Shown here piece after piece: positions 1 to 64,000 of a stretch of 64,000 nt of DNA. The notes under the pieces were generated by a model. It made no database searches. It saw nothing but the letters and a program-made list of their open reading frames with translations, and was not told the DNA's origin. Where the stretch lies: positions 434,001 through 498,000 of the forward strand of contig NZ_CP061295.1 of NCBI RefSeq assembly GCF_018687535.1, written 5' to 3'. A program made the position numbers and the translations under genes. Within the stretch, counting starts at the first letter, position 1. Every line of letters starts with the position of its first letter. Origin of the DNA: Polynucleobacter sp. MWH-S4W17 (GTDB lineage: Bacteria > Pseudomonadota > Gammaproteobacteria > Burkholderiales > Burkholderiaceae).

Positions 1-108
1 ACTCACGAGACTAAAGAAAAGAACATGCTTGCCGCGATCAAAGAGATTCAAAATCTCAAGACAGTTGCTGGCGAAGTTGTGAAGATCCGTTTAGAAAATC
101 TGTCTTAA
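1..108 (+). CDS. hom: Homoserine dehydrogenase, C-terminal end (partial)
   Basis: An open frame enters from the left edge and stops at TAA 106-108, giving 35 residues. The ending KIRLENLS preceded by a helix-like KEKNMLAAIKEI stretch resembles the C-terminal ACT domain of homoserine dehydrogenase. That enzyme makes homoserine from aspartate semialdehyde with NAD(P)H. The next gene, 19 bases on, is threonine synthase, the usual partner in this pathway in betaproteobacteria, and this context supports the call more than the short sequence does. The catalytic part lies outside the window. Confidence 0.7.
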   Translation, partial: THETKEKNMLAAIKEIQNLKTVAGEVVKIRLENLS

Positions 109-127
109 GTAAAACTCAGCAAAATAT

Positions 128-1570
128 ATGCGTTACCAATCTACTCGTGGCAATAGCCCACAACAATCCTTCTTAGAAATTTTGTTGGGTGGATTGGCGC
201 CTGATGGCGGCTTGTATTTGCCTACTCAGTACCCACAAGTTACTGTAGCGCAGCTAGATGCTTGGCGCGGCTTGTCATACGCCGACCTTGCTTATGAAGT
301 ATTGAGCCTATATTGCGACGATATTCCTGAGACAGATTTACGGGCAATCTTGCGTAAAACGTATACAGAGCAGGTTTACTGTAATGGTCGCGCTCAAGAC
401 AATGCCAAAGACATTACGCCTTTGCATTGGTTGGGGGAAGAGCAGGGAACACGTATCGGTCTATTGAGTCTTTCAAATGGCCCAACCTTGGCTTTCAAAG
501 ATATGGCCATGCAATTGCTTGGCAATCTTTTTGAGTACGCTCTCAAGAAGAAAGGTCAGCAGCTCAATATTTTGGGCGCTACATCTGGTGATACGGGTAG
601 CGCAGCTGAATATGCGATGCGCGGTAAAGAGGGTGTGAAGGTGTTTATGCTTTCTCCCCGCGGCAAGATGAGTGCGTTTCAATCTGCACAGATGTATTCC
701 TTACAAGATCCCAATATTTTTAACTTAGCAGTAGCTGGTGTCTTCGATGACTGCCAGGATATCGTTAAGGCGGTGAGCAACGATCACGCTTTTAAAGCGA
801 AGAACCAAATTGGCACCGTGAACTCCATCAATTGGGGTCGTGTAGTGGCTCAGGTGGTGTACTACTTTCAAGGCTATCTACTGGCCACTAAGTCCAGCTC
901 TGAAAAAGTCTCATTTACCGTACCATCCGGTAACTTCGGCAATGTCTGCGCTGGTCATATCGCCCGCATGATGGGTTTGCCTATCGAGCATCTCATCGTT
1001 GCTACCAATGAAAACAATGTATTGGATGAATTCTTTTCCACAGGCGTCTATCGTGCACGTAAGTCTGCTGAGACGTTGCATACTTCCAGTCCTTCGATGG
1101 ATATCTCTAAGGCCAGCAACTTCGAGCGCTTTGTTTTTGACTTCATGGGTCAAGATGGTAAAGCAACTGCAACCATGTTCAAGCAAGTGGATGAGGCGGG
1201 TGGTTTCGATATCTCAAAAGAGACAGTCTTTAAAGATCTGGGTAAATACGGTTTCCAATCTGGCCGTAGCACTCACGAGAATCGTTTAGAAACAATTCGT
1301 GATATTGATCAACGCTATGGCGTCATGATTGATACCCATACCGCTGATGGCGTGAAAGTGGCTCGTGAGCATTTGCAAGCCGGAATCCCGATGATCGTCC
1401 TTGAGACGGCGCTCCCCATTAAGTTTGAGGAAACAATTGAAATTGCTTTGGGTCGTCCAGCAGAATGTCCGCCAGCATTTAAAGACATTAAATCTAAGCC
1501 ACAGCGCGTAGAAAATATCGATGCCGACGTGAATCAAGTTAAAGCATTTATTACTACACATCTAAGTTAA
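128..1570 (+). CDS. thrC: Threonine synthase
   Basis: This 480-residue PLP enzyme converts O-phosphohomoserine to threonine in the cytoplasm. The N-terminal MRYQSTRG and PDGGLYLP segments are typical of the long (ThrC2-like) form. The PLP lysine is K124 in LAFKDMAMQLLG, and the phosphate-binding GATSGDTGSAA follows at about 150-160. Length fits the family. It follows hom by 19 bases, so the two probably form one transcript. The ATG has only a weak ribosome site, consistent with translation coupled to hom. Nothing looks damaged. Confidence 0.96.
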   Translation: MRYQSTRGNSPQQSFLEILLGGLAPDGGLYLPTQYPQVTVAQLDAWRGLSYADLAYEVLSLYCDDIPETDLRAILRKTYTEQVYCNGRAQDNAKDITPLHWLGEEQGTRIGLLSLSNGPTLAFKDMAMQLLGNLFEYALKKKGQQLNILGATSGDTGSAAEYAMRGKEGVKVFMLSPRGKMSAFQSAQMYSLQDPNIFNLAVAGVFDDCQDIVKAVSNDHAFKAKNQIGTVNSINWGRVVAQVVYYFQGYLLATKSSSEKVSFTVPSGNFGNVCAGHIARMMGLPIEHLIVATNENNVLDEFFSTGVYRARKSAETLHTSSPSMDISKASNFERFVFDFMGQDGKATATMFKQVDEAGGFDISKETVFKDLGKYGFQSGRSTHENRLETIRDIDQRYGVMIDTHTADGVKVAREHLQAGIPMIVLETALPIKFEETIEIALGRPAECPPAFKDIKSKPQRVENIDADVNQVKAFITTHLS

Positions 1571-1609
1571 TTCTTAACTTAGAAAATTTAAGCAATAAAT
1601 AATCACTCT

Positions 1610-2848
1610 ATGACAAAGCCACCGATGTTGACTGCTCAGCAGGCTTTAGATCACTTACTTTCTCATTCTCAAACTGTTGGTGAGAGTGAGAACGTTGCTA
1701 TGCAGGCCGCTTTAGGCCGGGTGCTTGCTGAAAACGTCAGCAGCCTTGTTGATGTCCCCCCACTCGATAACACTGCGATGGATGGATATGCGGTTCGCTC
1801 TGCTGATATTGTTACTTCAGGAAAATCACTCAAGATTGCGCAACGTATTCCGGCTGGATCGATGGGAACCCCATTAGAGTCCGGCACTGCCGCTAGAATT
1901 TTCACAGGAGCCCCTGTGCCTCCTGGTGCGGATGCAGTCGTGATGCAAGAGGATTGCACACTAGAGGGTGAAAGCGGTCAAGTGACTATCAATACTCCTC
2001 CAACAGCAGGTCAGTGGATTCGTCGTAGAGGCGAAGATCTAACTGCTGGCAAAACTGCTCTTACTGCAGGTACTTTCTTGCGCCCACAAGAGTTGGGCGT
2101 AGCTGCTTCAGCGGGCTTGACTCACTTAAGTGTTAAACGCCGCGTCAAGGTCGCCGCCTTTTTTACTGGCGATGAATTAGCTCTTCCTGGCGAGCCATTA
2201 AAACCAGGCGGCATTTATAACTCCAATCGCGACACTTTATTGGCCTGCCTTAAATCTTTGGGTTGTGATGCCACTGATTTGGGTATCGTCCCAGATCGCT
2301 TAGATGCAACCCGTGCAGCATTGCGTAAAGCCAGCAAGGACCATGATTTAATTATTACCTCTGGTGGTGTCTCAGTTGGCGAAGAAGATCACATCAAGCC
2401 AGCAGTTACTGCTGAAGGAAGATTGGATCTGTGGCAGATCGCGATTAAGCCAGGTAAGCCATTAGCGTTTGGTGCGGTCCGAAAATCAGACGAACCTAAG
2501 GATGGTGAGGCTTGGTTTATTGGTTTGCCAGGTAATCCGGTATCTAGTTTTGTAACTTTCCTATTGTTTGTACGTCCTTTTATTCTGAAGTTGCAGGGTC
2601 GTGAAGCTAGTCTTCCTCAGTCGTATTTAATGCGCGCAGATTTTGATTGGTTGAAAGCCGATCGACGCAATGAGTTCCTGCGTGTCAAATTGAATAGCAA
2701 TGGCGGCTTAGATTTATTTCCTAATCAAAGTTCTGGCGTGCTCACTAGCGTCTCTTGGGGTGATGGTCTGGTTGATTGCGCGCCAAATCAGCCAATTAAA
2801 GCTGGCGATTTGGTGAAGTACATCCCATTTGATGCACTGCTCAAGTAA
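1610..2848 (+). CDS. moeA: Molybdopterin molybdenumtransferase MoeA
   Basis: A 412-residue protein that inserts molybdate into adenylylated molybdopterin, the last general step of Moco synthesis. Visible motifs are the N-terminal DNTAMDGYAVR, the central MPT-binding SGGVSVGEEDHIK and GLPGNPVSSF, and a C-terminal beta-barrel domain. It heads a moeA-moaD-moaE run with gaps of 18 and 1 bases, so the three are probably co-transcribed. Moco is required by the sulfite dehydrogenase SorA encoded near 58 kb in this window. The ATG at 1610 lies 39 bases after thrC. Confidence 0.96.
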   Translation: MTKPPMLTAQQALDHLLSHSQTVGESENVAMQAALGRVLAENVSSLVDVPPLDNTAMDGYAVRSADIVTSGKSLKIAQRIPAGSMGTPLESGTAARIFTGAPVPPGADAVVMQEDCTLEGESGQVTINTPPTAGQWIRRRGEDLTAGKTALTAGTFLRPQELGVAASAGLTHLSVKRRVKVAAFFTGDELALPGEPLKPGGIYNSNRDTLLACLKSLGCDATDLGIVPDRLDATRAALRKASKDHDLIITSGGVSVGEEDHIKPAVTAEGRLDLWQIAIKPGKPLAFGAVRKSDEPKDGEAWFIGLPGNPVSSFVTFLLFVRPFILKLQGREASLPQSYLMRADFDWLKADRRNEFLRVKLNSNGGLDLFPNQSSGVLTSVSWGDGLVDCAPNQPIKAGDLVKYIPFDALLK

Positions 2849-2866
2849 TCGGTTTACGATTAGCTC

Positions 2867-3124
2867 ATGAAACTCGAATTACGATTCTTTGCCTCACTAC
2901 GTGAATCGCTTGGCATCTCGCAAGAGAGTATCACCATCCCGGCGACAGTAAAAACCATTGCCGATCTCAGAGCGCACCTCATTGAACGTGGTAATCCATG
3001 GTCTGAAGTCTTAGCAAATGGCAAAGTCTTGCGTTGTGCCTTGAACCAGCACATGGTTGATGCAAATGCAGCATTGCAAGATGGTGCTGAAGTAGCTTTC
3101 TTTCCTCCGGTAACCGGGGGCTGA
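2867..3124 (+). CDS. moaD: Molybdopterin synthase small subunit MoaD
   Basis: An 85-residue ubiquitin-fold sulfur carrier. The chain ends in PPVTGG, and the terminal Gly-Gly is the residue pair thiocarboxylated to donate sulfur for the dithiolene of molybdopterin. Length is usual for MoaD. It lies between moeA and moaE, one base before moaE, so translation of the two synthase subunits is probably coupled. The ATG at 2867 gives the expected MKLELRFFASLRE start. Confidence 0.94.
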   Translation: MKLELRFFASLRESLGISQESITIPATVKTIADLRAHLIERGNPWSEVLANGKVLRCALNQHMVDANAALQDGAEVAFFPPVTGG

Positions 3125-3125
3125 A

Positions 3126-3581
3126 ATGCCAATCAAAATTCAAAAAAGCGATTTTGATGTCAGTGCAGAAATATTGGCATTACGTAAAGGTGATCTGCGA
3201 GTAGGTGCGGTAGTTTCCTTCTTGGGCACCGTGCGAGATATGAATGACGGTAGCCAGGTAAGAGGTATGACGCTTGAGCATTACCCCGGCATGACTGAAA
3301 AAGCACTCCAAGAAATTCTTGATCAAGCTAAATCACGCTGGGATATATATCAGACATTAGTGATTCATCGTGTTGGACCTTTACTGCCCGAAGATCAAAT
3401 CGTATTAGTGGCGGTTACTAGCGCACACAGAGGCGAAGCATTTGCTGCCTGTGAGTTCATCATGGACTACCTCAAGACTGCTGCCCCCTTCTGGAAAAAA
3501 GAAGATACCCCTGAAGGTTCTCGCTGGGTTGATGCCCGCGTCACCGATGAGGCTGCAATGGCTCGTTGGAAGCAGAGCTAA
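3126..3581 (+). CDS. moaE: Molybdopterin synthase catalytic subunit MoaE
   Basis: A 151-residue large subunit that converts precursor Z (cPMP) to molybdopterin using thiocarboxylated MoaD. Conserved segments include VGAVVSFLGTVRD near the N terminus, LEHYPGMTEKAL, the HRVG segment, and the active-site lysine region FWKKE towards the C terminus. It ends the moeA-moaD-moaE run. The 183 bases that follow hold no evident gene or clear terminator, only the ribosome site of the next gene. Confidence 0.95.
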   Translation: MPIKIQKSDFDVSAEILALRKGDLRVGAVVSFLGTVRDMNDGSQVRGMTLEHYPGMTEKALQEILDQAKSRWDIYQTLVIHRVGPLLPEDQIVLVAVTSAHRGEAFAACEFIMDYLKTAAPFWKKEDTPEGSRWVDARVTDEAAMARWKQS

Positions 3582-3764
3582 TTCCATTTTCCTTGCCCGA
3601 TTAGGCCCTTATTCAAAGGTTTTATTGGTGCACCAAGCTGCATCAAAATAAACGTTTCTGCACCATCCAGGGGAATTCCTTAGTAATTACCCGCAAATTT
3701 AGATCAAAATGCATTAACAAAAGTTTTTTAGAAATTTTGATTAAACAAAGCTCAGGAGATTTAC

Positions 3765-5033
3765 ATGACAACAGCAGCATTGAGTACGGAAAGTACTAGT
3801 AGCAACCCCCTAAAGTCGAAATGGGTGCAACTGGCTTTAGGCGTCATTTGTATGATGTCCATATCCAGCCCTCAATATGTTTGGGCTTTATTTACTAAGC
3901 CAATCATGGGTCAGCTCGGTGTTACTTTGACAGAGTTGCAAATTACATTTTCGATCTTGATTGTTTTACAGACTTTTTTCTCGCCGTTTCAGGGTTACTT
4001 AGTTGATAAGTTTGGCCCTCGCCTTTTGTTATCCATAGGTACTATTCTGACCGGTGCAAGCTGGGTTCTTTCGGCTAACCTGACTACCGTATCTCATCTT
4101 TACCTCACCTATGGTGTGTTAGGTGGCTTGGGTACCGGTATTGTTTACATCGGCGTTGTTGGCTTAATGGTTCGTTGGTTCCCAAATAATCGTGGCTTTG
4201 CAGTAGGCATGGTTGCTGCTGGCTATGGTATCGGTGCATTGCTGACGACCTTCCCAATCTCCACTAGCTTGACTGAGACGGGGATTCAGGGCACGTTGAC
4301 GTTCTTTGGCTACATCATTGGTGCCGTTGGACTATTGGCTGCTCAAGGCATTCGCGTTCCTCACGCTGATCGCGTACAAACAGCCGATCAAATAGAGGCC
4401 GCTGCAACAGGAGTTGCTCCAAAGACAATGTTAAAGACACCAGTATTTTGGTTGATGTTTTTGATGATGTCCATGATGTCTACATCAGGTTTGATGGTGA
4501 TCTCTCAGATGGGCGCATTTGCAAAAGACTTTGGCGTTACATCGGCCATGGTTTTTGGTATGGCTGCCTTGCCTTTAGCCTTAACAATCGATCGCGTTAC
4601 CAATGGTTTAACCCGGCCAATATTTGGTTGGGTATCTGATCGTATCGGACGTGAATACACCATGACGATTGCTTTTGGTTTAGAAGCAGTTGCTATGTTT
4701 GCATGGGTAATGACACGCTCAGATCCTGTCATGTTCGTATTGCTCTCAGGTATCGTGTTCTTTGGTTGGGGTGAGATTTTCTCTTTATTCCCATCTACTT
4801 TGACTGATACGTTTGGCCAAAAGCATGCCACTACAAACTATGGTTTCTTGTACATGGCTCAAGGCGTTGGTTCTATTATCGGCGCCCCAGTTGCAGCCTA
4901 TATTCATGGCGTGACTGAAAGCTGGTTGCCAGTATTTGGCATCATGATCGTATTGGATGCTACTGCGGCTATCCTGGCATTTTTCGTACTACGTCCAATG
5001 CGTGCTAAGTATATGAAGACGCGTTCTGCATGA
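3765..5033 (+). CDS. MFS transporter, OFA (oxalate/formate antiporter) family
   Basis: A 422-residue protein with about 12 hydrophobic segments. The YLVDKFGPRLLL motif after TM2 and FGWVSDRIGREYTM in the second half are the repeated MFS loop motifs. PQYVWALFTKPI near the N terminus and AALPLALTIDRVTNG in the middle resemble the OFA subfamily, which includes OxlT and many uncharacterised monocarboxylate carriers. The ATG has a good AGGAG site seven bases upstream. It stands alone, followed by a strong terminator at 5076. The substrate cannot be read from sequence; an organic acid anion is likely. Confidence 0.85.
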   Translation: MTTAALSTESTSSNPLKSKWVQLALGVICMMSISSPQYVWALFTKPIMGQLGVTLTELQITFSILIVLQTFFSPFQGYLVDKFGPRLLLSIGTILTGASWVLSANLTTVSHLYLTYGVLGGLGTGIVYIGVVGLMVRWFPNNRGFAVGMVAAGYGIGALLTTFPISTSLTETGIQGTLTFFGYIIGAVGLLAAQGIRVPHADRVQTADQIEAAATGVAPKTMLKTPVFWLMFLMMSMMSTSGLMVISQMGAFAKDFGVTSAMVFGMAALPLALTIDRVTNGLTRPIFGWVSDRIGREYTMTIAFGLEAVAMFAWVMTRSDPVMFVLLSGIVFFGWGEIFSLFPSTLTDTFGQKHATTNYGFLYMAQGVGSIIGAPVAAYIHGVTESWLPVFGIMIVLDATAAILAFFVLRPMRAKYMKTRSA

Positions 5034-5075
5034 GTGCCAACTTAGTGGCAATTTGAAATTCGAAGTTAGAAAAAA

Positions 5076-5100
5076 GGCTACCAACTTGGTAGCCTTTTTT
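5076..5100. terminator. Bidirectional rho-independent terminator
   Basis: An 8-bp perfect stem (GGCTACCA 5076-5083, TGGTAGCC 5087-5094) with a 3-base loop is flanked by an A-tract on the left and six T on the right. It lies between the convergent MFS gene and the GGT-like gene and can serve both. A weaker 5-bp hairpin sits just upstream at 5035-5050. Confidence 0.9.
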
Positions 5101-5133
5101 AATGTCGTCTAATTGTTACTGCATTGAGAGGTA

Positions 5134-6732
5134 TTAGAAAGCGCTCACAGCTCCATCGCTTCTAGGGTCCCATCCCCCTTTCAATATTCCAGACGGATCA
5201 CGAATAATGCAACCCGCATGACCAACGGTTTCATCAAAGGCGTCTAGCATTTCAATTTCATGGCCTAAAGCATGAAGTTCTTTCGCGACTTCTGGACCAA
5301 AGCGTGATTCTAGTTTTAAGCTATCACTCGTTTGTCCCCAGGTGCGACCAAGCAGCCAGCGTGGGCGACTAATTGCATCCTGTGGATCAAGGCCATAAGT
5401 TGCTGTACGAGTAAATACTGCGCACTGGGTTTGTGGCTGACCATCTCCACCCATCGTTCCATAAACCATTGAGCGACCATCTTTAAATAAAGCCATCGCT
5501 GGGTTAAGAGTATGAAAAGGCTTGCGATACGGCTCAAGGTGATTGAGTGTATTTGGGTCAAGAGAAAAGCTGCAACCGCGGTTTTGCCAGTTGACACCTG
5601 AGGTAGGAAGCACAATGCCTGCGCCAAACTCATGATAGATACTTTGAATGAAGGAAACGCAATTGCCGTCGCCATCAATCACGCCCATCCAAATAGTATC
5701 TGCAGGACCTTTACCCTGACCCCAAGGGAGCGCTTTTTCTGGATCAATATTCTTGGCTAACTTTTTCAGGAATGCAGGTGATAAGAAAGATTGCGCATTC
5801 TTTGTCATATAGGCAGGATCAGTTACAAATTGATCGCGTACTTTAAATGCTTGTTTGGTAGCCTCAACACAATGATGAACATACTCAGCGCTATCAACCT
5901 TAAAGCGTTTTAAGTTCAATTGGTCCAAGATGCCAATAATCATCAATGAGACAACACCTTGTGTAGGTGGAGTCATGTTGTAGACATTGCCCATGCTATG
6001 TTTGAGCTCAAGAGGGTCTATGAGTTTTGCCTTATGACGGTGTAGGTCGTCTAATCGTAGTGGACTTCCTAACTCAGCGAGTTCTTTTGCTAGTGATTGA
6101 GCTAGTTCGCCACGGTAATAATCATCCGTACCTTTTTCGGCAATCTGACGCAACGTTTTGGCAAGACGCTCTTGCTTAAAGATGCTGCCAACCACAGGTG
6201 CTTTGCCATTCACTAAAAAAGTCTCTGCGAAGCCTGGAATTGGGCTCAGTTCTTGACGCTTCTTTTCTGTGAGGCTTGATTGGCTGAAAGTAACTGGTGT
6301 GCCAGCTTCTGCATAATGAATCGCATCAGCCAATAGGCGTGAAAGTGGTAGTTTGCCGCCTAACCCTTGTTTGGAAAGCTGGTGCGCTGCGCCCCAGCCA
6401 GAGATAGTTCCAGCAACGGTATTAGCCGCTACTGCACCACGAAATGGAATGGCTTTAGCAATGCCGCGCTCTGCGTACCATTGCTTTGTCGCTAAACCAG
6501 CAGCTGCACCACAGGCATCAATTCCACCCATGGCCTTTCCAGGAGAATGAACCACCCAGAATGAGTCGCCGCCTATGGAGTTCATATGAGGGTAGACCAC
6601 TGCAATAGTTGCTGCAGCGGCAACCATTGCCTCTAAGGCATTGCCACCTTCTCGTAAAACAGCTAAAGCAGATTCTGATGCTAGAGAATGTGGCGCTACC
6701 GCCATTCCTCTGGTTCCCCATTTTGGTTGCAT
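5134..6732 (-). CDS. Gamma-glutamyltransferase-family protein (Ntn hydrolase)
   Basis: A 532-residue GGT homologue that would mature by autocleavage. The likely nucleophile is T346 in ADTIWMGV, followed by the DGDGNCVSF segment that starts the small subunit in this family. A GGDGQPQTQ motif near the C terminus marks the bacterial GGT-like branch. Classical GGTs carry a second Thr and a His after the nucleophile; here the residues are Ile and Trp, so substrate or activity may differ (inference). I see no signal peptide, so it may be cytoplasmic. It is on the reverse strand, alone, ending in the shared terminator. Confidence 0.85.
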   Translation of the reverse strand: MQPKWGTRGMAVAPHSLASESALAVLREGGNALEAMVAAAATIAVVYPHMNSIGGDSFWVVHSPGKAMGGIDACGAAAGLATKQWYAERGIAKAIPFRGAVAANTVAGTISGWGAAHQLSKQGLGGKLPLSRLLADAIHYAEAGTPVTFSQSSLTEKKRQELSPIPGFAETFLVNGKAPVVGSIFKQERLAKTLRQIAEKGTDDYYRGELAQSLAKELAELGSPLRLDDLHRHKAKLIDPLELKHSMGNVYNMTPPTQGVVSLMIIGILDQLNLKRFKVDSAEYVHHCVEATKQAFKVRDQFVTDPAYMTKNAQSFLSPAFLKKLAKNIDPEKALPWGQGKGPADTIWMGVIDGDGNCVSFIQSIYHEFGAGIVLPTSGVNWQNRGCSFSLDPNTLNHLEPYRKPFHTLNPAMALFKDGRSMVYGTMGGDGQPQTQCAVFTRTATYGLDPQDAISRPRWLLGRTWGQTSDSLKLESRFGPEVAKELHALGHEIEMLDAFDETVGHAGCIIRDPSGILKGGWDPRSDGAVSAF

Positions 6733-6802
6733 GATTGTTTTCCGGTTAGATAATTGGTTTTGTTGTGGCTATATTGTATTGCTGGCTTATAGATTGCTCT
6801 GG

Positions 6803-7072
6803 CTAACTGTGCCCAGTTTTGGTGGTGATCTCAGTCTGAAAAAAGGCCAGCTTTTCAGACCTCGGTAGACGCTTTAAGCGGAGCTCTGCTTTTGAGGCTT
6901 CAGAACGGTCAGGGTGCTTTTGTGTTGCTAAGAGGACAACTGGTCCGCGCGATCTTGTATAGCGAGCGCCTTGCCCTGAGTTATGTGCCTCTAAGCGATG
7001 TTCTAAGCGGTTGGTAATGCCAGCATAGTAGGTGCCATCTGAGCATTCGAGGAGGTAAACAAGCCAGGTCAA
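6803..7072 (-). CDS. GIY-YIG nuclease-family small protein (UPF0213-like)
   Basis: An 89-residue protein consisting of one GIY-YIG domain. VYLLECSDGTYYAGIT holds the two Y-containing strands, followed by the conserved Arg in RLEHRLEAHNSG and by ARYTRSRGPV. Such stand-alone proteins are common; their cellular role is unsettled. The only usable start is TTG at 7072, since an in-frame stop lies just upstream, and no clear ribosome site is seen. It is divergent from clpB, so its promoter must share the 94-base gap with the heat-shock promoter. Confidence 0.85.
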   Translation of the reverse strand: MTWLVYLLECSDGTYYAGITNRLEHRLEAHNSGQGARYTRSRGPVVLLATQKHPDRSEASKAELRLKRLPRSEKLAFFQTEITTKTGHS

Positions 7073-7109
7073 AATAGGTCAAATTTGGATTAAAAAAGGC
7101 TGTAAAACC

Positions 7110-7137
7110 CTTGAAATTAGTAACATTGCCCTTATAT
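7110..7137 (+). promoter_or_regulatory. Sigma-32 (RpoH) type heat-shock promoter of clpB
   Basis: CTTGAAA at 7110-7116 and CCCTTATAT at 7129-7137 are separated by 12 bases. This matches the sigma-32 pattern CTTGAAA, 11-16 bases, CCCCATNT, except in the -10 core. It ends 28 bases before the clpB ATG at 7166, which has GGAG at 7155-7158. ClpB is a standard RpoH target. Confidence 0.75.
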
Positions 7138-7165
7138 TCTATAGATAGATATATGGAGTGCAAAA

Positions 7166-9769
7166 ATGAGAATAGACAAATTAACAACCAAGTTTCAGGA
7201 GGCCTTAAGTGAGGCCCAAAGTATCGCTTTAGCCAAAGATAACCAATATATTGAGCCTGCCCACGTGTTGCTGGCCATGTTGCGTGATTCCGATGGTGGC
7301 GCCAAGAGTTTATTGACTCGAGCAGGGGTCAATGTCCCTGGACTTGAAAAAGGCGTAGAGAAAATCATCAGCAATCTCCCCGAAGTGCAGGGTACCAGCG
7401 GAGAAGTGCAAGTCGGTCGTGATTTAAGTAATTGGCTTAACCTATGTGAAAAAGAGGCCAATAAGCGCAATGATCAATTTATTGCTGGCGAATTGTTCTT
7501 GCTAGTGGTGGCTGATGACAAGGGTGAGCTCGGTAAAGTGGCTCGTGAAAATGGATTAAATCGTAAATCGTTAGAAGCGGCTATTGATTTAGTGCGCGGA
7601 GGAGAATCAGTGAATAGTGCAGATGCTGAAGGCCAACGTGAAGCCTTAAAGAAATACACAGTGGATTTAACTGAGCGTGCTCGTATGGGTAAGCTCGATC
7701 CAGTCATTGGGCGTGACGATGAGATTCGTCGCACCATTCAAATTTTGCAACGTCGCGGTAAGAACAATCCTGTACTCATTGGTGAGCCTGGCGTGGGTAA
7801 GACTGCTATCGTTGAAGGCTTGGCGCAGCGCATCGTCAATGGCGAAGTTCCTGAGACTTTGAAAAATAAGCGTGTCTTGGTCTTGGATATGGCCTTGTTA
7901 TTGGCTGGTGCCAAATACCGAGGTGAATTTGAGGAGCGCCTGAAGGCTGTTCTTAGCGATGTCGCTAAAGATGAAGGTCAAACCATCATCTTTATCGATG
8001 AGATTCACACGATGGTTGGTGCAGGCAAGGGGGAGGGCGCGATGGATGCCGGCAATATGCTCAAACCCGCATTAGCTCGTGGTGAATTACATTGCATTGG
8101 TGCAACTACCTTAGACGAATATCGTAAGTACATCGAAAAAGATCCAGCGTTGGAACGTCGTTTCCAAAAAGTGATGGTGGAGGAGCCTACCGTAGAGGCA
8201 ACTATTGCCATCTTGCGAGGCCTTAAAGAGCGCTATGAACTACATCATGGCATCGAAATTACTGATCCAGCGATTGTTGCGGCTGCTGAGTTATCGCATC
8301 GCTACATTACGGATCGTTTCTTGCCAGATAAGGCGATCGACCTGATTGACGAAGCGGGTTCGCGTATTCGGATGGAGATTGATTCTAAGCCTGAAGTGAT
8401 GGATAGGCTGGAGCGTCGTCTGATTCAATTAAAGATTGAGCGCGAAGCGGTTAAGAAGGAGAAGGACGATGCTTCGCAAAAACGCCTAGGTCTCATTGAG
8501 GATGAAATTAAACGTCTGGGTGCTGAGTATGCTGATTTAGAAGAGGTTTGGAAAGCAGAGAAGGGCGCTGTATTAGGCGCAGCTCAGCTGAAAGAGGAAA
8601 TTGAAAAAGTAAGGGTAGATATTGCAAAGTTACAACGCGATGGCAAGTTAGAGAAGGTTGCTGAATTGCAATATGGCAAGCTCCCCGAACTCGAAGCAAA
8701 ACTGAAGTCTGCCGCAGCTGCCGAAGCTAAGGGTGACAAAGATGGCGTATTGAAAAACAAGTTACTTCGCACTCAAGTTGGCGCAGAAGAAATTGCTGAA
8801 GTGGTTTCTCGTGCGACAGGTATTCCAGTTTCGAAGATGATGCAGGGTGAGCGCGATAAGTTACTCAAGATGGAAGAGCTATTGCATAAGCGTGTAGTTG
8901 GTCAAGAAGAGGCCATTCGAGCAGTATCGGATGCTATTCGTCGTTCCCGTGCTGGCTTGGCTGAAGAGAATCGTCCTTATGGATCCTTCTTATTCCTTGG
9001 GCCTACCGGTGTTGGTAAGACTGAGCTCTGCAAAGCTCTGGCGGGCTTCTTGTTTGATAGCGAAGATCACCTCATTCGTATTGATATGAGTGAGTTTATG
9101 GAGAAGCATAGTGTGGCCCGTTTAATTGGCGCGCCTCCAGGTTATGTTGGTTACGAAGAGGGTGGTTATTTAACCGAGCAAGTTCGCCGTCATCCATATA
9201 GCGTGATCTTGTTTGATGAAATTGAGAAGGCTCACCCAGATGTATTTAATGTGCTCTTGCAGGTATTGGATGATGGTCGTCTAACTGATGGTCAAGGTCG
9301 TACCGTAGACTTTAAAAACACTGTCATCGTAATGACTAGTAATATTGGATCACATTTGATTCAGTCGATGGTTGATAAGAAGCAAGCAGAGATTAAAGAG
9401 GCGGTATTCGAAGAACTAAAGAATCATTTCCGTCCTGAGTTCTTAAATCGTATTGACGAAATCGTAGTGTTCCATGGTTTGGATAAAGGCAATATCGCCA
9501 ATATTGCGAAGATCTTGCTGAAGAACTTGTCAGATCGTTTGGCAAAAGTGGATATGCAACTTGAGGTCAGTGATGCCGCCTTGAATAAGATTGCTGAGGT
9601 GGGCTTTGATCCAGTCTTTGGAGCAAGGCCTCTGAAGCGGGCGATTCAGCAGCATATTGAGAACCCAGTCTCCAAGATGATTTTGGAAGGTAAGTTCGGA
9701 CCCATGGATGTGGTACCTGTCGATGTAGATAAATCAGGTGAGTTTAGCTTTAGCCGTCAGGTTCATTAA
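7166..9769 (+). CDS. clpB: ATP-dependent disaggregase ClpB (Hsp104 family)
   Basis: An 867-residue hexameric AAA+ chaperone that extracts polypeptides from aggregates together with DnaK. Order of parts: N domain (about 1-145), first AAA module with Walker A GEPGVGKT and Walker B FIDEIHT, the long coiled-coil middle domain rich in Glu/Lys (about 400-530), and the second AAA module with Walker A GPTGVGKT and Walker [10 protein letters not shown]. The C-terminal [10 protein letters not shown] sensor-2 motif is present. Length matches the family. It is monocistronic and driven by the RpoH-like promoter just upstream. Confidence 0.98.
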
Positions 9770-9798
9770 GTAGTCCTAAGTAGCAAATACGTAGTTCA

Positions 9799-9814
9799 GC
9801 AGGAATATTCCTGC
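9799..9814. promoter_or_regulatory. Perfect 16-bp palindrome between clpB and an MFS gene
   Basis: GCAGGAAT followed directly by ATTCCTGC, with no loop and no T-run after it, so it is not a typical terminator. It ends 17 bases before the ATG of the MFS gene at 9832. An operator for that carrier is the simplest reading; the binding protein is unknown. Confidence 0.45.
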
Positions 9815-9831
9815 GCCAGTACACTCGGTAC

Positions 9832-11052
9832 ATGACTGTTGCGCTTAGTAGGCGTGCCAGTGATGTCCGGGTTATTGGTCTCATTAGCCTAGCTCACGGC
9901 AGCTCTCATTTCTTTCATTTAATTCTACCTCCCATGTTCCCATGGTTGAGGGATGCTTTTGCATTGAGCTATGCCGAACTCGGTTTACTCATGTCAGTCT
10001 TTTTTGTGGTTTCATGTGTAGCTCAAGCAGGCTCAGGATTTTTAGTTGATCGCATTGGGGCGAGGCCAGTTTTATTTTGTGGCGTTGGATTATTAGTCCT
10101 TGCGGCATTGATTTACTCCCAAAGCAATGGGTATGCCATGCTCTTATTAGGGGCTGTTATTGCTGGATGCGGCAACGGTATTTTTCATCCAGTCGATTAC
10201 ACATTGATTAATCACAAAGTATCTCCGCCAAATCTACCTTACGCCTACTCTATGCATGGTGTGACTGGATATCTGGGATGGGCTGCCGCGCCCGCCTTTA
10301 TGGTGGGCATTGCGCAACTTGCAGATTGGCGTGTTGCGTTTATGTTGGCAGGAGTTCTTGAGGCTTTGATTCTATTGGTCCTCTGGCTTAATAAAAGCCA
10401 GCTGATTGACAATGTCAAGGAGCGACATGCGAGTGCTCAGGCTGCAAACTTCGGTAGCGCTCATGAGAGTCCTTTTGCATTCTTAAAGTTGCCGGCAGTA
10501 TGGTTATGTTGGGCATTCTTTTTCTTTAGTATGGCATCTACTTCCAGCTTGCAATCCTTTGCTCCAAGTGCGCTATTTGGTATTTATGAGATTCCAATCA
10601 ATATCGGTAGTTATTACATTACCCTTTTGGCGCTAGGTAGCGCTGGAGGGGTTTTATTTGGTGGCTATTTGGCTGCTAAGTTACGGGCTCCGGAAAGAAT
10701 AGTCTCTACCTGTTTGTCTATTACGGTAGTGATGTGCTTGCTGCTGGCGACTGGAATCATGTCAACTGACTTGATACCTATTATTTTCTTTGCACTAGGT
10801 TTTGGTTATGGAGTGGTTGCGCCTTCACGAGATTTATTGGTTAAAAAGGCAACCCCACAAGGCGTAGCTGGACGGGTTTATGGAATCGTGTATTCGGGAA
10901 TTGATTTGGGCGCCGCAGTTGGTCCATTCATTTTCGGTTTTTTCATGGATGCTGGATTGCCGAAGGCGCTATTTCTTGGAATCGTCGTATTCCAGCTCAT
11001 GATTATTCCAACCGTCTTTACAGTAACCTCAAAGAGCCGGCAGGCAGCTTAA
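9832..11052 (+). CDS. MFS transporter, FSR-like
   Basis: A 406-residue membrane protein with about 12 hydrophobic segments and the MFS loop GFLVDRIGARPVLF. The HGSSHFFHLILPPMFPWL start with paired His resembles fosmidomycin-resistance-type (FSR) carriers, which in environmental bacteria are mostly of unknown substrate. The stop overlaps the convergent pxpA stop by four bases. No good ribosome site precedes the ATG. A perfect palindrome 17 bases upstream may control it. A link with the neighbouring 5-oxoproline genes is possible but unsupported. Confidence 0.8.
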   Translation: MTVALSRRASDVRVIGLISLAHGSSHFFHLILPPMFPWLRDAFALSYAELGLLMSVFFVVSCVAQAGSGFLVDRIGARPVLFCGVGLLVLAALIYSQSNGYAMLLLGAVIAGCGNGIFHPVDYTLINHKVSPPNLPYAYSMHGVTGYLGWAAAPAFMVGIAQLADWRVAFMLAGVLEALILLVLWLNKSQLIDNVKERHASAQAANFGSAHESPFAFLKLPAVWLCWAFFFFSMASTSSLQSFAPSALFGIYEIPINIGSYYITLLALGSAGGVLFGGYLAAKLRAPERIVSTCLSITVVMCLLLATGIMSTDLIPIIFFALGFGYGVVAPSRDLLVKKATPQGVAGRVYGIVYSGIDLGAAVGPFIFGFFMDAGLPKALFLGIVVFQLMIIPTVFTVTSKSRQAA

Positions 11053-11768
11053 GATAAAGCTGCTTTAATCCTTTTTGCAAATTCAACCGCATGCGGATTA
11101 TCGCCATGAATGCATAAGGTGTCGGTCTGAATTTCGATTTCATTACCATCAATCGCGATGACCTTACCATTTTTTGACATGCTAATCACTTGATTAAGGG
11201 CTTCTGTTTCATCTTCAATTACCGCACCCGCTTGAGTGCGCGGGACCAGAAAGCCTTCTTTGGTGTATTTGCGATCCGCGAATACCTCTTGCCATGCCGG
11301 AACATTTAGCTCTTTGGCGGCATCGATCAGGCAGCTTCCCGCAAGGCCGTACAAAATAACTTCGGATCCCAAATCTTTTACAGCCTGTGCGATACCTCGT
11401 GCGAGTTTGATGTCTTTAGCTGCCTGGTTATATAGGGCTCCATGCGGTTTGACATGATGTAGCTTCTTTCCGATTGCATTCACAAAAGCTTTTAATGCGC
11501 CAGCTTGGTAAAGAACGTAGTTGTAGGCATCCTCTTCGGATACAGCCATCTCACGTCGCCCAAACCCTTCTAGATCTGGAAGGCCTGGATGTGCGCCAAT
11601 ATGAACCCCTTTTTTGCTTGCCATTTCAACCAACTTTTTCATACGTGCTGGATCGCCAGCGTGCCACCCACAGGCAATGTTGGTCGATGTAATGTAGTCA
11701 AGCAATAATGCATCGTTGCCCATTTCCCAGGCGCCAAAGCCTTCGCCCATATCGCTATTAATATCCAT
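11049..11768 (-). CDS. pxpA: 5-oxoprolinase subunit PxpA (LamB/YcsF family)
   Basis: A 239-residue protein. DINSDMGEGFGAWEMGND at the start, NIACGWHAGDP, GAHPGLPD and HHVKPHGALYN are the hallmark segments of the YcsF/PxpA family. PxpABC hydrolyses 5-oxoproline, a spontaneous cyclisation product of glutamine and glutathione turnover, to glutamate with ATP. The start ATG overlaps the stop of the fused pxpB-pxpC gene by one base (TAATG), so expression is coupled. Length is normal for the family. Confidence 0.93.
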   Translation of the reverse strand: MDINSDMGEGFGAWEMGNDALLLDYITSTNIACGWHAGDPARMKKLVEMASKKGVHIGAHPGLPDLEGFGRREMAVSEEDAYNYVLYQAGALKAFVNAIGKKLHHVKPHGALYNQAAKDIKLARGIAQAVKDLGSEVILYGLAGSCLIDAAKELNVPAWQEVFADRKYTKEGFLVPRTQAGAVIEDETEALNQVISMSKNGKVIAIDGNEIEIQTDTLCIHGDNPHAVEFAKRIKAALS

Positions 11769-13510
11769 TACGAATTTCCACTGGTTTGAATAATTGTTTG
11801 AATTGAGTTGATTGTTGATTCTTGTAACTTTAACGCTTCCGCATTTAAACGGTCTGCCTCTTCAATATCTATCGGAATGAATCGTATTTTTGAGCCCGGT
11901 TTAACTTGTGCCAATTTAATGAGGTCGGAATAAATGACTTCGGCTAAGCGCGGGTATCCGCCAGTAGTTTGATGCTCTGCAAGCATCACAATAGGCTCAT
12001 GTGAGGGCGGGTATTGTACAGTTCCAAACGTAATTGCTTGTGATGGAATATTGGGTAAATTCTTTTTGACCTTGAACTCACCTTGTAGACGGAGACCCAT
12101 GCGATTGCTTTGGTTGCTCACGGTCCAAACGGTCGACCAAAATAACTCTCGCTCTTTAATGGATAAAAAGGATAGGTGAGGACCTGCCAAGCAATGGATT
12201 GGTGTGATTTTTTCCAGGGGTGTGAAGGGTGACTTGATGTGCCATTTTGCAAAAGATGGCAATGCATCTTTTTTAAGGAGTGATTTTAAGAAAGGTGAGT
12301 GCAAAGGTAATTGAGGATTGATGAGCGATAAGATCCCCCCCTTTTCAAGTCGTTTTGGTCCAATATCAGCGCTGATATGTGAGCCTGAGGAGCCTAAGAT
12401 TTTAGGTAATTGCAGCCCGCCACCAATGGCTAATAGCGCTCGAAATCCGGGATTAAGCGGCGAAAATTTGAGCACGCTGCCTTTTGCTAACCATACGGGT
12501 CGATTGCCTGGGATGCGTTGATCATCAACAATGCCGTCACAGTGTGCGCCAACCCAGGCTACACAAGTTGCTTGATGAAAGAGAAGGCTTGGACCGCTGG
12601 AAGTCATCTCTATAGCGGCCATGTCCATTGAGTTGCCTACTAAAGCATTCGCTAGATGAAGAGATGATAAGTCGCAGGCTCCGCCAGGACCAACCGCCCA
12701 ATGAGAAAGGCCGGATCTTGGCTCATCTTGAATAGTACTAAAGGTTCCAGACTGTAATACTTCAATAGATGCTTTGTTATTAACCTTATCTAATGCGTGA
12801 ATAATTTCTTGGTGAGCGTTCTTTTGATCTTGTTTGTAAAACTCATCCAATGTAATTTCTTCAATCTGCATTTGATCTCCAGCCATAAATAATCCTGGTG
12901 GTTGATTTTGGATGTCAAACATTTGATTGGGTGAGCGACCAATAAGATTCCATCCGCCTGGCGTGGTTCGAGGGTAAATTGCAGTTTGTAATTCTGCAAT
13001 CGCAACGCTACCTTTAGGGACTGCTGGCCGAGGAGAGGATAGGCGAGGTAGGCGCAACTTAGGGTCAAGGCCACTAAAGTATGCAAACCCAGGCATAAAG
13101 CCCAGAATATCTGCCGTATAAAGATTTTTCTTGTGAAGATGAATTGTCTCTTCAATAGACAATTGGCAGGCCTTAGCAATGGCGTGTAGATCTAGTGCGA
13201 CATCCGGGTGATAACAAACTTGAATCCGATGAATCTTAGCCGGATAAGTTGAGCGCTTCTTTTGTTTTGCTAACTGATGCTGAATTTTCTCTAGTTCTGC
13301 AAATGCTTGTTGACGCGTTAGATTTGGTCCTTCATGCGTATATTGCAATTGGATGACCAGCGAATCTAGGCCAGGAACGATTTCAGCGGCCCATAAGGGT
13401 TTGTTGGCCAACAGTAGCTTGCTTAGCTCATGAATATCTTTTAAGGCATCTGATGATTTAGAGAAATCAATCAATATGCTGTGGTCGCCAATTAGTGTGC
13501 AATGCATCAT
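11768..13510 (-). CDS. pxpBC: 5-oxoprolinase subunits B and C, fused (KipI-KipA)
   Basis: A 580-residue fusion. Residues 1 to about 225 are KipI/PxpB-like, with PGFAYFSGLDPKLRLPRL and PRTTPGGWNLIGRS. From about 250 to the end it is KipA/PxpC-like, with GPGGACDLSSLHLANALVGN, an Ala/Gly-rich core and GYPRLAEVIYSDL near the C terminus. The three PxpABC activities act as one ATP-dependent 5-oxoprolinase. Such fusions are known; older annotations call them urea amidolyase-like or allophanate hydrolase. It is first in the operon with pxpA and divergent from the MFS gene at 13618. Confidence 0.92.
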   Translation of the reverse strand: MMHCTLIGDHSILIDFSKSSDALKDIHELSKLLLANKPLWAAEIVPGLDSLVIQLQYTHEGPNLTRQQAFAELEKIQHQLAKQKKRSTYPAKIHRIQVCYHPDVALDLHAIAKACQLSIEETIHLHKKNLYTADILGFMPGFAYFSGLDPKLRLPRLSSPRPAVPKGSVAIAELQTAIYPRTTPGGWNLIGRSPNQMFDIQNQPPGLFMAGDQMQIEEITLDEFYKQDQKNAHQEIIHALDKVNNKASIEVLQSGTFSTIQDEPRSGLSHWAVGPGGACDLSSLHLANALVGNSMDMAAIEMTSSGPSLLFHQATCVAWVGAHCDGIVDDQRIPGNRPVWLAKGSVLKFSPLNPGFRALLAIGGGLQLPKILGSSGSHISADIGPKRLEKGGILSLINPQLPLHSPFLKSLLKKDALPSFAKWHIKSPFTPLEKITPIHCLAGPHLSFLSIKERELFWSTVWTVSNQSNRMGLRLQGEFKVKKNLPNIPSQAITFGTVQYPPSHEPIVMLAEHQTTGGYPRLAEVIYSDLIKLAQVKPGSKIRFIPIDIEEADRLNAEALKLQESTINSIQTIIQTSGNS

Positions 13511-13617
13511 GATGGAGTGTTAGGGGTTTTCTCTAGTATGTGCTTTAGCAGGAATAATTGGGTTATAAAGATATTACTCATTCATTAATTTAAAGCCTAA
13601 AAAATAAAGGAGACAAA

Positions 13618-14880
13618 ATGAGTCAACAACCGGATACCAGTCTGACTGGTTTTTATAAGGTCATGAGCCCCAAAGAAAAGAAAACTTTTTGGGGTTGTTT
13701 CTTAGGCTGGGCATTAGACGGCATGGACTTCATGATTTACCCCTTGGTGATTGGAACCATTATTGCAGTATGGCAGGTCGATCGGGGCATGGCTGGTCTT
13801 GCGGTAACGGGTACTTTATTGGCTTCTGCATTTGGTGGATGGTTTGCAGGTTATTTAGCTGATCGTATCGGTCGCGTACGCACGCTTCAGTTCACGATTC
13901 TTTGGTTCTCTAGCTTCAGTTTGATTTGTGCATTCACACAAGACTTTAATCAGCTCATGATTGCTCGCGCACTCTTGGGTTTTGGTTTCGGGGGTGAGTG
14001 GGCTGCTGGTGCTGTATTGATGGGTGAAACGATTCGCGCTGAATATCGTGGCCGCGCTGTAGGTAGTGTGCAATCCGCTTGGGCGGTAGGTTGGGGTGCT
14101 GCTGTGCTTCTGCAGGCCATTATGTTTAGCTTGCTCCCTGCTGATATGGCATGGCGCGCAATGTTTGTTGTGGGCTTTTTCCCAGCATTACTCCTGCTCT
14201 ACATCCGTCGTAATGTAGAGGAGCCTGAGATTGCGAAGATTGCTCGTGAAAAAGTTGCGGCAGCTGGTGACTCACCATCAATCTTTGAAATTTTCAAACC
14301 GGGCATCTTGAAAACTACCATCTTGGCTTCTTTGTTGACCATGGGTGCGCAAGGCGGTTATTACGCAATTACAACTTGGGTGCCAACCTTCCTAAAGGCT
14401 GAGCGTAAATTAACAGTCGTTGGCTCTACCGGTTACTTGGCATTCCTGATTGTTGGCAGCTTTGTTGGTTACCTGGTTGGCGCTTGGATGGCTGACCGCT
14501 TTGGCCGTCGGAAACTCTTTATGACTTTCTCGCTGGGCGCAATTGTTTTAGTCTTGGCATACACCCAGTTAGAAATTACGAATGAGATGATGATGTGGCT
14601 TGGCTTCCCCCTCGGTTTTTTTGCTAGCGGTTATTTCTCGGGCATGGGCGCATTCTTGACTGAACTCTTCCCAACTCGTTTGCGTGGATCCGGTCAGGGC
14701 TTTTGCTATAACTTTGGCCGCGGTATTGGTGCTTTATTCCCTGCTTTGGTTGGTTATTTCTCAGCTCAATATGGATTGGCTATGGCGATTGCGATCTTTG
14801 CTGTGATTGCTTATGGTGTTTTCTTTATAGCTGCAGTAATTCTTCCTGAAACCAAGGGGCGCGAATTGAAGGCTAACTAA
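13618..14880 (+). CDS. MFS transporter, sugar/organic-acid:H+ symporter type
   Basis: A 420-residue, 12-segment carrier. YLADRIGRVRTLQF after TM2, GFGFGGEWAAGAVLMGE in TM4-5 and ADRFGRRKLFM in the second half are typical of the metabolite:H+ symporter and sialic acid/aromatic acid carrier group. TELFPTRLRGSGQGFCYNFGR and PETKGREL close the protein. AAAGGAG precedes the ATG. A hydrolase gene starts 10 bases after the stop, so the carrier probably imports the substrate or precursor of that hydrolase, likely a cyclic or aromatic acid (inference). Confidence 0.85.
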   Translation: MSQQPDTSLTGFYKVMSPKEKKTFWGCFLGWALDGMDFMIYPLVIGTIIAVWQVDRGMAGLAVTGTLLASAFGGWFAGYLADRIGRVRTLQFTILWFSSFSLICAFTQDFNQLMIARALLGFGFGGEWAAGAVLMGETIRAEYRGRAVGSVQSAWAVGWGAAVLLQAIMFSLLPADMAWRAMFVVGFFPALLLLYIRRNVEEPEIAKIAREKVAAAGDSPSIFEIFKPGILKTTILASLLTMGAQGGYYAITTWVPTFLKAERKLTVVGSTGYLAFLIVGSFVGYLVGAWMADRFGRRKLFMTFSLGAIVLVLAYTQLEITNEMMMWLGFPLGFFASGYFSGMGAFLTELFPTRLRGSGQGFCYNFGRGIGALFPALVGYFSAQYGLAMAIAIFAVIAYGVFFIAAVILPETKGRELKAN

Positions 14881-14890
14881 CGGCTTATCT

Positions 14891-15757
14891 GTGTCACAAA
14901 AAGAAATTCCGTTTTGCCCAGGACCGCCCGATCATCAGGGTGGTCCTTTTCCTTTTCAGATGCCTATTGGCGCAGTGGATACACATGCGCATGTCATTAG
15001 TGCGGCCAGTTTTGTGCCTGATCGTTCCTACACTTCTCCAGAGGCAACCGAGGAGCAATACATTCGAATGCTTGATGAGGTTGGCATGACCTACGGCGTA
15101 CTGATTCAGGTTAGCGTGAATGGCCAAGATAATGAGCCAATGCTAAAGGCGTTAAGAAATCATCCGCAACGCTTGCGTGGGGTTGCTGTGCCGCTACTTG
15201 GTCAAGTAGATTCTTATTATCAAAAGATGAGGGATGCTGGTGTAGTTGGCATTCGCATGAACCTTATGTTCTCTGGAGGCGGCTTAGATATTTCGAAGCT
15301 TGAGGAGTGTGATGCTCTAGCAAGGGATTGGGGTTGGCATATTCAATTTTTGTTAGATGCAAATGATCTTCCAGCGCTGATGCCGCGCATGCAGAACTTA
15401 AAGTCTACCCTTGTGGTTGATCATATGGGCTACTTAAAAACTTCTGTTGGTCTGGATTCGCCTGGCTTTAAAGCGCTTGTTGATTTAGTACGAGAGCGGG
15501 CATGGGTGAAAGTGTCCGGCGCCTATCGTTTAACTGATCAAGCGCCTCCTTATGAAGATGTGGTTCCTTATGCGCAAGTATTAATTGATGCCGCACCTGA
15601 ACGATGTGTATGGGGCTCTGATTGGCCGCATGTTGCTAATTGGGGTGTTATGCCATCGGTAGCGCAGCTACTTGAAAGTCTTGCCTCATATGCGCCTGAT
15701 GAAGGACTGCGTAATCGAATTCTTTGCGCCAATCCACAGAAGTTATATTTTTCATAA
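14891..15757 (+). CDS. Amidohydrolase-2 family metal-dependent hydrolase (PDC-lactonase-like)
   Basis: A 288-residue TIM-barrel hydrolase. Metal-binding HAH in AVDTHAHVI near residue 30, the strand-end His in VVDHMGY, and GSDWPHVANWG near the C terminus fit the amidohydrolase-2 group that contains 2-pyrone-4,6-dicarboxylate lactonase. The substrate is unknown; a lactone or dicarboxylate delivered by the upstream MFS carrier is the natural guess. The start is GTG at 14891; no ATG or clear ribosome site fits, and coupling to the upstream gene is likely. Confidence 0.8.
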   Translation: MSQKEIPFCPGPPDHQGGPFPFQMPIGAVDTHAHVISAASFVPDRSYTSPEATEEQYIRMLDEVGMTYGVLIQVSVNGQDNEPMLKALRNHPQRLRGVAVPLLGQVDSYYQKMRDAGVVGIRMNLMFSGGGLDISKLEECDALARDWGWHIQFLLDANDLPALMPRMQNLKSTLVVDHMGYLKTSVGLDSPGFKALVDLVRERAWVKVSGAYRLTDQAPPYEDVVPYAQVLIDAAPERCVWGSDWPHVANWGVMPSVAQLLESLASYAPDEGLRNRILCANPQKLYFS

Positions 15758-15859
15758 TATGAAATCTTATTACGCTGCGTAAAATGCGGTGCAACAAGCA
15801 GCTATTCGTTTCATCCCAACCAGTGAATGAGCATTCCACATTGTAAAAATATATATATA

Positions 15860-15976
15860 AGTTATTGAATTTAAATAACTAAATATTTTGAAAAATATCT
15901 TAAATTTCCCTTGCGTGCCTTTTTGAACTGTCTAAACTCTTATATAAGACATAAGACTGAACTCAGTCTTAAGAGT
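15860..15976 (+). promoter_or_regulatory. Palindrome-rich aceA upstream region
   Basis: Three dyads lie in this AT-rich stretch. One is AGTTATT/AATAACT at 15860-15880. A second is ATATTTT/AAAATAT at 15883-15898. The third is a 9-bp perfect pair with a 2-base centre, TAAGACTGA 15952-15960 and TCAGTCTTA 15963-15971. An outer pair ACTCTTA 15936-15942 and TAAGAGT 15970-15976 encloses the last, together with CTTATATAAG and a doubled ATAAGAC. Operators for a regulator of isocitrate lyase, or a leader RNA hairpin, would explain this. The remainder of the 260-base gap shows no gene. Confidence 0.5.
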
Positions 15977-16017
15977 CCTCAAATTTAGAAGTACTTGTTT
16001 AACTTAGGGAGAAAAAC

Positions 16018-17316
16018 ATGGCAGATCGCAAAGCAGAAATCGCAGCACTACAAAAGGACTGGGATACCAATCCACGCTGGAAAGGTATTACTCGTGGCTA
16101 TACGGCTGAGGACGTAGTCCGTCTTCGCGGTTCATTGAAAATTGAGCACACTTTAGCTAAGCATGGCGCTGAGCGTCTTTGGGAATTGGTAAACAATGAA
16201 GCTTACGTTAACTGTTTAGGTGCTTTGACTGGTGGCCAAGCAATGCAACAAGTTAAAGCTGGCGTACAAGCTATTTACTTGTCAGGTTGGCAAGTTGCTG
16301 CTGACGGTAACTCTTACGCAGCAATGTACCCTGACCAATCTTTATATCCAGTAGATTCAGTTCCTAAAATGGTTGAGCGTATCAATAACTCATTTCAGCG
16401 TGCTGATGAAATCCAAACGGCTAAAGGTATCAACAAAGGTGATGCAGGTTACATTGAGTATTTCGCTCCAATCGTTGCCGATGCTGAAGCTGGTTTCGGT
16501 GGTGTATTGAATGCATTTGAATTAAGTAAAGCATTGATCAAGCAAGGCGCTGCTGGCGTTCACTTTGAAGACCAATTGTCTTCTGTCAAAAAGTGTGGTC
16601 ACTTAGGTGGCAAAGTATTGTTGCCTACTGCCGAGTCAGTCCAGAAGTTGATCTCTGCCCGTTTGGCTGCTGACGTAATGGGTGTTTCTACTATCATCTT
16701 GGCCCGTACTGATGCTGAAGCTGCTGACTTGTTGACATCTGACTATGATGCAAACGATAAGCCATTCTTGACAGGCGAGCGCACGCCTGAAGGTTTCTAC
16801 AAAACACGTAAAGGTTTAGACCAAGCTATTTCTCGTGGTTTGGCATACGCTGCATACGCTGACATGGTTTGGTGTGAAACTGGTACACCTGACCTGGAAT
16901 TTGCTCGTCAGTTTGCTGAAGCAATTCGTGCGAAGTTCCCAGGCAAGATGTTGGCTTACAACTGCTCACCATCTTTCAACTGGAAGAAAAACTTGGACGA
17001 CGCTACCATTGCTAAATTCCAACGTGAATTAGGCGCAATGGGTTACAAGTACCAGTTCATCACATTGGCCGGTATCCACTCTATGTGGTACAACATGTTC
17101 GATTTGGCTCAGGACTACATGCAGCGCGGTATGACTGCATACATCGAGAAAGTACAAGAGCCAGAATTTGCTGCTCGTGACCGTGGATACACATTCGTTT
17201 CACATCAGCAAGAGGTTGGTACTGGTTACTTTGATGATGTAACGACTGTTATCCAAGGTGGTAAGTCTTCTGTAACGGCATTGACTGGTTCTACCGAAGA
17301 AGAGCAGTTCCATTAA
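16018..17316 (+). CDS. aceA: Isocitrate lyase
   Basis: A 432-residue enzyme that cleaves isocitrate to glyoxylate and succinate, the first step of the glyoxylate bypass used on acetate and fatty acids. The catalytic loop KKCGHLGGK, the magnesium-binding [12 protein letters not shown] and the [12 protein letters not shown] segment are all present. The start has AGGGAG six bases before ATG. It is followed by a strong terminator and is therefore a single-gene unit. Codon choice seems more uniform than in its neighbours, as expected of a highly expressed gene. Growth on stored PHA (phaZ, 21.4 kb) would need it. Confidence 0.97.
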
Positions 17317-17360
17317 GAATCCCTAAGTAGCACGTTGTAAGCAGTAGCACCATACTGCCG

Positions 17361-17408
17361 CGGCACCTAAATGACCCCACAAGGGTGACTTAGGTGCCGT
17401 TTTCGTTT
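17361..17408 (+). terminator. Rho-independent terminator after aceA
   Basis: A 10-bp perfect stem, CGGCACCTAA 17361-17370 and TTAGGTGCCG 17390-17399, is followed by a T-rich run. The loop contains a further ACCC/GGGT pairing that could extend the hairpin. It lies 44 bases after the aceA stop. Confidence 0.85.
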
Positions 17409-17419
17409 ACATTCTTTCT

Positions 17420-17860
17420 ATGACTAATTGCGTACTCTGTAAAGACGAACTCAAGCCTGAAGAGGGGCAGCTCATTTGGCGCGGCGATGACTGCCGGGTC
17501 ATTCTAGTGAACGACCCTGAGCTACCTGGTTTCTGCAGGGTGATCTGGAATCGCCACGTAAGCGAAATGACGGAGCTGACCCATGGTGAGCGCGATCATC
17601 TAATGACTTTAGTATTTGCCGTTGAAGAAGCAATCCGTCATGTGATGCATCCAGATAAGGTCAATATTGCCGCCTTAGGCAATATGGTTCCGCATATTCA
17701 TTGGCACATCATTCCTAGATTTAAGGACGACGCATTCTTCCCTGGATCAGCTTGGTCCAAAAAAACGCAAGAAACAAAAGAAGCTGTATTAGAGGTCAGA
17801 AGAAAACAGGCTCAAGAATTGCCAGCCATAATTAAGGCTGCCATTGCAAATTTGTCCTAG
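17420..17860 (+). CDS. HIT-family hydrolase
   Basis: A 146-residue protein of the histidine-triad superfamily. The HIHWH motif in NMVPHIHWHIIPRF supplies the nucleotide-phosphate-cleaving His. The N-terminal CVLCKDE could bind a metal. Members hydrolyse dinucleotides or AMP-conjugates, and the precise substrate is not predictable. The start ATG lies 12 bases after the aceA terminator. The following binding-protein gene begins at 17868, seven bases after this stop. Confidence 0.88.
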   Translation: MTNCVLCKDELKPEEGQLIWRGDDCRVILVNDPELPGFCRVIWNRHVSEMTELTHGERDHLMTLVFAVEEAIRHVMHPDKVNIAALGNMVPHIHWHIIPRFKDDAFFPGSAWSKKTQETKEAVLEVRRKQAQELPAIIKAAIANLS

Positions 17861-17867
17861 GGATTCA

Positions 17868-18653
17868 ATGCGTAAACTATTTTTTATTTTTTTAATACTT
17901 GCAACTAATGTATTGCATGTTGACCATTCTTATGCGGCAGATATTCAGGTGATTACCTCTGGAGCATTCGCTGAGGCGTTAAAGCAGTTAGTCCCTGAGT
18001 ATGAAAAACAATCTCCTAATAAAGTCATTATTTCTTATGGCTCATCAATGGGCGCTGCACCCGACTCCATCCCCTCAAGATTGGCTAAAGGTGAGCAGTT
18101 TGATGTATTAATCCTGGCTGCACCGTCTTTAGAGGGGTTTATCAAGAGCGGAGAGCTTCAATCTGGGACGCGAGTTGATTTAGTGGCTTCGGTAATGGGT
18201 GCGGTAGTGAGAGCGGGTGCGCCAAAGCCTGATATCAGCACAATGAATGGCCTGAAATCAGCCTTATTAAATGCAAAGACAGTTGCATATTCAGCAAGTG
18301 CTAGCGGCGTTTATTTATCAACTGAACTTTTTCCCAAAATGGGAATTTCAGAGCAGATGGATAAAACTGCAAGAAAAATTTATAGCGAGCGAGTCGCTTC
18401 TGTTGTAGCTAGAGGGGATGCAGAATTAGGCTTTCAGCAAGTGAGTGAGCTGCTTCCTATTCCTGGAGTAGAGTTTATTGGTGAGTTGCCGCCAGAAGCG
18501 CAAAAGACGGTACTATTTTCTGCAGGCATTACTACTGATACAAAAAATCTCGCTGCATCAAAAGACTTGATCAAGTATTTAGCTTCAACAAAAGCTGTTC
18601 CAACGATTCAAAGAGCTGGATTAAAGCCAGTGTTACCAGCCTTAACTTGGTAG
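17868..18653 (+). CDS. ModA-like periplasmic substrate-binding protein
   Basis: A 261-residue exported protein. MRKLFFIFLILATNVLHVDHSYA is a signal peptide with cleavage near SYA-A. I prefer ATG 17868 over the upstream in-frame TTG 17844 because the signal peptide then starts normally. The mature part has ITSGAFAEALKQL, YGSSMGA, EQFDVLILAAPS and YSASASGVYL, typical of the type-2 periplasmic fold of the molybdate-binding ModA group. No permease or ATPase gene is adjacent, so it is an orphan, and its ligand may be an organic acid rather than molybdate (inference). Confidence 0.78.
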   Translation: MRKLFFIFLILATNVLHVDHSYAADIQVITSGAFAEALKQLVPEYEKQSPNKVIISYGSSMGAAPDSIPSRLAKGEQFDVLILAAPSLEGFIKSGELQSGTRVDLVASVMGAVVRAGAPKPDISTMNGLKSALLNAKTVAYSASASGVYLSTELFPKMGISEQMDKTARKIYSERVASVVARGDAELGFQQVSELLPIPGVEFIGELPPEAQKTVLFSAGITTDTKNLAASKDLIKYLASTKAVPTIQRAGLKPVLPALTW

Positions 18654-18672
18654 GATAAAAAGGAAAATAGAA

Positions 18673-19635
18673 ATGAAGTTTTTCAACAAAGCCGTATTAA
18701 CTGCATTTTTAGGCATCACATTTGGGCAAGTGTTTGCTGCCGATCCTTGGCCTAATCATCCCATTAAGTTTGTTGTGGGGTTTGGTCCTGGTGGCGCTAA
18801 CGATACTGTTGCCAGGGTGGTTGCTGAAGCGGCCTCAAAGCAATTGGGCCAACCCATAATTGTGGAGAATAAGCCCGGTGCTGGCTCTGTATTGGGTGCG
18901 GACTTTGTAGCCAAGAGCGCGCCAGATGGTTACACCTTTTTTGTTAGTGCCGGTGGAATCGTTACCAACCCAATGATTAAGTCATCCATGCCATATAAGG
19001 AAGGTGATTTAGTGCCCGTTGGAATGCTTGCTATAAGCCCATCCATTATTGTTGTCTCGGCAGATTCAAAAATTAATAACATGAAGGATCTGCTGGTGTT
19101 GGCGAAAGATCCAAAAGGCCTCAACTTCTCTACTGCTGGCACTGGTAGCACTCCACACTTTGTGGCAGAGATGTTGAAAGTGAAAGCAGGCGGTAAATAC
19201 GAAATCATTCCTTACAAGAGTGGTTCCGAAGGAATGGTAGCTGTTATCTCCAATCAAGTAGATGCTACTTCAGAGGCAAGTGTTGTGGTGATTCCGCAAA
19301 TTCAAGGCGGCAAATTAAAAGCTATTGCTTCCACCTGGAATAAAAGAATTACTGCACTCCCCAATGTTCCAACAACGAAAGAGCAGGGCTACCCAGAAGT
19401 TTTTATTGGCCACTGGGCTGGCGTTTTTGCTCCAAAGGGAACGCCTGAGGCGATCTTAGAGAAAATGAATCAGGCGATTAATGCGGGCCTCAAAACAGAT
19501 GCTGTACAAAGCCGCTTAACACCGCAAGGTATTGAACCGTCACCAGGTTCAAGAGCTTCATTTAGTAAATTCTTGGCTGATGAAAAGGCAAGGCTAGAGC
19601 CAATAGTGAAGCGCGCTAATATGAAAGAGGATTAG
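18673..19635 (+). CDS. Bug/TctC-family tripartite tricarboxylate-type binding protein
   Basis: A 320-residue periplasmic protein with signal peptide (cleavage near VFA-A). WPNHPIKFVVGFGPGGANDTVAR, the PGAGSVLGADFVAKSAPDGYT segment and VPTTKEQGYPEV are Bug-family hallmarks. Bug proteins capture carboxylates for TctAB permeases. No tctAB genes lie in this window, which is common in Burkholderiales. It follows the ModA-like gene by 19 bases, so the two binding proteins are probably co-transcribed. Its stop overlaps the convergent DUF1841 stop by four bases. Confidence 0.9.
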   Translation: MKFFNKAVLTAFLGITFGQVFAADPWPNHPIKFVVGFGPGGANDTVARVVAEAASKQLGQPIIVENKPGAGSVLGADFVAKSAPDGYTFFVSAGGIVTNPMIKSSMPYKEGDLVPVGMLAISPSIIVVSADSKINNMKDLLVLAKDPKGLNFSTAGTGSTPHFVAEMLKVKAGGKYEIIPYKSGSEGMVAVISNQVDATSEASVVVIPQIQGGKLKAIASTWNKRITALPNVPTTKEQGYPEVFIGHWAGVFAPKGTPEAILEKMNQAINAGLKTDAVQSRLTPQGIEPSPGSRASFSKFLADEKARLEPIVKRANMKED

Positions 19636-20063
19636 GCCAATTTCTTCAGGGCTTCTAAATACTTCTCTGGATTAAGTGGCTGCCCTTCACGTTGCGCTTC
19701 CCACATTACTTGACCTAGGCATTCCATCATGACGTGTTGTGCTTCATGCATAGAACCTAACTTTAGAGATAGTTTGTCTGCGATCTCTTTGATGCCTGGC
19801 GGCTGATTAATAGAGATCTGCTCACTGATCGATAGATGCATCGACAAATGCAAGAAGGGATTGGTTTCGCCACGTTCTGGCGTGTAGTCCTGAGCAAGAG
19901 CGCCCTCTGGATCTTTGAGTAAGTCGTGATATTCGGGATGCTCAACCATCCAATCGCTGGCCAACGTCTCCATCGGATCGAGAATATGGTTCTCGGTCTT
20001 CTTTTTCCAGGTGTCACAGAAAAAGCGACGCACTTCTTCACGGGTTGGATTAAATATCGCCAC
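19632..20063 (-). CDS. DUF1841 family protein
   Basis: 143 residues from GTG at 20063, opening with VAIFNPTREEVRRFFCDTW, which is where DUF1841 proteins normally begin. The frame is open far upstream, but that extension lies inside nth and does not resemble the family. Other features: PERGETNPFLHLSMHLSISEQ and a Met/His-rich GSMHEAQHVMMECLGQVMWEA near the C terminus. The function of the family is unknown. It overlaps the end of nth by 14 bases and ends the rsxB-nth-DUF1841 operon. Confidence 0.85.
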   Translation of the reverse strand: MAIFNPTREEVRRFFCDTWKKKTENHILDPMETLASDWMVEHPEYHDLLKDPEGALAQDYTPERGETNPFLHLSMHLSISEQISINQPPGIKEIADKLSLKLGSMHEAQHVMMECLGQVMWEAQREGQPLNPEKYLEALKKLA

Positions 20064-20709
20064 GAACTTTTCCTTTGCCAGTTTTTTGTTTGAAGCCGCA
20101 TAGAGGCTCCACGATGCATTGCGCACAATCTGGATTACGTGCTTTACAAGTATATCGACCGTGCAGAATAAGCCAATGATGTGCATCCAATAGATATTCT
20201 TTTGGTACACGCTTCAGTAATTGCTCTTCCACTTTCACCACATCTTTGCCGGGTGCTAGGCCAGTGCGATTAGAGACTCTAAAAATGTGGGTATCAACAG
20301 CCATGGCGATTTGTCCAAAGGCAGTATTCAGAATGACATTCGCAGTCTTTCTGCCTACACCGGGTAGAGCTTCTAATTCTTCACGGGTTTGGGGAACTTC
20401 TCCGCCATGCTTCTCTAGGAGTAGTCGACAGGTTTCCTGAATATGTTTGCCTTTGGAGTTAAACAATCCAATGTGCTGAATATAGGGCCTAACACCATCT
20501 TCGCCAAGATCTAAAAGGGCTTGCGGGGTATTGGCAACTTTATAGAGCCTACGTGTTCCCTTATTAACGGAGACATCGGTTGCTTGTGCTGATAGTAATA
20601 CCGCAATCAGTAACTCAAATGGCGAGCTATATTCCAGCTCAGTTTCTGGTTTGGGGTTGTTGGCTTTGAGCTGCTCAAAAAAAGCACGACGCTTTTCTAG
20701 ATTCATCAT
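20050..20709 (-). CDS. nth: Endonuclease III
   Basis: A 219-residue base-excision-repair glycosylase/AP lyase acting on oxidised pyrimidines. The helix-hairpin-helix LPGVGRKTAN carries the catalytic Lys, and VDTHIFRVSNR carries the catalytic Asp. The C terminus has the cluster motif C-x6-C-x2-C-x5-C in CKARNPDCAQC and its continuation. Length is usual. The ATG overlaps the rsxB stop by four bases (ATGA), an arrangement with rsxB seen in many proteobacteria. Confidence 0.96.
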   Translation of the reverse strand: MMNLEKRRAFFEQLKANNPKPETELEYSSPFELLIAVLLSAQATDVSVNKGTRRLYKVANTPQALLDLGEDGVRPYIQHIGLFNSKGKHIQETCRLLLEKHGGEVPQTREELEALPGVGRKTANVILNTAFGQIAMAVDTHIFRVSNRTGLAPGKDVVKVEEQLLKRVPKEYLLDAHHWLILHGRYTCKARNPDCAQCIVEPLCGFKQKTGKGKVRGDI

Positions 20710-21392
20710 TTCTTTTGTTGGGCACGTGCAATGGCCGCTGCAATGATGGCACGCTTACGTTCTTGCTCTTTAAGCTCATCTGCTGATGATGGACTTTCAG
20801 CATTGACCGCCGCTAATTTAGTTGCAGCCTTTTTGGCTAAGCGATCATCATTATCTTTCTGCTCTCTATCGAGTCGTTGTTCACGATCGTGATAACGCTG
20901 ACGGGAGATATCCGCCAAGTCTTGAGACCAGGCATCCCAAGCAGTTTTATTATCGGTGACATCAATCATGCTGATGCAGTCTACTGGGCATGGCGGTATA
21001 CAGAGGTCGCATCCAGTGCACCACTCAGTCAGCACCACATGCATTTGCTTAGAGGCGCCAACGATCGCATCAACAGGACATGCCTGAATGCAGAGAGTGC
21101 AGCCAATACATTTCTGTGGATCAATAAATGCTACTGGTCTTGGGCGTTCAACGCCACACTCTGGATCAATGACTGGGTGTAGCTCAAAGGCATCTTGGGG
21201 GTAGATGGGTATCAAAACCTTACTCAGGCGTTCAATGCCTTCGATCCCACCAGGTGGGCAGCGATTTGGTAGTGCATCACCGGAGGCCATTGCCTCTGCG
21301 TATCCATGGCAATCTGGGTAGCCGCATTTAGTGCATTGGGTTTGCGGAAGAATATCCTCAAGTTGGTCGATGAGGTTATTTGCTTGGTTCAT
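20706..21392 (-). CDS. rsxB: RnfB/RsxB-type Fe-S electron carrier
   Basis: A 228-residue iron-sulfur protein. The N-terminal CTKCGYPDCHGYAEAM plus a later Cys forms the four-Cys cluster of RnfB proteins. Two ferredoxin motifs follow, CIGCTLCIQACPVDAI and CTGCDLCIPPCPVDCI. The C-terminal 80 residues are charged and alanine-rich. Unlike membrane RnfB it has no N-terminal hydrophobic segment and no other rnf genes nearby, as is typical of the betaproteobacterial stand-alone form next to nth. The electron partner is unknown. Confidence 0.88.
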   Translation of the reverse strand: MNQANNLIDQLEDILPQTQCTKCGYPDCHGYAEAMASGDALPNRCPPGGIEGIERLSKVLIPIYPQDAFELHPVIDPECGVERPRPVAFIDPQKCIGCTLCIQACPVDAIVGASKQMHVVLTEWCTGCDLCIPPCPVDCISMIDVTDNKTAWDAWSQDLADISRQRYHDREQRLDREQKDNDDRLAKKAATKLAAVNAESPSSADELKEQERKRAIIAAAIARAQQKK

Positions 21393-21412
21393 GAAAAAGG
21401 CTGGTTGGATTC

Positions 21413-21445
21413 TTCTTAAAATTAAAGGCTCCGAAGAGCCCTTAA
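21413..21445 (-). terminator. Terminator after phaZ
   Basis: Read on the reverse strand, GGCTC, loop TTCG, GAGCC, then a T-rich tail. It begins directly after the phaZ stop and separates it from rsxB. The UUCG tetraloop makes a stable hairpin. Confidence 0.75.
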
Positions 21446-21446
21446 T

Positions 21447-22727
21447 TTATGCAGACTTGGTAGTCCGTGTAGCAGTTTTCTTTGTATTCTGATGCTCACG
21501 AATGAACGTCTTAATCTTTGGATAAACTTTTTCACGCCAACGACGACCGGCAAAGATACCGTAGTGACCAGCACCAGCAACTTCATAGTGGTCTTTGTTA
21601 TCTTTTGGAATGCCGGCACATAAGGCATGTGCTGAACGTGTTTGGCCACTTCCAGAGATGTCATCAAGCTCACCTTCAATAGTGAGGAGAGCGGTCTTTT
21701 TAATATCTTGTGGTTTTACAAGCTCACCAGAAACTTCCCAAGTGCCGTTTGGCAATGAGTAGTCTTGGAAAACGGTCTTAATAGTGTCGAGATAGAACTT
21801 AGAATCCAAATCCAATACCGCGTTGTACTCATCGTAAAAGCGAATATGGGATTCAGCATCTTGTTCGTCGCCACGCACTAAGTTTTGGAAGTAATCCCAA
21901 TGAGACTGCAAGTGGTTCTGTGGGTTCATGGCGATAAAGCCAGTGTGTTGCAAGAAGCCTGGGTAAACACGGCGACCGGCGCCTGGATAGTTGGGCGGCA
22001 CGTTATAAATTACGTGACTCTCAAACCACTCAAAAGACTTCTGATCAGCCAAGTTGTTTACCGCAGTTGGCGACTTGCGGGCATCAATTGGACCGCCCAT
22101 CATGATCATGGAGGCTGGTGTTGCTTCACCGGCAGAAGCCATCAATGAGATTGCGCCTAAAGTTGGAACCGTAGGTTGGCAAACAGAAATCACATGCAAA
22201 TCTTTAGCGCCAATGGTGCGAATAAATTCTTGTACGTAATGAACATAGTCATCAAGACCAAATTCACCATCTTCTATCGGTACCAAACGAGCATCGATCC
22301 AATCGGTGATGTAAACCTTATGGTCTTGCAAAAGGGTGCGCACTGTATCGCGTAGCAAGGTGGCATGGTGACCAGACATTGGGGCAACTATTAGTACAGC
22401 TGGATCTTCTTTGAGGCTCTTGATGGTTTCCACATCATCAGAAAAGCGCTTAAAACGAATTAGATTGCAGAAAGGTTTTGAGATGACCGTTCTTTCATGA
22501 ATCGCAACTTCGTGACCATGTGCTTTAACAGAGCGAATGCCAAATTCCGGTTTTTTGTAATCCTTACCTAGGCGATAGAGGAGTTCATAACTAGCAGCCA
22601 ATCGATCCGATCCCGGAACCTTGGAGGCGGGATTTGAAGCATTGATAAAAGCTTCTGAAGCAGCGCGTGCCCAGGAACTAACTGGTTGAAGTAAGGCTTT
22701 TTGAAATTCATGTAACTGATATAGCAT
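21447..22727 (-). CDS. phaZ: Intracellular poly(3-hydroxyalkanoate) depolymerase
   Basis: A 426-residue PhaZ of the intracellular type known from Cupriavidus. MLYQLHEFQKALLQPVSSWA at the start is characteristic. The nucleophile is C183 in ISVCQPT (Cys instead of Ser). EGELDDISG supplies the Asp and GAGHYGIFAGRRW the His. It mobilises stored polyhydroxybutyrate to hydroxyacyl units that feed acetyl-CoA, so it links with isocitrate lyase. It lies 28 bases after the aminotransferase gene and is followed by a terminator. Confidence 0.95.
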   Translation of the reverse strand: MLYQLHEFQKALLQPVSSWARAASEAFINASNPASKVPGSDRLAASYELLYRLGKDYKKPEFGIRSVKAHGHEVAIHERTVISKPFCNLIRFKRFSDDVETIKSLKEDPAVLIVAPMSGHHATLLRDTVRTLLQDHKVYITDWIDARLVPIEDGEFGLDDYVHYVQEFIRTIGAKDLHVISVCQPTVPTLGAISLMASAGEATPASMIMMGGPIDARKSPTAVNNLADQKSFEWFESHVIYNVPPNYPGAGRRVYPGFLQHTGFIAMNPQNHLQSHWDYFQNLVRGDEQDAESHIRFYDEYNAVLDLDSKFYLDTIKTVFQDYSLPNGTWEVSGELVKPQDIKKTALLTIEGELDDISGSGQTRSAHALCAGIPKDNKDHYEVAGAGHYGIFAGRRWREKVYPKIKTFIREHQNTKKTATRTTKSA

Positions 22728-22755
22728 GGTACCTCCGGTAATTCAGTGTATCCGC

Positions 22756-23958
22756 TTATTGCGCCAATACGCGGGCGATTGCTTTAGCCACTTTATCAAT
22801 GTTTTTGGTATTGAGGGCTGCAACACAAATGCGTCCAGTCGAGAGAGCATAAATGCCATCCTCTTTCTGTAAGCGATCAACTTGCTCAGCTGTTAAGCCT
22901 GAGTAAGAAAACATGCCACGCTGCTTCTCGATAAAAGCAAAATCTTGCTTTACTCCAGCAGCGGCGAGTTTTTCAACCAGGCCATGACGCATCGCTTTAA
23001 TGCGGTCACGCATTTCTGCTAACTCATCTTCCCAGAGCTTACGTAATTCTGGTGAATTCAAAACGGCAGCAGCAATAGCAGCGCCGTGAGTTGGAGGATT
23101 CGAATAGTTAGTACGAATGACGCGCTTCAATTGTGAAAGTACGCGAGTGGATTCATCTTTGGTTTGGGTCACGATAGACAATGCACCAACACGCTCACCA
23201 TAGAGTGAGAATGATTTAGAGAAAGAGCTTGATACAAAGAAAGACATGCCTGAGTCAGCAAAGAGACGAACTGCAATACCGTCTTTCTCAATCCCATCAG
23301 CAAAGCCTTGGTAGGCCATATCTAAGAAGGGGATGAGGCCTTTGTTTTTGCAGATATCAATCACTTGGCGCCATTGCGCTTCAGTAATATCTGCGCCGGT
23401 TGGGTTGTGGCAGCAAGCGTGCAACAACACGGTCGTGTTCTTTGGGAAGGACTCTAAAGACTTCACCATGCCGTCAAAATCTACACCGCGAGTTTTGCCA
23501 TCGAAATAGGTGTACTCGATAACGTCAAAGCCGGCAGATTCAAAAATGCCGCGATGGTTTTCCCAGGTTGGGTTACTAATAGCGCATGGTGCATTGAGGT
23601 TCAAGCGCTTAATGAAGTCCGCACCAACACGCAATGCGCCGGTTCCACCAAGACACTCAGCAGTGACAACACGACCATCTTTAATTAGTGCAGAATCGGC
23701 GCCAAACAATAAATTTTGCACTGCACTGTTATATGGGTTTGGGCCTTCTATTGGAATGTAGCTACGCGGGGACTGCTTTGCAACAATCGCCTCTTCGGCT
23801 TTAATCACCGCCTTAAGAAGTGGCACCTTGCCTTCGTCTGTGTAATAAACGCCAACACCTAAATTCACTTTGTCAGCACGTTGGTCTGCAACGTAGGCTT
23901 CTGTGAGGCCAAAAATAGGATCTTTAGGGGCTAGCTGAACTGAGGCAAACAGGGTCAT
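22756..23958 (-). CDS. Aspartate/aromatic amino-acid aminotransferase (class I)
   Basis: A 400-residue PLP aminotransferase of the AspC/TyrB branch. The opening LAPKDPIFGLTEAYVADQR, the N-terminal NLGVGVYYTDEGKVP, the PNPTWENH and LLHACCHNPTGADIT segments, and the PLP lysine in SSSFSKSFSLYGERVG are diagnostic. It interconverts aspartate, glutamate and probably aromatic amino acids with their 2-oxo acids. It is divergent from uvrB and may share a transcript with phaZ. Sequence alone does not settle AspC versus TyrB. Confidence 0.93.
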   Translation of the reverse strand: MTLFASVQLAPKDPIFGLTEAYVADQRADKVNLGVGVYYTDEGKVPLLKAVIKAEEAIVAKQSPRSYIPIEGPNPYNSAVQNLLFGADSALIKDGRVVTAECLGGTGALRVGADFIKRLNLNAPCAISNPTWENHRGIFESAGFDVIEYTYFDGKTRGVDFDGMVKSLESFPKNTTVLLHACCHNPTGADITEAQWRQVIDICKNKGLIPFLDMAYQGFADGIEKDGIAVRLFADSGMSFFVSSSFSKSFSLYGERVGALSIVTQTKDESTRVLSQLKRVIRTNYSNPPTHGAAIAAAVLNSPELRKLWEDELAEMRDRIKAMRHGLVEKLAAAGVKQDFAFIEKQRGMFSYSGLTAEQVDRLQKEDGIYALSTGRICVAALNTKNIDKVAKAIARVLAQ

Positions 23959-24127
23959 TTGAGGTCGAAAGTAGTGGTTAGAGGGTAATAAGTGGAGGTT
24001 TTGTATGTGGTTGACGTTAAATTCAGTTTAATTGTCGGTTTTTGAAGCCAGAATCAACTATTTCCTAAGAAAAACGGCAAAATCATTGTTTGTACAAAAT
24101 TCGCTGTGAAGATTTCTCACAGATGAA

Positions 24128-26281
<2,154 letters not shown>

Positions 26282-26357
26282 AGATTGAGCGGCTAATTCC
26301 TGGCTTCCATTGAGGTTTTTTGGGATAATTCCCGAGCAATTTGATGGGGAATATGGT

Positions 26358-26382
26358 AAAGTTGAGTGGAATGGTCGGGTAT
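26358..26382 (+). promoter_or_regulatory. Putative type-1 IscR binding site of the isc operon
   Basis: Aligned by eye to the E. coli type-1 IscR consensus (ATASYYGACTRWWWYAGTCRRSTAT), 21 of 25 positions agree, including an intact right half GTCGGGTAT at 26374-26382. It lies 51 bases before the iscR ATG, where autoregulation would act. GTCGGG 26374-26379 also pairs with CCCGAC 26389-26394, forming an overlapping dyad. Confidence 0.6.
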
Positions 26383-26432
26383 TACCCGCCCGACTGTTAG
26401 CTGTCCATAACAATCCATTACCAAGGTGACAT

Positions 26433-27002
26433 ATGAGACTTACAACCAAAGGTCGTTTTGCAGTAACCGCAATGATTGATTTAGCCCTGCGTGAAACGCA
26501 TGGCCCCGTAACTTTGGCCGGAATTAGCCAAAGACAAAAGATTTCCCTGTCTTATCTCGAGCAATTGTTCGGCAAATTACGCCGTTTCAATATCGTGGAG
26601 AGCACTCGTGGTCCTGGTGGTGGTTACACCTTGGCGCGTCCGTCCTCTGAGGTGAGTGTGGCTGACATTATTGTTGCTGTCGATGAACCTCTCGATGCAA
26701 CCCAATGTGGTGGCAAAGGTAACTGTCATACCGATGAAGAAAATCATGGTCGCTGTATGACGCATGATCTCTGGAGCAATCTCAATTCCAAAATGGTTGA
26801 GTACCTGAGTTCGGTGAGCTTGAAAGACTTGGTTCATCAACAAGAAGGGCGCGGCATTGTGATTCAAGATATGCGTCAAAAGAAAATTAAAGTTGAAAGC
26901 TCTAAAGCAGATAAGCCTGCTACAGCACTTGCAGCTAAAAAAGAAGTGGCACCTAAAGCACCATTAGTGAATTCTGTATTCAATTTGGCGCGCCAAAGTT
27001 AA
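26433..27002 (+). CDS. iscR: Fe-S cluster assembly regulator IscR (Rrf2 family)
   Basis: A 189-residue winged-helix repressor that senses cluster status. The start MRLTTKGRFAVTAMIDLAL and ISLSYLEQLFGKLR are classical. The cluster Cys are C92, C98 and C108, with His in CMTHDLW. The usual spacing is five residues between each pair; here the second interval is nine, in CHTDEENHGRC. The C-terminal tail of about 45 residues is Lys/Ala-rich. It heads the isc operon, with iscS 28 bases downstream. Confidence 0.95.
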   Translation: MRLTTKGRFAVTAMIDLALRETHGPVTLAGISQRQKISLSYLEQLFGKLRRFNIVESTRGPGGGYTLARPSSEVSVADIIVAVDEPLDATQCGGKGNCHTDEENHGRCMTHDLWSNLNSKMVEYLSSVSLKDLVHQQEGRGIVIQDMRQKKIKVESSKADKPATALAAKKEVAPKAPLVNSVFNLARQS

Positions 27003-27030
27003 TAACGTATTACCTACCTATAAATAAATC

Positions 27031-28290
27031 ATGAACGCACCACAAGACCTTCCTAAGCAACCGGTTCCAATGTTTAGCCCTAAGCACTTCCCTGTGTACA
27101 TGGACTATTCAGCTACAACGCCGATTGATCCGCGTGTGGTTGAAAAAATGTTGCCTTATTTACGCGAGCAGTTTGGTAACGCCGCATCCCGTAGTCATGC
27201 TTATGGCTGGGCTGCAGAAGAGGCGGTTGAGTGGGCGCGTTCAGAGGTTGCTCAATTAGTACACGCTGATTCAAGAGAGATTGTGTTTACAAGCGGCGCT
27301 ACTGAAAGTATTAATCTTGCATTAAAAGGCGCAGCACATTTTTACAAAGATCGCGGTAATCACATCATCACCGTCAAGACCGAGCACAAAGCGACTTTAG
27401 ATACTTGTCGTGAACTTGAGCGCGAAGGTTTTGAAGTGACTTATTTAGATGTATTGCCTAATGGTCTGATTGATTTTGCGCAGCTTGAAGCTGCAATGAA
27501 GCCAGGCACAATTTTGGCTTCAGTGATGTATGTCAATAATGAAATCGGTGTGGTGCAAGATATTCCTGCAATTGGTGAGTTGTGCCGTTCACGTGGTGCG
27601 ATTTTTCATGTGGATGCAGCGCAAGCAACTGGCAAAGTGGACATTGATCTAGAAAAGATCAAAGTGGATTTGATGAGCTTTTCTGCTCATAAGACTTATG
27701 GCCCTAAAGGTATTGGCGCTTTGTTTGTGCGTCGTAAGCCACGTATTCGTATTGAGGCGCAGATTCATGGCGGTGGCCATGAGCGCGGTATGCGTTCTGG
27801 AACCTTGGCGGTTCACCAAATCGTTGGTATGGGCGAAGCCTTCCGTATTGCTCGTGTTGAAATGATCGAAGAGAACAAGCGTATTCGCGGACTGCGTGAC
27901 CGCTTACTCAATGGCTTGAAAGATATTGAAGAAGTCTACGTCAACGGCGACATGGATGATCGTGTTCCGCATAACCTCAACATTAGCTTTAACTATGTTG
28001 AAGGCGAGTCTATGTTGATGGCGCTCAAAGATTTGGCGATCTCCTCTGGTTCAGCGTGTACCTCAGCATCGTTAGAACCTTCTTATGTATTGCGTGCCTT
28101 GGGTCGCAACGATGAATTGGCACATAGCTCCATACGCTTTACCTTGGGTCGCTTTACGACTGAAGAAGAGGTGGACTTCACTATCAAGTTGGTAAAAGAG
28201 AAGATTGCCAAGTTGCGTGAGTTATCTCCGCTCTGGGAAATGTATAAAGATGGAATCGACATCAGCACGATTCAATGGGCTGCACACTAA
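27031..28290 (+). CDS. iscS: Cysteine desulfurase IscS
   Basis: A 419-residue PLP enzyme that takes sulfur from cysteine and passes it to Isc[16 protein letters not shown], the PLP lysine in [12 protein letters not shown], the flexible loop Cys in [16 protein letters not shown] and the C-terminal [12 protein letters not shown] are present. The first 18 residues (APQDLPKQP and following) extend beyond E. coli IscS. Length otherwise fits. It also supplies sulfur for the MoaD/MoaE route of Moco synthesis (family knowledge). Confidence 0.97.
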
Positions 28291-28328
28291 AAGATATTTA
28301 AAGATAAAGAAATTAAAGAGGAAATACC

Positions 28329-28715
28329 ATGGCATATAGCGAAAAGGTCATCGACCATTATGAAAATCCCCGTAATGTTGGCTCATTTGAAAAAGGCGAC
28401 GACAGCGTAGGTACTGGTATGGTTGGAGCTCCAGCCTGCGGCGACGTAATGAAGTTACAGATTCGCGTGAACGATCAAGGTGTAATTGAAGATGCTAAGT
28501 TCAAGACTTATGGTTGCGGTTCAGCGATTGCTTCTTCTTCTCTGGTAACCGAATGGGTTAAGGGTAAGACTTTGGATCAAGCGCTGGAGATTAAGAATTC
28601 ACTCATCGCTGAAGAGTTGGCTTTGCCCCCTGTAAAGATTCACTGCTCTATCTTGGCTGAAGATGCCATCAAGGCAGCAGTAGCGGATTACAAAGAAAAG
28701 CACCCAGCGAAATAA
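28329..28715 (+). CDS. iscU: Fe-S scaffold protein IscU
   Basis: A 128-residue scaffold on which 2Fe-2S clusters form. Three ligand Cys appear in GAPACGDVMKLQ, YGCGSAIASSS and HCSILAEDAI, with the essential Asp next to the first. LPPVKIHCS is the HscA-recognition segment (LPPVK). An AGAGG-type ribosome site precedes the ATG. Position between iscS and iscA is standard. Confidence 0.97.
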   Translation: MAYSEKVIDHYENPRNVGSFEKGDDSVGTGMVGAPACGDVMKLQIRVNDQGVIEDAKFKTYGCGSAIASSSLVTEWVKGKTLDQALEIKNSLIAEELALPPVKIHCSILAEDAIKAAVADYKEKHPAK

Positions 28716-28727
28716 GCAGATAAAACT

Positions 28728-29051
28728 ATGGCAATTACTTTAACTGACAAAGCAGCTGCACACGTAAACCGCAATCTTGAGAAACGCGGCAAGGGTTGTG
28801 GCTTGCGCTTGGGCGTTCGCACAACAGGTTGCTCTGGCTTGGCATATCAGCTTGAGTATGTGGATGAGCCTGCTGCTGAAGATCAAGTATTTGAGTCTAA
28901 TGGTATTAAGGTATTTGTGGATCCAAAAAGCTTGGCTTACCTGGATGGAACGGAGCTAGATTTTGTGCGCGAGGGTTTGAATGAAGGATTTAAGTTTCAA
29001 AATCCAAACGTAAAAGATGAGTGTGGTTGTGGCGAATCCTTCCGCGTCTGA
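28728..29051 (+). CDS. iscA: A-type Fe-S carrier IscA
   Basis: A 107-residue A-type carrier. The three conserved Cys are in [13 protein letters not shown] and the C-terminal DECGCGESF. It delivers clusters to apoproteins. It starts 12 bases after iscU, and its last 35 bases overlap the start of hscB in another frame. This overlap follows from taking ATG 29017 as the hscB start. Confidence 0.96.
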
Positions 29052-29556
29052 CGATTACTTCCGCTTCTTTGGATTAAATCAGCAGTTCAAAATCGATTTG
29101 CCTGCTCTAGATCAGGCATACCTGGCAATTCAGAAAGAAGTTCATCCTGATCGCCATGCGCGTGGTAGTGATGCAGAGCAACGCCTTGCTATGCAGATGG
29201 CTACCTTTGCTAATGCTGCTGTTCAAACACTAAAGAATCCCATCCAACGTGGCCTCTATATTTGCCAGCTTCATGGCGTTGATGCCAAGCTAGAAACCAA
29301 TACTGCCATGCCTGCTGCTTTTCTGATGAAGCAAATGGAATGGCGTGAGAATTTAGATGAACAAGCGGAAGACTTGCCTGCACTTGAAGTCTTGATGGCT
29401 GAAGTAGAGCAATCAAAACAAGATACGCTTGCAGAAATCGCCCAAGCCATTGATGCCGCCAAAAACTATGTACGTGCCGCGGAGCTACTTCGTGGCTTGC
29501 TCTTCATTGATAAGTTTGCGGTTGAGCTTGATGATGCCATCGCAGCCTTAATCTAG
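29017..29556 (+). CDS. hscB: Co-chaperone HscB (J-domain)
   Basis: A 179-residue J-protein that brings IscU to HscA. The J domain (about 12-80) contains the HPD triad in [11 protein letters not shown]. The C-terminal three-helix IscU-binding domain follows. ATG 29017 lies within iscA; GTG 29023 or 29029 are alternatives that shorten the non-conserved start by a few residues. It overlaps iscA by up to 35 bases and precedes hscA by 28. Confidence 0.94.
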
Positions 29557-29584
29557 TCCCCACTCAAGCTAAACTCTATCTCCT

Positions 29585-31450
29585 ATGGCCTTATTACAAA
29601 TCTCTGAACCCGGTAAATCACTCGCGCCCCATCAGCGCCGTATTGCTGTGGGCATTGATTTGGGGACCACTAATTCTTTAGTAGCCATTGTGCGTGATGC
29701 CTTGCCTAAGGTGTTACCAGATGCGCAGGGGCGCGAGCTACTTCCATCCGTTATTCGTTATTTGCCTAATGGTAGAACTCAAGCTGGCTTTGAAGCGCTT
29801 GAGAGCGTGGTCATTGACCCAAAAAACACCATTGTTTCAGTGAAGCGTTTCATGGGTCGCGGCTTGTTGGATGTCGAGAATATTGAAAGCGCCCCATACG
29901 ACTTTGTTGATCAACCGGGCATGCTTAAACTCAGAACAGTTGCTGGGGATAAGAGTCCAATTGAAGTCTCGGCAGAAATCTTGGCGCGCTTGCGTCAATT
30001 AGCGGAAGATTCTGTATCTGATGAGATTGTTGGCGCTGTGATTACAGTCCCTGCTTACTTTGATGATGCACAGCGTCAAGCAACCAAAGATGCTGCTAAG
30101 TTAGCTGGCATCGAAGTTCTCCGTTTATTGAATGAGCCGACTGCTGCTGCGATTGCCTATGGATTAGATAATGCCTCTGAAGGCGTCTATGCAGTTTATG
30201 ACTTAGGTGGTGGCACCTTTGATATTTCCATACTGCGCATGAGTCGCGGTGTGTTTGAAGTGCTTGCTACTGGCGGTGATTCTGCTTTAGGTGGTGATGA
30301 TTTTGATCATCGCTTGTATTGCTGGGTCATTGAGCAAGCCAAGCTTCCTCCTTTATCTATTCACGATCATCGTACGCTCCTGCAAGCCTGTAAGCATGCC
30401 AAAGAACTGCTGAGTCACAATCCTCTAGCTCGTGTGCACGAGACTCTAGCGGATGGTACGGTGGTTAATGTTGGGGTTAGTCAGGCGCAACTCTTTGAGA
30501 TAACCCAAAATTTAGTTACCAAGACCTTGATGGCTTGTAAAAAAGCATTGCGTGATGCTGGCCTTAAAGCTGAGGATGTTAAAGGCGTAGTAATGGTGGG
30601 TGGTTCAACTCGTATGCCGAATGTGCAGCGCGCCGTAGGTGAATTGTTTGGTACACAACCCTTAAATAATTTAAATCCTGATCAAGTCGTTGCATTAGGT
30701 GCTGCAATGCAGGCTGACTTATTGGCCGGCAACCAGAGTAAAGACGATGAATGGCTTTTATTGGACGTCATTCCGCTATCGCTCGGTCTTGAAACTATGG
30801 GCGGCCTAGTAGAAAAAATCATTCCGCGTAATACGCCAATTCCGGTGGCAAGAGCACAAGACTTCACGACCTTTAAAGATGGTCAGACTGCTTTAGCTAT
30901 TGCGGTGGTGCAGGGTGAGCGCGAACTTGCTCAAGACTGTCGCTCATTGGGTAAGTTTGAATTACGCGGCATACCAGCAATGGCTGCAGGTGCAGCGCGC
31001 ATCCGGGTCACCTTCCAGGTGGATGCTGATGGTTTATTGTCTGTAAGCGCCGTAGAGCAAGGCTCGGGCGTTAAAGCATCCATTGATATCAAGCCTTCTT
31101 ACGGGTTAACTGACGCGGAAATTACTCGCATGCTGCAAGACGGTTTTGCATCTGCTAAAGAGGATTTGCTTTCGAGGTCGTTGCGTGAAGAGCAGGTTAA
31201 TGCGCAGCGCTTACTAGATGCAGTACAAACCGCGTTAGCGAGTGATCGATCTTTACTGAGTTCAGAAGAGCAGAAAGCGGTAGATCAAGAAATGGCAACC
31301 CTGCAAAAGATCCTAAATGAAGAAACTGATAGTGCTATTGTTCGCAAGGCTGTTGATCATGCCGCCAAAGCGACTGATGACTTTGCACAAAAACGCATGA
31401 ACGCTAGTATTCAGAAGGCTTTATCTGGCAAGAATGTTGCTGAAATTTAA
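29585..31450 (+). CDS. hscA: Hsp70-type chaperone HscA
   Basis: A 621-residue specialised Hsp70. The ATPase domain has [39 protein letters not shown] and [14 protein letters not shown]; the substrate domain begins near 385 with [16 protein letters not shown]. It uses ATP to release clusters from IscU through its LPPVK peptide. Length matches HscA, which is shorter than DnaK and lacks the charged tail. It lies between hscB and fdx. Confidence 0.96.
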
Positions 31451-31489
31451 GTAAATAAAATACAAACCGAATACCAATAGAAAAGAATC

Positions 31490-31828
31490 ATGACTCAAAT
31501 CGTTGTACTACCGCATAGTGAGTATTGTCCTGAGGGTGCAGTTGTTGAGGTTGCCCCAGGCACTTCCATTTGCGAAGCTTTGTTAGAGAATGACATTCCC
31601 ATTGAACATGCTTGCGATATGGTGTGCGCTTGCACTACTTGCCATGTGATCGTGAAAGAGGGCTTTAACAGCCTTAATCCTCCTGATGAGAATGAGGAAG
31701 ACATGCTTGATCGTGCATGGGGGCTAAACCCACAGTCCCGTTTATCTTGCCAAGCTATCGTTGCCAAACAGGATTTGGTGATTGAAATACCTAAATATTC
31801 AATCAATCACGCCAAAGAAAATCATTAA
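31490..31828 (+). CDS. fdx: ISC-type 2Fe-2S ferredoxin
   Basis: A 112-residue adrenodoxin-like ferredoxin that supplies electrons for cluster assembly. Cluster ligands lie in CDMVCACTTCHVIV plus a later Cys in RLSCQAI. The sequence NPPDENEEDMLDRAWGL is the acidic partner-binding region. It closes the isc operon; no iscX follows. The following terminator is at 31949. Confidence 0.95.
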   Translation: MTQIVVLPHSEYCPEGAVVEVAPGTSICEALLENDIPIEHACDMVCACTTCHVIVKEGFNSLNPPDENEEDMLDRAWGLNPQSRLSCQAIVAKQDLVIEIPKYSINHAKENH

Positions 31829-31868
31829 TGCACCAAAATCATGCACTAATGCATCCAATCATGCAAAC
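31826..31868 (+). repeat. Imperfect 21-22 bp tandem duplication after fdx
   Basis: TAATGCACCAAAATCATGCA begins at 31826 and a diverged copy, TAATGCATCCAATCATGCA, begins at 31847. The first copy starts in the fdx stop codon. ATGCA recurs four times. Only two copies exist and no array continues. Confidence 0.6.
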
Positions 31869-31948
31869 CACTTAAAGAGTGAACTCTGGCGGGACTAATA
31901 TGAAGCTGTAGTTCATTCTTTAGGTAGTACCTCCAAAAAAATATTTTA

Positions 31949-31976
31949 AGCCATCCTTCGGGGTGGCTTTTTCTTT
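31949..31976 (+). terminator. Terminator of the isc operon
   Basis: AGCCATCC 31949-31956, loop TTCG, GGGTGGCT 31961-31968 (one G-T pair), then a T-rich run. It lies about 120 bases after fdx and ends shortly before the convergent LacI-type gene. The 158-base gap otherwise holds only the tandem duplication. Confidence 0.85.
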
Positions 31977-31986
31977 TGGGGCGCGC

Positions 31987-33018
31987 TTAGAGTTTTGGTG
32001 GTGACGAGCTAGATTCACGAATAACCAAATTAACACTTGTTTTGATTTTTCTGGGAAGGTTATCCACACCCTTAATTTGGGAAATGAGGTGATTGGCCGC
32101 TTGCGCCCACATACCTATAGCATCTATGTGGATAGTGCTCAGACTGGGTGTGATGTGTTGAGAAATTTCTAAGTCATCAAATCCAATGATTGATAAGTCC
32201 TTTGGAATTCTCAGCCCTTGCTTTTTAGCCTCAAGCAACGCGCCCAGAGCTAAAACGTCTTGACCGCAAATAATTGCAGTGATTTTGGGATTGTTGAGGA
32301 GCAATTTTTTTAATCCGAGACGCGCCTCATGTAAACCATAAGCACACTCCACTATCACATCGCTTTTGATCTGAATTTTCTTCTCAGTCAAAAGCTCAAT
32401 AACTCCATCAACCCGGTCTCTAGCACGATCATTGTACGTAGTGATGCCTGCCAATATCCCAAAATGTTTATGTCCAAGAGAGAGTAGGTGCTGAACCCCG
32501 GGCTTGATTGCCTCTCGATTATCAAAGCCGGAGGCGTACCCGTTATAGGGTGTGGATAATGAGCCCACGTGTATATATGGAATATTGCGAGTTTTCAGAA
32601 GTTTTAATGCTTCGCGCCGCTGGCTAACGCCAAAGAGGGCAATACCTTCAACGCCTCGAGTCAGTAGGTTGGTTATTTGGTTTGCTTCGATCTCGGGATC
32701 GTAGTTACTGCTTGCTACTAAAAGTTGGTGCCCAGATTGATTTAGTTGACGTTGAAACTCTGCAAGCCCTTGTGCAAAAATTGCATTGTCAAGAGTGGGA
32801 ACAATTGCGCCAATAGTCCCAGAGCGCTTAAGCATCAATGCGCGAGCCCCAGCATTCGGTATGTACCCCAATTTTTTAATAACACCACTAATTTTTTCTT
32901 TTAGCTCGGCGCTAACTGCATCTGGATTATTTAAGGCTCTGGAGACGGTTGCGGTAGAAACTTTTGCTGCAGCCGCTACATGAACTATGGTGATAGAGCC
33001 AATTTTATTTTTCATCAA
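31987..33018 (-). CDS. LacI-family transcriptional regulator of the sulfonate importer and hps genes
   Basis: A 343-residue LacI/GalR protein. The HTH TIVHVAAAAKVSTATVSRALNN and hinge region PNAGARALM at residues 10-65 are followed by a periplasmic-binding-like effector domain (GVEGIALFGVS, VDGVIELL, ALGALLEAKKQG, PKDLSIIGFDD, SLSTIHID). It is divergent from the ABC importer, and LacI-type operators lie at 33087 and 36623. This suggests control of both importer and dehydrogenase genes. The effector is probably the imported sulfonate or an intermediate (inference). Confidence 0.88.
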   Translation of the reverse strand: MMKNKIGSITIVHVAAAAKVSTATVSRALNNPDAVSAELKEKISGVIKKLGYIPNAGARALMLKRSGTIGAIVPTLDNAIFAQGLAEFQRQLNQSGHQLLVASSNYDPEIEANQITNLLTRGVEGIALFGVSQRREALKLLKTRNIPYIHVGSLSTPYNGYASGFDNREAIKPGVQHLLSLGHKHFGILAGITTYNDRARDRVDGVIELLTEKKIQIKSDVIVECAYGLHEARLGLKKLLLNNPKITAIICGQDVLALGALLEAKKQGLRIPKDLSIIGFDDLEISQHITPSLSTIHIDAIGMWAQAANHLISQIKGVDNLPRKIKTSVNLVIRESSSSPPKL

Positions 33019-33076
33019 AACCTAAGGGAAAGCCCTAGTCAATTTCAGTTGGTGGTGTTAATTTTGCAAGTAATTT

Positions 33077-33889
33077 ATGGTTAGAATGAAAGCGCTTACA
33101 TTTTATTTATTTTATGAGGAATTGGAAATTTTTAGCAAGCTTTTATCCTTCTTTTTGTTCTGTGCGATTCTGCTACTCGCTTGGTTTGGGCTGACAGAGT
33201 GGACAGGCACAATCTCAATTGCTAGATTTCCATCGCCCACAGAAACCTGGAATTCTTTCAAAATTATTGCATTGCAGGGCTATGGCAATGGCAAGCTTCA
33301 TCAGCATGTCCTACAAAGCGTGATCTTAGTTACCTCCGGATTTTTGGTTTCTTCCTCGTTGGGAATCCTGCTGGGGATTCTGATGGGTGCCAATAAGAAA
33401 ATTGAAGCTTTCGTCAATCCAATATTTTTAACCTTGAGGCCAATACCCCCGTTAGCGTGGATTCCTTTGGCTATTGTTTGGTTGGGGCTTGGTAACTCCG
33501 CTAAGGTAATGGTGATTTATGTAGCAGCCTTTGTGCCGGCAGTGATTAATAGCTTCACTGGCGTTAGATCAATAGAGGTGCCGCAGCGAGAAGCTGCTGC
33601 TATGTTGGGTATTGGCCGTTTTGCTTACTATCGCGAAGTATTAATCCCTGGCGCATTGCCACTTATTTTTACTGGCTTACGCCTATCCCTTCAGGCATCC
33701 TGGACCACATTGGTTGCGGCAGAATTGGTCGGTGCAACTTTAGGCTTGGGGTCGATCCTAAATCAAGCGGCTCAAGATATTAATCCGGCAATGATTATGG
33801 TGGGCATGATTAGCGTAGCGATTTCTGGTTGGTTGATGACCCAGATATTGGCTAAGGCTGAGCGCTATGCCATGCCTTGGAGAGCGTAA
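33077..33889 (+). CDS. ABC transporter permease, SsuC/TauC-like (first)
   Basis: Up to 270 residues, with about six membrane segments. EAAAMLGIGRFAYYREVLIPGALP is the EAA loop that contacts the ATPase. LRPIPPLAWIPLAIVWLGLG is typical of the nitrate/sulfonate/taurine group. The start is uncertain: ATG 33077 and 33086 lie in or before the LacI-type operator, and neither has a ribosome site. TTG 33122 is possible but its AGGA is too close. It is the first gene of a permease-permease-ATPase-binding protein set, which is unusual in having two different permeases. Confidence 0.85.
   Translation: MVRMKALTFYLFYEELEIFSKLLSFFLFCAILLLAWFGLTEWTGTISIARFPSPTETWNSFKIIALQGYGNGKLHQHVLQSVILVTSGFLVSSSLGILLGILMGANKKIEAFVNPIFLTLRPIPPLAWIPLAIVWLGLGNSAKVMVIYVAAFVPAVINSFTGVRSIEVPQREAAAMLGIGRFAYYREVLIPGALPLIFTGLRLSLQASWTTLVAAELVGATLGLGSILNQAAQDINPAMIMVGMISVAISGWLMTQILAKAERYAMPWRA
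33087..33100. promoter_or_regulatory. LacI-type operator at the ABC importer
   Basis: TGAAAGCGCTTACA, one mismatch from the perfect palindrome TGTAAGCGCTTACA found at 36623. The central GCGC with flanking AAG/CTT is typical of LacI/GalR operators. It lies between the regulator and importer genes, overlapping the first ATG codons available to the permease. A TAGAAT hexamer ends at its left edge. Confidence 0.7.
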
Positions 33890-34674
33890 TGGCACGTCAA
33901 GAACGCTTAAATCAAAGTGAGTTTTTATTGTGGACGGGACTAGGCATTACGAGTTTTATTGGGATTTGGTATCTCTCGGCGTTGCTGGGTGTAGTTCCAA
34001 AGCAGTTTCTTCCGGCGCCACATGAAGTTTTGCTGAAGTTTATTCACCTGCTAAACGAGCCATTTTCTGGCTACACCTTATTGGCGCATATTGCTTCAAG
34101 TTTTCAGCGCTTTTTATATGGATTTCTATTGGCGGTAGTGATTGGGGTGCCTTTGGGATTGTTGATGGCTTTATCCAAGTATGCAAATCAACTGATCACG
34201 CCATTTTTTGAAAGTATTCGCTTTGTCGCGCCAATTGCTTGGGTTCCATTTGCTGCTCTTTGGTTTGGAACAGGTATCGGTGGTCCAGTATTGGTGATTT
34301 TTATGGGGGCATTTCCTCCGGTTTTAATTAATACTTATCGCGGCGCAATTCACGTAGATAAAAAATACCTTGAAGCAGCCAGAATGCTTGGGGCAGGTAA
34401 GTTGCGCTTGATGACCGAAGTCTTATTTCCCGCGGCTATTCCATCCATCATTGCTGGTCTGCGGATTTCAGCAGGCTTAGGTTGGCAATCCTTGGTTGGC
34501 GCTGAACTTATTGTTGCTTCAAGCGGTGTTGGCTACATGATGGTTAAAGGTCAAGCAAGTATTCAGACCGATATTGTGATGAGCGGCATGATTGCAATTG
34601 GTCTGATTGGTTTATTGATTGATGTGCTTTTAAGGCAGGCTGAAAAGTTCGCTGTTCACTATAGAGAAATTTGA
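33889..34674 (+). CDS. ABC transporter permease, SsuC/TauC-like (second)
   Basis: 261 residues from ATG 33889, which overlaps the preceding stop as TAATG; the frame is open upstream to TTG 33877 but the overlap start is more natural. It has six membrane segments, FRFVAPIAWVPF-type residues before the loop, and the EAA loop EAARMLGAGKLRLMTEVLFP. It presumably forms a heterodimer with the upstream permease. The ATPase gene follows after three bases. Confidence 0.9.
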   Translation: MARQERLNQSEFLLWTGLGITSFIGIWYLSALLGVVPKQFLPAPHEVLLKFIHLLNEPFSGYTLLAHIASSFQRFLYGFLLAVVIGVPLGLLMALSKYANQLITPFFESIRFVAPIAWVPFAALWFGTGIGGPVLVIFMGAFPPVLINTYRGAIHVDKKYLEAARMLGAGKLRLMTEVLFPAAIPSIIAGLRISAGLGWQSLVGAELIVASSGVGYMMVKGQASIQTDIVMSGMIAIGLIGLLIDVLLRQAEKFAVHYREI

Positions 34675-34677
34675 TTT

Positions 34678-35475
34678 ATGGCAGATATTGTTTTCGATTC
34701 AGTAGAGCGCAGCTTTAAACAAGGCGGCAAAGAGTTTTTGGCCGTAGGCGGTGTTGACCTAACTGTTAAAGACAAAGAGTTTGTTGCGATCGTTGGGCCA
34801 TCTGGTTGTGGAAAGACCACTTGCTTACGCATGGTCGCTGGCCTTGAAATGCCAAGCAAAGGGCGTGTTCTCGTTGGCGGCAAAGAAGTAAAAGGACCTG
34901 GACCAGACCGTGCCGTAGTCTTTCAGCAATTCGCTTTATTTCCATGGAAAACAGTTCAGGAGAATATTGAGTTTGGCCTGAAATCCATGAGTATGAGTGC
35001 GACTGATAAGCGAGATAAGACTGCCCGTTTGATTTCTCTTATGGGGTTAGAGGGTTACGAGCAGGCATACCCCCATCAATTATCTGGCGGTATGCAGCAG
35101 CGCGTAGCTATTGCGCGTGCCTACGTTCTAGAGCCAGAAGTGTTGTTGATGGATGAGCCATTCGGCGCTTTGGATGCTCAAACTCGAGTGGTGATGCAGG
35201 AAGAGCTTGTAAGGCTTGCTCGCAAGAACCCTAAAACTGTCTTATTTATCACCCACGCTGTTGAAGAGGCGGTGTATCTCGCAGATCGCGTTGTGGTCAT
35301 GTCAAGAAGGCCTGGTCTGATTCGGGATGTGATCGAGATTAAGCCCATTCGTGAAAAAGAAGGTTGGGATACGCATTCTCGGATTGAAGATGTAATGGAT
35401 TTGAGTTCATTTGTGCAGTTACGTAGTCAGATTTGGAAGTTGTTACGCGAGCAAAACCTGGGTGTTGATCATTGA
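34678..35475 (+). CDS. ABC transporter ATP-binding protein, SsuB/TauB-like
   Basis: A 265-residue ATPase. Walker A GPSGCGKTT, Q-loop FQQFALFPWKTV, signature LSGGMQQRVAIARA, Walker B VLLMDEPFGALD and switch His in FITHAVEEAVYLADRV are all intact. The FPWKTV segment after the Q-loop is typical of the nitrate/taurine/sulfonate importers. It energises the two upstream permeases and is followed after 31 bases by the binding protein. Confidence 0.95.
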   Translation: MADIVFDSVERSFKQGGKEFLAVGGVDLTVKDKEFVAIVGPSGCGKTTCLRMVAGLEMPSKGRVLVGGKEVKGPGPDRAVVFQQFALFPWKTVQENIEFGLKSMSMSATDKRDKTARLISLMGLEGYEQAYPHQLSGGMQQRVAIARAYVLEPEVLLMDEPFGALDAQTRVVMQEELVRLARKNPKTVLFITHAVEEAVYLADRVVVMSRRPGLIRDVIEIKPIREKEGWDTHSRIEDVMDLSSFVQLRSQIWKLLREQNLGVDH

Positions 35476-35506
35476 TTTACTTTTGTAATGTCTGAAGGAG
35501 ATAAAA

Positions 35507-36571
35507 ATGCAATTTAAAAAATCATTAGCAAGTATTTTGGGGGCAACGGTACTGGCAGCAGCAAGTGTTGGTAATGTCTATGCGCAAGCAAAGCCTGCAT
35601 TAACCGAGATTAAAGTGAGCTATCAGCCTGCTTTGTATTGGGCACTTCCATTTTTTGTGGCAACAGAAAAAAACTGGTGGGGTGAATTGGGCCTTAAACC
35701 AGAATTTAGTACTTTCCCTGCTGGCGTTCCACAAATTGCGGCATCTGCCTCTAAGTCATGGGATGTAGGTGGCACTGGATCAGTTCCTGCTGTATTGGGT
35801 TATGTCCGCTTTGGCATTAAAACCATCGGATTGAGTAATGATGAGTCAGCAGGCAATGCCTTGTTGGCTACTGGTAAAGCTGCAGAGGCATTCGCAGCCA
35901 ATCCTCAGTCATTGAAAGGGCAAACCATTGTGTTGACTGGTAACTCCACTGGAGATTACGCAGTTCAATCTTGCCTCAAGAAATATGGTTTAGCTAAGAC
36001 TGATGTTGTTATTAAGAATATGGGTCAGGGCGAAATTATTTCTGCCATGTCATCGGGTAACGCTGACTTTGGCGGCTTGTGGGCACCAAATATTTATACG
36101 CTCGAAGAGAAGGCTGGAGCTAAGGTCATCTGCAGCGGTAAAGATGGCGGCGCTTTTGTTCCTGGCGCTTTGATTGTGCGCGGTGATTATGCAAAAGAGA
36201 ATCCACAAAATGTGGCTAAGTTCTTAGCTGTGTATTTACGTGCTTGGAAGTGGATGAATGCTAATAAGCCACAAGCAATTGCAATGATGAAAAAGTTCTA
36301 TGAGCAGGGCGGCGTCACAATTTCTGAAGCTTCAATGAAGAAAGAGTTTGATACTCGCCCTAACTATGACTTGGCAACTGAGTTGAAGATTATGGATAAC
36401 TCTAAGGGCCCATCACAAGTAGATGGCTGGTTTAATTCTATTGCCGCCTTTATGCAATCAACTGGCGCCATCCAAACTGTACCGCCAGCAAATGAATACA
36501 TCACTGATGAATTCATGAAGATGGTGAATGCAGATAAAAAACTGCGTGATTTTGCAAACAACTCTAAGTAG
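35507..36571 (+). CDS. ABC transporter substrate-binding protein, NitT/TauT family
   Basis: A 354-residue periplasmic protein with signal peptide (ILGATVLAAASVGNVYAQA, cleavage near AQA). TEIKVSYQPALYWALPFFVA, KNWWGELGLKPEF and WDVGGTGSVPAVLG match the sulfonate/taurine-type binding proteins. Given the adjoining hpsN, the ligand is probably 2,3-dihydroxypropanesulfonate or a related C3 sulfonate (inference from context). A ribosome site GAAGGAG precedes the ATG. A long hairpin follows the gene. Confidence 0.9.
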   Translation: MQFKKSLASILGATVLAAASVGNVYAQAKPALTEIKVSYQPALYWALPFFVATEKNWWGELGLKPEFSTFPAGVPQIAASASKSWDVGGTGSVPAVLGYVRFGIKTIGLSNDESAGNALLATGKAAEAFAANPQSLKGQTIVLTGNSTGDYAVQSCLKKYGLAKTDVVIKNMGQGEIISAMSSGNADFGGLWAPNIYTLEEKAGAKVICSGKDGGAFVPGALIVRGDYAKENPQNVAKFLAVYLRAWKWMNANKPQAIAMMKKFYEQGGVTISEASMKKEFDTRPNYDLATELKIMDNSKGPSQVDGWFNSIAAFMQSTGAIQTVPPANEYITDEFMKMVNADKKLRDFANNSK

Positions 36572-36582
36572 TCGATAAAACA

Positions 36583-38737
<2,155 letters not shown>

Positions 38738-38748
38738 GGATCGTAATT

Positions 38749-39753
38749 ATGAAAGCCCTGGTCTATACACAGCCAAATGAAATGCAGATCTTAGATCGTC
38801 CTTATCCTTCGCTAGATGCTGAGGAGGTGGTGCTCAAGATTGAGTCAGTAGGTATTTGCGGTAGTGATATGCATGCCTTTCATGGCCATGACCCAAGAAG
38901 AAAACCAGGTTTAGTTTTAGGGCATGAATTTGCTGGCACCATTGCTGATACCAGCTCTTTGCTTTTCACTAAGGGGCAGAGAGTTACAGGCAATCCATTG
39001 ATTACTTGTGGCCACTGCGAATATTGTCTGCAGGGAAGAAATAATTTGTGCGCCAATCGCACCATGGTGGGGATGACAAGACCAGGAGCTTTTGCTGAAT
39101 ACATGAGTATTCCTGCGAGCTCACTGATTGCCATTCCTGAAGGTCTTAGTCTGGATGCTGCTGCATTGACTGAGCCAGCAGCCACTGCTGTTCATGCAAT
39201 TAACTTATCAATGCGAGCCCTTCAAAGACCCATTCAAGAATGTCATGTTTTGATATTGGGTGGTGGCGCTATAGGAATGCTTTCTGCGCTGCTCTTGAAG
39301 CATTACGGGGTTGATGATTTAACGGTTGCCGAAGTAAACCCATTGCGTAGAAAAGCTATTGAGCAACATGTTGGCTGCAAGACACTCAATCCCATAGACG
39401 AAAAAATTACTGAGAATTCTGTTGAGTTTGTGATGGATTGTGTTGGTGCTGTAGTTACTCGTAACACTGCACTGGCTGCTGTAAAGCCGGGCGGTGTGAT
39501 GATGCATGTAGGTCTTCAGGATTGGGCTAGCGAAATTGATATGAGAAAGCTTACGCTTGCTGAAATCACGCTGCTTGGAACCTATACCTACTCCACGGTT
39601 GATCTTCAAGCCACCGTCAATTTGCTCGCTCGCAATGCGTTTGGCGATTTGTCTTGGGTAGAAATGCGGTCTTTAGATGATGGGCCTCAAGCCTTTAGTG
39701 ACTTACATGCCGGAAAAACAGCTGCTGCAAAAGTTCTCCTAAAACCGTTTTAA
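38749..39753 (+). CDS. Zn-dependent alcohol dehydrogenase (HpsO/HpsP-type candidate)
   Basis: A 334-residue medium-chain dehydrogenase. Catalytic-Zn residues are in GICGSDMHAFHG and GHEFAG; the structural-Zn Cys are in CGHCEYCLQGRNNLC. The coenzyme motif is LGGGAIGML. The MDR family includes threonine and sorbitol dehydrogenases that oxidise secondary alcohols, which fits C2 oxidation of DHPS. It follows the SDR by 11 bases in the hps operon. Confidence 0.82.
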   Translation: MKALVYTQPNEMQILDRPYPSLDAEEVVLKIESVGICGSDMHAFHGHDPRRKPGLVLGHEFAGTIADTSSLLFTKGQRVTGNPLITCGHCEYCLQGRNNLCANRTMVGMTRPGAFAEYMSIPASSLIAIPEGLSLDAAALTEPAATAVHAINLSMRALQRPIQECHVLILGGGAIGMLSALLLKHYGVDDLTVAEVNPLRRKAIEQHVGCKTLNPIDEKITENSVEFVMDCVGAVVTRNTALAAVKPGGVMMHVGLQDWASEIDMRKLTLAEITLLGTYTYSTVDLQATVNLLARNAFGDLSWVEMRSLDDGPQAFSDLHAGKTAAAKVLLKPF

Positions 39754-39773
39754 ATAATCACGGGTTACTCAGT

Positions 39774-40922
39774 ATGCAATTTGTCTTTCATTCCACACCT
39801 TCTATTTTTGTAGAAAGAGGCGGCTCAGCCAATCTTGCAAAAAAAATTCTGGAACGAGGCGGCAAATCTGTCTTAATTGTTACGGACCCCGGCGTTCTTT
39901 CTGCGGGCTTGCTAGATAAAGCGCTGCCCCAATTTAAAGAGTTAAAGCTCCCATTTCAGATTTTTTCCGATGTTGAGGCGGATCCCCCGGTTCCTGTAAT
40001 TAATCAAGCGATGAAGGTCGCGCAGGACTGTAAAGCGGATTTCATTGTGGGCTTTGGTGGCGGTAGCTCGATGGATGTGGCCAAACTTGTTGCTTTGTTA
40101 AGTCCCGGTACGGAAAATCTTGCTGACATATATGGCATTGGAATGGCCAAAGGACCAAGATTGCCTTTGATCCTGGTTCCTACAACTGCTGGTACGGGTT
40201 CTGAGGTAACACAAAGCTCTGTAGTGACTGTGAGTGAAAGTGAAAAGAAGGGTGTTCTCTCACCACATCTATTGCCAGATTTGGCGATATTGGATGCAGA
40301 GTTAACGCTTGGCTTGCCGGCCCACGTCACAGCCGCTACAGGAATAGATGCGATGGTCCATGCTATTGAGGCATATACAACCAAGCATCTAAAAAACCCG
40401 ATGTCCGATTGCGTAGCCAAAGAGGCGCTGCGTTTACTTTCAGGAAACCTTCATAAAGCCGTTAACTCTGGAAACGATATTGTTGCGCGTGAAAACATGT
40501 TACTCGGCGCCTGCCTTGGAGGTATGGCATTTACCAATGCGCCAGTGGCAGGAGTTCATGCATTGGCCTATCCGATTGGCGCAAGATTTCATGTGCCTCA
40601 TGGCTTATCTAATTCCTTAATGTTGGCCCCGGTAATTCGCTTCAATATTGAAGTTGCACATTCTATGTATTCAGAACTCGGACAGATAATTAAACCAGGC
40701 CTCAAGGGTACAACTATCGAGCAGGCAAATGGATTGGCTGAGTATTTAGGCGGACTTGCTGGTGAGCTCGGTTTACCACAGCATTTAGTCGAGGTCGGCA
40801 TTACAGAAAGTGATGTTGACCAGTTAGCTAAGGATGCCATGTTACAAACCCGCCTCCTAAGCAACAGTCCACGTGAGATCACGCTAAGTGATGCTGCTGC
40901 TCTATATCGAGAGGCGCTATAG
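39774..40922 (+). CDS. Iron-containing alcohol dehydrogenase
   Basis: A 382-residue group III dehydrogenase. The NAD(P) motif GFGGGSSMDVAK, PTTAGTGSEVTQ, metal ligands in GIDAMVHAIEAY and AGVHALAYPIGARFHVPHG are present. Its place at the end of the hps operon suggests action on sulfolactaldehyde or DHPS, or on a related aldehyde (inference). It is not one of the three dehydrogenases described for the pathway. Its last six bases overlap the convergent LysR gene. Confidence 0.85.
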   Translation: MQFVFHSTPSIFVERGGSANLAKKILERGGKSVLIVTDPGVLSAGLLDKALPQFKELKLPFQIFSDVEADPPVPVINQAMKVAQDCKADFIVGFGGGSSMDVAKLVALLSPGTENLADIYGIGMAKGPRLPLILVPTTAGTGSEVTQSSVVTVSESEKKGVLSPHLLPDLAILDAELTLGLPAHVTAATGIDAMVHAIEAYTTKHLKNPMSDCVAKEALRLLSGNLHKAVNSGNDIVARENMLLGACLGGMAFTNAPVAGVHALAYPIGARFHVPHGLSNSLMLAPVIRFNIEVAHSMYSELGQIIKPGLKGTTIEQANGLAEYLGGLAGELGLPQHLVEVGITESDVDQLAKDAMLQTRLLSNSPREITLSDAAALYREAL

Positions 40923-41789
40923 AGTCGATAAAAAATGTTGCTTGATGGCTAAAGTAATGTTTTGTCGACCATGCTTTTTACGCTCGAGCAATCCAACCTT
41001 GCGGTAGATTGCTTTTCCTGGCAATTCTTGTATCTTGAGTTGGCGATCGCTTGCCCAGGCAATGTTGGCGAGCTTTGGAACGATGGAGTACCCAAGACCT
41101 TGTCTTACCAATTCAATAATCGCCTCAACTGAGTTGAGCTCCATACCATCCTGAATTTTGAGTTTATTAGCTCGAATCGTTTGATCTACAAGATGTCCTG
41201 TCCAAGTATTTCTCTCAAAGCGAATAAAGGGCAGTAGTTTATCGGTACTGATAGAGCCTTTCTTTGGTTTGGGGGCGCTTGGATAAATCAAGATCATGGG
41301 TTCTTTATAGAGCTCAGTCCACTGGACATTTTGTGGCAGGGCAAAAGGTGACTCGGTGACAATCGCAGCATCAAGACTACCTTCAATCACTTGATCTAAG
41401 AAGTTGCTGGAAAGTCCCGCAATGAGTTTGATCTCCAGTTCTGGATAGTTTTGCTTAAGCTCATTGAGTGTTTTACCAAAGGCACCCATCAGTGTCGATA
41501 CAAGAGCACCTAAAACAATCGTCCCGCTAAGATTGGTTTTGAGATTGGATCCAAGGGCCTCATATCGTGCAATGATTTCTTGAATGGGTTCTATGAGGGA
41601 TCGGCCATGGCTATTGAGCGTAAGAGAGCGTTTGGTTCTATCAAATAACTCAATCCCAATCTCTTGCTCCAGTTGATGTAATTGCTGCCCCGCAGCAGCG
41701 GCAGTCAGCCCGATTTCTCTCGCGGCTGCTGCTACGCTTTTGTGACGCGTAATGGCAAGGAAGTTTTTGAGTATTTTGATGCTAGACAT
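40917..41789 (-). CDS. LysR-family transcriptional regulator
   Basis: A 290-residue LysR protein. The HTH is in residues 1-60 (NFLAITRHKSVAAAAREIGL, TAAAAGQQLHQLEQEIG, LFDRTKRSLTLN), followed by the effector domain (GTIVLGALVSTL, GYSIVPKLANIAW). It is divergent from the frdB-like operon with 81 bases between starts, the usual position for a LysR activator of the neighbouring operon. The effector may be a substrate of that operon. Confidence 0.92.
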   Translation of the reverse strand: MSSIKILKNFLAITRHKSVAAAAREIGLTAAAAGQQLHQLEQEIGIELFDRTKRSLTLNSHGRSLIEPIQEIIARYEALGSNLKTNLSGTIVLGALVSTLMGAFGKTLNELKQNYPELEIKLIAGLSSNFLDQVIEGSLDAAIVTESPFALPQNVQWTELYKEPMILIYPSAPKPKKGSISTDKLLPFIRFERNTWTGHLVDQTIRANKLKIQDGMELNSVEAIIELVRQGLGYSIVPKLANIAWASDRQLKIQELPGKAIYRKVGLLERKKHGRQNITLAIKQHFLSTL

Positions 41790-41858
41790 GGGATTAGTAT
41801 AAATAAATTCTTTATCTCAAAGAAAAATATATTCGATTTATTTTTTACTGTCTATCGA

Positions 41859-41871
41859 TATAATGATTTCA
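41859..41871 (+). promoter_or_regulatory. Perfect -10 box close to the frdB-like start
   Basis: TATAAT at 41859-41864 lies six bases before ATG 41871. A normal start seven bases downstream of the -10 would place +1 on the ATG itself, so the transcript may be leaderless. No good -35 is seen, as expected of an activator-dependent LysR promoter. No ribosome site precedes the ATG. Confidence 0.5.
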
Positions 41872-42602
41872 TGTCAAATACGGATCTCAAAGTAAAAGTC
41901 TGGCGCGGAGCTGAACAGGGCGAATTCGTCGAATATCTGGTGCCGCGTAACTCCAACCAAACAGTTTTGGATGTCGTGACCTACATCCAACGAAAGCTAG
42001 ACCCTACTCTGAGCTATCGCTTTGCCTGTCGCGTAGGGATGTGCGGATCATGTGCGATGACGGTGAATGGTGTGGCTCGCTGGACCTGCCGCACTCACGT
42101 GTCAAAAATTCTCGAGGGCGACTCGCTTGAGATAGCGCCATTAAATAATTTGCCAGTCATTAAAGATCTTGCTACTGACATGCGCGAGTTTTTCAATAAG
42201 TGGAAAGGTGCTGTTGGCTTCTTTAAGGGCAGTCAAACCCGTCATGATGAATTTGCCAAAGTAGAGCCACAGTCCGAAGAGCGTCAATTAGCTAATGCAG
42301 GTATTGAATGTATTGGTTGTGGAGTTTGTTATGCCTCTTGCGAGGTGGTTGAAGCGCGACCAAATTATCTTGGGCCTGCTGCTTTGAATAGAGCATGGAC
42401 GCTCACTAATGACATTAGAGACGTACAACAGCTTGATCGACTGCGTGCAGTAGCAGGCGATGCTGGGTGCCATGCCTGCCATACACAAGGATCTTGCACT
42501 GAGCGCTGCCCCAAGGCGATCGAGCCAACTGCAAGCATTGCTGGACTTAAAAAATTAGTTGCCAGAGCGGCTGTAAAGGGCAGTAAGTGGGGCAAACTAT
42601 GA
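41871..42602 (+). CDS. Succinate dehydrogenase/fumarate reductase-like iron-sulfur subunit
   Basis: 243 residues from ATG 41871; the frame is open further upstream into LysR DNA, but family similarity begins here. The 2Fe-2S ligands are C53, C58, C61 and C73. The 4Fe-4S and 3Fe-4S motifs are in CIGCGVCYASCEV and CHACHTQGSCTERCPKAI. It passes electrons from the flavoprotein encoded at 44811 to quinone. The flavoprotein gene is separated from it by two anchors and two hydratase genes, an uncommon order. It is probably not the housekeeping SdhB. Confidence 0.9.
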   Translation: MSNTDLKVKVWRGAEQGEFVEYLVPRNSNQTVLDVVTYIQRKLDPTLSYRFACRVGMCGSCAMTVNGVARWTCRTHVSKILEGDSLEIAPLNNLPVIKDLATDMREFFNKWKGAVGFFKGSQTRHDEFAKVEPQSEERQLANAGIECIGCGVCYASCEVVEARPNYLGPAALNRAWTLTNDIRDVQQLDRLRAVAGDAGCHACHTQGSCTERCPKAIEPTASIAGLKKLVARAAVKGSKWGKL

Positions 42603-42949
42603 GCGCAGCAGTTATGCAGGCAAAGCTTTGGTATGCCCAAAGAATTAGTGCCATGATTTTAGGAATCTGCGTAGCTATTCACCTAGTGATTATTTTTTAT
42701 GCGATCAGGGGTGGTTTAACCGCGCAAGAGATACTAGGGCGCACTCAGGGCAATTTGGCCTTCGCGCTTTTTTATGAGATCTTTGTTTTAGCTTGTTTTG
42801 TGCATGCTCCAATTGGGGTGGCCAATATTCTGCAAGAAACCTTACCCAAGAGCGGACTTGCAATACCTGCTTCTTGGTTATTGGCAATATTGATTTTGAC
42901 CCTAGGGACTACTGCTGTTATCGGCGTGTATAGCGGAGGTGCTTTATGA
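42599..42949 (+). CDS. Membrane anchor subunit of the SQR/QFR-like complex (first)
   Basis: 116 residues from ATG 42599, which overlaps the Fe-S subunit stop as ATGA. Three membrane segments are visible: ISAMILGICVAIHLVIIFYA, FALFYEIFVLACFVHAPIGV, and WLLAILILTLGTTAVIGVY. His in AIHL and VHAP could ligate haem b. It pairs with the next anchor to bind quinone in the inner membrane. Sequence is divergent from standard SdhC. Confidence 0.82.
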   Translation: MSAAVMQAKLWYAQRISAMILGICVAIHLVIIFYAIRGGLTAQEILGRTQGNLAFALFYEIFVLACFVHAPIGVANILQETLPKSGLAIPASWLLAILILTLGTTAVIGVYSGGAL

Positions 42950-43305
42950 GCTCAAGACCAAGGATAGATTACAGAGCAAAGAGTCACTTATCCTATTTTG
43001 CTTACGCATGCCATCGTTTTTCTGGTTTGCTTTTAGCCTGCTTTTTGCCTTTACATTTCTTGATGCTTTCTCAGTCTTTGCGTGGTGCCGCTGGATTTGA
43101 GTCTGCGCTTGGTTTAACGGATATATGGGTCTTTAAGTTTGGTGAATGGGCATTAGTCGTATTGCTGGCCATTCATTTGGCAGGGGGAGTGCGCCTACTC
43201 ATGATCGAGTTTGGACCTTGGCGCGGCTTACGCAAGGGTTGGATTCAGGTTTCTATTTTGTTTGCAATTGTTTGCGGACTCTTATTTCTATATTTTGCTA
43301 ATTAG
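42946..43305 (+). CDS. Membrane anchor subunit of the SQR/QFR-like complex (second, SdhC-like)
   Basis: 119 residues with three membrane segments. HRFSGLLLACFLPLHFLM near the N terminus is the SdhC-type quinone-site segment (H-R-x-S-G), and AIHLAGGVRLLMIEFG holds a likely haem His. The ATG overlaps the previous stop as ATGA. The fumarase-like alpha gene follows after 11 bases. Confidence 0.85.
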   Translation: MSSRPRIDYRAKSHLSYFAYACHRFSGLLLACFLPLHFLMLSQSLRGAAGFESALGLTDIWVFKFGEWALVVLLAIHLAGGVRLLMIEFGPWRGLRKGWIQVSILFAIVCGLLFLYFAN

Positions 43306-43316
43306 TTAGGTTACCT

Positions 43317-44192
43317 ATGCAGTTATCAATGGATTTGGTGGAAGAGGCTTGTAAGGAGCTTTATATACGTGCTCTTAAGGTCCTACCAGACGATATTAAG
43401 GCGGGGATTAACCGTTTAGATCGCGCTGAAACAGATGGTCGAGCTCAGGTCGTGTTGAAAACCATGATTACTAATATTGCTGTGGCAGAGCGTGAAGATA
43501 ACTTGCTTTGCCAAGATACCGGCCTACCCATTTATAACGTCAAGATTGGCAGCAATGTTCAATATGATGGCATGGCCTTAATGGCATCTATACGTAAGGG
43601 TTGTGAGCGCGCTACAAAAGAATATCCCTTGAGATCCTCTGTGGTGCATCCCATTACCCGTAAAAATAATCACACCTCATGTGGCATTGATATGCCCGCT
43701 ATCCATATTGATTTTTCTGACGCGTCTGAAACGGTTGAAATTGAAATGGTTCCCAAGGGTAGCGGATCAGAAAATAATTCGTTCCTCAAAATGGCAATCC
43801 CGGCTGATGGGATTAATGGCGTAAAAGAATTTGTGATTGAGAGTGTTGTTTCTGCTGGAGGTAAAACCTGTCCACCAACAATCGTGGGTGTTGGTGTTGG
43901 CGGAACGTCTGATCAGTGCGTGGCGATGGCAAAGCGAGCCGCAGTTCGTCCTCTAGGAAGCTCCTGTTCTGATGAAGAGGGCGCAAAGCTGGAGAAAGAG
44001 TTGAGTCTGGCGGTAAATCAACTGGGCATTGGCCCTCAGGGTCTTGGTGGTGACGGCACTGCATTTGCTGTTCATGTTGAGCTGGCGCATACCCACATTA
44101 CGCTCAATCCTGTTGCAGTCAATATGCAATGTCACTCTGCGCGTAGAGCGCGCGCAACCTTTACGCCTTCAGGCGTGAGTTACGGATTCTGA
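43317..44192 (+). CDS. Class-I fumarase/tartrate dehydratase-like alpha subunit
   Basis: A 291-residue alpha subunit of the two-subunit Fe-S hydro-lyases. Probable cluster Cys are C65 (LLCQDTGLP), C185 (GGKTCPPT) and C272 (QCHSARRA). Relatives hydrate fumarate, mesaconate or dehydrate tartrate, so the substrate cannot be fixed from family alone. It lies between the anchors and the flavoprotein, so it probably acts on the product of the dehydrogenase. Length is usual. Confidence 0.9.
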   Translation: MQLSMDLVEEACKELYIRALKVLPDDIKAGINRLDRAETDGRAQVVLKTMITNIAVAEREDNLLCQDTGLPIYNVKIGSNVQYDGMALMASIRKGCERATKEYPLRSSVVHPITRKNNHTSCGIDMPAIHIDFSDASETVEIEMVPKGSGSENNSFLKMAIPADGINGVKEFVIESVVSAGGKTCPPTIVGVGVGGTSDQCVAMAKRAAVRPLGSSCSDEEGAKLEKELSLAVNQLGIGPQGLGGDGTAFAVHVELAHTHITLNPVAVNMQCHSARRARATFTPSGVSYGF

Positions 44193-44202
44193 GGAATTAT
44201 CT

Positions 44203-44814
44203 ATGGCGCACTACGTTCTCCAAACCCCAGTTAGCGAAGAAGATATACGCAAGCTACGCATTAATGACACTGTGACTTTGCAAAATACTTTATTTGGTAT
44301 TCGTGACGCTACACAGATTCACATGTTTGACCATGATCGCAAAACCCGATTTGATCTCAATGGCCATGCTGTAATACATACTGCGCCCAATGTTCGCAAG
44401 GTGCCCGTTAGCGATGAGTTTCCTGCTGGATATCAGCCTATTTGCATTGGTACGACAACTTCTGATCGCATGGAGCGTTTCACTCGTCCTTTAATGACGC
44501 AAAAGGGTGTTCGCATGATTGTTGGTAAAGGAGGCATGCGCGAAGGTTCTGCAGAGGCCTTTAAAGAGCTCGGCGGTGTTTATTTGGCCATCATTGGTGG
44601 TACCGCCGCACTGGAGACTACTTGGATTGAGCAAATCGAAGATGTGGATATGGATGATCTCAATCCAGAATCACTCTGGCGTTTCAAGATTAAGGATTTT
44701 GGCCCTCTCTTAGTGGCTATGGATAGCCATGGCGGCAGCATTTATCAAGAGGTGCGGGGCGATGTTGCGCGTAAAAAAGAGGCGGTATTAAAGAGTCTTG
44801 GAATTACATCATGA
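44203..44814 (+). CDS. Class-I fumarase/tartrate dehydratase-like beta subunit
   Basis: A 203-residue swivelling beta subunit. TTTSDRMERFTRPLM, GKGGMREGS and YLAIIGGTAALET are hallmark segments. It completes the hydro-lyase with the alpha subunit, starting 10 bases after it. Its stop overlaps the start of the flavoprotein gene by four bases, so expression is tightly linked. Confidence 0.9.
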   Translation: MAHYVLQTPVSEEDIRKLRINDTVTLQNTLFGIRDATQIHMFDHDRKTRFDLNGHAVIHTAPNVRKVPVSDEFPAGYQPICIGTTTSDRMERFTRPLMTQKGVRMIVGKGGMREGSAEAFKELGGVYLAIIGGTAALETTWIEQIEDVDMDDLNPESLWRFKIKDFGPLLVAMDSHGGSIYQEVRGDVARKKEAVLKSLGITS

Positions 44815-46532
44815 GCGCCATTTCTACCATCGATACAGATATCTTAATTCTGGGTTCTGGTGGCGCCGGCCTCTTTGCCGCATTACATGCGCATCAAGCA
44901 AATCCAAATTTACACATCACGATTGCCGTTAAAGGTTTGTTAGGCAAGTGCGGTTGTACAAGGATGGTGCAAGGGGGATACAACGTTGCTCTAGCAGAAG
45001 GTGACTCGGTTGAGCGCCACTTCATGGACACGATTGAAGGTGGCAAATGGTTATCTGATCAGGATCTTGCTTGGACCTTGGTTAGCAAGGCTGTAGAGCG
45101 TATTCATGAGCTTGAGAATGAGCTCGGTTGCTTTTTTGATCGTAACCCTGATGGCACTGTTCATCAAAAAGCGTTCGCTGGGCAAACTTTTGACCGCACA
45201 GTTCACAAGGGTGACTTAACGGGAATTGAAATTATTAATCGCTTGGCAGAGCAGGTTTGGTCAAGAGGAATTCATCGCCTTGAAGAGCATCGTGCTATTG
45301 AGCTGATTCATAGTAAAGATGGAAAGTCTTTAGCGGGTGTCTTGATGCTCAATATGCAGACAGGACAATTTACATTGGTGCGTGCTAAGGCAGTTTTGTT
45401 AGCCACTGGCGGCGGCCCAACTATGTATAAGTACCATACGCCATCGGGTGATAAGAGCTGTGATGGATTGGCGATGGCTTTACGTGCAGGTCTGACATTG
45501 CGTGATATGGAGATGGTGCAGTTTCATCCCACGGGCCTATTAGCAGGCCCTGGTACACGAATGACGGGGACGGTGCTAGAGGAAGGGCTTCGCGGCGCGG
45601 GCGGATACTTGCTCAATGGCAATCATGAGCGTTTTATGGGTAACTACGATCCCCGCAATGAGCGAGCCACTCGAGATATTGTTTCAAGATCGATTAATTC
45701 AGAGATTCGTGCGGGACGCGCTACCCCAAATGGCGGGGTCTATATTCAGATGAGTCATCTAGGTCCGGAGAATGTACGTAAGCAATTTAAGGGTATGGTT
45801 GAGCGTTGCGCCGATAGTGGATTTGATTTGGCAGGTGATTTGGTTGAGGTTGTACCCACTGCCCATTACATGATGGGTGGACTGGTATTCAAGAAGGATT
45901 GCAGTACTGATTTGCCTGGACTGTTTGCCGCCGGCGAAGATACCGGAGGTGTCCATGGTGCTAATCGCTTGGGTGGAAATGGAGTTGCCAACTCTACGGT
46001 GTTTGGTGGTATTGCTGGTGAAGCAATGGCAAGCTGGGTTGCTGGGCAATCTCTGCGTGAGTGCGATATGGATGAAGTGCATGCCAGCATCAAAGCCCAT
46101 GAGGAGCCATTGCAAAAACCCGCCGGTGATATTGAGGCGATACGCGATGCGCTTGCTGAGTGTATGTGGGATGACGTTGGTATTTCAAGGACAAAAGAGA
46201 GTCTGCTACGCGCTCGTAATACCCTGGAGCAACTTGGCGCTTCATTGGAGCAAATGGGTGTGGGTAATCTTCAGCGTGAATATAGTGTCACCTGGCAAGA
46301 TTGGATGAATCTACAAAACCTCGTTCTGGTTAGTAAGGCCGTTACAGAAGCTGCTATTGCCCGCGAGAATTCAAGGGGAGCCCATTATCGCGACGATTAT
46401 CCTGAGCCAGGCTCTTTAGAAGGATCATATTTCACGGCGGTCAATATGTTGAATCAGAATTTGCACATTGAAAATAGGCCAGTGAACTTCACCATGGTAA
46501 AGCCGGGTGAAACTATTCTGGTAGAGAGTTAA
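44811..46532 (+). CDS. Succinate dehydrogenase/fumarate reductase-like flavoprotein, altered active site
   Basis: A 573-residue FAD protein. The dinucleotide motif GSGGAGLFAALHA is near residue 15. Kept catalytic residues: H239 (FHPTG), R288 (ATRDIVSRS), H352 (AHYMMGG), R386 (GANRLGGN). Changed relative to SdhA/FrdA (by-eye alignment): the FAD-attaching His of SHT is C49 (GCT), so FAD is probably not covalently bound; and the carboxylate-binding Thr before the conserved Glu is E257. A substrate other than succinate is likely (inference). It overlaps the beta-subunit gene by four bases. Confidence 0.88.
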   Translation: MSAISTIDTDILILGSGGAGLFAALHAHQANPNLHITIAVKGLLGKCGCTRMVQGGYNVALAEGDSVERHFMDTIEGGKWLSDQDLAWTLVSKAVERIHELENELGCFFDRNPDGTVHQKAFAGQTFDRTVHKGDLTGIEIINRLAEQVWSRGIHRLEEHRAIELIHSKDGKSLAGVLMLNMQTGQFTLVRAKAVLLATGGGPTMYKYHTPSGDKSCDGLAMALRAGLTLRDMEMVQFHPTGLLAGPGTRMTGTVLEEGLRGAGGYLLNGNHERFMGNYDPRNERATRDIVSRSINSEIRAGRATPNGGVYIQMSHLGPENVRKQFKGMVERCADSGFDLAGDLVEVVPTAHYMMGGLVFKKDCSTDLPGLFAAGEDTGGVHGANRLGGNGVANSTVFGGIAGEAMASWVAGQSLRECDMDEVHASIKAHEEPLQKPAGDIEAIRDALAECMWDDVGISRTKESLLRARNTLEQLGASLEQMGVGNLQREYSVTWQDWMNLQNLVLVSKAVTEAAIARENSRGAHYRDDYPEPGSLEGSYFTAVNMLNQNLHIENRPVNFTMVKPGETILVES

Positions 46533-46534
46533 TC

Positions 46535-47287
46535 ATTTTTGATTTAATTGAGCCACTTCATTTCGCGCTTGCTACCCTGATTATTTTTGGCGCCTATTTT
46601 ATTTTTGGTGTCTCTGGTTTTGGATCTTCGATTGTTGCTGTGCCTCTATTGGTGCAAATGTACCCACTCAAAATAGTGGTACCAATGATGGTCATTATCG
46701 ATATTTGCGCTTCTCTTTATGTTGGCAGGAAATCTTCTGCTGATGCTAATTTCAAGGAGCTTAAGTGGCTATTCCCCTTTAGTTTGATTGGGATGGTGCT
46801 AGGAATAGTCTTGCTAATTAAGGCCCCTAGTGAACCTTTGCTACTAACCCTAGGTTGCTTTGCCGCTGCAAATGGTGTGCGTGTCTTATGGCAAAGAAAT
46901 AATGAAGCGCGTGATCCCATTAATAAATGGTGGGCTGCTCCCTTTGGATTTATGGGTGGAACTTTTACGGCCTTGTTTGCCACGGGCGGTCCTATTTATG
47001 TCTCCTACTTGGGTTTACGAATTAATGATCCAAGGGTCTTAAGAGCAACGATGGCATTTGCTATTTTTATATTAACCTTTTTACGTCTAAGCCTCATGTT
47101 GGTAACAGGATTAATTTTAAGTTGGCCTGTTATCGGTTTGGCTATTTGTTTAATGCCTGCAACCTTCCTTGGGATTTGGTTGGGCACACATATCCACAGC
47201 AAACTTAGTAATGTGGCGATGCGGGTGGCCTATGGATCTATTTTGCTATTTTCGGGGACGGCATTATTGTTTCGGCAATTTTCCTAA
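46535..47287 (+). CDS. TauE/SafE-family sulfite/organosulfonate exporter, non-AUG start
   Basis: The conserved family start FDLIEPLHFALATLIIFG and GVSGFGSSIVAVPLL is encoded upstream of the first usual start codon (GTG 46640). From the in-frame TGA at 46508-46510 to 46640 the frame has no ATG, GTG or TTG. The first Met would therefore be read from ATT 46535 or ATC 46532, with GAGAG at 46524-46528 as ribosome site. This gives 250 residues and about eight membrane segments. TauE proteins export sulfite or sulfonates. It closes the operon, three bases after the flavoprotein. Confidence 0.75.
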   Translation: MFDLIEPLHFALATLIIFGAYFIFGVSGFGSSIVAVPLLVQMYPLKIVVPMMVIIDICASLYVGRKSSADANFKELKWLFPFSLIGMVLGIVLLIKAPSEPLLLTLGCFAAANGVRVLWQRNNEARDPINKWWAAPFGFMGGTFTALFATGGPIYVSYLGLRINDPRVLRATMAFAIFILTFLRLSLMLVTGLILSWPVIGLAICLMPATFLGIWLGTHIHSKLSNVAMRVAYGSILLFSGTALLFRQFS

Positions 47288-48699
47288 AGAACCTTGCCGG
47301 GGTTCATGAGATTTTTTGGGTCCAGTGCATTTTTAATTTCTCTCATGAGCTCCAATTCAACAGGGCTTTTACGAAACGGCAATTCCGCTCGCTTTGCTTG
47401 ACCAATACCGTGCTCTGCTGAGAATGATCCCGCATATGCATAGACTTGGTTGTGCACCAATTGATTAATTGATTGCCTTCTTGTTTCGAGTTCGCTCGAT
47501 AGATCGGGGGAGAGAGGGGCTAAGTTGTAGTGTAGATTCCCATCGCCCACATGACCAAAAATAATTGTCTGCATATTAGGCCAAAGCTGATTTAATTTGC
47601 TCTCCGTTTCCTTTATAAAGTCAGAAATATTGGATATAGGCAGTGAAATGTCATGCTTAACAATATTACCTAGCTTGAGTTGGGCCTCTGGAATACCCTC
47701 TCTAATGCTCCACAAGTCTTTACTCTGCTGAATAGAGCTCGCAATAACTGCATCGGTGATCAAATCTAAGTCAAATGCTTCACTAAGAAATTTTTCTAAT
47801 TGAATTCGGCTTTGATCTTCTTTTTCCATACTTGAAAATTCAAGTAGCACTACCCAGCCTGATGGGGTATAAATTATTGAGCCCAAATTCTTTACTTTGT
47901 CAGGGATTAGATTAAGCGCTCGAGTAGAAATGAGTTCAAATGCAGTGAGATCAGCATTGCAGCTTTCGCGTGCTTTGTGGATAAGCTTGATTGCACAGTT
48001 GATATCTTTGATTGCAACTAGGGAGGATACTTTGGATTGAGGCAATGGATATAGCTTAAGGGTTGCCCCTGTAATAATGCCTAAAGTACCTTCTGAGCCA
48101 ATATATAAATCTTTTAGTGAGTAACCTGTATTGTCTTTTCTCAAACCACGCAAACCATTGAAAATCGAGCCGCTTGGAGTGACCACCTCAATTCCAAGCG
48201 TCAGATCCCGCATATTTCCATAGCGAAGCACTTGCACTCCACCTGCATTCGTCCCTAAATTTCCTCCAATGGTACAGCTTCCCTCCGCTGCCAGACTTAA
48301 AGGAAAAAGCTTCCCAGCACTGAGTGCTGCTTCTTGTGCGTGGGAAAGGATGACTCCTGCATCCAGAGTAATAGTGGAGTTATCAAGGTCAAGTTCACGA
48401 ATTTGATTCATTCGTATCGTGCTTATGACAACCGAGCTACCTTTACTTTGCGGTGTTGCGCCACCACATAGGCCTGTATTCCCACCTTGGGGAACAATGA
48501 CAATATCTTCGGCTTGACACAGGGTTACTAGAGCCGCAACTTCTTCGGTATTTTTTGGCCTAAGAACAGCTATTGCATTCCCAGAATATCGCTTACTCCA
48601 ATCGGTTAGAAATGGGCTCTTATCTGTATCGGAGGTGTAGACATATTCAGCGCCAATTAATTGCTGGCATCTCTCAATAAATGCGCGATATTGTTCCAA
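47284..48699 (-). CDS. GlcD-type FAD-linked 2-hydroxyacid dehydrogenase
   Basis: A 471-residue flavoprotein of the glycolate oxidase/D-lactate dehydrogenase family. The FAD-binding segment has VVPQGGNTGLCGGATP and GSCTIGGNLGTNAGGVQVLRYG; the C-terminal cap has GHVGDGNLHYNL and AEHGIGQAKR. The start is TTG 48699, one base after the ThDP gene stop. In this island a 3-sulfolactate-oxidising role like that of the Roseovarius membrane-linked enzyme SlcD is conceivable. D-lactate, glycolate or 2-hydroxyglutarate are alternatives. Confidence 0.87.
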   Translation of the reverse strand: MEQYRAFIERCQQLIGAEYVYTSDTDKSPFLTDWSKRYSGNAIAVLRPKNTEEVAALVTLCQAEDIVIVPQGGNTGLCGGATPQSKGSSVVISTIRMNQIRELDLDNSTITLDAGVILSHAQEAALSAGKLFPLSLAAEGSCTIGGNLGTNAGGVQVLRYGNMRDLTLGIEVVTPSGSIFNGLRGLRKDNTGYSLKDLYIGSEGTLGIITGATLKLYPLPQSKVSSLVAIKDINCAIKLIHKARESCNADLTAFELISTRALNLIPDKVKNLGSIIYTPSGWVVLLEFSSMEKEDQSRIQLEKFLSEAFDLDLITDAVIASSIQQSKDLWSIREGIPEAQLKLGNIVKHDISLPISNISDFIKETESKLNQLWPNMQTIIFGHVGDGNLHYNLAPLSPDLSSELETRRQSINQLVHNQVYAYAGSFSAEHGIGQAKRAELPFRKSPVELELMREIKNALDPKNLMNPGKVL

Positions 48700-48700
48700 T

Positions 48701-50338
48701 TTAAGATCGCTTAATATTGGGGGCCGCTAGACCATCAATTAAAATATTGATACAGGATGGGAGCTGACTTTTGTAGGCGCGCTTGGCAGCCGGAAGTACT
48801 TCATTTGAATCGCTGACTAACTCGCCATACCCGCCAAATGCTTCGCATACTTTCTCGTAATTGGAGGGTAGAAGTTCGCAGCCAATAGTTCTATCTTTCC
48901 CATAATCTCTAACCTGGATCTGGTACTCCGCATTCCAGCGAGCATCATTTCCAACAATTAAGATAAATGGCAATTTATAACGAACGGCAGTATCAATCTC
49001 GGCACAATGAAAACCAAAGGTGCCATCCCCCACCACTGCAATAATCGGAGAGTCGGGCTTTGCGACTCTCGCGGCGGTTGCAAAGGGTAGTCCGGCGCCG
49101 ATGGAGCCAGCAACACCATTTAGAATCCGGTTTGGGGCCTGTAAGCAGGCTTGTGCCCATTGACCAATTTCCCCGCCATCACTGATGAGGATAGAGTCTG
49201 GATGGCTATCAAGAATTTCTTGAAGTGGTGCAAGTGCCTGAACTGGGTGAATATTGCCATTTCTCGGTGCAAGATCTTTCCAGGCGCTTGGACGGAAATC
49301 TATCGACTCATGAACCTCTTGTTGCCATTTAGAGGGAGAGACTATGTTAACTTGGGAGGTAAGTACAAATGCATCAATTGCGCTTGGAGTATCGGATTCG
49401 AGACTATGGAGTAATCTATCTCCTACTGCATTCTTCGTGCGTTTAATCTCATCCACATCGGGATCGATTTGTAAAAAGACGCAATCTTTTTTGAACCCAG
49501 GGCTTTGAGCAAACTTTAAGGTAAAGTCCACCTTCTTACCTAAAAGCAACACGCAATCTGCTTGACTCAATACCTCCGAAAAAGCGCCTAGACTTGGGTC
49601 GCCAATTCCACGTGGGCTTTCCATACCGACTACAGGTATGCCCAGGGCATTTTCAAGTTTCTTTAGTTTGATGCGACCTTTTTTTGATTGCATCATCGGG
49701 CCAGTGAGGATGAGTGGCTTGTCGGCTTTTCTTAGTTGCGCAATAAATTGATCAAGATCAGCGCTTCTTGTGATGTTGCGCTCTGCCTCGAAAGATTCTG
49801 CATCGAGAGTTGGAGTGTTTGCGGGGAGGGGTGACTCAAGTACATCGGTAGGTAGGCTAAGGTGAACGGGTCCAGGCCTACCAGATTTTGCAATACGTAT
49901 TGCCTTTGCAAGATCTACGGCTAAATCTTCTGCTTTTTGGCAAACCCAAGATGCTTTAGTTAATGGCGCTGCGATTTCTGCTTGCTCCATTTCTTGGAAT
50001 GCACCTTTCCCTAGCTGTCCAACAGGCGCATGACCAGATAAAAGAACGACAGGTGATTCTGCCATTGCAGCGGTATACAAGGCTGAAACTGCATTAGCGT
50101 GACCTGGACCACCGGTAACTAGCGCTATACCAACGTCTCCAGTAAGTCTAGCCCATGCATCCGACATATGAACGGCGGCACCCTCATGGCGTGTGTGAAT
50201 CAAATCAATCTTTGTTCCAAAGATTGCATCATAGACTGGCATGATGTGATTGCCGGATAGTGTAAAAATTTTATTAATGCCTGCGGTCTCAAACGCTTCT
50301 ACTAGTGCTTGGGCGCCATTTTTTGCCTTTGTGTTCAT
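48701..50338 (-). CDS. ThDP-dependent enzyme, acetolactate synthase/decarboxylase-like
   Basis: A 545-residue ThDP enzyme. E52 in TRHEGAAVHMSDA activates the cofactor. LVTGGPGHANAVSAL and the C-terminal GDGTFGFHCAEID with NDARWN bind diphosphate and Mg. The family covers acetolactate synthase, benzoylformate decarboxylase, oxalyl-CoA decarboxylase and sulfoacetaldehyde acetyltransferase; I cannot assign the reaction. Between a Bug protein and a 2-hydroxyacid dehydrogenase, a 2-oxoacid decarboxylase or ligase is likely, possibly for sulfopyruvate (inference). Confidence 0.85.
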   Translation of the reverse strand: MNTKAKNGAQALVEAFETAGINKIFTLSGNHIMPVYDAIFGTKIDLIHTRHEGAAVHMSDAWARLTGDVGIALVTGGPGHANAVSALYTAAMAESPVVLLSGHAPVGQLGKGAFQEMEQAEIAAPLTKASWVCQKAEDLAVDLAKAIRIAKSGRPGPVHLSLPTDVLESPLPANTPTLDAESFEAERNITRSADLDQFIAQLRKADKPLILTGPMMQSKKGRIKLKKLENALGIPVVGMESPRGIGDPSLGAFSEVLSQADCVLLLGKKVDFTLKFAQSPGFKKDCVFLQIDPDVDEIKRTKNAVGDRLLHSLESDTPSAIDAFVLTSQVNIVSPSKWQQEVHESIDFRPSAWKDLAPRNGNIHPVQALAPLQEILDSHPDSILISDGGEIGQWAQACLQAPNRILNGVAGSIGAGLPFATAARVAKPDSPIIAVVGDGTFGFHCAEIDTAVRYKLPFILIVGNDARWNAEYQIQVRDYGKDRTIGCELLPSNYEKVCEAFGGYGELVSDSNEVLPAAKRAYKSQLPSCINILIDGLAAPNIKRS

Positions 50339-50355
50339 TTTTGTCTTTGTATAAA

Positions 50356-51348
50356 TTATTTGATCCCAAGCTGTGTGCTTAGTTTTGAATAGGAAACATA
50401 CTGAGAGGCTGCAAATTTTTCTGTATCAATAGGTGAAAGAATTCTTGGTATCCCGCCATAGCGAACATTGCCAGCTTGCCAATTAGCATCTTTATCAGCT
50501 ATTGCTAAGACTTCTATCCACTTGTTTACAACTTCTGGACTTAACTTTGGTGGGCCATAGAGTGCGCTCCATCCAACAATAGCCTCTAGTTGTGGCATGC
50601 CAACCTCTTTGGCCGTTGGAACCGTTGGAATCTCTTTAACGCGCTCAGGTGTTGTAACAACAAGGGCGCGTAATTTTCCGCTGCTAATCTGAGTAAGGGC
50701 TGAAGTTAAATTGCCGCAACTAAAATCAACCTCTTTTGCAAGTACTGCCACCACGGCTTCCGAGCCCCCCTTGTAGCTCACATTAATAGCGGCCTCTGGT
50801 TTCAATTTCAGGGTCTGAAGAATGAGTTGTGGGCCAAAGTTGAGGATGGTTCCTGGGCCCGATGAGCTGTAATTTAGTTTTCCGGGTTGGGAGCTAATGG
50901 CCTTAGTGAGGTCATCAAAAGTTTTGTACGGCGAATCAGGATGAACAACGCAGACGACTGGATTTAATTCTAGAAGACCAATGAATGTGAAGTCATTCCA
51001 TTTGTAACTTAGGTCTGACTTCATTGCTGGTAAAACCACTTGGGAGCCTACTCTTGCCATTAGAAGAGTGTAGCCATCTGGGGCTGCGTCTTTTACAAAT
51101 TGAGAACCTATTGCTCCGCTTGCACCGCCCTTGTTGCTAATGATGATAGATTGCTTAAGTACATTTTGGGCGACTATTGCTAAATTCCGGGCTGATTGGT
51201 CTGCATCTCCTCCGGGATTAAAGGGGACAACAATCGTAATGGGTTTGTTGGGATATGTCTGCGCCGATAAAGAGCTTGAGACACCAATGATTGAGGAGGC
51301 AATAATTTTTAATGCTGAACTAAATGCAATATTTTTATTAAATCTCAT
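50356..51348 (-). CDS. Bug/TctC-family binding protein
   Basis: A 330-residue periplasmic protein with signal peptide (SSLSAQTYPNKP, cleavage near SAQ). ITIVVPFNPGGDADQSARN and AAPDGYTLLMAR are Bug hallmarks. It starts a reverse-strand run with the ThDP and FAD enzymes (gaps of 17 and 1 bases), so its ligand is probably their substrate. AGGAG precedes the ATG. No TctA or TctB gene is present in the window. Confidence 0.9.
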   Translation of the reverse strand: MRFNKNIAFSSALKIIASSIIGVSSSLSAQTYPNKPITIVVPFNPGGDADQSARNLAIVAQNVLKQSIIISNKGGASGAIGSQFVKDAAPDGYTLLMARVGSQVVLPAMKSDLSYKWNDFTFIGLLELNPVVCVVHPDSPYKTFDDLTKAISSQPGKLNYSSSGPGTILNFGPQLILQTLKLKPEAAINVSYKGGSEAVVAVLAKEVDFSCGNLTSALTQISSGKLRALVVTTPERVKEIPTVPTAKEVGMPQLEAIVGWSALYGPPKLSPEVVNKWIEVLAIADKDANWQAGNVRYGGIPRILSPIDTEKFAASQYVSYSKLSTQLGIK

Positions 51349-51381
51349 ACGAGCTCCTAGAGCAGATGATGTACTTGGGTG

Positions 51382-51411
51382 AAAAAAGCCACTTATCTAC
51401 GTGGCTTTTTT
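51382..51411 (-). terminator. Terminator between two Bug genes
   Basis: AAAAAAGCCAC near 51382-51392 and GTGGCTTTTTT 51401-51411 form an 11-bp stem around an 8-base loop. It lies just after the stop of the Bug gene at 51417 on the reverse strand, so that gene is a separate unit from the run that starts at 51348. Confidence 0.85.
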
Positions 51412-51416
51412 ATTTC

Positions 51417-52403
51417 TTACTGGGCGCTAATATTGCGACCCTTGATCACCTTATCCCAAACAACTGACTCGGCTTTTACTTGCGATTCAAATTCTTTCTG
51501 ATTATTAACTACTGCAGTTAAGCCATTCAAATCTAAACTGGCTTTTAGGGCTTCAGAGCTAACGGCTTTAACAGTGGCAGCATAGATCTTCTCTGTAATT
51601 GCATTGGGTGTTCCAGCTGGCGCGATTAATCCAAACCAACCAGTTGACTCGAAACCAGGAATGCCTGCTTCCGAAACAGTTGGAACATCAGGTAATTGTT
51701 TTGAGCGTTTTGAGCTTGTTACAGCCAATGGTTTAATTTGACCTGATTTGGCAAAGCCTGTTGCGGCTGTTAAGTTACCAACCATAAAGTCAATTTGACC
51801 TGCTACCAAGTCATTGATCGCAGCGGATTCTCCCTTGTAAGGCACGTGAGTTGCTGGGATGTTTGCGGAATAAGTCAAATTCTCTGCTGCCATGTGAACC
51901 TGGCTGCCAATACCTGCAGAACCAAAATTGAGATCTTTGGTTTTTGCATAAGCAATGAATTCAGCAAGATTTTTAACTGGCAATTTGGTACTTACCGAAA
52001 CCAACATCGGACCACTGGCTACATTGGTAATGTAGACAAAGTCCTTGGCATAGTTCACTGGTAATTTCTTATAGAGAAAGGGGTTTACCGTCAGCATGCT
52101 TCCGGATGCAAGCATGATGGTGTAGCCATCAGCAGGTGATTGCGCTACAAATTCAGCAGCAATATTTCCTCCTGCACCTGGTTTATTTTCTACAATCACA
52201 TTTTGACCAAGGTCTTTAGTGAGTTGCTGGGCCAGTAGGCGCCCCAGAATATCAGTGGTGCCACCTGCGGCAAAAGGAATAATAAGTTTGATGGGTTTTG
52301 TTGGCCAGTTTTGCGCCATAGCTAAAGGCGATGTGAGTAGGGCAAGTGCGCCCGCAATCAATGCAATTTTTTTCCCTAGCTTGCTGATGTGTTGCTTAAA
52401 CAT
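51417..52403 (-). CDS. Bug/TctC-family binding protein (second in island)
   Basis: 328 residues from ATG 52403, which has GGAGAAAG upstream; the longer frame to 52433 places that site inside the coding part. The signal peptide is GALALLTSPLAMAQ. WPTKPIKLIIPFAAGGTTDILGR, PGAGGNIAAEFVAQSPADGYT and VPTVSEAGIPGFEST are typical Bug segments. It is divergent from the slcC-comC-suyAB operon, suggesting sulfolactate as ligand, as for TctC-type SlcH in Chromohalobacter (inference). Confidence 0.9.
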   Translation of the reverse strand: MFKQHISKLGKKIALIAGALALLTSPLAMAQNWPTKPIKLIIPFAAGGTTDILGRLLAQQLTKDLGQNVIVENKPGAGGNIAAEFVAQSPADGYTIMLASGSMLTVNPFLYKKLPVNYAKDFVYITNVASGPMLVSVSTKLPVKNLAEFIAYAKTKDLNFGSAGIGSQVHMAAENLTYSANIPATHVPYKGESAAINDLVAGQIDFMVGNLTAATGFAKSGQIKPLAVTSSKRSKQLPDVPTVSEAGIPGFESTGWFGLIAPAGTPNAITEKIYAATVKAVSSEALKASLDLNGLTAVVNNQKEFESQVKAESVVWDKVIKGRNISAQ

Positions 52404-52577
52404 GCTTACTTTCTCCGGTGTTAATTTGATCAAAATATCTTATCTGCATTTGCATCTAAAAATTCGTGAGATCTCAATTTATTAGTTATAAGCTTATGTA
52501 TTACCAGTGTCTCCTCCATCCTGGTGTTGCGCAATCTCTTTCGTAATTGCACCGCACAATAAAGAGGGTATTGCAAG

Positions 52578-52607
52578 ATATCTAAATCATCTATATGATC
52601 TAGATAT
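52578..52607. promoter_or_regulatory. 30-bp near-perfect palindrome overlapping the slcC start
   Basis: Pairing outward from the centre at 52592/52593, 13 of 15 base pairs match. The outer arms ATATCTA 52578-52584 and TAGATAT 52601-52607 are perfect, as are inner ATCAT/ATGAT. Its right arm includes the first two bases of the slcC ATG at 52606. It lies in the 202-base divergent gap. The GntR regulator at 56084 is the likely ligand. Confidence 0.65.
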
Positions 52608-53535
52608 GTCATCTATTTTGATCTCCGAGTTCATCACAAGTCAAGCCCTAGAAACCCTGCGTTCTCAGCATGATGTTTCTTACGAGCCAGAGTTATATAA
52701 AGATCGCCCAGCATTAATTGCTGCGATGCAAAATATTGAGGGCCTGATTGTTCGTAACCTCACCCAAGTTAATGAAGAGATATTGGTAGGCGCTCCCAAA
52801 CTGAAAGTGGTGGGGCGTCTTGGTGTTGGTCTAGAGAATATCGAGCTGCCTGCGTGCGCTAAACGCAATATCAAAGTAATCCCAGCTACCGGGGCTAATG
52901 CGGATTCAGTGGCTGAATATGTTGTTGGAGCTGCAGTTGCATTAACAAGGGGTTTTATCCCAGCTACGATTGCAACACTAAAGGGTGAGTGGCCACGCCC
53001 ACGTTTCTCTAGTTACCATGAGTTCCTAGGTAAGACCATCGGAATTGTTGGCTTTGGCAGTATCGGCAGAGTGGTGGCCAAAAAAGCCCATGCTTTTGGT
53101 TTGCAATGCTTTGCTTACGATCCAATGCTGTCTGGCAGCTCAGTCGAGCTTGACGGATTTTCAGTGCCCTTGCTTTCTTTGGGCGACCTTCTTGCAAAGA
53201 GTGATGCCGTTACTTTGCATCTACCATTTTTGCCTGAAACAAAGAATTTATTTAATGCAGCCACTTTAGATCAAATGAAAAAAGGGGGTTGCCTCATTAA
53301 TACTGCACGTGGCGGTATTGTTGATGAGAATGCGCTTGCAGAGCGTCTAAGGTCTGGTGCTATTGGCGGGGCTGCCATGGATGTATTTTTGGCAGAGCCT
53401 GCAAAAGATCTAAGTCACTTTGTTGGAATTGAAAATCTCATTCTGACTCCTCACATTGCTGGCGTTACTCACGAGAGTAATGAGCGTGTTAGTCAAATGA
53501 TTGCCGATGAAGTAAATCGTTTTTTGGGAGCTTAA
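52606..53535 (+). CDS. slcC: D-2-hydroxyacid dehydrogenase, (S)-sulfolactate dehydrogenase type
   Basis: 309 residues from ATG 52606 (MSSILISEFI), where the family begins; the frame is open upstream to 52507 but unlike the family. The NAD motif GIVGFGSIGR, the catalytic Arg in NTARGGIVDE, Glu and His in LTPHIAGVTHESNER are present. Next to comC and suyAB this matches SlcC of Chromohalobacter salexigens, which oxidises (S)-3-sulfolactate to sulfopyruvate. Sequence alone would only say phosphoglycerate dehydrogenase-like. No ribosome site precedes the ATG. Confidence 0.82.
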   Translation: MSSILISEFITSQALETLRSQHDVSYEPELYKDRPALIAAMQNIEGLIVRNLTQVNEEILVGAPKLKVVGRLGVGLENIELPACAKRNIKVIPATGANADSVAEYVVGAAVALTRGFIPATIATLKGEWPRPRFSSYHEFLGKTIGIVGFGSIGRVVAKKAHAFGLQCFAYDPMLSGSSVELDGFSVPLLSLGDLLAKSDAVTLHLPFLPETKNLFNAATLDQMKKGGCLINTARGGIVDENALAERLRSGAIGGAAMDVFLAEPAKDLSHFVGIENLILTPHIAGVTHESNERVSQMIADEVNRFLGA

Positions 53536-53536
53536 T

Positions 53537-54547
53537 GTGAACTTGTCTTATCAAAAAATGGTTGAGTTAGCATCTGCGGGGCTTATGGCAGCAGGCATTG
53601 GCGAGAAGGCAGCTTTTGAGACAGCGCAATTTTTAGCGCTTGCTGAATTAGATGGCTTGGCATCCCATGGCCTTGCACGCGTCGCGCAATATGCTGGACA
53701 TGCCAAAAATGGTCGTGTTGAGCTAGCCCCTAAAATTAAAGTGCGAGCTTTTAAAACATCGGCAGCATTGGTAGATGCATGTGATGGCCTGGCATTCCCA
53801 GCACTTCGCTTTGCTACAGACCTCTCCGTAAATTTAGCCTCTAAATCAGGCGTTGGTTTAGTGGCCGTTACCAATAGCCATCACTTTGGTGTTGCTGGGC
53901 ACTTTGTAGAAGCTGCAGCCCGAGCGGGCTATATTTCCCTCTTATTTGGTAATACACCTGCCGCCATGCCAATGGTTGGTGGCAGTAAGGCTATTTTTGG
54001 TACCAATCCACTGGCTGCGGCATTTCCAGTTGCAAAGCGTGATCCATTGGTGATTGATATGTCTTTGTCTGCTGTTGCACGTGGCAAATTGCTGGTAGCT
54101 GCCAAGAAGGGTGAATCCATTCCTGAGGGCTGGGCATTAACTGCTGATGGAAAACCTACAACAGATCCCCAAGAAGGCCTGAAGGGCTTAATGGTTCCCT
54201 TGGGCGGTGACAAGGGCGCATTACTAGCTTTGATTATTGAGCTCTTAGTTGTAGGTCTATCGGGCAGCAGATTCTCCTATGAGGCTGACTCATTCTTTGA
54301 TGCCAAAGGTAATCGCCCTCGCATTGGACAGCTGCTGCTAACCATTGATCCAGGTTTGGCAGGAAGCCAAGTATTCGCAAACAAAATGCATGATTTTCTA
54401 AAGACTTTGGCAGCGGATGCGGGAACGCGCTTGCCGGGTCAGCGCCGCTTTAAGCAGCGCGCTGTTGGATTTAAAGAAGGCGTCACTGTTTCTGATGTGG
54501 TTGTAGAAGAAATTCAGGCTGGTATTCGCCAGTCATGGGGTACTTAG
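53537..54547 (+). CDS. comC: Malate/L-lactate dehydrogenase-family (R)-sulfolactate dehydrogenase
   Basis: 336 residues from GTG 53537 with GGAG seven bases before it, one base after slcC. Family marks: LDGLASHGLARV, VTNSHHFGVAGHF (catalytic His), FGTNPLAAAFP and KGALLALIIELL. ComC reduces sulfopyruvate to (R)-sulfolactate with NADPH. With SlcC it racemises sulfolactate so that the (R)-specific lyase SuyAB can use both enantiomers. The family also includes ureidoglycolate and malate dehydrogenases, but the context is decisive. Confidence 0.85.
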   Translation: MNLSYQKMVELASAGLMAAGIGEKAAFETAQFLALAELDGLASHGLARVAQYAGHAKNGRVELAPKIKVRAFKTSAALVDACDGLAFPALRFATDLSVNLASKSGVGLVAVTNSHHFGVAGHFVEAAARAGYISLLFGNTPAAMPMVGGSKAIFGTNPLAAAFPVAKRDPLVIDMSLSAVARGKLLVAAKKGESIPEGWALTADGKPTTDPQEGLKGLMVPLGGDKGALLALIIELLVVGLSGSRFSYEADSFFDAKGNRPRIGQLLLTIDPGLAGSQVFANKMHDFLKTLAADAGTRLPGQRRFKQRAVGFKEGVTVSDVVVEEIQAGIRQSWGT

Positions 54548-54577
54548 TAGTTCAACAAGATTAAAGAGGAGAAAGTA

Positions 54578-54859
54578 ATGATCCATTTTGTCGTGCATGA
54601 GCCAGGAGATGGCGTAGGTGTAGTAGTTGTTGAAGGCGTTAAAGCTGGAGATGATTTAATTGGTTGGGTGATGGACGGAGATTTAACGCTCAATATGAAA
54701 TCTGAGAGTGATATTCCAATCGGTCACAAAATCTCATTAAATGAATTTAAGTCAGGCGATACGGTGATGAAGTATGGCGTGGACATCGGCAAGGTTGTAG
54801 CTCCCATTAAAAAAGGCGAGCACCTTCATGTCCAAAACGTAAAAACTAAGCGCTGGTAA
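54578..54859 (+). CDS. suyA: 3-sulfolactate sulfo-lyase small subunit
   Basis: A 93-residue SAF-domain protein like the small part of altronate dehydratase (UxaA). HKISLNEFKSGDTVMKYG and IGKVVAPIKKGEHLHVQNV are the characteristic strands. With SuyB it cleaves (R)-3-sulfolactate to pyruvate and sulfite. AGAGGAGAAAG precedes the ATG, the best ribosome site in this operon. It is 30 bases after comC and 41 before suyB. Confidence 0.9.
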   Translation: MIHFVVHEPGDGVGVVVVEGVKAGDDLIGWVMDGDLTLNMKSESDIPIGHKISLNEFKSGDTVMKYGVDIGKVVAPIKKGEHLHVQNVKTKRW

Positions 54860-54900
54860 TCCAGACTCTTATTCACCCATTCATTTAGAAAGAAAACAAG

Positions 54901-56073
54901 ATGATTAATTTGAAAGACGCGAGCTTCATGGGTTACCGCCGTGAAAATGGCCGCATGGGAATTCGTAATCACGTATTAGTTTTGCCTTTAGATGATTTGT
55001 CCAATGCAGCTTGCGAAGCTGTGGCAAACAACATCAAAGGAACTCAGGCTATTCCTCACTCATATGGACGCCTGCAGTTTGGTGCCGACTTGGATCTACA
55101 CTTTCGCACCTTGATTGGTACGGGTTCTAATCCAAACGTAGCCGCTGTAGTGGTAATCGGTATTGAACCGCAATGGACAAAAATTGTAGTGGATGGCATT
55201 AAAGCTTCCGGTAAGCCAGTTGAAGGTTTCTGGATTGAGGGTAATGGCGATACAGCTACGATTGCTTCTGCTAGCAAAGCTGCATACAAAATGATGAAGC
55301 ATGCCTCTAAGCAAAAGCGGGTTAAAGCACCTTTATCTGAATTATGGGTATCTACCAAGTGCGGTGAGTCTGATACAACATCTGGTTGCGGTGCTAACCC
55401 AACCGTTGGTGATGCATTTGACAAGCTCTATGGCATTGGTTCTACCTTGGTTTTCGGTGAGACTACAGAGTTAACAGGTGGCGAGCATTTGGTTGAAGCA
55501 CGTTGCCGCACTCCAGAAGTAAAGAAAAAGTTCCGCGAAATGTTTGATCGTTATCAGGATGTTATTGAGCGTCATAAAACAAGCGACTTATCTGACTCAC
55601 AGCCAACTAAAGGCAATATTGCCGGTGGATTGACTACGATTGAAGAAAAAGCCTTGGGCAATATTCAGAAGATCGGTAAGAAATGTATCGTTGATAGCGT
55701 CCTAGATAAGGGTGAAGAGCCTAAGATCCCGGGTTTGCACTTTATGGATTCCTCATCAGCTGCTGCTGAAATGGTGACCTTGTGTGCTGCCGCTGGATTT
55801 GCTGCTCACTTCTTCCCAACAGGGCAGGGCAACGTGATCGGTAATGCAATTCTTCCCGTGATTAAGATTTGCGCTAATCCGAAAACAGTTCGTACGATGG
55901 GTGAGCACATTGACGTTGATGTGTCTGGACTCTTGCGTCGTGAAGAGAATATGGATGATGCTGGTAATAAACTATTAGAGTGCCTGGTACGTACGGCTGA
56001 TGGTGAATTAACTGCTTCCGAGATTCTCGGGCACCGTGAATTCGTATTAACTCGTTTATACGAATCAGCATAA
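54901..56073 (+). CDS. suyB: 3-sulfolactate sulfo-lyase large subunit
   Basis: A 390-residue member of the altronate dehydratase large-subunit family. [20 protein letters not shown] opens the catalytic domain; metal or cluster-binding Cys are likely in [18 protein letters not shown] and the later CGAGG-like region. [14 protein letters not shown] and [21 protein letters not shown] fit the family. With suyA adjacent this is the desulfonating enzyme of the island. A sugar-acid dehydratase is much less likely in this context. Confidence 0.9.
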
Positions 56074-56083
56074 GTATTAAAGT

Positions 56084-56803
56084 ATGAAGTCCCTGACCGC
56101 TTATCAAGAGGTAAAGCAAAAGATCACCGAGGATCTGGTCAGGGGTCGATACCCTATGGGGCAGGCCTTGCCTGCTGAAAAGGATCTATCGAAAGAACTA
56201 GATGTATCTATAGGAACCCTGCGTAAAGCGGTGGACGAGTTAGTTGCTGAAGGTATTGTGGTTCGTCGTCAAGGCAGGGGTACCTATGTTGCTGAGCATG
56301 ATCTCAAGCGTTTGTTGTATTACTTTTTCCACGTTGTAAAACATAATGCCGATAAAAAGAGTCACCCCAGGGTTGATCTTGTTTCTTTAACGAGTGCTGT
56401 TGCAAATAAAGAAGAGGCTAGTAAGCTTGCAATTAAGGAAGGTGCAGCAGTATGGCGTCTAGTCAATTGCCTTTACTTAGAAAATAAATGTGTGATGATT
56501 GACCAGATCACACTTGATAAGAAACGCTTTCAGAAACTCACACGGGCTGATTACATCAATCGTGAGGGAAGTATCTATCAGCTGTATCAAATGAAATATG
56601 GACAGACCGTAGTTCGTAGTAGCGAACGTTTAAGAGCGGGGCTTGCAAGCAAGCAGCATGCTGAGTGGCTTGATATCAAGCCAGACTCACCAGTTTTAAT
56701 TATCAGAAGGATTGCGTTAGGAATTCAGGATGAGCCCTTAGAGTGGCGTGTCTCCACACTGAATACCGAACACCATGAATACTTTAGCGAATTAGTGGTC
56801 TAG
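56084..56803 (+). CDS. suyR: GntR-family (HutC-type) transcriptional regulator
   Basis: A 239-residue regulator. The N-terminal wHTH has YPMGQALPAEKDLSKELDVS, GTLRKAVDELVAEGIVVRRQGRGTYVA. From about 90 onward it is a UTRA ligand domain (EGAAVWRLVNCLYLE, YGQTVVRSSERLRAG, SPVLIIRRIALG). It lies 10 bases after suyB and probably controls this operon through the palindrome at 52578, with sulfolactate or sulfopyruvate as effector (inference). Confidence 0.88.
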   Translation: MKSLTAYQEVKQKITEDLVRGRYPMGQALPAEKDLSKELDVSIGTLRKAVDELVAEGIVVRRQGRGTYVAEHDLKRLLYYFFHVVKHNADKKSHPRVDLVSLTSAVANKEEASKLAIKEGAAVWRLVNCLYLENKCVMIDQITLDKKRFQKLTRADYINREGSIYQLYQMKYGQTVVRSSERLRAGLASKQHAEWLDIKPDSPVLIIRRIALGIQDEPLEWRVSTLNTEHHEYFSELVV

Positions 56804-56808
56804 CACTT

Positions 56809-57801
56809 ATGTACAACGCAAGTAAGCGCAATTTACCAGGGTTAATGGTCTGTTTGGTGATAGCTATGTCCACCAGCTTTCTCTCGGAAAACTATGGTGG
56901 GCCACAACTTTTATATGCGTTGTTATTGGGCCTTTCACTTCATTTTCTTTATTTAAATGAGACCGTGAAGCCAGGCATTGACTTCTGCGCAAAGACTATT
57001 TTGCGTTTGGGAGTTGCATTTTTAGGCATCCGAATTACCTTTGCTGATATTAGTGCGATAGGACTGAATACCGGTTTTATGGTGATTGTGGCCGTTGTAT
57101 TAACTGTTTTCCTTGGATTTTTGCTCGCTAAACTTTTGAAACTATCCCCAGATTTTGGATTGATAGCGGGTGGGTCGGTTGGCATATGTGGCGCTTCTGC
57201 TGCTCTTGCAGTTGCCTCGGTGTTACCAAAGTCAAAAGAAAATGAGCAATTTACTTTGCTAGTTGTAGTTGGCGTCACTGTGTTGTCGACGATTGCGATG
57301 GTGATATATCCTTTTGCATTACAGATGCTCAATGTTGGGGCGCTTTCAGCGGGGATCTTTTTGGGCGCTACCATTCATGATGTGGCTCAGGTAGTTGCTG
57401 CGGGGATGCTTTTTGGTCCTGAGGCGGGCGATGTGGCAACTGTAGTTAAGTTATTTAGAGTGGCTCTATTGCTCCCAGTAGTTTTAGTGATTTCTATTTT
57501 CTTTGGCGCTCAAAAATCTACCAATAAGTTAGGTTGGAGTAGCCTACGATTAATTCCAACATTTTTATTGGGTTTTGTATCGCTTTCTATTGTGGCCTCA
57601 ATGCAAATATTGCCGGCTACTATCACCCATCAAATTGGCGGAGTATCACGCTGGATGTTAGTCATAGCAATTGCGGCCGCTGGATTGAAAACCAATTTCC
57701 AAGAGCTGGCAAAGCTAGGTTGGCAGCCGGTATTAATGTTGGTAATTGAAACCCTATTTATTGCTATTTTTGGACTCGTATTTATCTTGTATGCATCCTA
57801 G
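56809..57801 (+). CDS. suyZ: YeiH/COG2855-family putative sulfate or sulfite exporter
   Basis: A 330-residue membrane protein with nine to ten hydrophobic segments. GGSVGICGASAALAVASVLP and GATIHDVAQVVAAGMLFG are the signature segments of this family. Members next to suyAB or cuyA are proposed exporters of the sulfite set free by desulfonation. It starts five bases after the GntR gene, inside the same operon. Transport direction is not shown by sequence. Confidence 0.88.
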   Translation: MYNASKRNLPGLMVCLVIAMSTSFLSENYGGPQLLYALLLGLSLHFLYLNETVKPGIDFCAKTILRLGVAFLGIRITFADISAIGLNTGFMVIVAVVLTVFLGFLLAKLLKLSPDFGLIAGGSVGICGASAALAVASVLPKSKENEQFTLLVVVGVTVLSTIAMVIYPFALQMLNVGALSAGIFLGATIHDVAQVVAAGMLFGPEAGDVATVVKLFRVALLLPVVLVISIFFGAQKSTNKLGWSSLRLIPTFLLGFVSLSIVASMQILPATITHQIGGVSRWMLVIAIAAAGLKTNFQELAKLGWQPVLMLVIETLFIAIFGLVFILYAS

Positions 57802-57891
57802 GCTGAAAAGAAATAGCATTTCTTTATGCATTGGCTGTATGCTTTAAAAAAATATAAGCTAATCAGTGCGTATAACGGAGGCAAAGCATTT

Positions 57892-59151
57892 ATGTCTAAA
57901 AGGGATGTATTTTCTAATCGCCGTCAATTCTTAAAATCATCCGTTGTGGCAGGTGCTAGTGTGGGTGGCGTAATAAGCGCCTCTTCTGCTTCCGCTCAAA
58001 ATCAAGAGGCTGGTTTTTTAGAAGTAGATCCTTGGACTAAAACCCAAGGATCTACTTTTGTTAACCCCCCTTATGGTTTGCCATCTAAATATGAAAAGAA
58101 TGTGGTGCGACTTCTTCCTTCGCCAGCGCCAACCTTCCTAACTGGCTCAAGAACCCCTTTGCAGAGTCTGCATGGAATTATTACCCCTAATGGCTTGGTC
58201 TTTGAGCGCCACCATGCAGGAGTTCCAGATATTAATCCCGACCTCCATAAGCTCGTAGTTCATGGAATGGTCGATCGTCCAATGATCTTCTCCATGGATG
58301 ATATTCTTCGGTTTCCATCTGAGTCCAGAGTCTATTTTCTTGAGTGCTCTGGCAACAGTGCGGCCGAGCTCAAAAAGGGTAGCAATCAAACAGTTCAGCA
58401 AATTCATGGATTGGTGTCTTGCTGCGAGTGGACTGGTGTTCGTTTATCTACAATTTTGCAAGAGTGTGGTGTGCAATCTGGGGCTAAGTGGGCATTGGCT
58501 GAAGGTGCCGATGGCGCAGCGATGACTCGCAGCATTCCAATAAATAAGATGATGGACGATGCCTTATTAGTCTACGCTCAAAATGGTGAGATGTTACGCG
58601 CAGAGCAGGGCTATCCTTTGAGATTATTTTTGCCTGGATATGAAGGCAATATGAGTATTAAGTGGCTACGCAGAATTAAATTTGGGACTGAGCCTTGGCA
58701 AACCCGTGAAGAAACTGCCGCTTATACCGATTTGCGAGCAGATGGTAAGGCGCTGCAATTTACTTTTGCAATGGAGGTTAAGTCTGTCATTACACAACCC
58801 TCAGGGATGATGAAGCTGAAATCTAAAGGTTTTTATGAAATCTCCGGTTTTGCATGGTCTGGTAATGGAAAAATTCGACGTGTTGAGGTTTCAACGGATG
58901 GCGGTAATTCGTGGAGAGAGGCAGTATTGCAGGAGCCGGTGATGGATAAATCTCTGGTGCGGTTCCGTTTTCCTTGGGTATGGGATGGTGCCCCAGCAAC
59001 ATTAATGAGTAGGGCAATAGATTCAAGCGGTGAGGTGCAGCCTTCGATGGATGCTGTTATCGCGGCTAAGAGTGCGAATACTTTTTATCACAATAACGCC
59101 ATACAACCCTGGCGTGTTGCTGCCAATGGAGAGGTTACTAATGGCCGCTAA
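57892..59151 (+). CDS. sorA: Periplasmic sulfite dehydrogenase, molybdopterin subunit
   Basis: 419 residues from ATG 57892, which has GGAGG upstream; the frame reaches back to 57826 without family similarity. A Tat signal with SNRRQFLKSS (RR at 10-11) ends near SASA. The Moco-binding Cys is C152 in YFLECSGNSA. PLRLFLPGYEGNMSIKWLRRI and the C-terminal dimerisation domain fit the SorA/SoxC branch. It oxidises sulfite to sulfate and hands electrons to the cytochrome next door. Moco supply links it to moeA-moaDE at 1.6-3.6 kb. Confidence 0.92.
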   Translation: MSKRDVFSNRRQFLKSSVVAGASVGGVISASSASAQNQEAGFLEVDPWTKTQGSTFVNPPYGLPSKYEKNVVRLLPSPAPTFLTGSRTPLQSLHGIITPNGLVFERHHAGVPDINPDLHKLVVHGMVDRPMIFSMDDILRFPSESRVYFLECSGNSAAELKKGSNQTVQQIHGLVSCCEWTGVRLSTILQECGVQSGAKWALAEGADGAAMTRSIPINKMMDDALLVYAQNGEMLRAEQGYPLRLFLPGYEGNMSIKWLRRIKFGTEPWQTREETAAYTDLRADGKALQFTFAMEVKSVITQPSGMMKLKSKGFYEISGFAWSGNGKIRRVEVSTDGGNSWREAVLQEPVMDKSLVRFRFPWVWDGAPATLMSRAIDSSGEVQPSMDAVIAAKSANTFYHNNAIQPWRVAANGEVTNGR

Positions 59152-59677
59152 TAAATTTATTAAGCTGAGCCTTTCTTTGATCTCTATTGGCATAGTGCTT
59201 GGTTGTGTCAGTGGCAATCATGTGGCTGGCCCGCTAGGTCTTGGTAGGCCAATTTCTGAAAATCAAATTCGGGCATGGGATATCGATATTGATCCAAGTG
59301 GATCAGGTTTGCCCCCTGGCTCAGGCACTGCAATTATTGGAGAAAAGTTGTATCAGCAACAGTGCGCATCTTGTCATGGAGATCAAGGGCAGGGTGGGCC
59401 GGCTAATCGTCTTGTGGGTGGTGGCGCATTGAATACGGATAAGCCTGTAAAGACTGTGGGAAGTTTTTGGCCTTATTCAACCACTATCTTTGACTATGTC
59501 AAAAGAGCGATGCCACATCAAGCGCCACAATCTTTGACCGACGACCAAGTGTATGCAGCTACCGCTTATATTCTTTATCTCAATAAGATCATTGCAAAAG
59601 ATGCGGTGATGGATGCTAAGACTTTGCCTTTGGTAAAAATGCCCAATAAGGATGGATTCATTCCTGTTGAGCGTTGA
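59141..59677 (+). CDS. sorB: Cytochrome c subunit of sulfite dehydrogenase, lipoprotein
   Basis: 178 residues from ATG 59141, chosen because GGAGAGG lies six bases upstream; it overlaps sorA by 11 bases. The signal ends in a lipobox IVLGC with C22 as lipid site. Haem c binds C75 and C78, with H79, in QQCASCHG. An axial Met is likely in AMPHQAPQ. ENQIRAWDIDIDPSG is shared with SoxD/SorB cytochromes. It receives electrons from SorA. Confidence 0.92.
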   Translation: MAANKFIKLSLSLISIGIVLGCVSGNHVAGPLGLGRPISENQIRAWDIDIDPSGSGLPPGSGTAIIGEKLYQQQCASCHGDQGQGGPANRLVGGGALNTDKPVKTVGSFWPYSTTIFDYVKRAMPHQAPQSLTDDQVYAATAYILYLNKIIAKDAVMDAKTLPLVKMPNKDGFIPVER

Positions 59678-59691
59678 ATGTTAATGATGTA

Positions 59692-59856
59692 TTAGGCAAA
59701 AGAGTTAGAAAACTCTTCCATTTTAATTGTGGTCATTAAAAAGAGAATGCGCCTTTGAAAACTTTTGCGCTCTTCAATTTGGTCATGGGATAGGCGATCA
59801 TGCTCTCTTAGGAGGCTAGTAATAATTGGGTTGTAGTGTTCGCGTATGGGGGACAT
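59692..59856 (-). CDS. Small hypothetical protein (54 aa)
   Basis: ATG 59856 to TAA 59692 encodes MSPIREHYNPIITSLLREHD, then a helical Arg/Glu/Gln-rich stretch and MEEFSNSFA at the end. AAGGA lies eight bases before the ATG. No known domain. The 291-base space would otherwise be empty, which with the ribosome site supports expression. It is convergent with sorB. Confidence 0.5.
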   Translation of the reverse strand: MSPIREHYNPIITSLLREHDRLSHDQIEERKSFQRRILFLMTTIKMEEFSNSFA

Positions 59857-59863
59857 CTCAGTT

Positions 59864-59900
59864 CCTTGGTAAATATCTCGTTATAGACAATGTACCAAGG
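59864..59900. promoter_or_regulatory. Inverted repeat upstream of the small ORF
   Basis: CCTTGGTA 59864-59871 and TACCAAGG 59893-59900 form 8-bp arms 21 bases apart. They lie between the small reverse ORF and fpr and may be an operator for the ORF. The AT-rich stretch 59900-59960 contains further short dyads (ATATAT, TATAGATATATA) but nothing decisive. Confidence 0.35.
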
Positions 59901-59968
59901 GGTCTATATATCCACAAGGAATATATGGCGATATCTAAATTACTTATAGATATATAGAAGTGAGTTGA

Positions 59969-60745
59969 TTACTTCTCTACGAAAGCACGTTCATAGACGT
60001 AGTCACCCATCTGGCCAAGGCTTGGGGAAACCTTGAACCCCTTGGCATCCAGCATCTCGGAAGTTTCTTTGAGCATGGATGGGCTGCCGCAAATCATGGC
60101 GCGATCCACTGCTGGATCGAGTGGCGGAAGGCCAATATCTTTAAAGAGTTGGCCAGATTCAATTGCAGTCGTTAGGCGACCAGTGTGTTTGAATGCTTCG
60201 CGTGTCACTGTTGGGTAGTAGATCAGTTTTTCACGAATGAGTTCACCCAAGAATTCATCTTTAGTGAGTTCGTCGCGGATGTAATCAGCATAAGCTAATT
60301 CACTGACTAGACGAACACCGTGAATGAGAACAACCTTCTCAAACTTTTCGTATGTTTCTGGATCGCGAATGATGCTCATAAACGGAGCTAAGCCGGTGCC
60401 GGTACTAAATAGGTAGAGATGTTTTCCTGGATTTAGATCATCCAATACCAAAGTACCAACAGACTTTTCGCTTACTAGGATTGGATCTCCAACTTGAATC
60501 TTTTGTAGTCGTGATGTCAATGGACCATCTTGAACTTTAATACTCAAAAATTCTAAATGCTCTTCATAGTTCGGGCTGGCAACGCTATAGGCACGCACCA
60601 AAGGTTTGCCTTCAACCTCTAGACCAATCATCAAGAAGTGGCCGCTTCTAAAGCGCAGGCCTTTATTGCGGGTGGTCGTAAAGCTAAAGAGGGTGTCGTT
60701 CCAATGGTGAACGGTGAGAACGGTTTCGGTATTGTATGCGGCCAT
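59969..60745 (-). CDS. fpr: Ferredoxin/flavodoxin--NADP+ reductase
   Basis: 258 residues from ATG 60745 (MAAYNTETVL); the open frame continues to TTG 60772 but the family starts here. FAD binding is by RAYSVASPNY, NADP binding by GTGLAPFMSIIRD and CGSPSMLKET, and the C terminus is YVYERAFVEK as usual for the bacterial short FNR group. It exchanges electrons between NADPH and ferredoxin, including Fdx of the isc system and in oxidative stress. Confidence 0.94.
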   Translation of the reverse strand: MAAYNTETVLTVHHWNDTLFSFTTTRNKGLRFRSGHFLMIGLEVEGKPLVRAYSVASPNYEEHLEFLSIKVQDGPLTSRLQKIQVGDPILVSEKSVGTLVLDDLNPGKHLYLFSTGTGLAPFMSIIRDPETYEKFEKVVLIHGVRLVSELAYADYIRDELTKDEFLGELIREKLIYYPTVTREAFKHTGRLTTAIESGQLFKDIGLPPLDPAVDRAMICGSPSMLKETSEMLDAKGFKVSPSLGQMGDYVYERAFVEK

Positions 60746-60912
60746 AAATGCGTATGAATTGGTAGATAGCAAAAGGATAATTATCCCATTCTTGAGGCTC
60801 TAATTTGAGGTTAAACCCCCAAAAATAGGACTCAGTAGTGATATAGATCAGACTTTTAGTAATAAAGCGCTAGTTTAAAGATGTTCAGTAGCTCATTGAC
60901 TATCATCTAGTA

Positions 60913-61395
60913 ATGAAAAGAACTCAGTACCTATTCCTGTCTATTTTTAGTTTGAGCTTGGTGATATTTGCTGTCATTTTGCAGCAGGTTGGATACAAAA
61001 ATGTCAATTTTTTGCCCTGCCCTTTATGTGTTTTGCAGAGGATTGGCTATCTTGGGGTCGCTATTTCATGCCTATTAGCAGCCGGCATTCCAATATTGAG
61101 AAAGTTATTTCATGGCTTAGCCATGCTTGCTGCGGGGTATGGTGTGGCGGTAGCTGGCCATCATGTATGGCTTTTATCTCACCCTGCCGAATCTTGTGGA
61201 ATAGATCCCTTGGAGCTATGGATCAACCAGTTGCAGGTGGCTAATAAGCTGCCTTGGCTATTTAAGGCCGATGGATTGTGCTCTGCAAAGCTCCCGGCAA
61301 TTCTTGGTCTGCAAGTTCCAGAGTGGTCTTTGGTTTGGTTCGCGATATTGCTGCTGGTTTTGCTAATCACCTTCTTTAAGAAGTCACGAGCTTAA
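60913..61395 (+). CDS. dsbB: Disulfide bond formation protein B
   Basis: A 160-residue inner-membrane quinone reductase that reoxidises DsbA. Four membrane segments are visible. The first redox pair is C36-x2-C39 (PCPLCVLQR); the second pair is in ESCGIDP and DGLCSAK. Length fits the family. It lies alone between fpr and cysK. Confidence 0.93.
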   Translation: MKRTQYLFLSIFSLSLVIFAVILQQVGYKNVNFLPCPLCVLQRIGYLGVAISCLLAAGIPILRKLFHGLAMLAAGYGVAVAGHHVWLLSHPAESCGIDPLELWINQLQVANKLPWLFKADGLCSAKLPAILGLQVPEWSLVWFAILLLVLLITFFKKSRA

Positions 61396-61407
61396 TATTC
61401 AATAGAA

Positions 61408-61428
61408 TTATTAGTGCTTAACTAATAA
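61408..61428. promoter_or_regulatory. Inverted repeat before cysK
   Basis: TTATTAGT 61408-61415 and ACTAATAA 61421-61428 form 8-bp arms around a 5-base centre, 76 bases upstream of cysK. No T-run follows. It could be an operator of cysK, for example for a CysB-like regulator, or a weak hairpin after dsbB. Confidence 0.35.
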
Positions 61429-61504
61429 CTATGCCTTCTTTTACAAGTATTGTTTTAACTCTTAAGATCTCTATCAAGCTCATTTTTTGTAACAAGGAAT
61501 CCTG

Positions 61505-62476
61505 ATGACTTACTTTACCGATAACTCCCAAACCATTGGCAAGACGCCGTTAGTTCGTTTAAATCGCGTAACCGATGGTGCTAAAGCAACTGTGCTTGCC
61601 AAAATTGAGGGTCGCAATCCGGCTTATTCGGTGAAGTGTCGTATCGGTGTGGCCATGATTAATGATGCGCAAGAACAAGGTATTTTGGGGCCTGGTAAAG
61701 AGTTGGTTGAGCCAACTAGCGGCAATACTGGCATTGCTTTGGCTTTTGTAGCGGCATCTCGCGGCATCCCTTTGACATTGACCATGCCGGAGACCATGAG
61801 TATTGAGCGCCGCAAGTTGCTTACGGCTTTGGGTGCCAAGATTGTCCTGACCGAAGGTCCTAAAGGCATGAATGGCGCGGTTGCTAAGGCTAAAGAGATT
61901 GCAGAGTCAGACCCCAAATACGTCTTACTACAGCAATTTAGTAATCCCTCGAATCCAGCGATTCATGAAAAGACCACTGGCCCAGAAATCTGGGAAGATA
62001 CTGATGGCAAGATTGATGTGTTTGTAGCGGGTGTTGGAACTGGCGGAACAATCTCCGGTGTCGCTCGTTACATCAAGAACACTAAGAAAAAGAATATTGA
62101 GGTAGTCGCGGTTGAACCCACCTCAAGTCCAGTCATTACACAAAAACTCAATGGTGAAGAAATTAAACCAGCCCCTCATAAGATTCAGGGTATTGGCGCA
62201 GGCTTTATTCCGGACAACCTGGATTTATCAGTGGTCGATAAAGTTGAGCAAGTCAGCAACGAGGAAGCCATTGAATTTGCCCGTCGCATCGCCAAAGAGG
62301 AGGGTATCTTGGTAGGCATCTCTTGTGGTGCCGCAGCTGCAGTTGCGGTTCGTTTGGCCAAGAGGCCTGAATACGAAGGAAAAACCATCGTGGTTGTTCT
62401 GCCCGATACCGCGGAGCGTTACTTAAGCTCAGCATTATTTGAAGGCGTGTTTGATGAAAAAGGTTTGCCTACCTAA
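61505..62476 (+). CDS. cysK: Cysteine synthase A (O-acetylserine sulfhydrylase)
   Basis: A 323-residue PLP enzyme making cysteine from O-acetylserine and sulfide. PLP lysine K44 in [31 protein letters not shown] and [12 protein letters not shown] are diagnostic; the overall pattern is CysK rather than CysM. AAGGAAT precedes the ATG. In this setting cysteine biosynthesis could also draw on sulfite released by SuyAB, though assimilatory genes are not in view. Confidence 0.95.
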
Positions 62477-62536
62477 GTCGCTCACTCAGTATTGCTTTTA
62501 GTAGGCTCTTTAGTCTAAATGGTTTATAAAGAGCTT

Positions 62537-64000
62537 ATGAAAAATACTTATAAGTTTCTTGCTCTCTTTTTAGCTACATTTTCATTAGCTTCCACCGCTA
62601 ATGTTACTGCGCCCACCGTGTACTTCAACGGCGATATCCTCACGATGGAGGGCGATACCCCTAAGTATGTTGAAGCCCTTGTTGTCAAAGACAACAAGAT
62701 TGCCTTCACCGGCGACATGCGCGAAGCATTGACTCAGGCTGGATCTAATGCCGCTCTACAAGATTTGAAAGGGCACACCCTATTACCTGGCTTTATTGAT
62801 ACTTGGGGCCACTTTGCATTAATTGCCCAAGATACGCTCGGCGTCAATCTTGCCTACTTCTCTAGAAATCCTCCGCAGACTAGAGCCCAGTTAATTAACA
62901 GGCTGCGTTCAGAGGCGAAAGTATTTAATGGTTGGATTGTTGGTACAGGTTACGCTGAAGCAATGCTTTCTGATGGTGGATTAACAATCGCGGATCTTGA
63001 TGTAGCATTTCCAAACCAAGCGGTGTTGCTGGAGAATATCTCTACGCTGACTGGCATGGTGAATTCTGCTGGCCTAAAGAAGTTAGGAATTACAAAAGCC
63101 ACTAAAGCTGTATCTGGGTTTATTCCGGTGGACCCTAAAACTGGTCAACTCACAGGTGAATTGATTGGCATGCCTTATTTGGAGGCGGTTGCTAAAGCGG
63201 TTGGTAAGTATTCACAAGAGCTGACGTTTGAAACTTACCGCAAAGCTGAGAAGATCTATGTCTCCAATGGTTTTACAACGGCACAAAGTTACGAAGCCAG
63301 TATTGCGGATATGCACAATATGCGCTTAGCTATCGATAGAAAAATTGTCACTATCGATTTAATTGCTTTACCAACTTTCGATATCGTCGATCAAATGTTG
63401 GCTTCTAATCCAAATACCCAGTTTGGCGTTTATAGCCACGGAGATGGAGGATTTAAAGTTGCCGGAATTCAGGTGCCAACGGATGGAGCGCCGCAACTGC
63501 GTTTGGCCTACTTTACCAAGCCCTATCTTGATACCACAGGCTTTCCAAAAGATTGGCGTGGCTTTGCCTACTACCCACAAGCCTTGTTTGATAAGTACAC
63601 CAAGATGGCTTACGAGAAAAATATTCAATACTTTGGATATAGCAATGGTGATGCTGGCATTGATATGACTCTAGCTGCTTTAAGTAAAACGATTGCGGAG
63701 ACTGGTATTACAGAAGATCGTCGTACCGTGATTGCACATTCGTTTTTTGCACGCGATGATCAGTTAGATGACTACAAGAAGAAAAATATTATGGCAGTGA
63801 TGATGCCAAACGATACCTGGTTGTATGGCGATGTTTATAACAAGGTCTTAGGCGGTGAAAGAGCGGCTAATTTAAGCCCTGCGAATAGCGCTAATGCAAA
63901 AGGCATAACACTTGCTCTGCATAATGACACTCCTTCGTCCGGCCCGAATGTGCTCTTTTCAGTTTGGAGTGCCGTGAACCGTAAGACATTCTCTGGTGCA
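62537..64000 (+). CDS. Exported amidohydrolase-3-like protein with altered metal ligands (partial)
   Basis: Open from ATG 62537 to the window edge: 488 residues without a stop. A signal peptide FLALFLATFSLASTA is followed by the composite-domain strand TVYFNGDILTMEGDTP. The fold matches YtcJ-like amidohydrolases (LPGFIDTWGHF, VIAHSFFARDDQLD, SNGDAGID). The first metal His of the D-x-H-x-H motif is W90 (H92 is kept), and the His usual before the NGDAGID segment is Y368. Activity may be lost or changed. No function assigned. Confidence 0.75.
   Translation, partial: MKNTYKFLALFLATFSLASTANVTAPTVYFNGDILTMEGDTPKYVEALVVKDNKIAFTGDMREALTQAGSNAALQDLKGHTLLPGFIDTWGHFALIAQDTLGVNLAYFSRNPPQTRAQLINRLRSEAKVFNGWIVGTGYAEAMLSDGGLTIADLDVAFPNQAVLLENISTLTGMVNSAGLKKLGITKATKAVSGFIPVDPKTGQLTGELIGMPYLEAVAKAVGKYSQELTFETYRKAEKIYVSNGFTTAQSYEASIADMHNMRLAIDRKIVTIDLIALPTFDIVDQMLASNPNTQFGVYSHGDGGFKVAGIQVPTDGAPQLRLAYFTKPYLDTTGFPKDWRGFAYYPQALFDKYTKMAYEKNIQYFGYSNGDAGIDMTLAALSKTIAETGITEDRRTVIAHSFFARDDQLDDYKKKNIMAVMMPNDTWLYGDVYNKVLGGERAANLSPANSANAKGITLALHNDTPSSGPNVLFSVWSAVNRKTFSGA

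Follow-up and report, generated by a model that had tools for sequence, protein, structure and literature searches.

Two described gene clusters resemble parts of the locus reported here. An slcC-comC-suyAB sulfolactate cluster is reportedly present in Chromohalobacter and Paracoccus; slcC, comC, suyA, suyB, a GntR regulator gene and a YeiH-type exporter gene are common to both, whereas our locus couples them to an sdhBDC-fumAB-sdhA block and a TauE gene. Passages of PMC11131964 describe the enzyme roles of that cluster. The hpsRNOUP-suyAB cluster of Cupriavidus pinatubonensis, as given in passages of PMC11382572, shares HpsN (79% identity), HpsO, HpsP, SuyB (74%) and the end reaction, but our locus has an ABC importer for the MFS transporter HpsU, an extra Fe-dependent alcohol dehydrogenase, the sdh/fum-like block and a SoxC pair. 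A third likeness is to a route: a thesis quoted in a passage of PMC11489063 has Roseovarius nubinhibens converting homotaurine to 3-sulfopropionate, sulfoacrylate and then sulfolactate, and the last three, all C3 sulfonates, agree with our proposal in identity and order; the passage names no genes, whereas we propose them here, and our literature search found no genes named for the route from 3-sulfopropionate through sulfoacrylate to sulfolactate. According to passages of the same paper, bacterial 3-sulfopropionate degradation was previously unreported except in that thesis, to which the paper adds respiration by Bilophila wadsworthia. This organism uses 3-sulfopropionate and releases sulfur, as in our proposal, but does so anaerobically and by a mechanism called unclear in passages of PMC11489063 and PMC12890257, which also name producers of 3-sulfopropionate: Enterococcus and other Firmicutes make it from DHPS, whereas Burkholderia and Cupriavidus use homotaurine.

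The locus examined here is probably a three-part sulfonate island, with a DHPS module (31987-40922), an sdh/fum-like block and a sulfolactate-cleaving module (52606-59677). It lies in a window of 64,000 nucleotides (contig NZ_CP061295.1, positions 434,001 to 498,000; feature coordinates are those of the window) from Polynucleobacter sp. MWH-S4W17, a member of a freshwater plankton genus. The original prediction was of one contiguous DHPS and sulfolactate island running from a LacI regulator and ABC importer through a HisD-like gene to sorB, with sulfoquinovose as a possible source of the DHPS. All of the genes it listed are present as intact open reading frames at approximately the expected positions, and the inventory for conversion of DHPS to sulfolactate, then to pyruvate and sulfite, and on to sulfate is supported. 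The island is not contiguous, however, as the two halves are split by 11.5 kb (40917-52433) containing a LysR gene, sdhB-sdhD-sdhC-fumA(alpha)-fumA(beta)-sdhA, TauE and binding protein genes. The sdh/fum block had been overlooked, and its presence makes the locus more than a DHPS island. Nor are the halves a single unit, since their linkage across Polynucleobacter is that of separate modules: hpsN and suyB share a contig in 15 of the 24 genomes that have both and are no more than 20 kb apart in 13, but on the same contig are separated by ~238 kb in G004 and ~282 kb in G129.

The DHPS module begins with a LacI-family regulator (31987-33018, - strand; NCBIfam LacI-type matches, none above cut-off) that is divergent to the ABC genes wherever both were read. 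The sulfonate-type importer (33077-36571, +) comprises two permeases (33077-33889 and 33877-34674), an ATPase (34678-35475) and a binding protein (35507-36571), with TauC/SaoP, SaoA and SsuA-type matches all below their cut-offs, and would take up DHPS; of 80 loci read, 20 outside Polynucleobacter have all four genes ahead of hpsN, and three more have a partial set. The HisD-like gene (36654-37967, +) was rightly assigned as HpsN, the (R)-DHPS 3-dehydrogenase, which would consume two NAD+ in oxidising (R)-DHPS to (R)-sulfolactate. The product scores 792 bits to CpHpsN 8v35 versus 238.5 bits to the best HisD, and has GRYAH at residues 123-127, an instance of the GRY[A/S]H motif that distinguishes HpsN from HisD (a passage of PMC11382572) and that the organism's own HisD lacks. 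All eight zinc and catalytic residues are present (His126, Gln248, His251, Glu318, His319, Asp352, Lys353 and His411; numbering offset by one for the start methionine). A his operon with its own hisD (hisG-hisD ... hisB-hisH-hisA-hisF) is located at C1:98-104 kb, and HpsN is therefore not the biosynthetic enzyme.

Downstream are an HpsO-type SDR, a predicted (R)-DHPS dehydrogenase (37964-38737, +) with 260 bits to HpsO 8wwf and 343 bits to 9pvq, listed as an SDR without a named function, and an HpsP-type Zn dehydrogenase, predicted to act on (S)-DHPS (38749-39753, +), with 276 bits to 8wwd and 136 bits to the next match. Entry 8wwd is listed as a Zn alcohol dehydrogenase, and we infer from the sister entries 8wwe and 8wwf that it is HpsP. 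HpsO and HpsP oxidise the C3 hydroxyl to give sulfolactaldehyde (passages of PMC11131964), and an aldehyde dehydrogenase is thus needed while DHPS racemisation is not; the racemisation through SlcC and ComC is that of sulfolactate. Sulfolactaldehyde would then likely be oxidised by an aldehyde dehydrogenase encoded outside of the island; a scan of island genes revealed none, and there is a succinate-semialdehyde-dehydrogenase-type gene at C1:263526-264908. The last gene of the module codes for a lactaldehyde-reductase-like Fe-dependent alcohol dehydrogenase (39774-40922, +; SarD 259 bits, cut-off 700) that is confined to Polynucleobacter among the loci read.

The sulfolactate module opens with an SlcC-type (S)-sulfolactate dehydrogenase (52606-53535, +) of the PGDH family, with no model match above cut-off, whose start is likely the ATG at 52606 and not the listed GTG at 52507; slcC adjoins comC/suyAB in many loci and is missing in G004, G101 and G107. 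For the ComC-type sulfolactate dehydrogenase (53537-54547, +) NF040650 is the best model, albeit at 216 bits versus a cut-off of 500. SlcC and ComC would interconvert sulfolactate enantiomers via sulfopyruvate. SuyA, the sulfo-lyase small subunit (54578-54859, +), is a 93-aa open reading frame upstream of suyB, and the two genes are adjacent in all loci where that side was read; SuyB, the large subunit (54901-56073, +), is 74.4% identical to that of C. pinatubonensis over 99%. Together they constitute a two-gene UxaA-family enzyme close to known SuyB, with no match to a dedicated SuyB model or structure in the model and structure searches, and would cleave (R)-sulfolactate to pyruvate and sulfite. 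A GntR-family regulator (56084-56803, +), a YeiH-family putative sulfite/sulfate exporter (56809-57801, +; PF03601, 224 bits), a SoxC-type sulfite dehydrogenase (57826-59151, +) and its c-type cytochrome partner (59141-59677, +; PF13442 and PF00034) follow. The dehydrogenase had been predicted as SorA, but it scores 146 bits to NF052245 (cut-off 600) versus 615.8 bits to the SoxC model TIGR04555 (cut-off 420), with 346.6 bits to 2xts. It would oxidise sulfite together with the cytochrome, and TauE and YeiH are candidates for export of sulfite or sulfate.

In the intervening region, a LysR-family regulator (40917-41789, -) is followed by genes for an SdhB-like iron-sulfur subunit (41814-42602, +; putative start), an SdhD-like membrane anchor (42587-42949, +; TIGR02968 31 bits, cut-off 41.8), an SdhC-like cytochrome b subunit (42946-43305, +; TIGR02970 56.5 bits, cut-off 52.3), the alpha (43317-44192, +; TIGR00722 292 bits, cut-off 100.65) and beta (44203-44814, +; TIGR00723 142.2 bits, cut-off 145.15) subunits of a class I fumarase-type hydratase, an SdhA-like flavoprotein (44811-46532, +) and a TauE/SafE-family exporter (46640-47287, +; PF01925 89.8 bits). 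A TctC-family substrate-binding protein (51417-52433, -; PF03401 241.8 bits) is kept with the block. The subunit make-up is that of complex II (SdhABCD) plus a putative two-subunit class I fumarase. Because sulfolactate is malate's counterpart among sulfonates, we propose that the block probably oxidises 3-sulfopropionate to sulfoacrylate and hydrates the latter to sulfolactate, joining two modules of known type. The SdhA-like protein, a predicted 3-sulfopropionate dehydrogenase in view of its own clade and motifs, would remove two hydrogens from this succinate analogue, with electrons passing through SdhB and SdhCD to quinone, and the hydratase, a predicted sulfoacrylate hydratase given the linkage of its alpha subunit gene with suyB, would add water to sulfoacrylate, the fumarate analogue. 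Gene content, linkage, co-occurrence, clade and motifs were computed, and every step of the mechanism is deduced from homology and gene neighbourhood.

The block is a partner of the sulfolactate lyase. Among 186 Polynucleobacter genomes, suyB is present in 89, the island fumarase alpha gene (fumAa) in 83 and both in 79; ten have suyB without fumAa and four the reverse, including G025, which is 99% complete. Even in genomes that lack hpsN (G081, G184) or have it elsewhere (G004), the block remains with suyAB. In an order-level sample of 399 genomes there are 51 with fumAa-type genes, 72 with suyB and 50 with both, and outside Polynucleobacter 46 of 47 fumAa-type genomes have suyB; co-occurrence p-values for the genus and order samples take no account of phylogeny. 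In 44 of the 50 the pair is on one contig, and suyAB and sdhBDC-fumAB-sdhA are codirectional in several loci. The original prediction implies an ordinary DHPS/sulfolactate island, in which the block would be a chance neighbour acting on C4-dicarboxylates or tartrate. The alpha subunit does fit generic fumarate hydratase models, TctC proteins are by name a tricarboxylate-receptor family, and the block is missing from many suyB loci: 22 of the 72 suyB genomes in the order sample lack the fumarase, and in a phylum sample of 398 genomes the block was seen at none of 13 non-Polynucleobacter suyB loci within the flanks read, which were short for some. However, co-occurrence in 50 of 51 genomes, with 43 of the 44 same-contig pairs within 20 kb, argues against chance, as do the recurrence of the block, with varying hydratases, in alphaproteobacteria, an actinobacterium and haloarchaea, and a separate canonical SDH set, adjoining gltA elsewhere in the genome, alongside a succinate pocket altered across the clade. 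We consider this explanation quite unlikely.

The SdhA-like proteins form a separate clade of 32 rows with support of 100/100. All 34 island-type rows spanning the site have GCTRMVQG, placing Gly-Cys-Thr where FrdA and the organism's canonical SdhA have Ser-His-Thr, and so removing the histidine that we take to be the covalent FAD attachment residue; Thr244 is replaced by Glu in 36 of 36 rows, and SNSL by GNGV. Arg287, His355 and Arg390 (FrdA numbering), which presumably have roles in complex II, are kept. Judged by these residues, the succinate pocket is altered clade-wide. The protein scores below both sdhA cut-offs (TIGR01816 350.6 bits, cut-off 727; TIGR01812 444.9, cut-off 567), whereas the canonical SdhA scores 925 and 785. 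Its database name of L-aspartate oxidase is not borne out by TIGR00551 (362 bits, cut-off 452.75). In other enzymes the flavin potential falls once the FAD-linking histidine is lost, which is odd for a succinate-like oxidation and counts against the 3-sulfopropionate proposal. The loss would suit a block running in reverse, with sulfolactate dehydrated to sulfoacrylate and reduced to 3-sulfopropionate as an electron sink; the best model is the fumarate reductase TfrA, under its cut-off, and some databases label the protein a fumarate reductase. The neighbours, though, are sulfite oxidation and export genes and SuyAB, a competitor for sulfolactate, and the reverse direction seems very improbable.

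Plasmids of Methylobacterium, Paracoccus (P. versutus, with a far more divergent fumarase, 32%) and Rhodococcus (R. jostii) also have the sdh/fum block together with suyAB, with the genes arranged differently. Natribaculum and Haloarcula have suyAB-TauE-SdhA-SdhB with an argininosuccinate-lyase-type gene replacing the fumarase (NF052535 260 bits, cut-off 575; argH 323 bits, cut-off 279.5). XcbC1 of bacterial CoM synthesis, described in a passage of PMC8727900 as forming sulfoacrylate, belongs to the same superfamily, but it eliminates phosphate and the haloarchaeal gene fits argH better. Less in favour of the proposal, the SdhA clade is represented in 18 plasmid records, of which six have suyB with at least 58% identity and two a suyB-like gene (34-36%); for the other ten there was no suyB among the matches listed (60 of 316 records). 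We lean towards the view that a sulfonate version of the TCA-cycle segment from succinate through fumarate to malate exists in bacteria and in some haloarchaea, in which a specialised relative of complex II and a fumarase-type hydratase degrade 3-sulfopropionate, and that the missing genes of the route are now filed as L-aspartate oxidase or fumarate reductase. If so, the route would supply a missing piece of the sulfur cycle, explain the second complex II/fumarase set, with its fumarase in 83 of 186 Polynucleobacter genomes, correct the misannotation of the SdhA-like protein in several databases, and extend sulfonate recycling by Polynucleobacter beyond DHPS. With specific genes proposed, the gap in 3-sulfopropionate degradation becomes testable.

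The block might instead handle another sulfonate or sulfinate ending in sulfolactate or sulfite, such as sulfosuccinate or 3-sulfinopropionate, with a TPP enzyme as decarboxylase. A TPP gene is again found near sdhA in Methylobacterium and elsewhere in Burkholderiales, a 3-sulfinopropanoyl-CoA desulfinase gene is ~9 kb from the block in Sulfitobacter THAF37, and a sulfatase-family gene is inside the block operon in three loci. Some of the loci read do without the TPP or sulfatase genes but none without the sdh/fum genes, and the core alone suffices for the simple sulfoacrylate chain; we regard a different substrate as doubtful and retain 3-sulfopropionate. Two observations in Sulfitobacter weigh against the 3-sulfopropionate proposal: the only homotaurine-style lead, an aminotransferase gene close to the block in strain THAF37, is of the aspartate type, and the 12 kb flanks in strain S190 contain neither suyAB nor TauE nor YeiH. 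In our locus, the TPP gene (48701-50338) is part of an accessory insert (47284-51348, -) with genes for a GlcD-like oxidase (47284-48699) and a TctC binding protein (50356-51348). Seven of ten genus genomes compared lack all three genes and G078 has the TPP gene alone; the set is at the same spot in G062 and at another in G107.

The window (C1:434001-498000) lies in a one-contig Polynucleobacter genome of 2,051,571 bases. Its variable site spans 31829-59968, bounded by the isc-region ferredoxin gene (31490-31828) and fpr (59969-60772). All of the genes named in the original prediction, which described a contiguous DHPS/sulfolactate island at 31987-59677, are intact open reading frames. The DHPS reading is mostly right but already known, and the prediction passed over a block of genes, sdhB-sdhD-sdhC-fumA-fumA-sdhA, that is the new element of the locus. 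A foreign island recognizable by composition was considered and rejected, as GC content is 0.436-0.465 in each 4-kb piece of the window. In six genomes without suyB (L234-L239) both flanks are inside the fetched stretch in five, 4-9 kb apart. Pieces of lacI-like (75%) and yeiH-like (85%) genes at the variable site in one of these (L237), and a yeiH-like gene (74%) in another (L239), are possibly remnants.

The block is part of a middle segment (40917-52433) with lysR, sdhB, sdhD, sdhC, a two-subunit class I fumarase, an sdhA-like flavoprotein gene and tauE, and with GlcD-like, TPP enzyme and two TctC binding protein genes (bug1 and bug2) on the opposite strand. Our first view was that this is an unrelated insert, but a gene-order comparison across 20 stretches from ten further genomes of the genus overturned it. 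The block remains with bug2-comC-suyAB both in a genome whose DHPS module is elsewhere (G004) and in two without one (G081 and G184, in which lysR follows the ferredoxin gene with no intervening DHPS module). There are several departures, including absence of slcC in G004, G101 and G107, and of both lysR and tauE in G117. GlcD-TPP-bug1 is an optional insert, with all three genes absent in seven of the ten genomes and only the TPP gene present in G078. The TPP enzyme gene (48701-50338; 2-hydroxyacyl-CoA lyase/acetolactate-synthase-like) recurs near sdhA genes resembling that of the window (island-type), and in Cupriavidus necator N-1 pBB1 (L252) is found with glcD, two TctC genes and tauE, as in the window. 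Two suyB-positive Polynucleobacter genomes (G035 and G051) have a stop codon within fumAa, the fumarase alpha gene of the block, hinting that the block is decaying in places.

The block is almost never found without SuyAB in this order, and SuyAB is not dependent on the block. Among 186 genomes of the genus, suyB is present in 89, island-type fumAa in 83 and both in 79, with ten having only suyB and four only fumAa (E-value limits 1e-80 and 1e-10, respectively; fumAa matches of at least 79% identity, fragments included). In 399 genomes sampled evenly across the order (limits 1e-70 and 1e-90), fumAa-type genes are present in 51, suyB in 72 and both in 50, and when Polynucleobacter is removed 46 of 47 fumAa-type genomes also have suyB. 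The two genes are on the same contig in 44 of the 50, no more than 20 kb apart in 43 of these (most 3-7 kb) and 1.9 Mb apart in the other; the remaining six pairs are on separate contigs. Of the 47 fumAa loci outside Polynucleobacter we read the surroundings of 20, and at 13 of these suyAB lies inside the stretch read, with suyA-suyB and sdhB-sdhD-sdhC-fumA-fumA-sdhA co-directional at several. The fumarase is absent from 22 of the 72 suyB genomes of the order sample, and in a phylum sample of 398 genomes (limit 1e-90) none of the 13 non-Polynucleobacter suyB loci has the block within the fetched flank. This is the pattern expected of an upstream feeder.

Sulfolactate is malate with a sulfonate in place of one carboxylate, and sulfoacrylate and 3-sulfopropionate correspond likewise to fumarate and succinate. 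A complex II relative and a fumarase relative ahead of SuyAB therefore read as a route from 3-sulfopropionate through sulfoacrylate to sulfolactate, and we infer both substrate and direction in this way. The SdhA-like complex II relative would convert 3-sulfopropionate to sulfoacrylate, and the fumarase relative would convert this to sulfolactate for SuyAB. Passages of PMC11489063 state that there is no earlier report of bacterial 3-sulfopropionate degradation, and quote a thesis with 3-sulfopropionate, sulfoacrylate and sulfolactate as intermediates, exactly those proposed for the block. Searches of the open-licence literature using sulfo- spellings found no named genes for these two steps; the spelling "sulphoacrylic" was met in one paper, reached through a gene name. 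In the same literature nothing was found on Polynucleobacter together with sulfolactate, sulfoacrylate occurs in two papers of which one deals with metabolism, and homotaurine gave no useful result.

The SdhA-like protein has distinctive features. In an alignment of 39 rows (L098 and L121 do not reach the FAD motif) GCTRMVQG is present in all 34 island-type rows covering it, with SH-TVAAQG in both Escherichia coli FrdA and the genome's own canonical SdhA; all 36 of 36 have Glu at Thr244 and LGGNGV at the SNSL stretch. Arg287, His355 and Arg390 are retained, as is His232 with a single row departing, residues we take to have functional roles in FrdA. In a tree, 32 island-type rows form a clade with 100/100 support, to be read with caution as the outgroup branches are long, and the motif is in all 32 and in none of five outgroup rows. 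As a control, two SdhA relatives (about 36%) lack the motif, and no suy genes are annotated near the annotated one. The protein is below the nadB and sdhA cut-offs, with database names including L-aspartate oxidase, fumarate reductase and FAD-binding protein. The canonical SDH set (sdhC, a small ORF, sdhA, sdhB) adjoins gltA elsewhere in the genome. Single-chain fumarases of ~510 aa appear in listings from across the genus, and a second fumAa-search match in this genome is known as a count only. Of about 8000 SdhA relatives 120 are listed by name, and Roseovarius nubinhibens is not one of these 120, which proves nothing.

Similar arrangements are present in other lineages. Methylobacterium plasmids have sdhBDC-fumAB-sdhA-TPP-SBP-TauE-suyAB-slcC-comC, and Paracoccus versutus pTAV3 has sdh/fum genes (the fumarase at only 32% identity), slcC, comC, suyAB and the DHPS module, ABC importer included. 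In Rhodococcus jostii pRHL1, fumAB-sdhA-sdhB and suyAB lie 22 kb apart. Laboratory strains with the block include Methylobacterium radiotolerans JCM 2831, P. versutus and R. jostii RHA1, and in Polynucleobacter asymbioticus the SdhA-like protein alone was seen. Two haloarchaeal plasmids have suyAB-like genes (SuyB 34-36%), TauE, SdhB and the same SdhA clade (49%), and in these stretches fumarase is absent and an argininosuccinate-lyase-type gene is present (argH 323 bits, cut-off 279.5; XcbC 260 bits, under the cut-off of 575). XcbC1 is described in part of PMC8727900 as sulfoacrylate-forming in coenzyme M synthesis. The occurrence of one SdhA clade beside differing enzymes of fumarase-type chemistry argues for a step in which a fumarate-like acid is hydrated. 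As a control, a Roseomonas fumarase with 34% identity has no sdh or sulfonate genes beside it.

Eighteen plasmid records have this SdhA clade, and ten of them have no suyB among their listed genes; we read seven of these ten, and in P. seriniphilus suyB is on a different plasmid. Near the block, exporters occur with sulfite-oxidase-type genes in M. nodulans and Pseudomonas MPC6, and with SSADH and a sulfolactaldehyde-reductase-like gene (324 bits, cut-off 348) in Pseudorhizobium NT-26. TauE-type and TPP genes are found in Sulfitobacter THAF37 and C. necator N-1, a YeiH-type gene in P. pantotrophus and a YeiH gene in P. seriniphilus; the stretch read in Sulfitobacter S190 contains none of these genes. 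Neighbour clustering gave no result because antisense ORFs confounded it in high-GC genomes. In THAF37 a 3-sulfinopropanoyl-CoA desulfinase gene, above cut-off, is about 9 kb from the block (L244:24742-25914). At three loci (L213:7462-8817, L227:11342-12706, L228:12125-13519) the sdh/fum operon contains a gene of the sulfatase family (PF00884 with SGSH_C).

Within the DHPS module (31987-40922), HpsN scores 792 bits against crystallised C. pinatubonensis HpsN, 499 against (R)-DHPS dehydrogenase 8wwe and 238.5 against the best HisD. Zinc and catalytic residues are present, with numbering shifted by one (start Met), as is GRYAH, a distinguishing mark of HpsN according to a portion of PMC11382572. 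The biosynthetic hisD is a second gene elsewhere in the genome, with hisG, hisB, hisH, hisA and hisF. The scores, motif and separate his operon thus reject HpsN as a second biosynthetic HisD, and the comparison proposed in the original prediction identifies it as HpsN-type. Its matches in named Polynucleobacter contigs reach 99%, with near-identical copies in same-genus genomes, and hpsN-type genes (at least 77% identity, fragments included; limit 1e-60) are in 29 of 186 genus genomes. The SDR best matches an SDR without a named function (343 bits) and then a named HpsO structure (260 bits), and the best match of the Zn-ADH, far above the rest, is 8wwd, an entry sister to those of the HpsN and HpsO structures. 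Passages of PMC11131964 have these enzymes acting at C3 on both the R and the S form, and the S branch therefore requires a dehydrogenase for sulfolactaldehyde; our guess is a succinate-semialdehyde-dehydrogenase-type gene at C1:263526-264908, above one cut-off (TIGR01780). The Fe-ADH gene (39774-40922) is below every curated cut-off and, among the loci read, is found only in Polynucleobacter DHPS modules. Polynucleobacter sp. AP-Melu-500A-A1 carries slcC and comC alongside the DHPS module at the same site, and suyB was not found in its genome at the 1e-80 limit. At another locus (L212) a sulfatase-family gene adjoins hpsN.

The sulfolactate module (52606-59677) contains slcC, comC, suyA, suyB, gntR, a YeiH-family exporter, a SoxC-type sulfite dehydrogenase and a c-type cytochrome. 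SuyB has 74.4% identity to the C. pinatubonensis protein, and neither SlcC nor ComC reaches any curated profile cut-off. In some Polynucleobacter (L115, L119, L033, L034, L037) SoxC and its cytochrome partner (about 80% and 66-74% identity) are encoded between lysR and sdhB, not after yeiH.
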